From NCBI RefSeq assembly GCF_020509005.1, contig NC_063018.1:4588001-4652000 (forward strand): a DNA stretch of 64,000 nucleotides, read 5' to 3'. A model generated the notes under the pieces. That model did no database searches, was not told the DNA's origin, and saw only the letters and a list, made by a program, of their open reading frames with translations. Shown in pieces: positions 1-64,000 of the stretch. Within the stretch, counting starts at the first letter, position 1. Each line of letters begins with the position of its first letter. The DNA is from Fulvia fulva (lineage: Eukaryota; Ascomycota; Dothideomycetes; Mycosphaerellales; Mycosphaerellaceae). A program made the position numbers and the translations under genes.

Positions 1-1536
1 CTTCGAGTAGCGGGCATAGAAGGCTACAAAGGTTTCGCCTTGTTCTTGCTTGTAGGTAGCAATGTCAACTATAGCCTTGGTTCCCTCATTACGTGTGCTA
101 TATTGGCGTGTCATCTAGTCTAACAACTCTTCTCTAGTCTTGAACTCGTTGAAGGACTACTGTCTAGGCACAGGGATCCTCGGCTTGATGCTTCGCTAAG
201 GATCACCTTGTGTCCACCTATACACGAAGCGCAGACTATCTGCCTTAGTACGGAAGGTTGCTACAGTCAGCTTTAGGAGAACACTGCTGTACTAGCTGTC
301 GAAATTAGGGTCGTCATCGTTCTTGAAGTGCTTAGGGTCGGGCACACCCTTGCCGATCTCTATGCCGCGAGTGAGGGTGCGGTCAATGGTGAAGAGACGT
401 TCTGGAAGGTCAACCAGTGGTGTCTAGGTGCGGGTGTTACGCATTCTCGAGTCACGACTGTTGTTAGGTCCTAGTCGCGGACGGTCGTTATCACGTCCTC
501 GGCTATTGTCGCCACGGTCATCGTCGTCTCTATCGTTATCGTTATCACCACCACCGCTACCGCCCCCTCCACTAGCAGCTTCGCGATACCTACGTAACAG
601 CTGCTCGAGTGAGGTCTCGCGTAGGCGGGAACGAGAGGGTCGGCGGCCTAAGCGGCCCCTGCCTCCGTTCTGTATGGTGTCTCCTGCCTCAAGCCGAGCC
701 TTCAGGTCATCGACTTCTTGTTGTAGGGCCTGGTTCTTCGCCTTAGCATCTTGTGCCTTCTTCTTCTCCTTCTCGCAGATCTCGCTGAACTGCTTGCATA
801 GGTTGTTGGCTTCCTTGTATTTCTTCCCTAGCTCTTACAACTTAGCTGGGTCGCAATCCTTCTTACTCTTGAGATCTGCTGCCATTTTCTGTGTGACAAG
901 CTCTTCACTTCGCAGCATCTTGTAGATGCGGTCGTATTCGGTGTACAGCGTAGTGTACTAGGTGTTCTAGAGGTCGTTGGCTCGCTCCATTACATCGAGT
1001 TGTCTGCCCTTAGTAATTGCCGTGTTGACTGCTTGTAGCACGAAGTCGTGGGTGGTCTTCGGGTGTTGGGATGCAAGGGTCGTGAGGTTGTCTAGGGTGA
1101 CATTCTGGTATTCGGATGCGAGAATGTGTTCTACCTCGTCGAGTGATAGATACACCTCGTCTAGGTCGCCGCCTAGGTTCTCTTCGAGCTTGAACTCGAA
1201 CAGTTCTATAAAGTCAATCTCACCACCTTCTTCTCGCTCGAAGGCCTTCTAGTAAGCTTTATCAATCTCTTGTTGTAGCGCGACACCGGTGTCTACTGTG
1301 ACCCGCCGGTTGTCGTCCTGTGTCTGACTCTGAGGAAAAGAGGAGAGGTTAGGGAAAAGAGATGTGCGCTACTTGCTTTTGCCCTTAGGCTTAGGTGGCG
1401 GTGGCATGCCGCCGTTCGCTGTTTATGAAGTCATGTTGTCTAGGTTCGGGGGAGGCGTGACGGTGCCTGTATCCTGACTGTCTACGAGCGCGCGACCACC
1501 TGCTGATAGTGTCGCCGCGTTGCGTTCTCTAGGCAT
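1..1536 (-). pseudogene. Ty3/gypsy gag, C-terminally cut by window edge (element G5)
   Basis: Read on the minus strand, this encodes a Gag-like structural protein. From the N-terminus there is a Pro/Gly-rich start (ATG at 1536-1534), an acidic stretch, a clean segment at 1155-967, a Lys/Glu/Ala coiled coil (about 840-690), a Gly/Asp/Arg-rich low-complexity linker (about 620-430), and then the capsid-like region. That region ends at base 1 with the typical retrotransposon-gag run YKQEQGETFVAFYARYSK. The frame is broken by several TAG/TAA codons, for example near 1427, 1371, 1250 and 120, of the CAG/CAA/TGG-to-stop kind expected from RIP. CpA is still fairly common, so damage is moderate. An Arg/Ser-rich frame on the plus strand here is antisense to the coiled coil and linker. 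The start is a guess, because an in-frame stop lies upstream near 1633. The rest of gag and pol lie outside the window. Confidence 0.75.
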
Positions 1537-1630
1537 CTGCGCGCTGTGCGCCTTACCGTGTTCTGTGTTCTGATGCGGCTCTACGCGTTCTCGAGTTCTA
1601 CGGTTCTGTCTATTCCTATTGTTACGCGTC

Positions 1631-1662
1631 CCTTACCTAGATCCGCGATCTAGGTAGTAAGG
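1631..1662. repeat. Inverted repeat between LTR and gag of G5
   Basis: A near-perfect palindrome: one arm contains ccttacctagatc and the other gatctaggtagtaagg, separated by cgc, with a three-base bulge. It lies in the leader between the LTR and the gag start, where a primer-binding or packaging signal would sit. Its function is unknown. Confidence 0.5.
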
Positions 1663-1856
1663 TAGAACAAACTATAAGGGCGCGCGTACTATAGGGTCCG
1701 AATGAGATAGTTGTTGTTCTACGAAGCTACGAAAGAGGAGCGCGAGGCGCGGCGAAGTTATAAAGCAAAGCTAAGCCGCGCTAACCCGATGCAGAAGGTC
1801 CGCGGTTCAGCCGGGCCGACGTAGCTACAGTGAGGGGTCGCGGGCTGCCCGTAACA
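1663..1856 (-). repeat. 5' LTR of gypsy element G5
   Basis: On the minus strand this begins TGTTACGGGCAGCCC at 1856 and runs to just upstream of gag. The right edge is clear because the sequence beyond 1861 is copia C0. The left edge is not defined, since the partner LTR lies outside the window. It is GC-rich with intact CpG and looks less mutated than its surroundings. Confidence 0.55.
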
Positions 1857-1861
1857 TTACC

Positions 1862-2346
1862 TCTCTCTATATATGTCCCTATTCGGGGTCTCCTACGGCT
1901 ACCTTATAGGACTTTAGGATTAGCACTTCCTACTAATAGGCTATAGCCTGCCTAATAGTAGCAAATGTATATTCTTCTACGTCGTTTAGAATCTCCTCTA
2001 CCTAGCTTATTATAGGGTCTAGATAGAACATCTAGACGATAAGAGCCTTATAGTGTTTAGCCTTATACTCTTTAGAGTTATCATCTCCGTCCCCCCTTGA
2101 CCTGTTATTACCTATAATCTAAGGTAGCGCTAGGTATTTAGATAGGTCGAACTAAACGACATCTTCTTTTTCTTTTATTAGAGTACCCTAATCTCTAAAC
2201 TTCTAGTATTCCCTAATATCCTTTAGGGGAGGGGGAAGTTACATAAATAGCGGTTATTATAGTGTTTATGACTTAGGTAGGTTCTATATAGATCTACCGC
2301 TATTGGCCTTCGATAGTATTAAAACCGCCTTAATATTTTCTCCTAG
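1862..2346 (-). pseudogene. Copia fragment C0 (linker between integrase and RT)
   Basis: The reverse complement closely matches 11975-12450 of copia C1 and the same region of C3 (62930-63400), including the run of C/T-rich bases and the conserved CCCGAATAGGGATATAT stretch. It therefore carries only the linker between the integrase and RT domains of a Ty1/copia polyprotein, full of stops. G5 inserted at its left end (1856/1862) and G0 at its right end (2346/2347). Confidence 0.8.
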
Positions 2347-2614
2347 TATAGACAACTAACTACCCTAGTAAGCAACGGCGCGCCTAGTGACCTTAGGATG
2401 GTTTACTCGTAGGTATATATATTTGCCGGTCTACGGGCCGTGAAATATATATATAGTAGTCCTGAAAAAAAAGAGATAATAAGTCTAAAATTTTTAGATT
2501 CCCGTATCTTCGCCTTATAGAGAGATTCTTTGTAAATCCTTAGCTTCCTACTAAGGTCGCCTCCTAACTATATATATCTTAGCAGTACCCCTATATACCC
2601 CTACTACATAATTA
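2347..2614 (-). repeat. 3' LTR of G0
   Basis: Matches 9582-9845 along its whole length with scattered transitions and a small indel at the A-run near 2465. It includes the shared blocks ccggtctacgggccgtgaaa and ttcgccttatagagagattc. Confidence 0.85.
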
Positions 2615-2999
2615 ACCGTTAAAGGTTAACGAGATTCGATGCGCAAATTTCAGGGTCTAAAGGGGCCCTTAGCTCGTTAATATATCCTCCCCTATTACGA
2701 AACTGTCCCTAGTTTCACCTCCGCTACGCTAATATAGCCTAAGAAACTATACCTATAAGTTATACGTAAAGAAGGCGGATCCGGCGTCTAGTTAAGTAGT
2801 TAGTCTAGAGATATTAAGGAGATCGTAAGTTTATTCTATAAGGGGCTAAGGAGGCTAAGTCAAAGTCTAGTCTTCGTAGTAAGCCTACTCTCAAATCAAG
2901 GATATAGCCTAGAAATCGGTCAAGTACGCTAGAAACTAGGTACTAGAACTAGAAGCTAGTTCAAATAAGGTTAGAAACTAAAACTACTAAGTAAACTCC

Positions 3000-5900
3000 T
3001 TACGCCTAAGAAAAAAAAGAAATAATAGAGTCCTGTCCCTCCTTTAACCTAAATCCTAGTGAATTTAGCCATCTCCTCCGTAGTAAGGTTATAAGGCCGT
3101 ACCTATAGTCTCGTTGGCTTAGATTCTAGTTCCGGAAGTATAGTAGCCCTATTAATACCTATAAGAAGTATATTGTCATCCTCTTCGTCGTTAGATCCGG
3201 ACGTAGTAGGTCTGTTCTTATTTGGAAGATCGCCCTTTTCGACATTCTCGACATTAACCCTATCTTCTAGCGCTATAATGTCTTTAGCGTTAGGAAGATT
3301 AAGCTCCGGGTCCGGTCTTAACTATAGGATTAGCTTTAGGTTCTCTTAGGCTTATATACCCTTTAACCTCGTACTATTAAGCTCTTCGAGGACGTATATA
3401 CTAAACCCCGAGTACACCTTAGCTATACGATACGGCCTAAGCTAGCGGTACCTAATCTTTCTAGACAGGTCATCCTTATACGGCTTGTCGAACTTGACTA
3501 TAAGATCTCCGACCTAAAAACCCGAGAAATTAATACTACGTTTAGTATCGAAGTATTCCTTACTTAGGGCACGAAGCCTTACTCTTCGTAACTATAACTC
3601 CTAAAGACTTATGTCCCGTACCTATAACTAACGCGCCCGAATAGCTAATAGCTCCTCCGTTAATCTAATAGATCCCTATTTATAGTTCGCCTATATCGGG
3701 TATTCTACCTCGATTAGGAGAATAGTACAATAGCTATATAGAACCTCCGCCGGCGTTATACCCGTAATTCTAGATACCGTAGTTCTATTAGCCTAAAGTA
3801 CCGTAGTAATCTATCGTTCCTAGGACTTATAGGTGTTCTTAGTAAGCTTAGCTAATATAGCTAGAACAGGTCGATATCCTACTTCTATAGTTATATTTAA
3901 CTACGGATAGTAGGGTAAGATCCGGATATACTTAATACCTATACTAATAAGTATCCTCTCTACCTCCCCTTTGTTAATACTAGCGTTATTAAGTATAATC
4001 TTATAGTAGTATCTATACCGGCTAAACACTATCTCGTATAGGAACTTAGTAATTGCCCGCAAATTTAGAGGCTTCCGTACGACCTTCGCCTTAATCTACC
4101 TACTTAGAGCTTCTGAGACAATAAGTAAGTACCCGTTTCTATATACGTAGACGGGATCGTAGTACCACCTCTCTCCTATAACCTACTAAGTCGATAAGTA
4201 CATTTCTTCTACTCTCTAGTTGCCTTCGCGAAAGCTATAAGGAGTATAAGTCCTTACCTAATTCGATACGTCGGAGAAGTAGCCCTCCTAGTAATACCGG
4301 CTAGCAATAAGATTATATACTAGTTCTATACTCCGGTGACTATACTTTTTGTAATAGTATATTACGATCTCTTTCTAAGTATTATTATCGTCTACTACTA
4401 GCTATATCGGTGTACCCCTTCGCCGCTAATAAAACAAGAGCTTGTCTCTGAAATAGTACCGAGGACTCTTCTTAACGAGGTTTTGATACTTAGCCCGGGT
4501 GACCCCTTCCGGTTGTGTTCGATATACTAGAATATAAGCTATAAGCTCGGAATTGTCACTATACTAGGGTTCGAGGAGTCGTTTACGCTCTAGAATAACG
4601 GGGAAAGTATTAACTAGCTCGGCGTAACGGAAGAATTTGTCGTTAATTATCTTATTAATATTATCGTTAGGTTCCGTAAGCTCCTTAGCTATAGGTAGTT
4701 TACGAGATAGTGTATCCGGTCCGGAGTGCTTCTTCCTATTGATATGCCTTACTTTAAAGGTAAATAGCCGGATCTAAGTAACCTACCTTACTATTATAGA
4801 GTTTAGAATATCGGATACTAGCCGATTCAACTACTATACTAGCGTTTTAGTATTAACTTCGAGGATAAAGTCTACTCCTACGAGGTAGCGCTATACCTTC
4901 TTAAGGCCCTTTAGTACTCCGAGGCACTCCCGCTTTCCTATATCGTACTTAGCCTCGTTTACGTTCTAGGTGCCGCTCTTATACCTTACCGGATATCTTC
5001 GTCGAGTATTATCTAGTAATTCCTACGATATTACACAACCCTACCTAATGCTACTCGTATTAATAGAAACGAAGATCCTACTAGCTCCTAGGGCGTAGGA
5101 GATAGTTACTAACGCTAGTACTATTACTAAGAATCTTACTAGGTTCTCTTTCGAGAACTGCTTATTCTTAGTCTAGACAAACTCGACGTCCTTCCTTACA
5201 AGCTTATATATTGGCCGAGCGACAATCACGAACTAGGGGACCTAAATCCGGAAGTAAACATAAATCCTAATATAAACTCGAACGTCCTTTACGTACTTTA
5301 GGGTTAGCTAGTTCAAGATCTTAGCTACTACCTTAGGATCTAGATAGCGGCCGCTCGGGCTAGTAATATAGCCTACAATCTTTAGGGTCTTATAAAGCCA
5401 CTACGACTTCTCCCCTACGACTACCGCTCCGGCCCTCTCTAGGTCCGTAAGAATAAGATTAAGGGATATAATATGTTCTATGACCTATCGTTACAGGCTA
5501 GGCTCTACCTTAGCGTTACTATAGTCCTTAGTAGGACCTTTTACGCCGATATCGTTAAGAAATAGTTTTGCTTAGTAAGAAATATAGTCTTTTAACACCT
5601 TAGTTACTACCCGTACGAACTAAGTAACTGAGTTCGTCGTACCCTATAGTAACGTTATATACCGTATAAGCCTAGGAGGCGTTATAAAGGCCGTTAAGTC
5701 TCGGCTACTTTCGTTAAGCGTAATCTAGTCGTACCCCGAAAACAAGTCTACTAAAGAGGCTACTCTATACCTAGTAAAGTCTTCCGAGAACCCGTCCGTG
5801 TCTAGGGGAATATTCGTATCCCTTATCGTTACCTCGTTTAAGAGTATAGCGGAGTTGATCAACCTATATAGTATAGCTTCGCTATTTAGCTCGACCTTCT

Positions 5901-7950
5901 TTGCTACTAAGAACTAAGTATTTATATAAGTACCTTGACTATACTTAAGAATTCTATTCTTAATTTAAGCGCGTATTATCTATTCTATAATCGCTCGTAA
6001 GTTTAGGTATAACTAAATGTTCCGCGCCTACTACGGTTTATATATAACCGTCGTAATCTTCTAAGGAGGTATAATATTATACCTAATCTACCGTATATAC
6101 CTAAAATCCTACGCTAGGACACCTTTTTAGTTAAAGAGCATTTTATTAAATATCTGTCTTTCCTTAGCTAAGAGAGCGATACTAACCTTAATACTAGCGA
6201 GCCTTTTAGGTATGATCCTCGAGCCGCGCCCGATACTAGAGAACTTTTTAATAAAATACCTCCTATCGAACGGGCCTTACCCTACTAGTATTAGAGATTC
6301 CTAGTAAAGTGCCTTCCGCTTCTAATCTATAATACTATCTACTTTCGACTAAGGCCTCTCGTAAACGCTCGTATTAATAGGCCTTTTCTTATTAGCTTTA
6401 CGCTTATATATAGTAAATATATACGGTATCCTAATACCGGGTCTCTATAACCCTACGTCTCGTTTCTAAGCCTACCTATTAATCTGGCCCTGTTTTAGGA
6501 TCTCTGTACACTAGTCGCCCTACACGGAGTATATATCTATATAACCTACTCTTCTAGAGCGTTAGTAGTCACCTTAGCGCTTAAGTATTAGCGGTTCCCG
6601 AGTAGTCCTAGTAATTTCTTTAAATACGGGCTAAGGTCGAGGACATTCTCTCTTTGTTATAATACGGGGCCGCGGTGATTCTTAAAGTAGTCGAAGACAG
6701 TCGTTAAGCTTTGAAATTACCCCCTTAAACTTCGCTCTTCTACCCGCTCCTCGAAAGGACAAGTAGGCGCTAGGTACGATAGGTAAGCCAAACTTGTGTA
6801 CTATCCTCGGGCTAATAATATTGACTTTAGATCCCTCGTTAAGTAGGGCTCGAGTCTAACCTTTACTAGTTCTAAGCTCGGTAACTACCTAAGGGCTAGG
6901 TACTATTACAAAATCGTCTAGTATACTAGAGAGACCAATTTTTTCAATGTTTTCGTATAACTCGGCGGGAGGGACAGTATCCTTACTACATAATATCGTT
7001 AAGAACACACCTATAAAGCGAGCTTAACAATTATCCCGAAAGACTTCTTTATTAGCGCCTTCTTCCTCGTCTTTATAGGTAGCGACATAACTCGTACGGA
7101 CTTTAGTCCCTTCTTAGCTAGCTAACTTACGGACGGTAGTAAGCTTAGACTACAGATCAGGGGTATTTACTACTCTCCTAAACAAGGTAGTTTTAAACTA
7201 GCGACTATACCGAAACTAGTCCCGGGTATTAACGTTTAGAAACGTAGTCTAAAGGATTTAATCAATCTAATAGGTCACTCCCTCCTCCTTAGTAACGGGC
7301 CTATCTCCTATACCGTACTGTTAGACGTAGTTATTAATCCTTATTGTCTTTATATTCTATAACCGTTTACGCTATACAAATAGGGTATTAATAGGCCCTA
7401 CCGGCTATTCCGAGGGCGTAGGCCTTAACTTAGCTCGAGGCTTAGGTGTCCTTCTAAGAGTCTCCCCTAACGCTACCGTTAACTAGCTTCTACTAGCCCT
7501 AGAACCGGCGTTTTTAATCATCTCTACCTCCTACTAACCGAGTTCTTCCTACTAGATCTCCTCTTCGAGTTCTTATTATATAGCTTTAGTGGCCTCGACT
7601 TGTACCCTTAATACCTATATACTAGACCTAGTTCGAGGATTCGGGTTCTTTATAATTCCTACTAGAGCTTTACCTCGAGATTTGTTACTCTAGATTAGGT
7701 AGGCCTTAACCTTAAACTCGTCGTAGTTTATGATCCTACACCCTTATAGAGCCGGTTCTTCTTCTTCCTTAAACTAGATCTATTGACTACTAGCGGCCGT
7801 CAGTTACTACCTAGATCTAACACCTTAAGGGCCGTATTCTATAAGGTGTCGGTTGTTAGGTAGAGGTTTAGAGTAGTTAGGAAGCTTTACGCTTAAGACA
7901 CTAGTATAATCTCGACCTATCTATTGTTTCTAAAGCGTAGGGATTTTCAT
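3000..7950 (-). pseudogene. G0 pol (protease, RT, RNase H, integrase), ruined by RIP
   Basis: No frame is open, but minus-strand landmarks can be read. RT: at 5566-5535 the frame gives LFLNDIGVKG, the fungal gypsy version of the catalytic box (normally LFLDDIG.KGP; the first Asp reads Asn through G-to-A). Integrase C-terminus: about 3530-3350 reads VGDLIVKFDKPYKDDLS followed by the GPY/F-like PYRIAKVYSGFSIYVLEEL. After that comes an acidic tail (about 3280-3100). The order RT then integrase confirms the minus orientation. Boundaries of pol are approximate. I could not place the protease or the RNase H residues with confidence. CpA is almost absent and TAG stops are dense, so the gene is dead. 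Confidence 0.7.
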
Positions 7951-9400
7951 GTCCTTATTAAATAGAATCGGGCTATAGTGTTCCTTAAGCTACGGAAGTA
8001 TATAAAGGAGCTTAGGTTTACTATAGTCCCGTTAGTAGTTAAACTTAGGGGGATTTAGATCGGTCTTCTTTCCTAGGTACTACTAGTTATTCGTCGCTAA
8101 AAAGACATACCCTTATAAGATAAGGAATAGTATTGCGGGGCACCTATTAGTCTAATGTTCCGTACTACTATAGTTGTAATAGTACCTATTAAGCGCTTTA
8201 GACTGCTTGCGGTTCTATAACTACGGGCGCTATATTAAGTAAACCTATAGTTTAGGTACGCGATCGGGGTTTTCTAGTTATATAGACCTTTGATTTTCAC
8301 GAGGGTTAAAGGATCTAACCTCCGCCGCGCGACCCCGTTAGTAAACCCAAATACTTATTTCTACTATTCTCTTAATAAGGTTATCGTTGATAGTAGCGGA
8401 AACAGCTAGTTTGTTAAGTATATTAATCTTAGGGATCAAGCGCGGCATCTACTTTATAACTGACCGATAAAGCTACGGTAAAGTAAGCAGAAAGTCCGTA
8501 TATACAGCCTTCTATCCTTCTTTACTATTAGCGATACTTGTCGCCTCGTCTAGTATCTTTTAAAAGCGCCGAAACTTCTTAGGCTACTTTAGATAGAGCC
8601 TACATTTCTTATAAACTGCCTTAGTAACTAACTCTAGGAGCCTCTAAAGTAGAAGACGGCTACGGGAGCTATTATCGAGGTCTTTAGGATCAATTAGGTT
8701 ACTAGAGGCCACGAAGAGACGGATAAACTCCTTTATATCCTATTCCTTAGGGCTTTTCCCTTACTCGGCCTGGACTATCTCTTCTAGATATTCTCGACTT
8801 CCTAATATCGAATAGGTATCGAATCTCGAAAATTTAGCTAAGAAGGACCTCCTAAAGGTGCTCTACCTAACTTACTACCCCTCTAACCTCATTACTAAAC
8901 GTCGGATAGTAGTCTCGTAGTTACGCTCGAAACGACCCTAGAAGTTGTCTTTCTTAATTAATAGCCTTAGTAGATACTAGTCTATAAGATGATTGAACCT
9001 CTCCTAGAATTTAGTAGCGTTCCTACTATTAAAGAGGGGGTTTTCCGGACTCTCTAGAGTAGGGAAGCGAGGTTCTACATTTTCTATAGTAATAGCAAGA
9101 CGGCTAAATAATACTGCTATCGTATCCGGACTATAGGGCATTCCTAACGTTATAGTGCCCTTATTTAAGTCATCCTCTTCTTAGTTATTTTGTCGTACTC
9201 TTTCCTTACCCTTATTAGAGCCTAAAGCCTCCGGGGTGTTATCTTCGTTGCTATCCGAGTCTTCTATCCCTTCTAGGATTGTGGCCTCCCTATAAGGCCT
9301 ATAGGCTTTTATTAGACTTTCTAGTAACTCTTAGCTAGCTCTAATACTAGCAAACGACTCGAACCTCGATAGAGATATAACTAAAACTTATAACCTTGCT
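7951..9400 (-). pseudogene. G0 gag with CCHC zinc knuckle, ruined by RIP
   Basis: Around 8182-8139 the minus strand reads a nucleocapsid zinc knuckle, C-x2-C-x4-H-x4-C, in which both N-terminal cysteines have become Tyr (TGY to TAY) while the His and last Cys remain (YYNYSSTEH.TNRC). Upstream sequence to about 9400 is in the right place for the capsid domain but is too mutated to align by eye. A short tandem repeat (two copies of a cttgctcgtaa unit near 9391-9425) lies near the N-terminus. Confidence 0.6.
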
Positions 9401-9581
9401 CGTAATCGTAACCTTGCTCGTAACATTATACTTGCTTTACTTATTACTAAGAGCCTTGACCTTAGGTGTCTTAATACCTTAAGATTTCGACTTCGAGTCG
9501 ACCTTGACCTTGATTTTGCTAAAATGTACTAATAATGCCACCGGGTATATACTTAAAACCCCCCCTTATTAACTACTAGAA

Positions 9582-9845
9582 TATAGACGACTAACTACCC
9601 TAGTAAGCAAGGGCGCGCCTAGTGACCTTAGGATAGTTTACGCGTAGGTATATATATTTGCCGGTCTACGGGCCGTGAAATATATATATAGTAGTCCTAA
9701 AAAGATATAATAAATCTGAAATTTTTAGATTCCCGTATCTTCGCCTTATAGAGAGATTCTTCGTAAATCCTTAGCTTCCTACTAAGGTCGCCTCCTAACT
9801 ATATATATCTTAGTAGTACCCCTATACACCCCTACTACGTAATCA
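9582..9845 (-). repeat. 5' LTR of G0
   Basis: Partner of 2347-2614. On the minus strand it starts TGATTACGTAGTAGGGG. It directly abuts copia C1 on the right. Confidence 0.85.
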
Positions 9846-12800
9846 ACGAAGAAGTTTGCTTTAGTAATACACCAATTTCGTGATAATAGAGGACTAGTCA
9901 ATAGATAACGCCTAGTAGGAGCTTAGCTTAATTATAAGGAGGGCTGTTTTAATCCCGCCTTAGTTCTAAGACATTAAGACTAAGGACAGAAAGATCTAGT
10001 AACTCTTCGTAGCTCTACTAGACTCATTTAGCTCAATTCGCGATGCAATTAATGCCTAGGTAAATCTCTTACTATAAGACATTCTTATAACTCTTAGGGA
10101 GAAGCAAGAATCAATAATTTATTAAGGGATAGCTATATTCGCTAAGAAGGGTTTCTAGAGTAAGCTTACGGACTATCTCTACGATAGTAACTATTTTATA
10201 AGTAAGTGCCTATACCTTTCTATAACTTAGTAGGCTATTAGGAAGAAGGACAAACTAGCTAGGGTTACCTACCCTACTAAGAGACAACCGTTACTACATC
10301 GTAGGAGGTCATTATTACTAAACCTTCGTGATGTCCTTAAGGTAATAACGGACCTTATGAAGCAGATGAAGGAGAGCCGCAAGCCAAAGGCCTCCTCTAG
10401 TAAGAAGCCTATAAGGGCCTATACGACCTAGAAAGACGTATTAGACTCTAAGATGCTATTAGAAGATGATGATGTTGATAAGGTTGCCTATTCTACTATA
10501 GAAGCCAAAGGTAAGTACCGCTCGTCCGAGTAGTTGCTTAACTCTTATACATTATTATATATAACTAACTAAGATTCACTATTTAGGACACTAAAGCCTC
10601 TTTAAAAGAGGAAGTGGATCAAGGTTAGGGGTGGCTATCTATAAGCTATATATATAGGAAGTGTAGTAATAGGTAGTCCTTCTAGAAAGCAAATTGTCTT
10701 AGAAAATGTCCTGTTTGTTCCTAGCCTTAGAGTTAGTCTTGTTTCGTAGAATTAGTTTAGCTAATAGTTTACTATCTAACTATCTAGTTTCACCCTAAAA
10801 TCCTTGTCTAGTAAACCCGTTATATAGACCAAACTTCGAGGAGGAGTACCGTTTATCTACTCGATCTCGGAAATTCTTAAGCTATAGTATACTAGTATAT
10901 TCTCTTAAGAACGTGACGGTACCGCTATAGCTAATACTAAGTCCGAAGATTAGTAGGAGCTATAGTATAGAAGATGTACACACCTTAGTAAGAGACTACT
11001 AAGAAACCTATATAGGGTTACTAATAAGAAAGATCCTATTCCTATTCCTTCTAAACACTAGAACTATAAGGTCTACTCCCTTACAAACATAAGGAAGTTC
11101 AAAGGACCTACTATAGAGAGGAAGAGGGAGAGGCTGGCCCTCATCTCTATTGACATCTATAGGCCTTTTCAGGGCGTAGTCTCTAGGCTAGGATACAAAT
11201 ATTGGCTTGAGATTATAGATAACTTCTCTAGGAAGAAGTAGGTAATCCCTTTAAAGGCTAGGAGCGACGCTCCTATAGCCCTACGGGATTAGAAGGTCTA
11301 GGTAGAACGGTAGTCAAGGTGCTTTCTATCTACGATCCGTAGTAATAGTATAAAGGAACTTCTCGCCTTACTAAAAGAGTAGGAGAAGGAGTTTAGCACT
11401 TAGATAGACACAACTAATGCCTACAACTCCCTTTAAAATGGACCTATAGGAAGGTCAATTCAAGCCTCTAAGAACATAGTCCGGGCTATACTTAAAGACT
11501 CTAGTATACTAGTTAAGTTCTAGCTAGAAGCTTTATAAGTATAGACTATGATCAGAAATAGACTATCTAATAGTCCGATTAGCAATAGTATTGCTCTTTT
11601 ACTAGAAGAAGCCTTTACTAGCTAAGTACCGTTAGTCGACTATTTCCGCGTCTAGGGATACAAAGCTATAGTCTATATAGACCTAAGAGCCTAATCTTAA
11701 GGCTTAAGGAGAGACAAGTTAATAAACCGAGGAAAAGAAGCCGTGTTTATAGGCTACTTAGAAAACACTACAAAACAATAGCTGTTCTAGGATCCCGACA
11801 TAAAAGCTATAAAAGCGTATAGTGACGTCGACTAGTTTAAGAATAAGAAGGGGGGAGATATATATCTTAGTATCACCTTTACTAACTAGCCGAGTCGAGC
11901 GCTATAGCGTAATCCTATTAGGAAGAAGCCCTTTAGGGCGAAATTTTCCGATTAGGGATTATTAGAGACACCGTTACGAAGGCTAGGAGAAAATATTAAG
12001 GCGGTTTCAACACTATCAAAGGCCGATAACGGTGGATCTATACAGAACCTACCTAAGTTATTAACACTATAGCAACCGCTATTTATATAACTTCCCCCTC
12101 CCCTAAAGGACATTAGGGAATACTAGAAGTTTAGAGATCAGGGTACTCTAATAAAAGAAAAAGAAGATGTCGTTCAGTTCGACCTATCCAAATACCTAGC
12201 GCCACCTTAGGTTGTAGGCAATAAGAGGTCAAGGGGGGACGGAGATGATAACTCTAAAGAGTATAAGGCTAAACACTATAAGGCTCTTATCGCCTAGATG
12301 TTCTATCTAGACCCTACAATAAGCTAGGTAGAGGAGATTCTGAACGACGTAGAAGAACATATATTTACTGCTGTTAGGTAGGCTATAGCCTATTAGTAGG
12401 AAGTACTAATCCTAAAGTCCTATAAGGCAGCCGTAGGAGACCCCGAATAGGGATATATATAGAGAGAGGCAATCGAGAACGAACTTATTGCCTTAGCAAG
12501 CAACAACACCTAGGAAGTAGTTGTACCGCTAAAGGGTGCAAATCTAATGACTTCTAGGTAGGTCTTTAATGTGAAAAGAATGATTAGTAGAGCTATTAAA
12601 AAGTTCAAGGCAAGACTAGTTATAAGAGGGTTTTTATAGAAATATAGGGTTGACTTCAAAGAGACCTTTGTACCTACTATTAGACATAATACTCTCCGAG
12701 TATTTATAGTAGTAGTGTGTACGAGAGATCTCGAGATATACCTAGTAGATATAAATGATACTTTTACCTAAAGTAGCCTTCTTAAAGACATCTATATAAT

Positions 12801-14039
12801 CCTACCCCTAGGAGTTAAAGCACCTCTAAGTATAGTGTTCAAGGTCCTACGAAGCCTTTATAGGCTTAAACAAGCAGCTAGAGACTAGAATAAGCTCTGT
12901 GTTACGAAGCTAGAGAAGATTAGATTTACCTAGTCCTAGGTAGATCTATACCTACTTATCTATACGGATAGAGACCTTATAGTCCTTACCTATGTAGATG
13001 ACATACCTATTATAGCTCCGAAGCTATTAGATGTTTAGTAGTTTAAGGCTAAGCTTAGAAAAGTGTTTAAGATTAAAGATCTTAGTAAACCTACGAAGAT
13101 CCTTAGAATAAGGATTATAAGAGACAGGTCCTAAGGCACTTTAAAGCTTAATTAAGTACACTATATCCACGCTAACTTAGCCAAGATGAGCATAGCTAGA
13201 GAGAAGGCTACGCCAACCTACTTACCTATAGAGAGCTACGAGCATTTAGTGCCTACGGCACCTATAGATAAGAGGTGCAACAAACAGGTTTACTAGAGCT
13301 ATAATAGTACCTAGATGTGGCTAATAACAATGACAAGGCCAGACTTAGCATTCCCCCTTAGAAGAATTAGCTTATTTGTTGCTGATTCCTCGTAGTAGTA
13401 TATAAAGGCTTTAAAGAAGCTCTCCTAATACCTACGGTCGTACCTAGACCTAGCTCTTATATATAGAAAGGGAGGGGGCAATCTCTAGGGATACTCGGAC
13501 TCTAACTACGCTATAGACAAAGTGGATAGAGTCTTAATTCTAGGATACGTATAGTGCCTTTATAGAACACCTATGTCCTAGATAAGTAGGAAGCAGAAGT
13601 CTATTACAACATTAATAATAGAAGCTGAGTTTATAGCTATAAATGTAGCCGTAAAGTAGTCACAATTTCTTGCTGCTGTCCTTAGGGAAATGGGGTGCCT
13701 AGAACTGGTAGGAAAGAGCTCTTTCTAGCCGAGTGTAAGGGCAAGTAAGGGTATAGTTAACGAGCTAAGGCTAGTTAAGCTTATAGGTAACAACTAAGCC
13801 GCTTTGACACTTGTTAAAGATGCCTATATAAATGAAAGGTCAAAGTATATTAATGTTATTTATAACTATATTAGACATCTCTAGTAGTAGAAGAAGATTA
13901 TAGTAGACTACTACTATATAAAGGACATAGCTACTAATAGGTTAATAAAGCTCCTTAATAGCTAGTAGTGCCAAAACTTTATAAGGTAGCTCTAGCTTAC
14001 GTAAAGGGATTGTAGGAGACTATATAGCCTAAGTAGGAG
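9846..14039 (+). pseudogene. Copia C1 gag-pol, RIP-inactivated, 5' truncated
   Basis: This is a degraded Ty1/copia polyprotein gene that aligns by eye with Cop-B and C3. In order: partial gag with zinc knuckle (about 10155-10200); protease region at about 10530 where the D-S-G box reads N-S-Y; GAG-pre-integrase (about 10960-11100); integrase core (from about 11140); a linker (about 11860-12350); RT with the preserved box YVDDIPIIAP at about 12991; RNase H (from about 13490); and the 3' end near 13990. Stops, mostly TAG, are scattered throughout. Compared with Cop-B nearly every CpA and TpG context has changed to TpA, although some CAA and CAC survive. The first about 900 bp of the element (LTR, leader, gag N-terminus) are missing: the copy starts abruptly at the G0 LTR. 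Confidence 0.85.
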
Positions 14040-14273
14040 TGTTAAGAACATATAGGCCGTAGGACAAGTATATAGGTGTAGGTATATTATATAACTAGAT
14101 CACGTAACTAGGGTTTACTAGCCTATAGGCTAGCAAACATCCGGACACCTAGTATCTACCTACACTAATACTAGCGATACTGTATATAGATATACGCTAT
14201 TCTTTTAGGTCCTTCTTCGTCTTTTATATAATCCGCCGTCTTCTACTACTACGTAACTCGTACCTATTTAATA
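14040..14273 (+). repeat. 3' LTR of copia C1
   Basis: Begins TGTTAAGAACATATAGG and ends TATTTAATA (ancestral TGTTTAACA). It matches the C3 5' LTR (54662-54901) and the C2 3' LTR (46172-46391). The C1 5' LTR is absent. Confidence 0.85.
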
Positions 14274-16239
14274 ATTACTACTACTAGCTCTAGCTCTCTA
14301 GTATTTAGGTCTATACCGAAGATTAGCGTATAATCTTCTAAACATCCTAAGAGTATACTTACTAGTCATACTAATACAACTGCTCGGGGTGTACTATACG
14401 ACTAGTTAGCTCGATCGCGCGAAGTTAATTAATAGTCTCTTTAATATATAGGGTAGCCGTTACTTTCCCTAATAGAACTAATACTTCCCGCCGGTATAGT
14501 ATAGGAGTTATCCGAGTACAATTTAATAAAGCAGTTGTTGTTAGTAAAACTATTACTACTAGTAATAAGGATAGATATCGTCGGGGCACTAACTATACTA
14601 AGAGGGTAGCAATCGTAGCTACGTAAAAGTGAGCTACCTCCTAGGTATATATTGTTCCTTAGTAGCTATACTTACGTAGATAGGAATATACCTGTCTTGT
14701 CGTAGACCGTATACGCTTCGCTTCTATAGCTATAGTCGCTAGAACTTACGAAGCTTTAAACGGTGAGCTGAGCCTTAGAGTTAAGAGCCTCGATAGTAGC
14801 GGATAGGACGCTAATTGCGTACTCGAGAAGTGCTAATAGGCTCTAGTATTTTATGATTGCGAGCGATTGCTTAAGATTAAGTAAATAGAGTATAGGGCGA
14901 AGGGAGCTAACTACTTATATCGCTACGCGGGAGAATACGTTTATATCTATTATAGGTATAGACCGGTATTTTCGATCCGTATAGTTCTGAGCTAAGATGT
15001 ACTCTAATCCTTCTATTTACGATCGTGGTCTAAAGATAATACTACTAAACCCTTTGTCTCGGAGCTAGCCCTCCGATATACTACTATCTCTTACGTAGTA
15101 CGTTATCTAATCTCGACCGCGTACTTATATTAGCGTAGTATAAAGTTCGTATTACTATCCTATAGTAGTATAGAAGTTCGTTAACTATAGATTATCGCTT
15201 ATACTAGCTCTTACTAAGTCTATATACTAACGTCTAGAAAAGGATCTTAATACTAGTCCTTACTCGGACTCTAGCTAACGCCGGGAGCGTATATATCCGT
15301 AGCCTTTGTATAGTCCGAAGCTAATGTTATAGAAAGCTAGTGATACGTTATACTCGTTACTTAACTTTACCGCCGACATATATTCGCTATAAGACTCATA
15401 CGAAGTCGTAGGGATTATTCCTATTAATACGAGTTATAAGTCTCCGTTAGGATAGCGCCTCCTACTAGTAACCGCTACTATAGCCTACTATTATTAGATC
15501 TAACTAAGCTCGGGTTTTCACTTATAGCACGGGCTTGAACCTCTCTCGAACCTCTATAGCTAGCTTAGTAATCTAGTAGGTACTACGCTAACGTAGCTAT
15601 AGAAGTTCCGTAGGCGGTACGCCGTTACGACGTCTACGCCTAGGCCGTAAAGGCTAATAATCGTACCGAAGCTAATAAAGGGGCCCTATTACTACCGATT
15701 GCGCTAATTATAATAGCTAGGTAAACGCCTACTAGCGGCACGGTTAAGTCTATAATCTAACGTTAGTTAGTACTAGTAGGAAAAGGCATATAAGCGGACG
15801 GGACTATTTACTAATACGTAATTATATAGCTTCTATAACGCGGAACCGCTACTTAGAGGCCACTTTGTAGCTATAATGCTATACGAGTGCTGCTTATAGG
15901 TCCTTCTACGTGCTACGCGAGATGTTGCCTATAAGTATATTTATAGCTTAAATATCGTATACTTACTAGTCGGATACCCTATTAGTAGCTTATTCATTTA
16001 TATAGTTAAAGCCTTCTCTATAGCCGTTACGCTAGCCTAGTATACCCGAAAGCTTCCTTCTATAGGCATATAAAGCCTTAGCGTTATCTTGGTCTCTTAA
16101 CTATCCTTTCTTACTATAAGACTACTAAGGAATAGTAAATAACGGCCTCTAAAGCCTTTATATAAAAGTAACTTATACTCTTAGTCTACGTATAGCTTTA
16201 CGTCTACTTATAGTGTTACGAGGCTATAGTAGGCGAGTA
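14274..16239. other. Unassigned RIP-mutated sequence
   Basis: About 2 kb of TpA-rich, CpG-containing sequence without any long open frame. I could not match it to the other elements in the window. It may be further LTR or flanking remains belonging with G4, or an old element whose relatives lie elsewhere. Confidence 0.5.
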
Positions 16240-16413
16240 TAGTAGTAGTTTATTAATAAAGTCGATAGCTAAAGAGAGAAGGTAGTTCTAAGAGAGAGAG
16301 GGCTTCTTAAGGGAAGCCGAGGTCGCGCTCGGGCCGAGCTAAGTCATTGACGTCACGTGATTTTGAGTCACGTGACCCGATCCGAATTCTCTACTTACGG
16401 AGCTACCGTAACA
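16240..16413 (-). repeat. 3' LTR of chromovirus G4 (outer edge not defined)
   Basis: On the minus strand a polypurine tract (TAAGGGGGGGTAG, 16426-16414) is followed by TGTTACGGTAGCTCCG, a standard PPT/LTR junction. The inner edge at 16413 is firm, but the outer edge is not. Unlike its surroundings it keeps several CpA sites. It contains TGACGTCA (16348-16355) and two copies of TCACGTGA (16353-16360 and 16368-16375). Confidence 0.6.
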
Positions 16414-16707
16414 CTACCCCCCCTTAAGACACGTTTGTCTTAAAGCGTATATCCTTAAACCTTTCTTAATACGTATATAAAGGCTTTATTATCCTCTATA
16501 TCTATCGTGTCCTCTAGTAGCTTAACTATATAAGCTTATATTATTAAATCTAGTCCTTCGCGGTTAGCGCCGTTAGCCTATCTCTTACTATAGCTAATAT
16601 AGCCGTTACGAGCGTATAAAGGTATAGCCGAGCTAGTATTCTTACTTAGATAATCACTAGAAGTAGTTACTAGTATAACCCTCCTATTATAGCCTATAGT
16701 AATATTA
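16414..16707 (-). pseudogene. Extreme 3' end of G4 pol, separated from the rest by an inversion
   Basis: The minus-strand frame entering at 16707 is open except for a few TAA/TAG codons and ends in a Gly-rich run into the polypurine tract, as many gypsy pol frames do. It continues in frame from the chromodomain-bearing fragment at 46864-47545 if the intervening segment is re-inverted and gypsy G3/G2 plus one copy of the 5-base duplication are removed. On its own it would not be recognisable. Confidence 0.6.
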
Positions 16708-16768
16708 TATTAGGGCGAGAGCCTAGCCTATAAGATATAAGAGTAAAAGCGAGAATATAGGTATAAAG
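16708..16768 (-). repeat. G3 3' LTR, distal part
   Basis: Reverse complement of the 3' end of the G1 LTR. tattagggcgagag corresponds to TGTCAGGGCGAGAG with two RIP-type changes. It is cut by Cop-A at 16769. Confidence 0.9.
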
Positions 16769-17003
16769 TGTTAAGATGTAGCATCTCAAAGGGAGTCAAC
16801 AATCAGGAAGTGATCTGGCAGCCTGAGGCATTCACAATGACTCAGCTTGTAGGGAGATACCTTCTCTCCCCTTTAGCTTAGATAGACATCCAACACAATC
16901 AACATATTGGTTCCTGATATATTGCTGCATGCTCGTGCTATTAGTCAGTTGAAGATTGATCTCTTACTCCACTCCGCTGCCACCTACCCGTACCTGTTTA
17001 ACA
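16769..17003 (+). repeat. Cop-A 5' LTR
   Basis: 235 bp, TGTTAAGATGTAGCATC ... CCTGTTTAACA, with the terminal TG...CA dinucleotides of LTR elements. Confidence 0.97.
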
Positions 17004-17021
17004 GGTTATGAGCCCGGGTTT
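17004..17021 (+). promoter_or_regulatory. Primer-binding site, half-tRNA (initiator Met) type
   Basis: ggttatgagcccgggttt-like sequence lies immediately after the LTR. Its complement (AACCCGGGCTCATAACC) contains the CAT anticodon flanked by stem bases and resembles the anticodon arm of an initiator tRNA, not a tRNA 3' end. Priming from an internal tRNA fragment is known for Drosophila copia. The same site follows the Cop-B and C3 LTRs. Confidence 0.65.
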
Positions 17022-17451
17022 ATGCAGGAATAAGAGCAACCTATATCAGTACAGGTTACTTGTATCCCTTGCTATCGTAGCAGAAAACATCTGGGAATCA
17101 GAAGTCTACCCCGTCTATCCTATCAAGGAGCTTAGTTCGATACTAAGTGATAGGTAACCCAGACAAGGACTCTGTGCGGCTTACTCAAAGCCAATACCTT
17201 GAAGATACTCTGTAGGCAGAACTGCATCGAGATACTATCAAGAAGGACTTCAAGTAAGTCATTTGAAGCTCTGCTAGGAGAGACAGACCTGTGTCCTAGC
17301 CCCGAGACCTCACACCGCTCCTTCTTTACTTTACCAAGCAGGCCTTGGTATCCACACCTACGAACTTTCCCATTCTACACCAGAAGCCTCAGCAGGATCT
17401 GAGCCACCACCTTGGAACATACACACCTTGTTTCATTACATCCAATTTATT

Positions 17452-20400
17452 ATGGATTCATACCAAGAGAAGACAGAGGAGAAGGGAGGCAAAATCCCAA
17501 TTCTTGGGAGGGACAATTGGAAGAGATGGTTCAACCTTCAGAGATACAAGATGGAGAGCCAATCAGCATTCTTTGCAATTGATGACCTAATGGAAGTGTC
17601 TTTTGACAACATCAAGGGCAAGACTCTGAAACTCCAAGAAGAGGCTACAACCAAAGAGATCCTCAATACGCCAACATGGACAAGACACAATGCAGTATGC
17701 AACTTCAGTATCCTTAGTAGGATCACAGAAGAAGATGAATTTGAGCTTGAGGGCTCATGTGAATCTGGAAGAGCTGCTGAGAAGTGGGTGTATCTCTGGA
17801 ACAAGTATAGCCAGGTGCTACCAACCCATGCACATGAGCTCATAAAGCAATTTGTGACCTTTGAGATGAGTGAAGAGTTCACCATCAGATCTGCATGGAC
17901 ACACCTGGTTTCTCTTGGAAAAAGGATTGCTGATGTTGACCCAGAGGGTCAGCATTACAGGAAAGCTGATGTGAGGATGACCCAGCTCTTAAGCTCACTG
18001 CCACCTGACTACCATGTAGCCAGGGATACTATCATGGCTCAGCCAAAGATGGATCATGAAAGGACCTTAAAGATCCTTGAAGCTCAAGAAGCCAGGTTGG
18101 ATCCCTCTAAGGCTGAGTATGGCATAGCAGCCACCTAGGTCAAGCCCTCAGGTCTAGCAAGACCACTCTCCTGCCTTCTCTGTGAGAAGGATCATCTGAT
18201 CAAGGACTGCCCTAGTTTGCCTGAGGCAAGAAAGGTCCTTAGATCTCATTCCCAACCACCATCTTCCCAGAATACAACACATGTCAAGAAGAAGAGAACT
18301 CCACCACCCACTTCAAGGAGGACACCAAGAGAGAAGTCCTCTATGGAAGAACTTAAGAAAATGGTGAAGAAACTCAGCTCTGACATGCTGTCACTCCAGA
18401 AGAACCAGGCCCAGTCTTATACCTCTAAAGCAAAGAAGACTGGAAAAGGTTTCTCCGCCCAAGAGTCACCATGCAGCTCATCCCCAGAGACAATGTCTGA
18501 TGATGATGAGTATGATGAAGTGGCTCACTCAACTGCAGAAGTCCAAGGCAAGTTCCCCTCGTCAGAGTGGTTACTTAACTCCTGTGCTTCATCCCATATG
18601 ACTGACCAAAGCTGCCTCTTTAGATCTATGACTCCCTTGACAAGGAAGAAATGGATCAAAGTGGGAGGTGGGTTTTTATTGGCCACTCATATTGGGAATG
18701 CAGAGATGAGTGGGAGAGCTGGCAGAAAAGTTGTTTTGGAAGATGTCCTGCTTGTACCCAAGCTAGGAGTGAACCTGGTTTCATGGAACCAGTTTAGCAA
18801 GCAGTTTGGTGTGCAACCTCCATCATTTTCTCTTGTTTCCCCCTCTGGTAAGACTGTTGTCCAGACAAAGCTCCTTGGGGGGGTTCCATTCATTGATGAG
18901 ATTTCTCCTCTCCTACAAGAACGGGCACATTACTCATCATGTGCACCACCAATGGAGAATGCCTTTGTGACTGCTCAATCAGAGACCGACCTGAAGCAGT
19001 GGGAGCTTTGGCATAGAAGATTTGCACACTTTGGGAAGAATTTGCTCCAGAATCTTCACAAGGTAACAGACTTGAAAGAACCCATTCCTATCCCTAAGGA
19101 TGGCTTTCACCAGTGCAGAGTATGCTCAATAGCAAAGATGAAGAAGTACAAAGGCAAAGTTACAGAGAGAAGACCTGAAAGACTTGCCCTTGTATCTATT
19201 GACATATGTGGCCCACTACCAATCTCAAGACTAGGATTCAAATACTGGCTTGAGATTGTTGACAACTTCTCTAGGAAGAAGTGGACCTTTCCTTTTAGGA
19301 AAAGAGAAGATGCTCCAGTTGCTCTCCAGAACTGGAAGATCAAAGCAGAGAGGAAATCATCAGCGCAGCTGAAAGCAGTAAGACTTGACAATGCAAAAGA
19401 ACTTATTGCATTAGTGAAGCAGTGGGAGAAGGATTTGGGGATTGGGCTCGAGCCGACTGAGGCATACAACTCTCTACAGAATGGACCAGTTGAGAGGTCA
19501 ATACAAACCTCAGAGGACTCTATAAGGGCAATGCTTGAAGAGGCTAAAATGCCGGTTGAATTTTGGCCTGAAGCACTAGAGGCCCAAACTTATATGAGGA
19601 ACAAACTGCCAAATGGCCCAGATTACGATGGGTTCAAGGTTTCACCAGATGAGGCTTTTGATGGTATCAAACCGACCATCAACCATTTGAAAGTTTGGGG
19701 ATGCAAAGCTGTTGTCTATATGGACACAAGATCCCAACCTCAATGGGCAAGAAGTGACAAGCTAATGAATAGGGGTAAAGAAGCAGTGTTTATTGGGTAT
19801 GTTGAAAACACAGCTAAAGCCTGGCTCTTTTGGGAACCAGACATGAGAGCTGTTAAACAACACACACATGCAGACTTCTTTGAGGACCAGCCTGGAGGTG
19901 ATATGGGTCTCAATGTTCCAACATTGAATCTACCAAGCAGTGCACCAGCTAGGAAGCCCTTAGGAAGGCCGAGGAAGAACGTATCCTTAGGACAATCTAC
20001 CTACCATTCAGGCGTCCATCAGAGCCCCCCCGAAATAGATCAGCCAATTGAGAGCCCTAAAGTCGCTCAGCCGAGAAAGCTGTTTGTGCAACTTCCCCAG
20101 CCTCCGGAGAACGTAGGGGAATTTCAGAAAATCGATCAGCCAATTGAGAGAAGCTCCCTAGATCCCCAGGAAATAGACGTTACCAGGTCACAAGTGACGG
20201 TCCCTAAATCATCCCTTGGAAAGAGAAAGGCTGACTATGATGTTGAGGGCTATGACATGAAACAGAAAGCCCCAAGATCCATGGTCCCTAAGCCCGAACT
20301 AACCACTGAAGTGGGAGAAGCAATGGACCTCTCAGAGAACCTTGCTGCTTTTCACCAAGCTTTCTTTGCAGCCATGCAATCAGTGGACAGTTCAATACCA

Positions 20401-22082
20401 TGGGATAGCGAATTCCTGGAAGAAGTTGAGGAAATGGCCTTTGCAGCAACTGTAGAAGCCATTGCATACAAGCAAGAGGTCCCAATTCCAAAATCCTACA
20501 AGTTGCTGTGAATGACAAGAAATGGGGACATCTTTGGAAGGAAGCAATCCAAAAGGAACTAGATGCTCTACAGAGTAACAACACCTGGGAAAATTCTGTT
20601 CCACCAAAAGGAGCAAATCTGGTTACATCAAGATGGGTCTTTGATATTAAGAGAAGCATTAGTGGAGCTATTGAAAAGTTCAAGGCTAGACTAGTTGCAA
20701 GGGGCTTCTCACAGAAGTTTGGTGTTGACTTTATGGAGACATTTGCACCTACAGTAAGACAGGACACCCTTAGGGTGTTTATGGCTATTGTGTGTAAGAA
20801 GGATCTTCATCTTCACCAAGTGGATGTGAACAATGCATTCACAGAAAGCACCCTCCATGAAGACATCTTCATGTTACCACCACCAGGAGTTGAGCTTCCA
20901 CCAAACATGGTGTTCAAAATCCTCAAAAGCTTGTATGGACTTAAGCAAGCAGCTAGAGATTGGAATCAACTCTGTGTGTCAAAGCTCAGAGAGATTGGAT
21001 TCACACAGTCAGAAGTGGATCCATGCCTACTTATCCATAAGAAGAGGGAGATCATAATCCTTATACATGTGGATGACATTCCAATTGCTGCACCAAAGTT
21101 GACAGATGTTCTCTGGTTCAAAAGAGAACTTGGCAAGATCTTCAAGATCAAAGATCTAGGTGAACCTGAAAAGATCCTTGGCATGAGAGTCACAAGGGAC
21201 AGGAAGAGAGGAATCCTGAAACTTGACCAAGGACACTTTGTTAGGGACAGCCTAGCCAAGATGGGAATGAACCATGAGAAGGCAGCACCTACACACTCAC
21301 CCATGGACAGCTATGAGGCCCTCAAACCTTCAAGCCACATGGATGAGAGGTGTGACAAGGCAGAGTACCAGAGTATTAATGGTACTTGGATGTGGCCAGC
21401 AACAATCACAAGGCCAGACATTGCTTTTGCCCTAGGAAGGATGAGCTCATTTGTGAGTGACCCATCCACCTACCACATGAAGGCTTTGAAGAAGATCACT
21501 AGGTACCTAAGATCATACCCTGATCTAGGACTTCAGTTCTCAAAGTCTGGAAAAGGACACCTTATTGGATACTGTGATTCTGATTATGCAATGGACAAAG
21601 CAGACAGAGTCTCAATCCTTGGGTATGTCTTCTTCCTCTGTGGGGCACCAGTTTCTTGGATGAGCAAGAAGCAAAAGTCTGTAGCAACATCCACAATGGA
21701 GGCTGAATACATGGCTATGAATGCATGTGCGAAGCAGTCCCAATTCCTAGCTTCACTGCTGAGGGAAATGGATTGTCCAGAGTTAGTGGGAGACTGTTCC
21801 CATCAACCAAGAATCACTGGAAACCAGGAGACTGTATCAAATTTGAGACCAGTCCAATTAAGAGGTGACAATCAAGCTGCCCTCACCCTAGTGAAAGATG
21901 CACATGTTCATGACAAGTCGAAGCACATTGACATTGCCTATAACGCTGTTAGGAAACTTTGGTGGAGGAGGCTTATTGCTGTTGAGTACACCCCAACCTC
22001 TGAGATGGTTGCAGACGGGTTTACAAAACCAAAGACTGGTCCACACTTCCAGAGGTTTGTAAGCCAGCTGAACCTGTCATAA
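17452..22082 (+). pseudogene. Cop-A gag-pol polyprotein with one stop and one frameshift
   Basis: A single reading frame from ATG 17452 to TAA 22080-22082, interrupted by TAG at 18136-18138 and by a one-base deletion near 20503. Gag: N-terminal region, then a zinc knuckle C-x2-C-x3-H-x4-C (CLLCEKDHLIKDC) just after the stop. Protease box at about 18577 reads NSCASSHM, where copia elements have DSGA; Asp to Asn removes the catalytic residue. GAG-pre-integrase zinc site (WHRRFAHFG ... CRVC) at about 19005-19130. Integrase core: Asp in SIDICGP, Asp in RLDNAKE, Glu in GPVERSIQT (about 19195-19500). RT: 20590-21300 with LIHVDD at 21061-21075, where relatives have YVDD. RNase H: from about 21570 (YCDSDYA) to the C-terminus. 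The start was chosen as the first ATG giving the GRDNW motif context. Stop, frameshift and altered protease suggest it is not functional on its own. Confidence 0.93.
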
Positions 22083-22138
22083 AAAGGTCCAAGTACTATT
22101 GACAGGAAGTGAGCAGACTGTAACCTCCCATACGAGAT

Positions 22139-22147
22139 GAGTGGGAG
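22139..22147 (+). promoter_or_regulatory. Cop-A polypurine tract
   Basis: gagtgggag immediately before the 3' LTR. An identical gagtgggag precedes the Cop-B 3' LTR. It is the expected site for plus-strand priming. Confidence 0.75.
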
Positions 22148-22382
22148 TGTTAAGATGTAGCATCTCAAAGGGAGTCAACAATCAGGAAGTGATCTGGCAG
22201 CCTGAGGCATTCACAATGACTCAGCTTGTAGGGAGATACCTTCTCTCCCCTTTAGCTTAGATAGACATCCAACACAATCAACATATTGGTTCCTGATATA
22301 TTGCTGCATGCTCGTGCTATTAGTCAGTTGAAGATTGATCTCTTACTCCACTCCGCTGCCATCCACCCGTACCTGTTCAACA
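22148..22382 (+). repeat. Cop-A 3' LTR
   Basis: Matches 16769-17003 except for three C/T differences near the end (catccaccc and CCTGTTCAACA). Confidence 0.97.
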
Positions 22383-23005
22383 TAAAGTATAGATATAAAG
22401 GGTATAGTATAATTACTATATAAACGAAAGACAAAGAAAGTAAGAGAGGCCTAGGGAAGGCTAGATACTTATACGCGACCCTCGCAAGTACGTGTCCCCG
22501 TATTAATAGCGCTAATTCGTACAAAGCCGCGCTTAGTAGCTTTGCTCAAAACCTTAGTCTAACCTGCCCTACGTTCCGAGTCTTCTACGTGCTTTTTCTA
22601 GGGTCTAGCGTAGTTGCGGGTACTCGCGGGAGTACCGTAAGTTATATAGTTACGAGCCGAAGTAAATCTATTAAGGGTTAGTAGAGTAGTGAATTTAGAG
22701 GGCTAGGTCCCGTAGTAAATATTACGGGGTATATGATTCTTAGCGCTTATATAGATAGATAGATTATTCATTCGCCTGTTTTAGTGCCCTTTGGCCTATA
22801 TAGGTCTCTCGCTATTTAGGTCTATTTATGTAGGTAGGAAACCTAATTAGCGGATAAAAACCTTCTCGTCTTTGCCCTCCTCGTTCTTTCCTATCTTGTC
22901 CTAGCGCTTATATACTAAGCTAGACTTTCACTTCTTAACGACTTCTAAGTACTCTAAGGCTCTTCTATCCCTACCTTCTATATACTCTATAGGGAGACTA
23001 TAATA
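22383..23005 (-). repeat. G3 3' LTR, proximal part
   Basis: Continuation of 16708-16768. It ends gactataata (ancestral GACTATGACA) at 23005, next to the element's polypurine tract (reverse complement of gtagctcccccgaa). Without the LINE scrap and the duplications the LTR is about 518 bp, matching the 519-520 bp of other copies. Confidence 0.9.
22754..22901 (-). mobile_element. 5'-truncated copy of the Tad-like LINE (3' end only)
   Basis: 148 bp that match the 3' end of the LINE at 56593-56740: a (TATC)n tail on the minus strand, then the aatga...caggcg / ctatataggtc blocks. It is flanked by a perfect 13-bp target duplication, tagcgcttatata (22741-22753 and 22902-22914), within the G3 LTR. 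Severe 5' truncation and long duplications are typical of target-primed reverse transcription. It has been RIP-mutated since. Confidence 0.88.
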
Positions 23006-26000
23006 GTAGCTCCCCCGAATAAAGCTAAGTTCCTACGAAGCCGTAGTAGTTCTATATATCGAGGATGTTCAGCTTTAGTACTAGGCCTAGGCCTAATGTT
23101 ATAGTCGATATACTATTAGTAAGCCCCGTCGAAGAGCTTAGATTCGAAAAGCCTACCGATATTAACCTCTAGGCCGTCTACGCGGGCGTAGTATTCTTCG
23201 ATTACTTAACGATTAAAGATTATATATTAGATAGGTTCCTATAAGGTATCCTACTTAGAGAAACCTTACTATTCGACTTTATACTTAATCGGCGGTAGCC
23301 CTTTAACTTCGTTAGGCTCTACGCGGATTCCCCGGATCTTACGGACGGTATAGTCGTTAGAAGGTAGGTTAATAGGCTCGTCGACTTCTACTTTATTGGG
23401 AGGACCTAGTATATCTTAGTTTTGGTTCGGGAATAAGTCCTTAGCCGACGGCCGAAGGCGTACGGGATAGAAGACGTCGTAGATTTTTATGTTCGTAGGA
23501 AGAGCTAGACGGTAGGCGTATAAACTAATACGCTCGGTGATCTTCAAAGGACCTAGGTTCTTCTAGCTTAGCTTCTTAGAGGGGCGGTCCGTCTTAGTGT
23601 TCTTAGAGTCAAGGTAGACTATATCGCCTACTTAGTAGTTAGGAGCTAGCTAGCGACGACGATTAGCTTGATCCTCGTAGATTGCTTATACGTATACTAT
23701 CTCGTCGTAGACTTCTTTATAGATCTATAAGAGTATAGTAGCGAACTCGTCTACTACTTACTCGTTTACGTCTTTAGTAGGCGGGAGAGGCTCTTCTAGT
23801 TCTATACCTATACAAGGGTAGTAACCTCTTGTAGTATAGAAGGGAGAGTAGCTAGTAGTCTCCGAGTCCTAGTTACGAGTAGCGAACTCTACCGTAGGGA
23901 TATACTAAGGCCAATCCTTCTAGTAGTAGTCGACGAAGTAACGAAGGACCTACTTAAGGATAGCGTTCGTAATTTCGGTCTAGCCGTTAGTCTATAGCTA
24001 AAAACTAGTCGAGAGGCTATACTTAATGCCTAGGATAGCACATAGACGCTTCTAGAAGTACGAGATGAACTAGGAGCCTCTAGTAGAGGTAATACTGTCC
24101 GGGAGGCCTTCAAAGCACTAGACGAATTCGTAGAATAGGCGAGTAGTCTCCTTTACGGTTATACTCTAGTACGGGATTATATACCGGTCCTTAGAGTAAC
24201 GGTCTATAATTACTAGAAGGGCCTTTACCTTTACGCCGCTAAAGGTCTTACCGTAAGGAAGATCGGTAATAAAGTCTATAGTAATATACTTCTACGGACG
24301 ATTAGGAGCCGGGAGAGGGTATAAGAGACTATAGGGGCGGTAGCGGTTAGCTTTAGCTCTTCGGTAAGTAGTATAGTTTAGTACGTAGCGGCGGACGTCC
24401 TTCTAGGAATACGGCTACTAGTAATACCTAGCGAGGAGCTTATAGGTCTTAGCTACGCCTAGGTGACCCCTAGAGGCGGAGTCGTAGACGATTTAAAGAA
24501 TCTTAGCTCGGATATTAGAGCCTTTGGGCTACGGTACGTAAAGCTTCTTACGGAAGTAGACGACACCTTCCTAGAGCTCGTACTTAGATAGCGAGAAGCC
24601 CGGGAATATCCTCGCGCTAGATTTAAGGGCCTAAACTAACTCTTAGGCGACTAGGTCGGTATCGTACGCTATTCGTACTCGCGCTATAATACCTTTAGGT
24701 TGCTCCTTATTATTAAACCCCTTAAAATCTAATTCGGATAAGCCTTCGGTCGTTACTAAGCCCTCTTTATTATCGTTCAAGTCCTTAGCGTCCGAGGCGT
24801 ATTCTTTAGGCTCGGATTCGTTATCACTCTTGTTAAGGTAGGTAGGAGCGAGCACGAGAGTAGTAAAGGAAGCGGCGAGCGTAGGCTAGCCGTTTAATAG
24901 GTACTCTCGAAGCTCGGAAGAGAGGTTATACTCTTTAATAGCTTGTTGCTCTACGATTTGCTAGCCCCCTCTTCGATCAACTAGAGAGTTACTAGGGCGG
25001 CGGGTAAGGGCGTCGGCTATCGAGTTAGCCTTACCGGGCGTATATAAGATTATAAAGTTGAACCGGGAGAGGAACTCGCTCTAGCGGGCCTAGCGACGAT
25101 TAAGTAGCTTACTCTTTATAAAGTAGACGAGGTTCTTATAGTCGGAGCTTACTTAGACGGGTATAGTAGAGCCTTTAAGCTCGGGGCGCTACTCTTTAAA
25201 AGCGTTAACGATAGCGAGAAGCTCCTTATTGTAGATCTCGTAGTTATACTCCGTAGCGGTCATCTTCTTAGAGAGGAAGGCGATAGGTAACTAGGGAGAT
25301 TCAGGCGAGCGGCGTTATAGTAGGATACCGCCTACTATACCGTCGGATACGTTAGTCTCTATACGGGTCTCTAGTTCGAAATCGAAGTGGTATAGGAGCG
25401 GGTTCTTAATAAACTTCGCTTTAAGTAAGTCAAAAGCCTCCTAGCATTTGTCGGTCTAGGTAAACTTCTTACCCTTACGCGTAAGCTTCGTTAAAGGGCG
25501 TACTACGCCCGAGAATACGTAGATAAAGCGGCGGTAGAAGTTAGTAAAGTCTAGGAAACCCTAGACCTCCTTAACGTTCGTAGGAGTATCCTATTCGACA
25601 ATAGCGTCGACCTTCTCTTAGTCTATCTTAATGCCGTCTACGGTAATAATTAAACTAAGGAACTTGACTTCGGTCTTCTTAAACTCGTACTTGTCGATAT
25701 TGAGCTATAAGCCGGCGTCTACGAGCTTCTAAAGGACCTTATAGATGTGCTCGCGGTACTCCTCCTTAGTCTTGCTATAGACTAGGATGTCGTCGATGTA
25801 GGTAGTATAGAACTGATCGAGGAACTCCTAAAGGATATCGTTAATAAAGTTCTAGAAGGTACTAGGCCCGTTATAGATACCGAAGGGTATAACGAGCGAC
25901 TCGAATAGCCCGTAGCGAGTACGGAAGGCTATAAGATACTCGTATCCTTCTACTATTCGTAACCTATTAAACGTAGCGATAACATCGAGCTTAGTGAAGT

Positions 26001-27466
26001 ACTTAGCCTTAGAGAGGCGCTCGAGCGTCTCCTAAATTAACGGTATTAGGTAGCGGTTCTTCTTTATAATAGCGTTTAAGCCTCGGTAGTCTACGTAGAA
26101 GCGTAGGCTACCGCCGGGCTTCTTAACGAATATAACGGGACTACTAGCGCTAGAACGGCTCGCTCGAATAAACCCCTTCTTTAGGTTCTCTTCGAGATAT
26201 CCCTTAAGGACGATAAGCTCTTCTCGGGATATAGAATATAGCGGTCCGAACGGTATCTCTATACCTTCTTCTAGCTTAATCTTATAGTCGTAAGGGCGAT
26301 AAGGAGGCAGCTCGTCTACGGCTTTAGTATCGAATACGTAGAGGATATAGTATACCTAAGGAGGGACCTTTATAGTAGGGTCGGTAGGTATACGCTTCTT
26401 ATCGAGCTTCTCGAGGGCGATGTCGATATCGCGGAGAGAGGCGGTAAAGACTTAAGCTTTAGGCTACTTAGTAGTAGTAGTAAAGGTAGCGGCGTTTACC
26501 TAGAAGATCTTAGTATACTTAGGACCGCGCTAAGGCGGCGGAGAAGGCGGAGGTACCGGAGGAGCTTCTAGAGGGAAGCTAATAGTAAGGGAAGTCTAGT
26601 CGATAATAGGTTAGTATCGTCTAAACTAGTAGAGGCCGAGGATAAACTTCTAATACGGTAGGGACGTAAGGAAGCTAGTGATCGACATACGCTTACCTTC
26701 GAGAGTAATTAACGTATATATATGTCAGGGCGAGAGCCTAGCCTATAAGATATAAGGGTGAAAGCGAGAATGTAGGTGCGAAGTGTAGATACAAAAGGGT
26801 ATAGTATGATTGCTACACAAAACAAAAGACGAAGAAAGCAAGAGAGGCCTAGGGAAGGCTAGATATTTATACGCGACCCTCGCGAGTACGTGTCCCCGCA
26901 TCAACAGGGCTAACCCGTACGAAGCCGCGCTTAGTAGCTTTGCTCAAAACCTTATTCCAACCTGCCCTACGTTCCGAGTCTTCCACGTGCTTCAAGGTTT
27001 GGTAGAGGGGTGAATTTGGAGGGCTGGGTCCCGTAGTGAATGTTACGGGGCATGTGATTCTTAGCGCTTATATACTAAGCTAGACTGTCACTTCTTAACG
27101 ACTTCTAAGCGCTCTAAGGCTCTTCTGTCCCTACCTTCTGTACACTCTATGGGGAGACCATAACAATATAATATAAGTAATCTTACTAGTAGTAGTCTCC
27201 GTACCGTTAAAGAGTTTAAGGGTACGAGGGTACTTTAGTTCCTAGGGTTCGCGGTTAAGAGAGGTCGCGAGTTTATAGTCTATAAAAGACTCGCCTAGTA
27301 CGCTAGTATCTATAAGAGTAAGATTAGAAGAAGAGAGTTTCTTTAAGCCGATATTTATATTCGTAACGAACGGTTTATAAGCGTAGTCCTTACCCGTCTC
27401 GTCGTATAGGTCTAGCTATACTATATTGATCCTTAACTTCTTTCCTCTCTTTACTTTCGGTAAACG
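23006..27466 (-). pseudogene. G3 pol, RIP-inactivated, with nested solo LTR
   Basis: Collinear with G1 pol when reverse-complemented: protease region (about 27330), RT (about 26240-25800), RNase H (about 25350), integrase (about 24450-23600) and a chromodomain-like C-terminus (about 23420-23180). Numerous TAG/TAA stops. The longest clean piece (24855-24643, an acidic spacer between RNase H and integrase) is identical in protein sequence to the matching piece of G2 (51914-52126) and differs from G1 at many positions. The solo LTR 26723-27165 interrupts the protease-RT spacer. Confidence 0.85.
26723..27165 (-). repeat. Solo LTR of the G1 family, short (443-bp) variant, nested in G3
   Basis: Reverse complement of a G1-type LTR (TGTCAGGG ... 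CCATAACA on the plus strand), flanked by a perfect atata duplication (26718-26722, 27166-27170). Compared with the 520-bp G1 LTR it lacks 77 bp in the middle. It is only lightly mutated, whereas the surrounding pol is saturated. An equivalent solo LTR with the same deletion sits at the same position in G2 (49604-50046). Confidence 0.95.
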
Positions 27467-28704
27467 TTATTCTTAGTCTTTATCGCGTCGATAAGGAAGA
27501 CCTAGGCTTTTTCCTACTTAGCGGGAGTAGTAGGAGTAGGCTCGATAGCGCCGATAGCGCCGCGAATCGGATTACGGGCGTTACGGGTAGCGAGCTACGG
27601 ATAGTTAACTACAATATAGCCTAGACTGCCGTAGTAGGTATAGAGTCCGGCCTAGCGACGGCGAAGCTTCTCTTCGGGAGTAAGCTTACCGTTAACGAGG
27701 CCCTAGACTCGAGGGACAGCGGTACTAGCGCTAAGATCTATAGTATTACCTATAGAGACGGGAGGGAGAGCCGTAGGAGCGGCGGCGCCTAGTAGAGTAG
27801 CGAAGTGGCTTCCGGGACTACGAGGCTAACGACCTTAAGAACGGGAAGTAAGGAGAGAGGCGGTATATTTTATATTAGAGTCGAGGCGCTAGTAGGTCTC
27901 GACGAGCTTACGGAAGCTTATAGTACCGACGTCCTTATCCTCGAGGGCTCGAAGAAGCTCTACTAATAAGCTACGGCGGAGAGTGCTCTTCTTAGTCTCT
28001 TCGTTATAGCCGGTAAACCTAATACCGCGGTTAAAGGCCGCGAGGTACTCGGCAAAGCTCTTGTTCTTCTAGAGGAGGTTATAGATAGCGTTCTAGGCGG
28101 TAGCTCTACGGTCTAGATCACTAAAGGTAGTACGGAGGTCCTATATTAAGGTAAGGACGTCCGGGTAGCCGATAGTCTACGTAGCGTTATCGATATAGTA
28201 TTATACCTAAGCCGCGGCGTCTCCCTAAAGGAGGGAGAAGACGTACGTAACCTTGTCCTTCTCTTACGGAAAGTGGTCGGTATTAGCTAATAGCTTAATA
28301 GTGAGCTATGTCTTAAATGCCTCGAACTTACTCTTATTACCGTCGAACTTATCTAGATCGTTAACCTTCTTAGAGAAGTACTAGCGGCGGTTATCGTCGG
28401 CGTACGGTACGAGGTTCTAGAAGGTGTTTATAATACCTTAAAGGTATACTACTTAGTTATTTGCTTACTCGACCTACTAGGCGGTCTCGCGGAAAGAGGA
28501 GACGGTACGGTTTATAAGAGCGTAGGCGGTATCGGAGTTAGCGTTTGCCTAAGTACCGAAGGTAGCGGCGTTCGAGCAGGGGATATTAGCCTACTTACTA
28601 AAGTGAAATAGAGTGTCTTAGTTTTCGAGGTTGATATCTCTATCGGTAGCGTAGTCACCTATAAGGATAACTCGAGTAGTTGACGGTTTGTTAGTCTTTT
28701 GTAA
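27451..28704 (-). pseudogene. G3 gag, RIP-inactivated
   Basis: Collinear with G1 gag (34379-35629), about 417 codons, ending at a TAA where G1 has TGA. The capsid region and a degraded zinc knuckle are recognisable only by comparison with G1. It shares most of its mutations with G2 gag (48068-49318) but differs at several sites (for example near 28690-28560). Confidence 0.85.
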
Positions 28705-29223
28705 TATTAGGGCGAGAGCCTAGCCTATAAGATATAAGAGTAATAGCGAGAATATAGGTACGAAGTGTAGATATAAAGGATATAGTATAATTGCTATATA
28801 AAACGAAAGACGAAGAAAGTAAGAGAGGCCTAGGGAAGGCTAGATACTTATACGCGACCCTTGCGAGTATATGTCTCCGCATTAATAGGGCTAACCCGTA
28901 CGAAGTCGCGCTTAGTAGCTTTGCTCAAAATCTTATTCTAACCTACCCTACGTTCCGAGTCTTCTACGTGCTTCTTCTAGGATCTAGCGTAGTCGCGGGT
29001 GCTCGCGGGAGTGTTGTGAGTTATATAGTTACGAGCCGAAGTGAATCTATTAAGGGTTAGTAGAGTAGTAAATCTAGAGGGCTAGGTCCCGTAGTAAATG
29101 TTACGGGGTATATAATTCTTAGCGCTTATATACTAAGCTAGGCTTTTACTTCTTAACAACTTCTAAGTACTCTAAGGCTCTTCTATCCCTACCTTCTATA
29201 TACTCTATAGGGAGACTATAATA
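28705..29223 (-). repeat. G3 5' LTR
   Basis: 519 bp. The right end, gactataata, corresponds to GACTATGACA. It is followed by gtagt (29224-29228), which is the reverse complement of the 3' flank of G2. Confidence 0.92.
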
Positions 29224-29556
29224 GTAGTATTAGTATAACGACTATACTACTAAGACTCTAGGCTAGCTATACGTTTATAATACTATAAAGCTTCTTAAGG
29301 TAAATAGACGACGATCTACAAAGCTACTACTATAGCGTTTCGACCTCTATTAGTTCGTTCAGTTCGATAAGATAAGGCTACTTAAGAAGGTATAGCTACT
29401 ACCTCGAATATAAGAGCCTAATATCTACTTTAGTAACCGTAAGCCTATAGTAGGTAGTATAACGTTATATTCGACGAAGCGAGTACTTACTACTCGTGAA
29501 TTAGACGACTTGAATAAGGCTACTATTGAGAGAGCGAAGCCGGCTATAGTAACGAC
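29224..29556 (-). pseudogene. Unknown reading frame, first part (split by the inversion)
   Basis: On the minus strand, approaching 29224, a frame with only TAG stops runs out towards the G3 LTR. After re-inversion and removal of the gypsy element with one actac copy it continues in frame into 54286-54611. The joined product is hydrophobic and helical in places. I recognise no family. On its other side it is interrupted by the pogo element at 29557. Confidence 0.35.
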
Positions 29557-29558
29557 TA

Positions 29559-30691
29559 ACGTACTTTACTACCGAGCGGGCTATACTACCGAGTAGGCTA
29601 CTTTTACTAAGAACTGTACCACTTCTATAGATATAGTTATACAACTACTATTATAGCGTATATTGTCTTCAAACGAGACCAAACTGACCTTAGCTGTCTA
29701 GGCTACGAAACGCGACGCGACAATTACAAATCGACTTACTATAAAGGTATACGACGCGTCTCGAACTATACTAGGGTATCGATTGAATAGACGACCTCCT
29801 CGGGGTGACTACGAGCCTAATTCGAAGAAGCTTATAGAGCTAGAAGAGAGGGTAATACTTGAGTATATACTCGAGCTAGATCTTAGAGGTTTCCCGCTAT
29901 TTAAGGCTAGTATACGAGTAATAGCCGATTTATTACTATAAGAGAAGGGTCTTAAGCCCGCTAGTCTTAATTAGACAGACAGGTTTATTAGGCGGTATCG
30001 TGAGCTAAAGGTTCGTATAACACGTAGATACGATCGTTAGCGAGCCCTAATAGAAGATCTAGACGTTATTGAGAAGTAGTTCTTACTTATACGTAATATA
30101 AAGGAGAAGTATAGCATCCTTAACTAGGACACCTATAACTTCGACGAGACAGGGTTTATAATAGGTGTTATTACGTCTTAGAGCGTCGTTACGGGTTTAG
30201 AAAGGCGTAGTAGAAAGAGGAAGGTCGTTTAATAGGGCAATAGAGAGGGAGTAGAGAGATAGCGTATTAGATAGCTCTTATACGAAGCGAGATTAGTAAG
30301 CTACGTAAGTCTAACGAGGCCCTTATATAGCGGAAAGCACAAAAGCGCAAGTATATTTAGTCTAGAGGGTCTCTAACCTTCGATAAGGCGTCGCAATTAA
30401 TACCTCTAGAGGATACTAGGAGGTAGGAAGTAAGTAGAGAGTCGCTAGATAGTGTTCGGCTAGTACTAAGGCTACAACCCTATAAGCGATATAGCGAGTC
30501 GGGGTATAACGTACGCACCTATTAAGTAGACTCGCTAGATAGCGAAGAATCTAAAGAGGAACTGTCCTCCTAGTAACGATTCTATAGAATGTCGTCGTGT
30601 TAAGATACCGTCGTAATTAAAGTAGAAGTAGTATAGTTCTTAGTAAAAGTAGCCCGCTCGGTAGTATAGCCCGCTCGGTAGTAAAGCACGT
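29559..30691 (+). mobile_element. pogo/Fot1-like DNA transposon, internally deleted
   Basis: 1133 bp bounded by inverted terminal repeats of about 60 bp (acgtactttactaccgagcg at the left; the inverted copy ends ggtagtaaagcacgt at the right) and by a TA target duplication (29557-29558, 30692-30693), as for pogo/Tc1 elements. Each terminal repeat contains two tandem copies of an agcccgctcggtagta unit. Full fungal pogo elements are near 1.9 kb, so about 0.7-0.8 kb is missing. Confidence 0.9.
29690..30570 (+). pseudogene. pogo/Fot1-like transposase, catalytic core deleted
   Basis: N-terminal part: a psq-type helix-turn-helix (about 29740-29830, ending GYRLNRRPPRG), then a CENP-B/HTH_Tnp-like domain (LRGFPLFKASIRVIADLL ... 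TDRFIRRYRELKVRITRRYD, about 29880-30040), then the start of the DDE domain with NFDETGF (about 30140), which holds the first catalytic Asp. After about 30270 the frame jumps to the C-terminal basic region (KAQKRKY, about 30340) and acidic tail, so the second and third catalytic residues are absent. Several RIP-type stops. It could act only as a substrate for another transposase. Confidence 0.85.
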
Positions 30692-30693
30692 TA

Positions 30694-32905
30694 CTACCTT
30701 CGTTCTTAAGCCTAGAGTATTACTTACTTAATTAAAGAAGATAGTACCTAATTGTAGCTATAATAGTAGCTAATGCCGTACTTAGTAATACCCTTACTAA
30801 CGAGATAATCGAGTATATAGTCCTACCTATTACGCTACTAGATACGAGTACTATAACCCTCGGTAAGAGTCCTTATAACCAGCTCCGCCGAAGTAGCTAA
30901 GTGAGGTCGATATACTACGCTAACGACTCGCTAAGATAGAGGCTCGTAAGTAGTAGCGACAATATACTAAGGAGGAGCGAGCAAGATTATAGGCTAACTA
31001 CTATTGATAGTAAGTAATATTAGCTAAGTAATACCGTCGATAGGTTACGCTATAATAGCACTAATTATAGTAGTTATAGTAGTAACGGATAGTATATCTA
31101 TCGACTTAGCCAGTAAGGCCTCTATACTATAGTATCGTCTAGTAATAGCACTTCTAATAGTCGTAGTATTAGCTAGGTGAGTATCAACATTAGTAACAGT
31201 AACAATAGGCCTATTATATCTAGTAGTAGTAACGATAGCTTGATCAGTATAAAATAGTATATATAGCGCGTAGATATAGGGCTATAGGGTAGACGCTAAT
31301 AGGCCCTAAGTAGATAATAGTAATAACACCTTTTCTTAGCCTTATTCTAATATGCTCCTTGTAGCGAAGTGATAATAATACTAAGTATACGATATAGGCG
31401 TAAATACGCTATACTACGTATATTATATATCGTCGATTATTACTAGGGGGAAGGCGGCAATCTAGGGGGAACGGAAGTATCGAGGCCCTCCTCTTCGCTA
31501 CCTCGACAAATTCAACCCTAATAACCCTAGCCGCATTAGACGTCTCTACCTCGAAGTTAGCGGTCGCGATTAAGGCTAAGTTACCGCGTAAGATAGATAT
31601 AGCTAGAGCTAGTTTAAGCTAGGCAAGAGGAAGAGTACGATAGGTATAATAGAAGAGGTAGAGAGGGGACTCGTCTAGTATAGGAACCCTATAGCGGGGA
31701 TACAATTTAAGGAGTAGAGGCTTATATATAATACTAATGATCCGGAGAAGACGGGAGAGGCGTTATAAGAGTAGGTAGAGGGGTTAGAGAATAGGGATGT
31801 GATTTGTATTATACCGATAGCGAGGTTTAGGGGTAAGGAGTATAATATTAGGAGGGTAAGCATTGAGGTTGAGGTGGAGGTTTAGAGGTGATAAGATAGA
31901 GAATAGATATAGAGGGAAGATATTAGACACTAGACACCGCTAGAGGATAGGCTCGAGAAACTATAGTTAAGAATACCGGTTTAGATAGCTAGTAACGAAT
32001 ACGCTAGTAGTCATTATAGTCGAAATATCATAACGCTTACTAGTCGTTAGATTGCTACCCTACGCTACGAGCGACCGTCTTAGATCGGATGTCTAAGATG
32101 ATCTAAGACACAACGCTAGAACTAGACCGGTCTATCTTTCGATTCTTAAGTATAGTAATATAATACTTTCTTTACCATAGCTTTATACTAGAGTCCGTAT
32201 CGTATTAAAACGCATAATTCGAAGAGACCTCGATATTTACTAGCTTATATCAGTTTCTATAGACCTTCTAGTATAGCTCGCTTTCAATAGTAAGTAGAGC
32301 CCGAGTTTAATAATACGACATTTTCTTCTATCTACGAAGAAGTATAACTTCTGAACTTTACTTTACCGCGTAATACTATATATCGCCTACCGGAGACAAT
32401 GTACGAACTCCTATAGACTTGATCTTCTCGTAATTTGCCTAATCGCGTTAGCTTCGAAACGAACTATACTATCGCTAATAAGCTTCTACGCTAGAAGTTC
32501 TCGATCTCTACCTAGAATAAGCCGAGCTCGTACGCTATATAGATAAGACGACGGGCTTATTTGCTTATATATTATCGGCGACGACTCTTTTCTACTTCCC
32601 TCTTTCGTCCGAATACTCTCCGGCTTATATTCTAAAAGTAGAATCCTACGACCTAAGTGACCTAGCTTAGCGGAAGTAATATATATCTAGTAGGCATACT
32701 ACCTACTACTAACGTAGGAACGGTATCCCTTCTTCTAGACTATAATCAGTGCTTCAGAATGCTCTACCGGTATAATGCCTATAGCGGGCCTATTCTAGGT
32801 ATTACGCCTACTATAGAGAGTACGTAGGCGATCGGTATTAAAAGAGTCTACCCCTACGATAGAGACAATCCTTTATACTCCCCGGGATCCTAGCTTCTTT
32901 ATATA
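30694..32905. other. Unassigned RIP-mutated sequence
   Basis: About 2.2 kb between the pogo element and copia C2. One plus-strand stretch (about 31465-31900) reads as a frame with only RIP-type stops (KYRGPPLRYLDKFNPNNPS at its start, then acidic and basic runs), suggesting an old coding sequence, but I do not recognise it. The rest shows nothing I can support. Confidence 0.4.
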
Positions 32906-33855
32906 TAGCGATAAAAGCGTATAGTTACGTCGACTAGTTTAAGAATAAGAAGGGGGGAGATATAGATCTTAGTATCACCTTTACTAACTAGCCGAGTCGA
33001 GCGCTATAGCGTAATCCTATTAGGAAGAAGCCCTTTAGGGCGAAATTTTCCGATAGGGGATCATTAGAGACACCGTTACGAAGGCTAGGAGAAAATATTA
33101 AGGCGGTTTCAACACTATCGAAGGCCGATAACGGTAGATCTATACAGAACCTACCCAAGTTATTAACACTATAGCAACCGCTATTTATATAACTTCCCCC
33201 TCCCCTAAAGGACATTAGGGAATACTAGAAGTTTAGAGATTAGGGTACTCTAATAAAAGAAAAAGAAGATGTCGTTCAGTTCGACCTATCTAAATACCTA
33301 GCGCCACCTTAGGTTGTAGGCAATAAGAGGTCAAGGGGGGACGGAGATAATAACTCTAAAGAGTATAAGGCTAAACACTATAAGGCTCTTATCGCCTAGA
33401 TGTTCTATCTAGACCCTATAATAAGCTAGGTAGAGGAGATTCTAAACGACGTAGAAGAATATATATTTGCTGCTGTTAGGTAGGCTATAGCCTATTAGTA
33501 GGAAGTACTAATCCTAAAGTCCTATAAGGCAGCCGTAGGAGACCCCGAATAGGGATATATATAGAGAGAGGCAATCGAGAACGAACTTATTGCCTTAGTA
33601 AGCAACAACACCTAGGAAGCAGTTGTACCGCTAAAGGGTACAAATCTAATGACTTCTAGGTAGGTCTTTAATGTGAAAAGAATGATTAGTAGAGCTATTA
33701 AAAAGTTCAAGGCAAGACTAGTTATAAGAGGGTTTTTATAGAAATATAGGGTTGACTTCAAAGAGACCTTTGTACCTACTATTAGACATAATACTCTCCG
33801 AGTATTTATAGTAGTAGTGTGTACGAGAGATCTCGAGATGCACCTAGTAGATATA

Positions 33856-34375
33856 TGTCATAGTCTCCCTATAGAGTGTATAGAAGGTGGGGACAGAAGA
33901 GCCTTAGAGTGCTTAGAAGTCGTTAAGAAGTGACAGTCCAGCTTAGTGTGTAAGCGCCAAGAATTATATACCCCGCAACATTCACTACGGGACCTAGCCC
34001 TCCAAATTTACCCCTCTACCAAACCTTGACAGATTCACTTCGGCTCGTGACTATGTGACTCACGGCACTCCCGCGAGCACCCGCGACTGCGCTGGACCCT
34101 AGAAGAAGCACGTAGAAGACTCGGAACGTAGGGCAGGTTAGAATAAGGTTTTGAGCAAAGCTACTAAGCGCGGCTCCGCACGGGTTAGCCCTATTGATGC
34201 GGGGACACGCACTCGCGAGGGTCGCGTATAAATATCTAGCCTTCCCTAGGCCTCTCTTACTTTCTTCGTCTTTTGTTTTGTATAGCAATTATACTATACC
34301 CTTTTACATCTGTACTTCGTACCTACATTCTCGCTTTCACCCTTACATCTTATAGGCTAGGCTCTCGCCCTGACA
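33856..34375 (+). repeat. G1 5' LTR
   Basis: 520 bp, TGTCATAGTCTCCC ... CTCTCGCCCTGACA. An antisense open stretch within it recurs in every copy of this LTR and is not taken as a gene. Confidence 0.96.
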
Positions 34376-34378
34376 TTA

Positions 34379-35629
34379 CAAAAGACTAACAAACCGTTAA
34401 CCACTCGAGTCATCCTTATAGGTGACCACGCTACCGATAGAGGTGTCAACCTCGACAACCAAGACACTCTATTCCACTTCAGTAAGTGGACTAATATCCC
34501 CTTCTCGAACGCCGCTACCTTCGGTACCTAGGCAAACGCTAACCCCGACACCGCCTACGCTCTTATCAACCGCACCGTCTCCTCTTTCCGCGAGACCGCC
34601 TAGCAGGTCGAGCAAGCAAACAACTAAGTAACATACCTTCAAGGTATTATAAACACCTTCTAGAACCTCGCCCCGTACGCCGACGACAACTACCGCTAGC
34701 ACTTCTCTAAGAAGGTCAACGACCCAGACGAGTTCGACGGCAACAAGAGCAAGTTTGAGGCATTTAAGACACAGCTCACTATCAAGCTATTGGCTAATGC
34801 CGACCACTTTCCGTAAGAGAAGGACAAAGTCACGTACGTCTTCTCCCTCCTTCGGGGAGACGCCGCGGCTTAGGTACAACACTACATCGACAACGCTACG
34901 CAGACTATCGGCTGCCCGGACGTCCTCACCTTAATATAGGACCTCCGTGCTGCTTTTAGTGATCCAGACCGTAGAGCCACCGCCTAGAACGCTATCTACA
35001 ACCTCCTCTAGAAGAATAAGAGCTTCGCCGAGTACCTCGCGGCCTTTAACCGCGACATCGGGTTCACCGGCTATAACAAAGAGACTAAGAAGAGCACTCT
35101 CCGCCGTGGTTTGTTAGTAGAGCTTCTTCGAGCCCTCGAGGACAAGGACGTCGGTACTATAAGCTTCCGTAAGCTCGTCGAGACCTGCTAGCGCCTCGAC
35201 TCTAACATAAAACATACCGCCTCTCTCCTCGCTTCCCGTTCTTAAGGTCGTTAGCCTCGTAGTCCCGGAAGCCACTTCGCTACTCTACTAGGCGCCGCCG
35301 CTCCTACGGCTCTCCCTCCCGTCTCTATAGGTCACGCTATAGATCTCAGCGCTAGTGCCGCCGTCCCTCGAGTCTAGGGCCTCGTTAACGGTAAGCTCAC
35401 TCCCGAAGAGAAGCTTCGCCGTCGCCAGGCCGGACTCTGCACCTACTACGGCGGTCCAGGCCACATCGTAGCTAACTGTCCGTAGCTCGCTACCCGTAAC
35501 GCCCGCAACCCGGTTCGCGGCGCTGTCGGCGCTATCGAGCCTACTCCTACTGCTCCCGCTAAGCAGGAAAAAGCCTAGGTCTTCCTCATCGACGCGATGA
35601 AGACTAAGAATAACGTTTACCGAAAGTGA
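34379..35629 (+). pseudogene. G1 gag
   Basis: A frame of 416 codons directly after the LTR, ending TGA 35627-35629, with about 15 internal stops of RIP type. It contains a retrotransposon-gag capsid domain (about codons 115-260; the FDGNKSKFEAFKTQL and YIDNATQTIGCPDVL stretches are recognisable) and a C-terminal zinc knuckle CTYYGGPGHIVANC, which is C-x2-C-x4-H-x4-C with the second Cys mutated to Tyr. No in-frame ATG is visible near the 5' end, so the true start cannot be fixed. The protein would form the particle and bind RNA. Confidence 0.88.
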
Positions 35630-38600
35630 AGAGAGGAAAGAAGTTGAGGATCAATATAGTATAGCTAGACCTGTACGACGAGACGGGCAAGGACTACGCT
35701 TGTAAACCGTTCGTCACGAATGTAAATATCGGCTCAAAGAAACTCTCTTCTTCCAATCTCACTCTTATAGACACTAGCGTACTAGGCGAGTCTTTTATAG
35801 ACTATAAACTCGCGACCTCTCTCAACCTCGAACCCTAGGAACTGAAGTACCCTCGTACCCTTGAACTCTTTGACGGCACGGAGACTACTACTAGTAAGAT
35901 TACTTATATTATATATACGTTAATCACTCTCGAAGGTAAGCGTATGTCGATCACTAGCTTCCTTACGTCCCTACCGTATTAGAAGTTTATCCTCGGCCTC
36001 TACTAGCTTAGACGATACTAACCTATTATCGACTAGACTTCCCTTACTATTAGCTTCCCTCTAGAAGCTCCTCCGGCACCTCCGCCTTCTCCGCCGCCTC
36101 AGCGCGGTCCTAAGTATACTAAGATCTTTTAGGTAAACGCCGCTACCTTTACCACTGCTACTAAGCAGCCCAAAGCTCAAGTCTTCGCCGCCTCTCTCCG
36201 CGATATCGACATCGCCCTCGAGAAGCTCGATAAGAAGCGTACACCTACCGACCCTACTACGAAGGTCCCTCCTTAGGCACACCACATCCTCTACGTATTC
36301 GATACTAAAGCCGCAGACGAGCTGCCTCCTCATCGCCCTTACGACCACAAGATTAAGCTAGAAGAAGGTGTAGAGACACCGTTCGGACCGTTATATTCTA
36401 TATCCCGAGAAGAGCTTATCGTCCTTAAGAGATACCTCGAAGAGAACCTAAAGAAGGGGTTCATTCGAGCGAGCCGTTCTAGCGCTAGTAGTCCCGTTAT
36501 GTTCGTTAAGAAGCCCGGCGGTAGTCTACGCTTCTACGTAGACTACCGAGGCTTAAACGCTATTATAAAGAAGAACCGCTACCTAATACCGTTAATTTAG
36601 GAGACGCTCGAGCGCCTCTCTAAGGCTAAGTACTTCACTAAGCTCGATGTTATCGCTACGTTTAATAGGTTACGAATGGCAGAAGGACACGAGTATCTCA
36701 TAGCCTTCCGTACTCGCTACGGGCTGTTCGAGTCGCTCGTTATGCCCTTCGGCGTTTGTAACGGGCCTAGTACCTTCTAGAACTTTATTAACGACATCCT
36801 TTAGGAGTTCCTCGATCAGTTCTACACTGCCTATATCGACGACATCCTAGTCTATAGCGAGACTAAGGAGGAGCACCGCGAGCACGTCTATAAGGTCCTT
36901 TAGAAGCTCGTAGACGCCGGCTTGTAGCTCGACATCGACAAGTACGAGTTTGAGAAGACCGAAGTCAAGTTCCTTAGTTTGATCATTACCGCAGACGGCA
37001 TTAAGATGGACCAAGAGAAGATCGACGCTATCGTCGAATAGGATGCTCCTACGAACGTCAAAGAGGTCTAGGGTTTCCTAGGCTTTGCCAACTTCTACCG
37101 CCGCTTTATCTACGCATTTTCGGGCGTAGTACGCCCTTTGACGAAGCTCACGCGCAAGGGTGAGAAGTTCGCCTAGACCGACGAATGCCAGGAGGCTTTT
37201 GACTTACTTAAAGCGAAGTTTGTTAAGAACCCGCTTCTACGGCACTTCGATTTCGAACTGGAGACCCGTGTAGAGACCGACGTATCCGACGGCGTAGTGG
37301 GCGGTGTCCTACTACAACGCCGCTCGCCTAAATCCCCCTAGTTACCTGTCGCCTTCCTCTCTAAGAAGATGACCGCTACGGAGTGTAACTACGAGATCTA
37401 CGACAAGGAGCTTCTCGCTATCGTCAAAGCTTTCGAAGAGTGGCGCCCCGAGCTCGAAGGCTCTACTATGCCCGTCCAAGTAAGCTCCGACTATAAGAAC
37501 CTCGTCTACTTTATAAAGAGCAAGCTGCTTAATCGTCGCTAGGCCCGCTAGAGCGAGTTCCTCTCCCGGTTCAACTTCGTGATCTCGTATACGCCCGGCA
37601 AGGCCAACTCGATGGCCGACGCCCTTACCCGCCGCCCTAGTGACTCTCTAGTTGATCGAAGAGGGGGCCGGCAAATCGTAGGGCAACAAGTTATTAAAGA
37701 GCACAACCTCTCTTCCGAGCTTCGAGAGTACCTATCGAACGGCTAGCCTACGCTCGCCGCTTCCTTTGCTACTCTCGTGCTCGCTCCTGCCTACCTTGAC
37801 GAGAGTGACGATGAATCCGAGCCTGAAGAATACGCCTCGGACGCTAAGGACTTGAACGACGATAAAGAGGGCTTAGTAACGACCGACGGCTTATCCGAAT
37901 CAGACTTTAAGGGGTTTAATAATAAGGAGCAGCCCGAAGGCATCATAGCACGAGTACGAACAGCGTACGATGCCGACATAGACGCCCAAGAGTTAGTTCA
38001 GGCCCTTGAATCTAGCGCGAGGACATTCCCGGGCTTCTCGCTGTCCGAGTACGAGCTCTAGGAAGGTGTCGTCTACTTCCGTAAGAAGCTTTACGTACCG
38101 CAGCCCGAAGGCTCTAATATCCGAGCTGAGATTCTTCAAATCATCTACGACTCCGCCTCTAGGGGTCACCTAGGCGTAGCTAAGACCCACAAGCTCCTCG
38201 CTAGGTATTACTAGTGGCCGTATTCCTAGAAGGACGTCCGCCGCTACGTGCTGAACTACGCTACTTACCGAAGAGCCAAAGCTAACCGCCACCGTCCCTA
38301 CGGTCTCTTGCACCCTCTCCCGGCTCCTGATCGTCCGTAGAAGCATATCACTATAGACTTTATCACCGATCTTCCTTACGGCAAGACCTTTAGCGGCGTG
38401 AAAGCAAAGGCCCTTCTAGTGATCGTAGACCGTTACTCTAAGGACCGGTATATGATCCCGTGCTAGAGCATGACCGTAAAGGAGACTACTCGCTTATTCT
38501 ACGAATTCGTCTAGCGCTTTCAAGGCCTCCCGGATAGCATCACCTCTAACAGAGGCACCTAGTTCATCTCGTACTTCTAGAAGCGTCTATGTGCTATCCT

Positions 38601-39645
38601 AGGTATTAAGCATAACCTCTCGACTAGTTTTTAGCTACAGACCGACGGCCAGACCGAAATTACGAACGCTATCCTCGAGCAGGTCCTTCGTCACTTCGTC
38701 GACTACTACTAGAAGGATTGGCCTCAGCATATCCCTACGGTAGAGTTCGCTACTCGTAACTAGGACTCGGAGACTACTAGCTACTCTCCCTTCTATACTA
38801 CGAGAGGTTACTACCCTCGTACAGGCATAGAACTAGAAGAACCTGTCCCGCCTACCAAAGACGTAAACGAGCAAGTAGTAGACGAGTTCGCTACTATACT
38901 CTCACAGATCTATAAAGAAGTTCACGACGAGATGGTGTACGCACAAGCAATCTACGAGGATCAAGCCAATCGTCGTCGCTAGCTAGCTCCCGACTACTAA
39001 GTAGGCGATATAGTCTACCTTAACTCTAAGAACATCAAGACAGACCGCCCCTCTAAGAAGCTGAACTAGAAGAACCTAGGTCCTTTTGAGATCACCGAGC
39101 GTATTAGTTCACACGCCTACCGTCTAGCTCTTCCTACGAACATAAAGATCTACGACGTCTTCTATCCCGTACGCCTTCGGCCGTCGGCTAAGGACCTATT
39201 CCCGAACCAAAACTAAGACATGCTAGGTCCTCCCGATGAGATAGAAGTCGACGAGCCTATTAACCTACCTTCTAACGACTATGCCGTCCGTAAGATCCGG
39301 GGAATCCGCGTAGAGCCTAACGACGTTAAAGGACTACCGCCGATCAAGTATAAAGTCGAATAGTAAGGTTGCCCTAAGTAGGATACCTTATAGGAACCTA
39401 TCCAACATATCATCTTTAATCGTTAAGCAATCGAAGAATACTACGCCCGCGCAGACGGCCTAGAAGTCAACATCGGTAGGCTCTTCGAATCTGAGCTCTT
39501 CGACGGGGCTTACTAATGGTGTATCGACTATGACATCAGGCCTAGGCCTAGTACTAAAGCTGAACATCCTCGATATATAGAACTACTACGGCTTCGTAGG
39601 AACTTAGCTTTGTTCGGGGGGGCTACTGTCATAGTCTCCCTATAG
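35614..39645 (+). pseudogene. G1 pol: protease, RT, RNase H, integrase, chromodomain
   Basis: The frame is -1 relative to gag and overlaps its last 16 bases. Protease: LIDTS at about 35766 (D-T-G with Gly to Ser). [15 protein letters not shown] (36526-36570) and YIDDILVYS (36832-36858), both intact. RNase H: DVSD (about 37280) and [18 protein letters not shown] (37390-37443). An acidic spacer (37777-37850) follows. Integrase: HHCC site with both Cys changed to Tyr (NYATYRR, about 38255), then Asp in TIDFITDLP (about 38350), the second Asp changed to Asn in TSNRGT (about 38547), and Glu in LEQVLRHF (about 38677). GPF box at about 39077. The C-terminus (about 39280-39460) reads as a chromodomain with its W-x-G-x-P-x3-DT-W-EP core damaged by stops. 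The frame runs through the polypurine tract and stops at TAG 39643-39645, inside the 3' LTR. Confidence 0.92.
39611..39626 (+). promoter_or_regulatory. G1 polypurine tract
   Basis: tgttcgggggggctac, directly before the 3' LTR. G-rich primer for plus-strand synthesis. Confidence 0.75.
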
Positions 39646-40146
39646 AGTGTACAGAAGGTGGGGACAGAAGAGCCTCAGAGTGCTTAGAAGTCGTCAAGAA
39701 GTGACAGTCCAGCTTGGTGTATAAGCGCTAAGAATCATATGCCCCGTAACATTCACTACGGGACCCAGCCCTCCAAATTCACCCCTCTACCAAACCTTGA
39801 CAGATTCACTTCGGCTCGTGACTGTGTGACTCACGGCACTCCCGCGAGCACCCGCGACTGCGCTGGACCCTAGAAGAAGCACGTGGAAGACTCGGAACGT
39901 AGGGCAGGTTGGAATAAGGTTTTGAGCAAAGCTACTAAGCGCGGCTCCGCACGGGTTAGCCCTGTTGATGCGGGGACACGCACTCGCGAGGGTCGCGTAT
40001 AAATATCTGGCCTTCCCTAGGCCTCTCTTGCTTTCTTCGTCCTTTGTTTTGTGTAGCAATCATACTATACCCTTTTGCATCTGCACTTCGCACCTACATT
40101 CTCGCTTTCACCCTTACATCTCATAGGCCAGGCTCTCGCCCTAACA
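39627..40146 (+). repeat. G1 3' LTR
   Basis: 520 bp, matching 33856-34375 and closer to the unmutated state (keeps for example cagaagg and cctcagag where the 5' LTR has tagaagg and ccttagag). Confidence 0.96.
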
Positions 40147-41186
40147 ATATAAATAATGCTTTTACCTAAAGTAGCCTTCTTAAAGACATCTATATAATCC
40201 TACCCCTAGGAGTTGAAGCACCTCTAAACATAGTGTTCAAGGTCCTATAAAGCCTTTATAGGCTTAAGCAAGTAGCTAGAGACTAGAATAAGCTCTATAT
40301 TACGAAGCTAGAGAAGATTAGATTTACCTAGTCCTAGGTAGATCTATACCTACTTATCTATACGGATAGAGACCTTATAGTCCTTACCTATATAGATGAC
40401 ATACCTATTATAGCTCCGAAGCTATTAGATGTTTAGTAGTTTAAGGCTAAGCTTAGAAAAGTGTTTAAGATTAAAGATCTTAGTGAACCTACAAAGATCC
40501 TTAGAATAAGGATTATAAGAGACAGGTCCTAAGGCACTTTAAAGCTTAATTAAGTATACTATATCTACGCTAACTTAGCCAAGATGAGCATAGCTAGAGA
40601 GAAGGCTACGCTAACCTACTTACCTATAGAGAGCTACGAGCATTTAGTGCCTACGGTACCTATAGATAAGAGGTGTAACAAACAGGTTTACTAGAGCTAT
40701 AATAGTACCTAGATGTGGCTAATGACAATAACAAGGCCAGACTTAGTATTCCCCCTTAGAAGAATTAGCTCATTTGTTGCTAATCCCTCGTAGCAGTATA
40801 TAAAGGCTTTAAAGAAGCTCTCCCGATACCTACGGTCGTACCCAGACCTAGGTCTTATATATAGAAAGGGAAGGGGCAATCTCTAGGGACACTCGGACTC
40901 TAACTATGCTATAGAGAAAGTGGATAGAGTCTTAATTCTAGGATACGTATAGTTCCTTTATAGATCACCTATGTCCTAGATAAGTAGGAAGTAGAAGTCT
41001 GTTATAACATTAACAATAGAAGCTAAGTTTATAGCTATAAACGCAGCCGTAAAGTAGTTACAATTTCTTGCTACTGTCCTTAGGGAAATGGGGTGCCCAG
41101 AACTGGTAGGAAAGAGCTCTTTCTAGCCGAGTGTAAGGGCAAGTAAGGGTATAGTTGACGAGCTAAGGCTAGTCAAGCTTATAGGT

Positions 41187-41404
41187 TGTTGAGAATATGC
41201 AGGTCATAGGGTCAACATTGAGTGCTTAGGGGGATTAGTAATCAGGGCTTGCTAGTCAAGTCCTGAGTACAGCTGTCCCTCCTGAAACACCTACACCAAC
41301 ACCGGCGATACTGTATGTAGATACACGCTATCCCATTAGGTCCTTCTTCGTCTTTGGTGTGATCCGCCGTCTTCCACTGCTGCGCAACTCGTACCTGTTT
41401 AACA
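41187..41404 (+). repeat. Cop-B 5' LTR
   Basis: 218 bp, TGTTGAGAATATGCAGG ... CCTGTTTAACA. Related in its 3' half to the C1/C2/C3 LTRs. Confidence 0.97.
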
Positions 41405-41423
41405 GGTTATGAGCCCGGGTTAG
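41405..41423 (+). promoter_or_regulatory. Cop-B primer-binding site
   Basis: ggttatgagcccgggttag directly after the LTR; same half-tRNA type as in Cop-A. Confidence 0.65.
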
Positions 41424-41899
41424 CAACTCGGTGTTTCACCCTCGACAAAGTCGTATTGGAGTTATTCCTCTTCAGAACAAAAGGAAGGCAGACTGGAGGC
41501 CGCACCCGCATTGCACAGGAAGCTACAGCCGCGCTGTAGGTGCATATAAGACGTGAAAGAGCCTAGTGAGGCACTGTCAGACTCCGAGTCAGGGAGCCTG
41601 TGCCAATACCTCAGACAAGTGGGCGAGCTTACTGAGAAGAGTCGCTCTCCGGACATCGCGTTCGCATCGACTAACTGTTCCGTCTGAGAGAGCCGTAGTG
41701 TCTCAGAACACCCTCCCCTGAGAGAGCTACAGACAGTGTCTCAGAAACACGATCCTTACGACCGACTTTCCTCGCTTTCTTGTGGACAGCCATTCTCTCC
41801 ACTATCAACCTCGCGTTCGGTTCACCTCCTATCGATCCGATCGCGTACGAACGAATACCTTTCTTCTGTAGGCAGCCATCCTGTCCTATATATAAAAGC

Positions 41900-44800
41900 A
41901 TGGAGGAAACCGGACACAGCACCCTTGGTAGGAGGAGAGCAGCACCTATCCTAACCAAGGACAACTAGAGGACATGGTTCTCATTGATACAAGACCATCT
42001 TGAAGCTCAAGATGTGCTTTGGGTTGTAGATGGAGGCCATCTATTATCAAGCACACCCAGCTCCTCAACACCATCTGAGTCATCAGATCCCTTACCTGGA
42101 CTTGAAGAGTCAAGATACAGTCCAGTTGGGAGGAAAGCAAATAGATGAGACAAGCTGGAGAGATCTGGCTCAAGATGAGGGCAAAGTACAGCAAGGTTCA
42201 TGCTGCATATGCAGTGACAGTTGTTCAAGAATTGATCAACTTCAGAATGATAGATGGCATGACCATCAGACAGGCCTGGGTCCACCTTGGCAATCTTGTA
42301 AGAAGGATTGCTGAAGTTGACCCAGCAGAGGCTCACTACAGAGAGCCTATAAGGAAGCTGAAGCATCTGCTTCAAGCCCTGCCTGAGGTGTATCTTGGGA
42401 CCAAGAACACTATCCTGGCCTAGCCAGGACTGTCATATGAAGATTGTCTACAACTGCTTGAGTCACATGAATCCAGGCTGGAAGTTGCATCCAAGGAAAC
42501 AGCAATGTTTGTAGGAAGAGGTTTCCAGGGCAAGATCACCTGCCATCTCTGTCATGGTGATCATGTGATCAAGGATTGCCCACACCTCTCTGGAGCCAAG
42601 CATGCTGTCAGGAAGGACAAGCTCAACAGAGGAAACACCTCTGTTGCAAAGAGACAATCATCACCACCGAGAACGAGGTCCCCATCCCCAAGCCTGAGGG
42701 ACATCCTAGTGGTGATGAAGGACCTTACAAGGAAGAGCCTGTGCAACCCAGGAAGACTTATCAGACCCTGAGACACCATCAGAGGATGATGAAGTTGATG
42801 AGGTTGCCCATTCAACTGTGGAAGCCAAAAGCAAGTACCCCTCCTCAGAGTGGTTGCTTGACTCTTGTGCTTCATCCCATATGACTGACCAGGATTCACT
42901 TTTCAGGACCCTGAAACCTCTTCAGAAGAGGAAGTGGATCAAGGTTGGGGGTGGCTACCTACATGCCACACATGAGGGGAGTGCAGTGATGGGTGGTCCT
43001 TCTGGGAAGCAGATTGTCTTGAAGAATGTTTTGTTTGTTCCTGGCCTTGGAGTTAGCCTTGTCTCTTGGAATCAGTTCAGCCAACAGTTTGCTGTCCAAC
43101 CGCCCAGTTTCACCCTCAAATCCCTTCCTGGAAAACCTGTTGTCCAGACAAAGCTGAGAGGGGGTGTTCCATTCATTCAAAGTGTTTCAGAGCAGCTTGA
43201 AGCTATGCCTCAAGCATATGCCTCTCTATAGGAGCATGACTTGGATCTGTCCAAGTTAGGTACACATTTTGAGTGTGAATTGGAACAGGCTATGACTGCC
43301 ACTGAGTCCCAGGACCAGTGGGAGCTATAGCATAGAAGATGTGCACACCTTAGCAAGGGACTGCTAAGAAACCTGCATAGAGTCACTGACAAGAAAGATC
43401 CCATTCCTGTTCCTTCTGAACACCAGAACTGCAAGGTCTGCTCCCTTGCAGACATGAGGAAGTTCAAAGGACCTGCCACAGAGAGGAAAGGAGAGAGGCT
43501 GGCCCTCATCTCTATTGACATCTGTGGGCCTTTTCAAGGTGCAGTCTCAAGACTTGGCTTCAAGTACTGGCTTGAGATTGTAGACAACTTCTTGAGGAAG
43601 AAGTGGGTAGTCCCTTTGAAGGCTAGGAGTGATGCTCCTACAGCTCTAAAGGAATGGAAGGTTCAGGTAGAGAACAGCTCAAGGTGTTTTCTATCTGCAA
43701 TCCGTAGTGATGGTGCAAGGGAAATTCTTTCCTTGCTAAAACAGTGTTTGTGCAACTTCCCCAACCTCCAAAAGACATTAGAGAGTACCAGAAGATTGGA
43801 GTAGAGGGGACTCCAAGAAAAGAAAAGGAAGAGGAACTTGTTCAGGAGGATCAACCTCAACAGCCACCTCAGCTTGCAGGCAACAAGAGGTCAAGGGGGG
43901 ATGAAGATGATGGCTCTGCTGAGCATGAAGCCAAGCATCATAGGGCATTGATTGCTCAGATGTTTCATCTTGATCCAACTATGAGCTGGGTTGAGGAAAT
44001 CCTGAATGATGTGGAGGGATATGCATTTGCTGCTGTTAGGCAGGCCATAGCCTACCGGCAGGAAGTGCCAATCCCAAAGTCCTATAAGGAGGCAGTGGGA
44101 GACCCCAATTGGGGACATATGTGGAAAGAGGCAATCCAGAAAGAACTTATTGCCTTAGGAAGCAACAACACCTTGGATCCAGTTGTACTACCAAGGGGTG
44201 CAAACCTGGTTACATCTAAGTGGGTTTTTGATGTGAAAAGAATGATCAGTAGAGCCATTGAAGAGTTCAAGGCAAGACTGGTTGTAAGAGGGTTTTCACA
44301 GAAATATGGTGTTGACTTTGAAAAGACCTTTGCACCTACTGTTAGGCATGATACCCTTAGGGTCTTCATGGCTGTAGTATGTGAGAGAGATCTTGAGATG
44401 CACCAGGTGGATGTGAACAATGCTTTCACCGAAAGCAGCCTTCTTGAAGACATCTACATGATCCCACCCCCAGGTGTCGAAATTCCACCAAATATGGTCT
44501 TCAAGGTCCTTAGAAGCCTGTATGGACTGAAGCAAGCAGCTAGAGATTAGAACAAGCTCTGTGTTGCCAAGCTAGAACAGATTGGATCCACCTAGTCCCA
44601 GGTGGATCCATGCCTACTCATCCACAGAGGAAGAGACATCATGGTCCTCACCTATGTGGATGACATCCCCATTGCAGCTCCAAAGCTGTCAGATGTTCAG
44701 TGGTTCAAGGCTGAATTTAGAAGAGTGTTCAAGATCAAAGATCTTGGGGAACCTGAGAAGATCCTTGGAATGAGGATTACAAGAAACAGGTCCCAAGGTA

Positions 44801-45663
44801 CTGTAAAGCTTGATCAAGGACACTACATCCAAACTAACCTTGCCAAGATGGGCATCTCTCCAGAGAAGGCCACACCCACACTCTCACCTATGGACAGCTA
44901 TGAGGATCTGAGACCTTCAGCTACTATGGATGAGAGGTGCAACAAACAGGAGTACCAGAGTTGCAATGGTACCTGGATGTGGCCAATGACAATGACAAGG
45001 CCAGACCTTGCTTTCCCCCTTGGAAGAATCAGCTCATATGTTGCTGACCCTTCAAAGCAACATCTTAGAGCCTTGAAGAAACTCTCCAGATATCTGAGAT
45101 CATACCCAGACCTGGGCTTGATGTACAGAAGAGGAGGAGGTATTCTCCAGGGATACTCAGATTCTGATTATGCCATAGACAAGGCAGACAGAGTCTCAAT
45201 CCTTGGACATGTGTGGTTCCTTTGTGGATCACCTGTGTCCTGGATGAGTAGGAAGCAGAAGTCTGTTGCCACATCAACAATGGAGGCTGAGTTCATGGCC
45301 ATGAATGCAGCAGCTAAGTAGTCACAGTTTCTTGCTGCAGTCCTTAGAGAGATGAGGTGTCCTGACCTGGTTGGAGAGTGTTCATTCCAACCTAGGATGA
45401 AGGCAAGCAGTACTGTTGATGAGCTGAGACCCGTGAAGCTTATGGGTGACAACCAAGCAGCTTTGACCTTTGTCAAAAATGCCCATGTCCATGACAGGTC
45501 AAAGCATATTGATGTGGCATACTACTATGTCAGGAATCTCTAGTGGCAAAAGAAGATTGCAGTGGATTACTGCCACACAAAGGACATAGTTGCTGATGGG
45601 CTGACTAAGCCCCTCAATGGCCAGCAGTTTCAAAACTTTGTGAGGCAGCTCTAGCTTGTATAA
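41900..45663 (+). pseudogene. Cop-B gag-pol, deleted and carrying TAG stops
   Basis: ATG 41900 follows a TATATATAAAA run. Recognisable in order: gag N-terminus (PILTKDN then a stop where Cop-A has Trp); gag C-terminal part (42145-42423); zinc knuckle CHLCHGDHVIKDC (42541-42579); protease box LLDSCASSHM (42856-42885), keeping Asp but with Cys where Gly is usual; GAG-pre-integrase (43330-43450); and integrase up to about 43740 (SIDICGP and RSDGAREI). A deletion of about 0.7 kb then removes the Glu-containing part and joins straight to the linker (VQLPQPP). RT follows with TYVDDIPIAAP (44653-44685), then RNase H (45155-45610). In-frame stops, all TAG: 41966, 42421, 43229, 43328, 44548, 44593, 45319, 45541 and probably 45652. 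Frameshifts lie near 42100-42145 and 42720-42815. It cannot make a full polyprotein. Confidence 0.92.
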
Positions 45664-45697
45664 GGGATTGTTTGAGACCTTCTGACCTGAGTGGGAG

Positions 45698-45915
45698 TGT
45701 TGAGAATATGCAGGTCATAGGGTCAACATTGAGTGCTTAGGGGGATTAGTAATCAGGGCTTGCTAGTCAAGTCCTGAGTACAGCTGTCCCTCCTGAAACA
45801 CCTACACCAACACCGGCGATACTGTATGTAGATACACGCTATCCCATTAGGTCCTTCTTCGTCTTTGGTGTGATCCGCCGTCTTCCACTGCTGCGCAACT
45901 CGTACCTGTTTAACA
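45698..45915 (+). repeat. Cop-B 3' LTR
   Basis: Identical by eye to 41187-41404. Confidence 0.97.
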
Positions 45916-46171
45916 TAGGTAATAACTAAGCCGCTTTAATACTTATTAAAGATGCCTATATATATAAAAGGTTAAAGCATATTAATGTTATATATAACTA
46001 TGTTAGACATCTCTAGTAGTAGAAAAAGATTGTAGTAGACTACTACTATATAAAGGATATAGCTACTAATAGGTTAATAAAGCTCCTTAATAGCTAGTAG
46101 TTCTCAAACTTTATAAAATAGCTCTAGCTTACGTAAAGGGATTATAGGAGACTATATAGCCTAAGTAGGAG

Positions 46172-46391
46172 TGTTAAGAACATATAGGCCGTAGGACAAG
46201 TATATAGGTATAGGTGTGTTATATAACTAGATCACGTAACTAGGGTTACTAGCCTATAGGCTAGTAAATAGTATCTATCTATACTAATACCGGCGATACT
46301 ATATGTAGTTACACGCTATCCTATTAGGTCCTTCTTTGTCTTTTGTATAATTCGCCGTCTTCTACTACTACGTAACTCGTCCTATTTAATA
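46172..46391 (+). repeat. Copia C2 3' LTR
   Basis: TGTTAAGAACATATAGG ... CTATTTAATA. Slightly shorter than the C1 and C3 LTRs because of a small internal deletion near 46265. Confidence 0.85.
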
Positions 46392-46503
46392 TATACTAAT
46401 ACTAGCGATACTATATATTGATATACGCTATCCTATCAGGTCCTTCTCCGTCTTTCGTATAATCCGCCGTCTTCTACTACTACGTAACTCGTAACTATTT
46501 AAT
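46392..46503 (+). repeat. Tandem partial copy of the copia LTR 3' end
   Basis: About 112 bp repeating the last part of the preceding LTR (from atactaatactagcgatac to ctatttaata). Its mutations differ from those of the full LTR (ttgatatacgct, tatcaggtcc), so it is an independent or long-diverged copy. Confidence 0.8.
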
Positions 46504-46861
46504 AGTATACTAGCCTTTCATAGCGGGAAAACTTGGAAATCTAGCTCGAGTAAATACTTAAGTATTACCCTCTCTTCTAGCTCTATAAGCTTCTTCGAAT
46601 TAGGCTCGTAGTCACCCCGAGGAGGTATTCTATTTAATTAATACCTTAGTATAGTTCGAGATACGTCGTATATCTTTATAGTAAGTCGATTCGTAATTAT
46701 CGCGTCGCGTTTCGTAGCCTAGATAGCTAAGGTTAGTTTAGTCTCGTTTAAAGATAATATACGCTATAATAGTAGTTATATAACTATATCTATAGAAGTA
46801 GTATAGTTCTTAGTAAAAGTAGCCCGCTTAGTAGTATAGTCCGCTCGGTAGTAAAGTACAT
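46504..46861 (-). pseudogene. pogo/Fot1-like transposon, 5' fragment
   Basis: The reverse complement matches 29559-29915 of the pogo element: terminal repeat ending gtaaagtacat, a TA (46862-46863), then the psq-type DNA-binding region. It is truncated at the copia LTR, so only the transposon end and the transposase N-terminus remain. Confidence 0.88.
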
Positions 46862-46863
46862 TA

Positions 46864-47545
46864 TAAGCTATTACGCTACGACTAGGCACTATAAGTAAAC
46901 AATACTAATATATACCGTATAGACCCTCCGCGATACTAGGTAGGCGACCGCATCTATATTAATACTAAGAACTAGAAGTTCTCTAGACCCGCGAAGAAGC
47001 TAGACGTTAAGTAGTTCGGCCTAGTAACTATTATAGCTATATTAGGTAAGGACGCTTACCGTATTACGTTACTAGACACTATCCGCGTATATAACTCGTT
47101 CTACTTAAACCTACTTCGCCTAGTATACCCGGAAGATAATACGCTACCCCCCGGATCGAGGTTACCGATAATACTAGAAACACTTTCTAGGCCTAGATAG
47201 TAGAGCGTATTCTAGATTTAAAGCCTAAGGGTAGAGGTATTACTATACTAGTGAAATAGTAAGGATATCGTAAGCCGATATTAGAGCCCGCGAGCGTAAT
47301 ATATAAGGATATACCGAAGGTAGTCGTAGATTTTAAGTACTATAACTAAGACAAGTCTATACTAGTTAACTTCTATCCGCTATAGGACTAGGTACTAAAC
47401 GAGACGCTACGCGACCTTAATAGACACTTAGCCAAAGAAGATATATACGCTATAGATCTAGCGTCTTAGGTAACTTTATTTATACGACTACTTCGTAGTA
47501 CCGGCGATATAGTTCTACCTCCGACTAACTATACGCCTTATAATA
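46864..47545 (+). pseudogene. G4 pol C-terminus: integrase GPF box and chromodomain
   Basis: The plus-strand frame gives RYDQ-like helices, then VGDRIYINTKN, RPAKKLDVK, AYRITLLDTI and SFYLNLLRLVYPEDNTLPP, the classic integrase C-terminal (GPY/F) module of Ty3/gypsy elements. A frame change near 47180 is followed by VVERILDLKPKGRGITILVK.. GYRKP.LEPASVIYKDI, a chromodomain. The frame then runs on to 47545 and, after re-inversion, continues into 16702-16414. It belongs to a different gypsy family from G1-G3. The pogo fragment interrupts it on the left. Confidence 0.82.
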
Positions 47546-48064
47546 TATTATAGTCTCCCTATAGAGTATATAGAAGGTGGGGACAGAAGAGCCTTAGAGT
47601 GCTTAGAAGTCGTCAAGAAGTGAAAGTCTAGCTTAGTATATAAGCGCTAAGAATTATATACCCCGTAACATTTACTACGGGACCTAGCACTCTAAATTTA
47701 CTACTCTACTAACCCTTAATAGATTTACTTCAGCTCGTAACTATATGACTTACGGCACTCCCGCGAGCACCCGCGACTACGCTAGACTCTAGAAGAAGTA
47801 CGTAGAAGACTCGGAACGTAGGGCAGGTTAGAATAAGGTTTTAAGTAAAGCTACTAAGCGCGGCTTCGTACGGGTTAGCCCTATTAATACGGGGATACGT
47901 ACTCGCGAGGGTCGCGTATAAGTATCTAGCGTTCCCTAGGCCTCTCTTACTTTCTTCGTCTTTCGTTTTATATAGCAATTATACTATACCCTTTATGTCT
48001 ACACTTCGTACCTATATTCTCGCTTTTACTCTTATGTCTTATAGGCTAGGCTCTCGCCCTAATA
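47546..48064 (+). repeat. G2 5' LTR
   Basis: 519 bp; tattatagtctccc (ancestral TGTCATAGTCTCCC) to cgccctaata. Confidence 0.92.
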
Positions 48065-48067
48065 TTA

Positions 48068-49318
48068 CGAAAGACTAACAAACCGTCAACTACTCGAGTT
48101 ATCCTTATAGGTGACTACGCTACTAATAGAGGTGTCAACCTTAACAACTAAGACACTCTATTTCACTTTAGTAAGTAGGCTAATATCCCCTTCTCGAACG
48201 CCGCTACCTTCGGTACCTAGGCAAACGCTAACCCCGATACCGCCTACGCTCTTATAAACCGTACCGTCTCCTCTTTTCGCGAGACCGCCTAGTAGGTCGA
48301 GTAAGCAAATAACTAAGTAGTATACCTTTAAGGTATTATAAACACCTTCTAGAACCTCGTACCGTACGCCGACGATAACCGCCGCTAGTACTTCTCTAAG
48401 AAGGTTAACGATCTAGATAAGTTCGACGGTAATAAGAGTAAGTTCGAGGCATTTAAGACATAGCTCACTATTAAGCTATTAGCTAATACCGACCACTTTC
48501 CGTAAGAGAAGGACAAGGTTACGTACGTCTTCTCCCTCCTTTAGGGAGACGCCGCGGCTTAGGTATAATACTATATCGATAACGCTACGTAGACTATCGG
48601 CTACCCGGACGTCCTTACCTTAATATAGGACCTCCGTACTACCTTTAGTGATCTAGACCGTAGAGCTACCGCCTAGAACGCTATCTATAACCTCCTCTAG
48701 AAGAACAAGAGCTTTGCCGAGTACCTCGCGGCCTTTAACCGCGGTATTAGGTTTACCGGCTATAACGAAGAGACTAAGAAGAGCACTCTCCGCCGTAGCT
48801 TATTAGTAGAGCTTCTTCGAGCCCTCGAGGATAAGGACGTCGGTACTATAAGCTTCCGTAAGCTCGTCGAGACCTACTAGCGCCTCGACTCTAATATAAA
48901 ATATACCGCCTCTCTCCTTACTTCCCGTTCTTAAGGTCGTTAGCCTCGTAGTCCCGGAAGCTACTTCGCTACTCTACTAGGCGCCGCCGCTCCTACGGCT
49001 CTCCCTCCCGTCTCTATAGGTAATACTATAGATCTTAGCGCTAGTACCGCTGTCCCTCGAGTCTAGGGCCTCGTTAACGGTAAGCTTACTCCCGAAGAGA
49101 AGCTTCGCCGTCGCTAGGCCGGACTCTATACCTACTACGGCAGTCTAGGCTATATTGTAGTTAACTATCCGTAGCTCGCTACCCGTAACGCCCGTAATCC
49201 GATTCGCGGCGCTATCGGCGCTATCGAGCCTACTCCTACTACTCCCGCTAAGTAGGAAAAAGCCTAGGTCTTCCTTATCGACGCGATAAAGACTAAGAAT
49301 AACGTTTACCGAAAGTAA
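48068..49318 (+). pseudogene. G2 gag, RIP-inactivated
   Basis: Collinear with G1 gag, ending TAA 49316-49318. About twice as many stops as G1. The zinc knuckle has lost most Cys codons (about 49125-49170). Confidence 0.87.
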
Positions 49319-52300
49319 AGAGAGGAAAGAAGTTAAGGATCAATATAGTATAGCTAGACCTATACGACGAGACGGGTAAGGACTACGCTTATAAACCGTT
49401 CGTTACGAATATAAATATCGGCTTAAAGAAACTCTCTTCTTCTAATCTTACTCTTATAGATACTAGCGTACTAGGCGAGTCTTTTATAGACTATAAACTC
49501 GCGACCTCTCTTAACCGCGAACCCTAGGAACTAAAGTACCCTCGTACCCTTAAACTCTTTAACGGTACGGAGACTACTACTAGTAAGATTACTTATATTA
49601 TATTGTTATGGTCTCCCTACAGAGTGTACAGAAGGTAGGGACAGAAGAGCCTTAGAGCGCTCAGAAGTCGTTAAGAAGTGATAGTCTAGCTTAGTATATG
49701 AGCGCTAAGAATCACATGCCCCGTAACATTCACTACGGGACCTAGCCCTCTAAATTCACCCCTCTACCAAACCTTGAAGCACGTGGAAGACTCGGAACGT
49801 AGGGCAGGTTGGAATAAGGTTTTGAGCAAAGCTACTAAGCGCGGCTTCGTACGGGTTAGCCCTGTTGATGCGGGGACACGCACTCGCGAGGGTCGCGTAT
49901 AAATATCTGGCCTTCCCTAGGCCTCTCTTGCTTTCTTCGTCTTTTGTTTTGTGTAGCAATCATACTATACCCTTTTATATCTGCACTTCGCACCTACATT
50001 CTCGCTTTCACCCTTATATCTTATAGGCTAGGCTCTCGCCCTGACATATATATACGTTAATTACTCTCGAAGGTAAGCGTATGTCGATCACTAGCTTCCT
50101 TACGTCCCTACCGTATTAGAAGTTTATCCTCGGCCTCTACTAGTTTAGACGATACTAACCTATTATCGACTAGACTTCCCTTACTATTAGCTTCCCTCTA
50201 GAAGCTCCTCCGGTACCTCCGCCTTCTCCGCCGCCTTAGCGCGGTCCTAAGTATACTAAGATCTTCTAGGTAAACGCCGCTACCTTTACTACTACTACTA
50301 AGTAGCCTAAAGCTTAAGTCTTTACCGCCTCTCTCCGCGATATCGACATCGCCCTCGAGAAGCTCGATAAGAAGCGTATACCTACCGACCCTACTACAAA
50401 GGTCCCTCCTTAGGTATACTATATCCTCTACGTATTCGATACTAAAGCCGTAGACGAGCTGCCTCCTTATCGCCCTTACGACTATAAGATTAAGCTAGAA
50501 GAAGGTATAGAGATACCGTTCGGACCGCTATATTCTATATCCCGAGAAGAGCTTATCGTCCTTAAGGGATATCTCGAAGAGAACCTAAAGAAGGGGTTTA
50601 TTCGAGCGAGCCGTTCTAGCGCTAGTAGTCCCGTTATATTCGTTAAGAAGCCCGGCGGTAGCCTACGCTTCTACGTAGACTACCGAGGCTTAAACGCTAT
50701 TATAAAGAAGAACCGCTACCTAATACCGTTAATTTAGGAGACGCTCGAGCGCCTCTCTAAGGCTAAGTACTTCACTAAGCTCGATGTTATCGCTACGTTT
50801 AATAGGTTACGAATAGTAGAAGGATACGAGTATCTTATAGCCTTCCGTACTCGCTACGGGCTATTCGAGTCGCTCGTTATACCCTTCGGTATCTATAACG
50901 GGCCTAGTACCTTCTAGAACTTTATTAACGATATCCTTTAGGAGTTCCTCGATCAGTTCTATACTACCTACATCGACGACATCCTAGTCTATAGCAAGAC
51001 TAAGGAGGAGCACCGTAAGCACATCTATAAGGTCCTTTAGAAGCTCGTAGACGCCGGCTTATAGCTCAATATCGACAAGTACGAGTTTAAGAAGACCGAA
51101 GTCAAGTTCCTTAGTTTAATTATTACCGTAGACGGCATTAAGATAGACTAAGAGAAGGTCGACGCTATTGTCGAATAGGATACTCCTACGAACGTTAAGG
51201 AGGTCTAGGGTTTCCTAGACTTTACTAACTTCTACCGCCGCTTTATCTACGTATTCTCGGGCGTAGTACGCCCTTTAACGAAGCTTACGCGTAAGGGTAA
51301 GAAGTTTACCTAGACCGACAAATGCTAGGAGGCTTTTGACTTACTTAAAGCGAAGTTTATTAAGAACCCGCTCCTATACCACTTCGATTTCGAACTAGAG
51401 ACCCGTATAGAGACTAACGTATCCGACGGTATAGTAGGCGGTATCCTACTATAACGCCGCTCGCCTGAATCTCCCTAGTTACCTATCGCCTTCCTCTCTA
51501 AGAAGATGACCGCTACGGAGTATAACTACGAGATCTACAATAAGGAGCTTCTCGCTATCGTTAACGCTTTTAAAGAGTAGCGCCCCGAGCTTAAAGGCTC
51601 TACTATACCCGTCTAAGTAAGCTCCGACTATAAGAACCTCGTCTACTTTATAAAGAGTAAGCTACTTAATCGTCGCTAGGCCCGCTAGAGCGAGTTCCTC
51701 TCCCGGTTCAACTTTATAATCTTATATACGCCCGGTAAGGCTAACTCGATAGCCGACGCCCTTACCCGCCGCCCTAGTAACTCTCTAGTTGATCGAAGAG
51801 GGGGCTAGCAAATCGTAGAGCAACAAGCTATTAAAGAGTATAACCTCTCTTCCGAGCTTCGAGAGTACCTATTAAACGGCTAGCCTACGCTCGCCGCTTC
51901 CTTTACTACTCTCGTGCTCGCTCCTACCTACCTTAACAAGAGTGATAACGAATCCGAGCCTAAAGAATACGCCTCGGACGCTAAGGACTTGAACGATAAT
52001 AAAGAGGGCTTAGTAACGACCGAAGGCTTATCCGAATTAGATTTTAAGGGGTTTAATAATAAGGAGCAACCTAAAGGTATTATAGCGCGAGTACGAATAG
52101 CGTACGATACCGACCTAGTCGCCTAAGAGTTAGTTTAGGCCCTTAAATCTAGCGCGAGGATATTCCCGGGCTTCTCGCTATCTAAGTACGAGCTCTAGGA
52201 AGGTGTCGTCTACTTCCGTAAGAAGCTTTACGTACCGTAGCCCAAAGGCTCTAATATCCGAGCTAAGATTCTTTAAATCGTCTACGACTCCGCCTCTAGG

Positions 52301-53781
52301 GGTCACCTAGGCGTAGCTAAGACCTATAAGCTCCTCGCTAGGTATTACTAGTAGCCGTATTCCTAGAAGGACGTCCGCCGCTACGTACTAAACTATACTA
52401 CTTACCGAAGAGCTAAAGCTAACCGCTACCGCCCCTATAGTCTCTTATACCCTCTCCCGGCTCCTAATCGTCCGTAGAAGTATATTACTATAGACTTTAT
52501 TACCGATCTTCCTTACGGTAAGACCTTTAGCGGCGTAAAGGTAAAGGCCCTTCTAGTAATTATAGACCGTTACTCTAAGGACCGGTATATAATCCCGTAC
52601 TAGAGTATAACCGTAAAGGAGACTACTCGCCTATTCTACGAATTCGTCTAGTGCTTTGAAGGCCTCCCGGACAGTATTACCTCTACTAGAGGCTCCTAGT
52701 TCATCTCGTACTTCTAGAAGCGTCTATGTGCTATCCTAGGCATTAAGTATAGCCTCTCGACTAGTTTTTAGCTATAGACTAACGGCTAGACCGAAATTAC
52801 GAACGCTATCCTTGAGTAGGTCCTTCGTTACTTCGTCGACTACTACTAGAAGGATTGGCCTTAGTATATCCCTACGGTAGAGTTCGCTACTCGTAACTAG
52901 GACTCGGAGACTACTAGCTACTCTCCCTTCTATACTATAAGAGGTTACTACCCTTGTATAGGTATAGAACTAGAAGAGCCTCTCCCGCCTACTAAAGACG
53001 TAAACGAGTAAGTAGTAGACGAGTTCGCTACTATACTCTTATAGATCTATAAAGAAGTCTACGACGAGATAGTATACGTATAAGCAATCTACGAGGATCA
53101 AGCTAATCGTCGTCGCTAGCTAGCTCCTAACTACTAAGTAGGCGATATAGTCTACCTTGACTCTAAGAACACTAAGACGGACCGCCCCTCTAAGAAGCTA
53201 AGCTAGAAGAACCTAGGTCCTTTGAAGATCACCGAGCGTATTAGTTTATACGCCTACCGTCTAGCTCTTCCTACGAACATAAAAATCTACGACGTCTTCT
53301 ATCCCGTACGCCTTCGGCCGTCGGCTAAGGACCTATTCCCGAACTAAAACTAAGATATACTAGGTCCTCCCGATAAAGTAGAAGTCGACGAGCCTATTAA
53401 CCTACCTTCTAACGACTATACCGTCCGTAAGATCCGGGGAATCCGCGTAGAGCCTAACGAAGTTAAAGGGCTACCGCCGATTAAGTATAAAGTCGAATAG
53501 TAAGGTTTCTCTAAGTAGGATACCTTATAGGAACCTATCTTATATATTATCTTTAGTCGTCAAGTAATCGAAGAATACTACGCCCGTGTAGACGGCCTAG
53601 AGGTCAATATTGGTAGGCTTTTCGAATCTAAGCTCTTCGACGGGGCTTACTAATAGTATATCGACTATAATATTAGGCCTAGGCCTAGTACTGAAGCTGA
53701 ACATCCTCGATATATAGAACTACTACGGCTTCGTAGGAACTTAGCTTTGTTTAGGGGGCTACTATTCTAGTCTCCCTATAG
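49303..53781 (+). pseudogene. G2 pol, RIP-inactivated
   Basis: Collinear with G1 pol. RT box YIDDILVYS is preserved at 50971-50997; the RNase H, integrase and chromodomain regions follow but are full of stops. The integrase Asp that is mutated to Asn in G1 lies in a differently mutated stretch here (about 52685-52700). The acidic spacer at 51914-52126 is open and identical to that of G3. It is split by the solo LTR 49604-50046. Confidence 0.88.
49604..50046 (+). repeat. Solo LTR, short (443-bp) variant, nested in G2
   Basis: TGTTATGGTCTCCC ... CTCTCGCCCTGACA with a perfect tatat duplication (49599-49603, 50047-50051). It has the 77-bp internal deletion after aaaccttga, as in the solo LTR of G3, and lies at the same site. 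Lightly mutated. Confidence 0.95.
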
Positions 53782-54280
53782 AGTATATAGAAGGTAGGGA
53801 CAGAAGAGCCTTAGAGTACTTAGAAGTCGTTAAGAAGTGAAAGCCTAGCTTAGTATATAAGCGCTAAGAATTATATACCCCGTAATATTTACTACGGGAC
53901 CTAGCCCTCCAAATTTACTACTCTACTAACTCTTAATAGATTTACTTCGGCTTGTAACTATATAACTTACGGCACTCCCGCGAGTACCCGCGACTACGCT
54001 AGACCCTAGAAGAAGTACGTAGAAGACTCGGAACGTAGGGCAGGTTAGAATAAGGTTTTGAGCAAAGCTACTAAGCGCGGCTTTATACGGGTTAGCCCTA
54101 TTAATACGGGGACACGTACTCGCGAGGGTCGCGTATAAGTATCTAGCGTTCCCTAGGCCTCTCTTACTTTCTTCGTCTTTCGTTTATATAGTAATTATAC
54201 TATACCCTTTATATCTATACTTAATACCTATATTCTCGCTTTTACTCTTATATCTTATAGGCTAGGCTCTCGCCCTAATA
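53763..54280 (+). repeat. G2 3' LTR
   Basis: 518 bp following a damaged polypurine tract (tttagggggctac); tattctagtctccc to cgccctaata. Confidence 0.92.
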
Positions 54281-54611
54281 ACTACTTATAGCCATAGCTA
54301 TACGTAGAGTGCTTGATCTTATTACTAGTATCGTGAACCCTATAGTTATTATAGAGCAATACTTCTACGCGCTTATAAAGCTTAAGTACTTCGAGTAGTA
54401 CGTAGTTACTAATATAGCAAGTTACGCTCTACTAGAAGTAACCGGTTAATACCTTATAATAACCCTTCCGGTTATTAGCGAGTTTACTACGTCGATGGTC
54501 GTGGCCCTAGTTCTACTAATTTATTCACGACTCGAAGAGTATAAAGACATCGTAGCGGCTACTATAGTTAAGCCACTCCTTAATACGGCCGTAATATACT
54601 TTAACTCGTAA
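54281..54611 (+). pseudogene. Unknown reading frame, second part (split by the inversion)
   Basis: The frame from the G2 edge is open to TAA 54609-54611 apart from a few TAG/TAA codons, giving hydrophobic helices (LLIAIAIRRVLDLITSIV near the start). It joins in frame to the minus strand of 29224-29556 after re-inversion. No family recognised. 54612-54661 holds nothing I can identify. Confidence 0.35.
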
Positions 54612-54661
54612 TATTGTCTTCTCGTTGAAGTGCCTAATCCCGTTTGTCTAGTAATAGACAA

Positions 54662-54901
54662 TGTTAAGAATATACAGGCCGTAGGACAAGCATATAGGTA
54701 TAGGTGTGTTATATAACTAGATTACGTAACTAGGGTTTACTAGCCTATAGGCTAGTAAATATCCGGACACCTAGCATCTACCTATACCTATACTAATACT
54801 AGCGATACTATATATAGATATACGCTATCCTATTAGGTCCTTCTTCGTCTTTTGTATAATCCGCCGTCTTCTACTACTACGTAACTCGTACCTGTTTAAT
54901 A
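54662..54901 (+). repeat. Copia C3 5' LTR
   Basis: 240 bp, TGTTAAGAATATACAGG ... CCTGTTTAATA. It is followed by ggttataagcccgggttag (54902-54920), the RIP-altered form of the half-tRNA primer-binding site. Confidence 0.9.
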
Positions 54902-55399
54902 GGTTATAAGCCCGGGTTAGTAAGTCGGTGTTTTACCCTCGACAAAGTCGTATTAGAGTTATTCCTCTTTAGAACAAAAGGAAGGCAGACTAGAGGCCGT
55001 ACCCACCTTATATAGGAAGCTATAGCCGTGCTATAGATGTATATAAGACGTAAAAGAGCCTAGTAAGGCACTATTAGACTCCGAGTTAGGGAGCCTATAC
55101 TAATACCTTAGACAAGTAGGCGAGCTTACTGAGAAGAGTCGCTCTCCGGACATCGTGTTCGTATCGACTAACTGTTTATTCTAAGAGAGCCGCAGTGTCT
55201 TAGAAACCCCCTCTACTAAGAGAGTTACGCTATAGTGTCTTAGTACTAACACGATCCTTACTAACCGACTTTCCTCCTCTTCCTAGCGGATAGCTATCCT
55301 CTCTACTATCAACCTCGCGTTCGGTTTATCCTATTTCGATCCGATCCGATCGCGTACGACCGAATATATCCTTTTACCTAAGGGTAGCCAACCTGTTCC

Positions 55400-56592
55400 T
55401 TAACTTATAAAAAATAGAGAACGAGACTAGGTTTATAAGAAAGAGAGCAGTACCTATTCTAATAATAGAGAACCACGAAACAACGTTTAAGCTAATAAGA
55501 ATGTACCTAGTATTAAAGCAGGTTGACTAGGTCCTCGAAGACATTATTACGGATATTCCCGCTATAACCCTATCTATAGCGACACCCTCTATATTATCGG
55601 AGTTATCCCTTCCTTGAGATTAAGCGATAAGGAAGGCATCGTATAGACGGTATAATGTAACGGCTCTATATAAGATATACATCTATCTGTCGATAGATAA
55701 CTAAGAGATAATATATAAGATCCGGTATACAAAGGAGTTATAGGAATAGGCTAAAGCTAAATATAAGAGAAGACTTCTCGCTACTAGAAGAAGTTTGCTT
55801 TAGCAATATACCAATTTCGTAATAACAAAGGACTAGTTAATAGATGACGCCTAGTAGGAGCTTAGCTCAATTATAAGGAGGGCTGTTTTAATCTCGCCTT
55901 AGTTCTAAGACATTAAGACTAAGGACAGAAAGATCTAGTAACTCTTAGTAGCTCTACTAGACTCATTTGGCTCAATTCGCAATACAATTAATACCTAGGT
56001 AAATCTCTTACTACAAGACATTCTTATAATTCTTAGGGAGAAGTAAGAATCAATAATTTATTAAGGGACAGCTATATTTGCTAAGAAGGGTTTCTAGGGC
56101 AAGCTTACGTACTATCTCTACGGTAGTGACCATTTTATAAGCAAGTGCCTATACCTTGCTATAGCTTAGTAGGCTGTTAGGAATAAGGACAAACTAGCTA
56201 GGGTTACCTACCCTACTAAGAGACAACCGTTACCACCTCGTAGGAGGTCATTATTACTAAACCTTCGTGATGTCCTTAAGGTAATAATGGACCTTATAAA
56301 GTAGATAAAGGAGAGCCGTAAGCCAAAGGCCTCCTCCAGTAAGCCTATAAGGGCCTATACGACCTAGGAAGACGTATTAGACTCTAAGATACTATTAGAA
56401 GATAATGATGTTGATGAGGTTACCTATTCTACTATAGAAGCTAAAGGTAAGTACCCCTCGTCAAAGTAGTTACTTAACTCTTATATATCATTATATATAA
56501 CTGACTAAGATTTACTATTTAGGACACTAAAGCCTCTTTAAAAGAGGAAGTAGATCAAGGTTGGGGGTGGCTATCTATAAGCTATATATATA
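55400..56592 (+). pseudogene. Copia C3 gag and protease start
   Basis: A frame with many TAG stops. It begins with a gag N-terminus near 55445 (VPI at the position of the Cop-B PILTKDN motif). Capsid-like helices follow. The zinc knuckle at about 56101-56145 is C-x2-C-x3-H-x4-C with the first two Cys mutated to Tyr. A spacer comes next, then the protease box at about 56475, which reads NSY where Cop-B has DSC. It is cut by the LINE at 56593. Confidence 0.82.
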
Positions 56593-56770
56593 GATAGATA
56601 GATAGATTTGTCATTCCCCTGTTCTAGGACCCTATCCGGCCTATGCAGGTATATATCTATTGTTATGTACAAAGGGAAACCCGAATAGGTGAAAACCCTT
56701 CCCGCCCCCGACTACTCCTTGTCTAGATTAGCTTTCCCTCTGAACGTACGTAGTCCATGTCACTACCCCG

Positions 56771-59700
56771 TTAGCCCCCGCTCCTAGCCGGTCTCGTCGC
56801 GCTGCGTCGTGTCCTCTCTTCCTGCACTGCTCCTACTAGGCGGTACTGTTCTAGCCAGCCCTTCTCTAGTATCCAGTTCGTAATGCGCCGTAGGTCTTCA
56901 GCGTTGTTAAGAAGTGCCCCAATCGTCCGGTTCCTCGCCTTTGCCATCCACTCCCCCCTTCCTAGCGACCACCTCGGACAGACGAGGAGTGCGTGCCGTA
57001 CGTTCTGGGAGCGATAGCCGCAGGGGCAGCTAGTATTCGTGTATCCTGGAACCTTCCTCCATGATAGGTACCCCTGGAGGCCGATGTGTTCGCTTCGCAG
57101 TTGGGTTGCTATGCTACTCTGTGCCCTCGTAAGGCGGTAGTGGATGAGCTTCGGGGGGTGCTTGACCGCGGATTTTGTAGCTGACCATTCCTTAGGTTGT
57201 CCCGCTGGCTGAGGGCGTCCACTATGCCCTACAACCTGGTTGTTCCACCTCTCTTTCCATAGTTGCTCTATAAAGGATTTCTCACCTTCCCATTGTGTTG
57301 CTAGCTGTTCGTCCCTTGCCCGGTAGTTCGGCTCGTTTCCGGGTCGAATGCCCTTGTGCGCTGGTACTGATTCGCGGGCCCTTGCGACTGCACTGGCGAT
57401 GACCTTCTATACTAGGTACTGTGCCGACTTGCCTAAGTAGGAGGTCCGTAGTCCCTGGATGTATAGGTCGATCGGCGGTATAGCGGTCTCGTGCTCAAGC
57501 ATCCTCGTTGGTGTCGACTTATATGCCCCGGTGACCTTCCTTAGGCATTGGTTTTGGATCTTCGCTAGCGGCGCGACGAGTCCCTTCGATGGGCAGGCCC
57601 TCTCGCCTAAGGACCACACTTGGCTGCCATAGGTAAGGACTGGCCGTACAATAGCCGTATATAGAAGTCGTGACTGCCGGAAGTCCGCCCCCCATGTGGA
57701 CGCAGTGAGCCTCTGGCATGATGCCATATTCTGTTCAGCTTTCCGTAATATTGCCTGTACGTGCTTCCTCCACCGTAGCGCCGGGTCCACCCATAGTCCG
57801 AGGATCCTGAGCTGATTTGCCGGGTTAGTCGTGTGCCCCTGTATCTGGATAGAAGCTTGCATATTGTGGAACCGTGGCCGGCGCGTAAAGTGTATCAGAT
57901 TGTACTTTTCTGGGGCAAACCGAGCCCCGTGCCTCCTAGCCCAGTCCTCGCAGATCTTGTGCTTCTCTTCTAGTAGCCTACAGTTCTCCTCAGTCGAGGA
58001 AGACCACGCTAGGATGTTTGTGTCGTCTACGAAGCCGCTCGCAGCGGTGTTCTGGGATTCTAGGGCTGGGAGCAGCGTCGCCATAAAGAAGAGGAACAGA
58101 ATAGGTGCTAGCGTTGAGCCTTGCGGGATTCCAGTGTGGACTGCTTGAAATGGGCTTCTGTACTGGCCGACCAGGATCGACGTACTGCGGTTTTGGAGGT
58201 AGGACCGTACGAAGTTGACAAGCCACTCAGGGAGTCCTTTCGACCTTAGGATGTAGAGAAGCCGCGGGTGTGACACGTAGTCGAAGGCTCCCGATATGTC
58301 TAGGCTAAGTAAGGAAGCCACCTTGTCCCTATTCTTATACCAGATGGCCTTTACCTGAGAGGTGATAAGTTCCATCGCGGATAGCGTCGATCGCTGTGGG
58401 CGCGCACCCATCTGGGTGTCCGGGAGTAGGGAGTGTTCCTCTGCCGCCTCGGAGAGTCTCGTTGCAACCAGCTTCTCAAGCGCCTTCCCAAGAGTGTTAA
58501 GGAGCGCAATTGGGCGGTACGACTTCACCTGCGTATAGTCTTCCTTCTGCGGCTTGCGTAGGACCACTGTCGTCGATTGTTTAAAAGCTATCGGGTGGTA
58601 TCCGGTCTGTAGGCAGGCGTTGAAGATCGCTGCAACTGCTGGGGCTAGTTGATCTCTACACTTCTTTAGTAGCTCGTTTGGGATCCCATCCGGCCCCGGG
58701 GCTTTCTTCGCCGGCAACTTCCTCAGCACAGCGGTAACTTCTCCCTCGGACACCTCCTGTTGGACCGCGATGCTAGGGGCTAGGGGAGTAGAGCTGTTTA
58801 TGTCGCTTAGATCAGCCTCGACTAGGGGTGGGAAGAACTTGCTAGCCAGTAGACGCGCCTTGGCCTCGGGGTCGCTAACCGGGCCACTAGGCGATTGTAG
58901 CGCTGGGATAGAGAAGGAGGGGCCCTGTGTAGGGTCCTGTCGGGCCCATTTCGCTAGCTTCCACATCCTCTCTGGCTTGCCGGCGATTTCTTCCACTGTA
59001 GCCCTCCAGCCGACTGCTTTCTCCCTCCGTATTATGGCTTTCTTCTGTTGGCATGCCTCCCTGTATACGTTCCAGGCCTCCTCGCTATGGCTGCTCGTCC
59101 ACACCCGGCGGGCTCTCCTTGCTTCCCCTACTACCGCAGTGCACTCCGGCGTCCAGTATGGTTTGGACCATGTCGTTGGTTGGGCAAGCGGAACGTGAAG
59201 TGAGGTCGCTTTTCTTATTTCGTCTGTCAACCCATGGACTGCTTCGTCTATCTCGTCTTTACTGTTGTATTGCTGCTGCGCGATCTGGACTAGCCTCTTG
59301 GAGTCATCGAGGTACGCCTGGATGTTGGCCCAGTGGGCCTTTCCCCAGTTTGGCTTAGGGGTTCTCGCTGGTGTGCGTTGTATCTGTGTCGCAATAGAGG
59401 TCCTGACTGGCATGTGGTCTGACGACGCCTCGAGTTCATGTTCGATCCCACAGTAGGTTACCGTGTGGTAGTGGCTATCTGAGATCCAGGAGAGGTCGAT
59501 CGTGCCTTGGAGTCCCCCTCTCTTCCAGGTGCCCAGGTCCTTCGGGGTATTGAGGGCAATTGCGTTGCTCGCCATCAAGTCGAGTACTTCGTCGGCTATA
59601 GGGTGCGGCTGCATAAGGCTTTCCCAGGAAGGGTGGTGTATGTTGAAGTCTCCTACTACGATGTGGCACCCTTGTCTCTTGAGCGCACTGTCTAGGTGTC

Positions 59701-60094
59701 TGCAGACCCCTAGGTCGCGGCTAGACCTCGAGGCTGGCGGTTGCATGTATAGGTTGTGTATCCAGGTGCTACCCACGTGGAGGGAGGTAATATCGCCCCC
59801 GCCTTCTTCGTCTGCGTAGTACACTACCTCCCAGTCGGATTCTAGTATGTCCTTGCTGACATAGAAGCACGTGCGGGGTCTGCCGTCGCCTCGTAGGCAT
59901 GTCGTGTAGCCTGGTGACTTGCAGGTCGTTGGTCTCTTATGGTGCGGGTTAATCCATGGCTCCTGGATTGCAAGGACGTGGTGGACGCGCGGGTCCGCCT
60001 CGTGTAGGAAATGGTTCTGGACTATATCCTTGCTATAGTTGACGTTATACTGGATGATGCTAAGCGTGTCGAGGCTAGTCATCGGCATCGACAA
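56771..60094 (-). pseudogene. LINE ORF2: APE endonuclease and reverse transcriptase
   Basis: 1107 codons, open except for one TAG at 57409-57407. N-terminal apurinic-type endonuclease: QYNVN (near 60050), IQEPW (about 59960), VVGDFNIHH (about 59660) and SSDHMPV (about 59410), which carry the Asn, Glu, Asp-x-Asn and Asp-His residues. RT: KKAPGPDGIPNELL (about 58700), SLDISGAFDYV (about 58310), GIPQGSTLAP (about 58120) and FVDDTNIL (about 58035). C-terminal zinc motif C-x-C-x8-H-x4-C (CPCGYRSQNVRHALLVC, about 57030-56980). I see no RNase H domain between RT and the zinc motif. The ORF cleaves the target and primes reverse transcription from the nick. ATGs at 60094, 60088 and 60082 are all possible starts. 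Confidence 0.93.
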
Positions 60095-61352
60095 TCATTT
60101 CCTCTGTATCGTCCTGTGTCCTACTGCCCTGTGCGTCCTGGTCTACGCCTATCGGCTGTGTACTAAAGGGGAGCCGGGCCTGGTTAGATTCCCTCGCCGC
60201 AGCTAGCAGAGCACGTGGCCTCCCGTACGCCCTAGGCTACGCATCCTTTACATCGTTCTCGGCCCTAGGGCGCTTGTGCCCGACCGCCGCTAGTTGGTTC
60301 CGGTGTGGGCTAGCCTCACGGTCGCCGTAGAATCTTGGGGCGACGGTTCTGTTTGTGATTGCCTTGTTTTTCGCTAGTTTCCGCTGTGGGCATTCCGCAC
60401 TATACGATAGGTGGTGCCCCGGACAGTTCGCGCACCGTCTCGTAGTCGATGTACAGTCCCTAGACATATGGTCTCCTGCACAGTTCGAGCAGGCCTGCTT
60501 GTTTGTGCACGTGTAGGTTTGGTGTCCATACTGTTGGCATTTGAAGCATTGGAGGACACGAAAGGATGAGGAGTGCTTTTCTACTGTCTTGAGGCTGTAT
60601 TGCCAGACCAGGCCTTGTTCTATCGCTAGATCCGCCGCTTTCGCGTCTTGTAGCCATACTATTAGCGCCGAGGCCTTCTTGCCTTCTGGCCATTTCCTAT
60701 GGAGCCAAGTCGCCTTCTGGATTGGAGAGTTAAGAGTGACCGGGTTGTCCTCTTAGAGAGCGCGTAGGTGACCCTGGTTGGTTGGGTCAAACTCCTTAGG
60801 CATGTCGTGGACTAGGATCGTGAATTGTTTCGTTGAGACCTTCGCTGATGCCGCAACCTTAGATGCCCACTGTGGCTGTGCCTCTAGGTGCCTCCTAGCA
60901 GTAGCAGAGCTAGTATAGATCTGTAGAGTGCCGTTGGACTGTTAGTTCACTGCGACCACCCCTGGTTGGTTGATTCGTTGGGCGAGCTCCTTGTTCGATA
61001 GCTTCGCAACTTCGGCCTGGTCTTCCTTTGCTGCAATGCGGATCGTAACTGCATCGTGCGTTGGGCGGGGGCCTGGTATCGATGCCGCGACCGATGCCCA
61101 GCTATGGGGGTGTTGATTCCGGGTGGCCTTGCTAATCGCCTGGGACGTCGTCCTCATTTCTTGTTGCCCTCGGTGATACGACAGTACAAGCGCCGTGCGT
61201 AGCTGAGTGATCATTACCTGTAGAGACCGGTAAGGGAGCTGATCGTTAGTTTCCATGCTTTTTGCGTCCTCTATAAGTTGCTGCCAGTTGTCTTAGGGGG
61301 GCTTCGCCTGTAGGGCCGTAGGCGCCGTTAGTGCCGTAGCCTGGGCTGCCAT
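60075..61352 (-). pseudogene. LINE ORF1: RNA-binding protein with three zinc knuckles
   Basis: A frame of 426 codons from ATG 61352 to TAG 60077-60075, with four premature stops (TAA 61295, TAA 60944, TAA 60755, TAG 60239), all explicable by C-to-T changes. The C-terminal half has three tandem knuckles: CFKCQQYGHQTYTC (C-x2-C-x4-H-x4-C), CSNCAGDHMSRDC (C-x2-C-x3-H-x4-C) and a third, CANCPGHHLSYSAEC. A basic region and an acidic tail follow. Its stop overlaps the ORF2 start. An alternative downstream start at 61256 would avoid the first stop. Confidence 0.88.
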
Positions 61353-61600
61353 TGCCTAGGAGTTGCCCAATGTAGCTAGGCACCTCCGCGGCGTTTGGAG
61401 CTGAAGAAACAGGGTGAAGAGAGCTTCAAGCTGTCCAGATTGAATGAGGTAGAACTCCCTCAGTCCTAGGGGCAGTGGCCTGCTTTTTATATCGTTGGAA
61501 TGGCCTTGATAAGAGCTTTCGAATGTGTCGTGTTTTGGGGGGGCGAATATAGTTACCTCTAAGTAGGTCTTTCCGGGTCCGAATATAAGCTATATATATA

Positions 61601-64000
61601 GGAAGTGTAGTAATAGGTAGTCCTTCTAGAAAGCAAATTGTCTTAGAAAATGTCCTATTTGTTCCTAGCCTTAGAGTTAGTCTTGTTTCGTGGAATTAGT
61701 TTAGCTAACAGTTTGCTATCTAACTATCTAGTTTTACCCTAAAATCCTTGTCTAGTAAACCCGTTGTCTAGACTAAACTTCGAGGAGGAGTACCGTTTAT
61801 ATACTCGATCTCGGAAATTCTTAAGCTATAGTATACTAGTATATTCTCTTAAGAACGTGACGGTACCGCTATAGCTAATACTAAGTCTAAAGATCAGTAG
61901 GAGCTATAGTATAGAAGATGTATACACCTTAGTAAGGGACTACTAAGAAACCTATATAGAGTCACTAATAAGAAAGATCCTATTCCTGTTCCTTCTAAAC
62001 ACTAGAATTGCAAGGGCTACTCCCTTATAAATATAAGGAAGTTCAAAGGACCTACTATAGAGAGGAAAGGGGAGAGGCTAGCCCTTATCTCTATTGACAT
62101 CTATAGGCCTTTTTAGGGCGTAGTCTCTAGGCTAGGATACAAATATTGGCTTGAGATTATAGATAACTTCTCTAGGAAGAAGTGGGTAATCCCTTTAAAG
62201 GCTAGGAGCGACGCTCCTATAGCTCTACGGGATTAGAAGGTCTAGGCACAACGGTAGTCAGGGTGCTTTCTATCTACGATCCGTAGTAATAGTATAAAGG
62301 AAATTCTCGCCTTACTAAAAGAGTAGGAGAAGGAGTTTAGCACTTAGATAGACATAACTAATGCCTATAACTCTCTTTAAAATAGACCTATAGAAAGGTC
62401 AATTCAAGCCTCTAAGAACATAGTCCGGGCTATACTTAAAGACTCTAGTATACTAGTTAAGTTCTAGCTAGAAGCTTTATAAGTATAGACTATGATCAGA
62501 AATAGACTACCTAATAGTCCGATTAGTAATAGTATTGCTCTTTTACTAGAAGAAGCCTTTACTAGCTAAGTACCGTTAGTCGACTATTTCCGCGTCTAGG
62601 GATACAAAGCTATAGTCTATATAGACCTAAGAGCCTAATCTTAAGGCTTAAGGAGAGACAAGTTAATAAACCGAGGAAAAGAAGCCGTGTTTATAGGCTA
62701 CTTAGAAAACACTACAAAACAATAGCTGTTCTAGGATCCCGATATAAAAGCTATAAAAGCGTATAGTGACGTCGACTAGTTTAAGAATAAGAAGGGGGGA
62801 GATATATATCTTAGTATCACCTTTACTAACTAGCCGAGTCGAGCGCTATAGCGTAATCCTATTAGGAAGAAGCCCTTTAGGGCGAAATTTTCCGATAGGG
62901 GATCATTAGAGACACCGTTACGAAGGCTAGGAGAAAATATTAAGGCGGTTTCAACACTATCGAAGGCCGATAACGGTGGATCTATACAGAACCTACCCAA
63001 GTTATCAACACTATAGCAACCGCTGTTTATATAACTTCCCCCTCCCCTAAAGGACATTAGGGAATACTAGAAGTTTAGAGATTAGGGTACTCTAATAAAA
63101 GAAAAAGAAGATGTCGTTCAGTTCGACCTATCCAAATACCTAGCGCCACCTTAGGTTGTAGGCAATAAGAGGTCAAGGGGGGACGGAGATGATAACTCTA
63201 AAGAGTATAAGGCTAAACACTATAAGGCTCTTATCGCCTAGATGTTCTATCTAGACCCTACAATAAGCTAGGTAGAGGAGATTCTGAACGACGTAGAAGA
63301 ACATATATTTGCTACTGTTAGGTAGGCTATAGCCTATTAGTAGGAAGTGCTAATCCTAAAGTCCTATAAGGCAGCCGTAGGAGACCCCGAATAGGGATAT
63401 ATATAGAGAGAGGCAATCGAGAACGAACTTATTGCCTTAGCAAGCAACAACACCTAGGAAGCAGTTGTACCGCCAAAGGGTGCAAATCTAATGACTTCTA
63501 GGTAGGTCTTTAATGTGAAAAGAATGATTAGTAGAGCTATTAAAAAGTTCAAGGCAAGACTAGTTATAAGAGGGTTTTTATAGAAATATAGGGTTGACTT
63601 CAAAGAGACCTTTGTACCTACTATTAGACATAATACTCTCCGAGTATTTATAGTAGTAGTGTGTAAGAGAGATCTCGAGATGCACCTAGTAGATATAAAT
63701 AATGCTTTTACCTAAAGTAGCCTTCTTAAAGACATCTATATAATCCTACCCCTAGGAGTTGAAGCACCTCTAAATATAGTGTTCAAGGTCCTATGAAGCC
63801 TTTATAGGCTTAAGCAAGTAGCTAGAGACTGGAATAAGCTCTATATTACGAAGCTAGAGAAGATTAGATTTACCTAGTCCTAGGTAGATCTATACCTACT
63901 TATCTATACGGATAGAGACCTTATAGTCCTTACCTATATAGATGACATACCTATTATAGCTCCGAAGCTATTAGATGTTTAGTAGTTTAAGGCTAAGCTT
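61601..64000 (+). pseudogene. Copia C3 pol: protease end, integrase, linker, RT (partial)
   Basis: Continues C3 after the LINE. GAG-pre-integrase region about 61890-62040; integrase core from about 62090 (ISIDIYRPF for the Cop-B ISIDICGPF; the second Asp region near 62280 reads RSNSIKE). The segment 62319-63016, deleted in Cop-B, includes the integrase Glu region (GPIERSI-like, about 62385). Linker 62780-63100. RT from about 63450 to the window end, with YIDDIPIIAP at about 63932. TAG stops are frequent, but CAACAACACC at 63446-63455 is untouched. Confidence 0.85.

What the first reader, a model, noticed from the sequence alone, without database searches (positions are those of the whole stretch)
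16703..54285. Swapped target-site duplications show an inversion between two gypsy copies
Seen: G3 (minus) is flanked by tatta on the left (16703-16707) and gtagt on the right (29224-29228). G2 (plus) is flanked by taata (47541-47545) and actac (54281-54285). Neither element has a matching pair. If 29224-47545 is inverted, the left element has tatta/tatta and the right one actac/actac, both perfect 5-bp duplications as made by gypsy integrases. G3 and G2 are long inverted repeats of one family, so a crossover between them inverts the 18-kb middle. A chance match of ten bases is about one in a million.
Basis: partly seen in the sequence, partly recalled or inferred. Interest (0 to 1): 0.9.

Follow-up and report, generated by a model that had tools for sequence, protein, structure and literature searches.

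The report
Fungal inversion between two retrotransposons
In the tomato leaf-mould fungus, an 18-kb stretch near a chromosome end was flipped by recombination between two facing copies of a jumping element; this is a known kind of event, shown here unusually clearly because unbroken versions of both original insertion sites survive elsewhere in the same genome.

Summary
G3 (16708-29223, minus) and G2 (47546-54280, plus) lack matching target-site duplications (TSDs) of their own, but the TSDs match crosswise: TATTA/TAATA and GTAGT/ACTAC. Beyond those ten bases, the same genome holds empty-site paralogues: the two left flanks are contiguous, with the 5 bp present once, at 12 places; the two right flanks at 6 places plus one partial. 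Joins in the present order matched none of the 38 loci tested, apart from a one-sided match to the window itself. Contig lengths identify Cladosporium (Fulvia) fulvum Race 5, chromosome 7, 35-99 kb from the contig end. Published read lengths (mean 14.6 kb, about 125x) make an assembly flip unlikely. G2 and G3 also exchanged sequence after most of their RIP mutation: a 4.6-kb core differs by 7 bases and both carry the same nested solo LTR, while tested stretches at their ends differ by 3.5-6.6%. Best explanation: crossover with long gene conversion between inverted Ty3-type copies. Limits: the LTR-pair test for chimerism is inconclusive, and no reads or sister isolates were examined. It is a new example of a known kind (exchanged TSDs, as in Galileo).

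The parts
16703..16707 (+). TATTA, TSD half of original site X (outer side of G3)
   Evidence: empty-site paralogues read TATTA in 7 of 12, CATTA in 4 of 12, 1 shifted by a gap
16708..29223 (-). G3: Ty3-type LTR retrotransposon copy, 12.5 kb including a nested Copia; one inversion breakpoint
16769..22382 (+). N: Copia-type element (LTRs about 235 bp, RVT_2; rve only below the curated cut-off) nested in G3's 3' LTR, own TSD TAAAG at 16764-16768 and 22383-22387
26723..27165 (-). nested 443-bp solo LTR inside G3, at the same element position as in G2
29224..29228 (+). GTAGT, TSD half of original site Y (inner side of G3)
   Evidence: GTAGT in 5 of 7 paralogues, GCAGT in 1, 1 shifted by a gap
29224..47545 (.). 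inverted 18,322-bp segment; its three ORFs of 170 aa or more are all Copia-type, shorter or spliced genes were not sought
33856..40146 (+). G1: copy of the same family inside the segment, own TSD ATATA/ATATA; empty site at 63693-63697 (control)
41187..45915 (+). C: Copia-type element with 218-bp identical LTRs, TSD TAGGT both sides; empty site at 13784-13788 (control)
47541..47545 (+). TAATA, other TSD half of original site X (inner side of G2)
47546..54280 (+). G2: second copy, other inversion breakpoint
48278..53332 (+). exchanged core of G2 (partner in G3 at 23437-28491): 7 differences in 4,612 bp outside the solo LTR
49604..50046 (+). nested solo LTR in G2, TSD TATAT; 11 differences from the G3 copy, 11 of 11 at CpA/TpG
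54281..54285 (+). ACTAC, outer TSD half of original site Y (right of G2)

Best explanation
Two copies of one Ty3/gypsy-type element inserted separately and in opposite orientation: A into repeat X with TSD TATTA, and B into repeat Y with TSD ACTAC. Later, homologous recombination between them made a crossover inside the elements, with conversion over most of the internal region. The crossover inverted the 18.3 kb between them, so each present element has one end from A and one from B and the TSDs are exchanged. Shown: exchanged TSDs, both ancestral target sites (as paralogues), inverted near-identical arms, and a shared history of the core after RIP. Inferred: that crossover and conversion were one event, and that there was one flip rather than three or another odd number.
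For: Empty-site paralogues join exactly the flanks the inversion model joins, with 5-bp overlap: 12 places for X, 6 plus 1 partial for Y, none for the present order among the 38 loci tested beyond a one-sided match to the window itself. Own TSDs are kept by 4 of 4 other LTR insertions checked in the window and by 18 of 20 sampled copies with both ends found. A neighbour, G4, has GTAAC on its left and the LTR end taken as its right end has GTAAC too (pairing inferred). Homology is long: 6.3 kb at 98.6%. Exchange between G2 and G3: only they carry the solo-LTR junction among 40 scored hits of 1,489 candidates; the core differs at 0.08% and 0.18% against 3.5-6.6% in the end stretches counted; for a 1.5-kb core stretch, of 40 scored copies of 1,084 candidates, only G3 and G4 reach 99% or more to G2 and the other 37 are at 95-96%.
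Against: The LTR-pair test does not show the expected chimeras: crosswise pairs 92.9% and 93.6%, present pairs 95.2% and 91.5%, same-end pairs 93.4% and 95.4% (the G3 3' LTR only as a 366-bp piece). One transversion site groups the LTRs by present element. RIP at the same sites and conversion may blur this, but the test gives no support. The uninverted order was not seen in any isolate, and no reads were examined.
Confidence: 0.9

Rival explanations
1. Assembly artefact: the assembler flipped the 18 kb between the two inverted repeats; the real chromosome has matching TSDs.
For: The arms are long and 98.6% identical, and Race 5 was assembled from error-prone PacBio CLR reads (passage). A flip would give the same flanks. 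The Race 5 paper also reports three possible collapsed regions, places not seen by me, and Hi-C may not resolve 18 kb.
Against: Published mean read length is 14,638 bp at about 125x; read mapping gave only two possible structural variants, not backed by Illumina, and Hi-C showed no visible misassembly (section read). Under two assumed length distributions I expect 56-63 reads to span G2 and 32-42 to span G3 (a model, not read data).
Confidence: 0.05
2. Chance: the TSDs were lost or mutated and the crosswise ten-base match is accidental in AT-rich DNA.
For: The joint chance is 2.3e-5, not 1e-6.
Against: It cannot explain why hundreds of flanking bases are contiguous crosswise at 12 and 6 paralogous sites.
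Confidence: 0.005
3. The inversion came from a crossover between G2 and G3, but the homogenised core is a separate conversion, before or after, perhaps one of several among G2, G3 and G4. (A variant of the best explanation, not exclusive of the inversion.)
For: G4, which shows no sign of having joined in the inversion, also shares the core at 99.5% over 2,581 bp. The ends look mosaic.
Against: One crossover with associated conversion is simpler for G2 and G3. Nothing here separates the two.
Confidence: 0.4
4. Rearrangement by breakage and end joining, or in several steps, with the elements at the breakpoints only by accident.
For: Repeat-rich chromosome end with other insertions nearby.
Against: Both junctions keep complete LTR ends and exact 5-bp words with no loss or gain of bases.
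Confidence: 0.02

Closest known systems
Galileo-generated inversion 2z3 of Drosophila buzzatii (PMC2775673, passages seen)
   Same: Two copies in opposite orientation, exchanged TSDs, single target copy in the non-inverted sequence, nested secondary insertions with their own TSDs.
   Different: Galileo is a DNA transposon with 7-bp TSDs and both copies were reported as chimeric, with non-inverted alleles at hand. Here the copies are LTR retrotransposons, the non-inverted state is seen in paralogous repeats, and chimerism is unresolved.
TE-linked rearrangements in C. fulvum (Avr9, Avr4E and Avr5 loss; Chr4/Chr10 translocation; PMC10823647, two sections and passages seen)
   Same: Same species, rearrangements at neighbouring TE copies, non-allelic homologous recombination proposed.
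   Different: Those are deletions, a translocation and two large inversions (654 kb, 1.2 Mb) found between isolates. This is a small inversion read from one genome by its exchanged TSDs; it is not mentioned in what I saw of that paper.
crapaud LTR retrotransposon of Podospora (PMC10787394, passages seen)
   Same: RIP-exposed LTR elements, 7 of 150 full copies with disparate LTRs put down to gene conversion or ectopic recombination; possible homogenising of internal regions.
   Different: The passages seen do not report exchanged TSDs or a chromosomal inversion; the one with the word 'inversion' concerns rearranged LTR copies.
Intrachromosomal inversions behind mesosynteny in Dothideomycetes (PMC3516569, passages seen)
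   Same: Same class of fungi, inversions within chromosomes.
   Different: There the breakpoints are linked to simple repeats, here to two retrotransposon copies.

Membership tests
Inversion by ectopic recombination between TE copies (Galileo criteria) | Two homologous copies in opposite orientation at the two breakpoints | tested here: met
   inverted arms 22899-29233 and 47537-53869, 98.6%
Inversion by ectopic recombination between TE copies (Galileo criteria) | TSDs exchanged between the two copies | tested here: met
Inversion by ectopic recombination between TE copies (Galileo criteria) | Single target copy in the non-inverted arrangement, without loss or gain of bases | tested here: met
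   met in paralogous repeats, not in an allele: 12 places (X, one with a gap) and 6 plus 1 partial (Y)
Inversion by ectopic recombination between TE copies (Galileo criteria) | Both copies chimeric | tested here: inconclusive
   copies look mosaic, but LTR pairs do not sort crosswise
Inversion by ectopic recombination between TE copies (Galileo criteria) | Uninverted order present in sister strains | not testable with these tools
   no other C. fulvum genome is held here; supplementary files could not be opened (0 look-ups allowed)
Ty3/gypsy LTR retrotransposon | LTRs with TG...CA ends and 5-bp TSD | tested here: met
   18 of 20 sampled copies with both ends found have the TSD, as does G1 in the window. 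G2 and G3 themselves have RIP-altered ends and exchanged TSDs
Ty3/gypsy LTR retrotransposon | Integrase zinc-binding domain (H2C2) in the 3' half of the internal region (its link to Ty3-type elements is recalled) | tested here: met
   in one other copy: PF17921 hit C7:1448038-1448205 (-) lies inside the G copy at about C7:1446175-1452465, whose ends and TSD GTTAT are intact (overlap found by eye in the 150 listed hits). Not shown in the window's copies: 0 of 7 short ORFs matched Pfam
Ty3/gypsy LTR retrotransposon | RT before integrase in the pol order | not tested
   window copies are RIP-damaged; frames were not read through

The most novel reading that the evidence does not exclude
Heavily RIP-mutated retrotransposons near a chromosome end stay active recombination substrates. 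G2, G3 and G4 exchanged sequence with each other after most RIP, the inversion is one product of that local exchange, and the segment may flip back and forth. A later light RIP episode then marks the exchange as older than the last sexual cycle of an almost asexual fungus.
Probability: 0.3. Interest if true: 0.55.

Novelty: new member of a known kind. Interest (0 to 1): 0.4.

Why it matters
The genome carries its own evidence of the ancestral order, so a rearrangement can be read without a sister genome. The method (mismatched TSDs plus paralogous empty sites) could be run over any repeat-rich fungal genome to count such events. The case also shows exchange between copies that RIP had already altered, which bears on whether RIP shields a genome from ectopic recombination. 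The five-isolate paper calls the patchy diversity of RIPed regions elusive (passage); conversion between neighbouring copies is a candidate contributor that can be tested. The segment holds no recognised host gene (ORFs of 170 aa or more only), so no phenotype is expected.

Tried and rejected
LTR-pair comparison to prove chimeras: no support either way. Pfam on seven short ORFs of G1 and G2: 0 of 7 matched. Search for a partner of the G copy C4:5706586, which at first seemed to lack a TSD: it has CTATA on both sides once a 36-bp repeat of its LTR start is seen; the second pattern gave 4 places, one of them the LTR end that I take as the 3' end of G4. Of 39 G copies whose ends were fetched, 19 were dropped because both ends were not found. 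itself scored the 20 kept as 17 perfect, 1 with 4 of 5, 2 none; the correction makes it 18, 1 and 1, and the last one's right flank looks like a Copia LTR end (by eye). Target number explains the diverged solo LTR only in part: 11 of 47 CpA/TpG sites differ there against 5 of 73 in the core, Fisher p = 0.013. The stretch where G2 and G4 agree against G3 could be mosaic or RIP at the same sites, so the case does not rest on it. Paper search for swapped TSDs with LTR retrotransposons: 0 papers. Searches were judged by listing, except PMC3516569 and PMC10787394, of which I saw passages.

Full report
Setting. The window is bases 4588001-4652000 of contig C7 (4,686,795 bp) of a 67,169,167-bp genome in 14 contigs. 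The total and the lengths of Chr2, Chr5, Chr6, Chr7, Chr8 and Chr10 match Cladosporium (Fulvia) fulvum Race 5 (tables in PMC9453070); Chr3 differs by 192 bp. The stretch lies 35-99 kb from the contig end. Much of it is AT-rich and repetitive. Of 11 ORFs of 170 aa or more, 8 were compared with Pfam: 6 match retroelement domains (5 Copia-type, 1 LINE-type) and 2 match nothing. Shorter or spliced genes were not sought.

Observation. G3 spans 16708-29223 (minus) and G2 47546-54280 (plus). G3 is longer because a 5.6-kb Copia-type element N (16769-22382, TSD TAAAG) sits in its 3' LTR.

Empty sites. The decisive test uses the flanks, which are repeats with other copies in the genome. The left flank of G3 and the inverted left flank of G2 are contiguous, with the 5-bp word present once, at 12 genomic places: 9 without a gap over 396-399 bases, 2 without a gap over 259-293 bases, 1 with one gap. 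The word reads TATTA in 7 of 12, CATTA in 4 and is shifted by the gap in 1. The inverted right flank of G2 and the right flank of G3 are contiguous at 6 places without a gap, plus one partial match with a gap; the word reads GTAGT in 5 of 7, GCAGT in 1 and is shifted in 1. These counts come from 38 loci, each fetched by likeness to one flank; the flank right of G2 was not itself used as a query. Present-order joins: 0 spanning rows for G2, and for G3 one row, a one-sided match to the window itself. A control join gave 3 weak rows with 3 gaps and about 23 bases on the left side. So site X (TATTA) and site Y (ACTAC) each once held one element, and the present order is derived.

Controls. G1 (33856-40146, ATATA), C (41187-45915, TAGGT), N and the nested solo LTR (TATAT) have their own TSDs; for G1 and C an empty site exists inside the window. 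I fetched the ends of 39 other G copies: 19 did not give both ends and were dropped. Of the 20 left, 18 have perfect 5-bp TSDs, 1 has 4 of 5 and 1 has none (one copy corrected). A neighbouring copy G4 begins at C7:4666840 after GTAAC; an LTR on the same strand ends at C7:4680199 before GTAAC. I take these as the two ends of one element; the stretch between was read only up to 4674300.

Exchange between the copies. G2 and G3 differ by 34 of 519 bp in the 5' LTR, 12 of 213 just inside it, 1 of 1326 and 6 of 3286 in the two halves of the core, 11 of 443 in the nested solo LTR, and 15 of 424 before the 3' LTR. The longest identical run, 1,796 bp, was not reached in 10,000 shuffles. Against G1 the two share 409 changes, 345 of them C-to-T or G-to-A, 256 of those at CpA/TpG, the RIP signature. 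Of 40 scored hits (1,489 candidates) only G2 and G3 carry the solo-LTR junction. For a 1.5-kb core stretch, of 40 scored copies (1,084 candidates) only G3 and G4 are 99-100% identical to G2; the other 37 are at 95-96%. So the core was exchanged after most RIP. All 11 solo-LTR differences lie at CpA/TpG, as if a later light RIP round hit the less mutated LTR harder; target number explains this only in part (11 of 47 against 5 of 73).

What does not fit. If the elements were simple chimeras, the LTRs should pair crosswise. They do not: crosswise 92.9 and 93.6%, present pairing 95.2 and 91.5%, same end 93.4 and 95.4%. One transversion site groups them by present element. RIP at the same sites and conversion can blur this, so I call the test inconclusive. 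It also leaves open whether core conversion and crossover were one event; G4 shares the core without the inversion.

Assembly. Published for Race 5: mean read 14,638 bp, about 125x, two possible structural variants from read mapping, not backed by Illumina, three possible collapsed regions, and no visible Hi-C misassembly (section read). Under two assumed read-length models I expect 56-63 reads across G2 and 32-42 across G3. An assembly flip is therefore unlikely, but no reads were examined.

Place among known things. Exchanged TSDs at inverted TE copies were used as evidence of ectopic recombination in Drosophila (PMC2775673, passages). TE-linked rearrangements are known in C. fulvum (PMC10823647), mismatched LTRs in a RIP fungus from crapaud (PMC10787394), and frequent inversions in Dothideomycetes (PMC3516569). 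I saw no report of this inversion; the searches were made, and supplements could not be opened, so it may be listed there. The family is Ty3/gypsy by LTR ends, 5-bp TSD and an integrase H2C2 domain in another copy with intact ends. The finding is a well-supported member of a known kind.

Noticed in passing
window 16769-22382: Copia-type element N (5.6 kb, LTRs about 235 bp) is close in size and LTR length to the Ty1/Copia element (5.6 kb, 240-bp repeats) that PMC10823647 links to Avr9 loss; sequences were not compared.
   Followed up: no
C7:4666840-4680199 (L051, L130): G4, a third neighbour with the same RIPed core at 99.5% but no solo LTR, interrupted after the position equivalent to 52627 in G2; GTAAC at both presumed ends.
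   Followed up: partly
window 41187-45915: Copia-type element C with 218-bp LTRs that are 100% identical, TSD TAGGT: a young insertion within the inverted segment.
   Followed up: partly
window 29559-30691: 1,133-bp insertion in this copy of repeat Y, absent at the same place from 7 of 7 other copies seen (L002-L008); a 365-bp stretch at its start resembles 46499-46863 inverted.
   Followed up: no
window 22754-22914: About 150-160 bp of extra sequence in G3's 3' LTR relative to G2's 3' LTR; origin unknown.
   Followed up: no
window 57407-60094 (-): LINE-type ORF of 895 aa (endonuclease and RVT_1) in a stretch of about 56% GC, so little RIPed.
   Followed up: no
C4:5705989-5706129 (L058): A G copy whose 5' LTR start is repeated at a distance of 36 bp, which first hid its TSD.
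   Followed up: yes
contig C3: Held length is 6,233,057 bp against 6,232,865 in the published table, while the other lengths compared agree.
   Followed up: no
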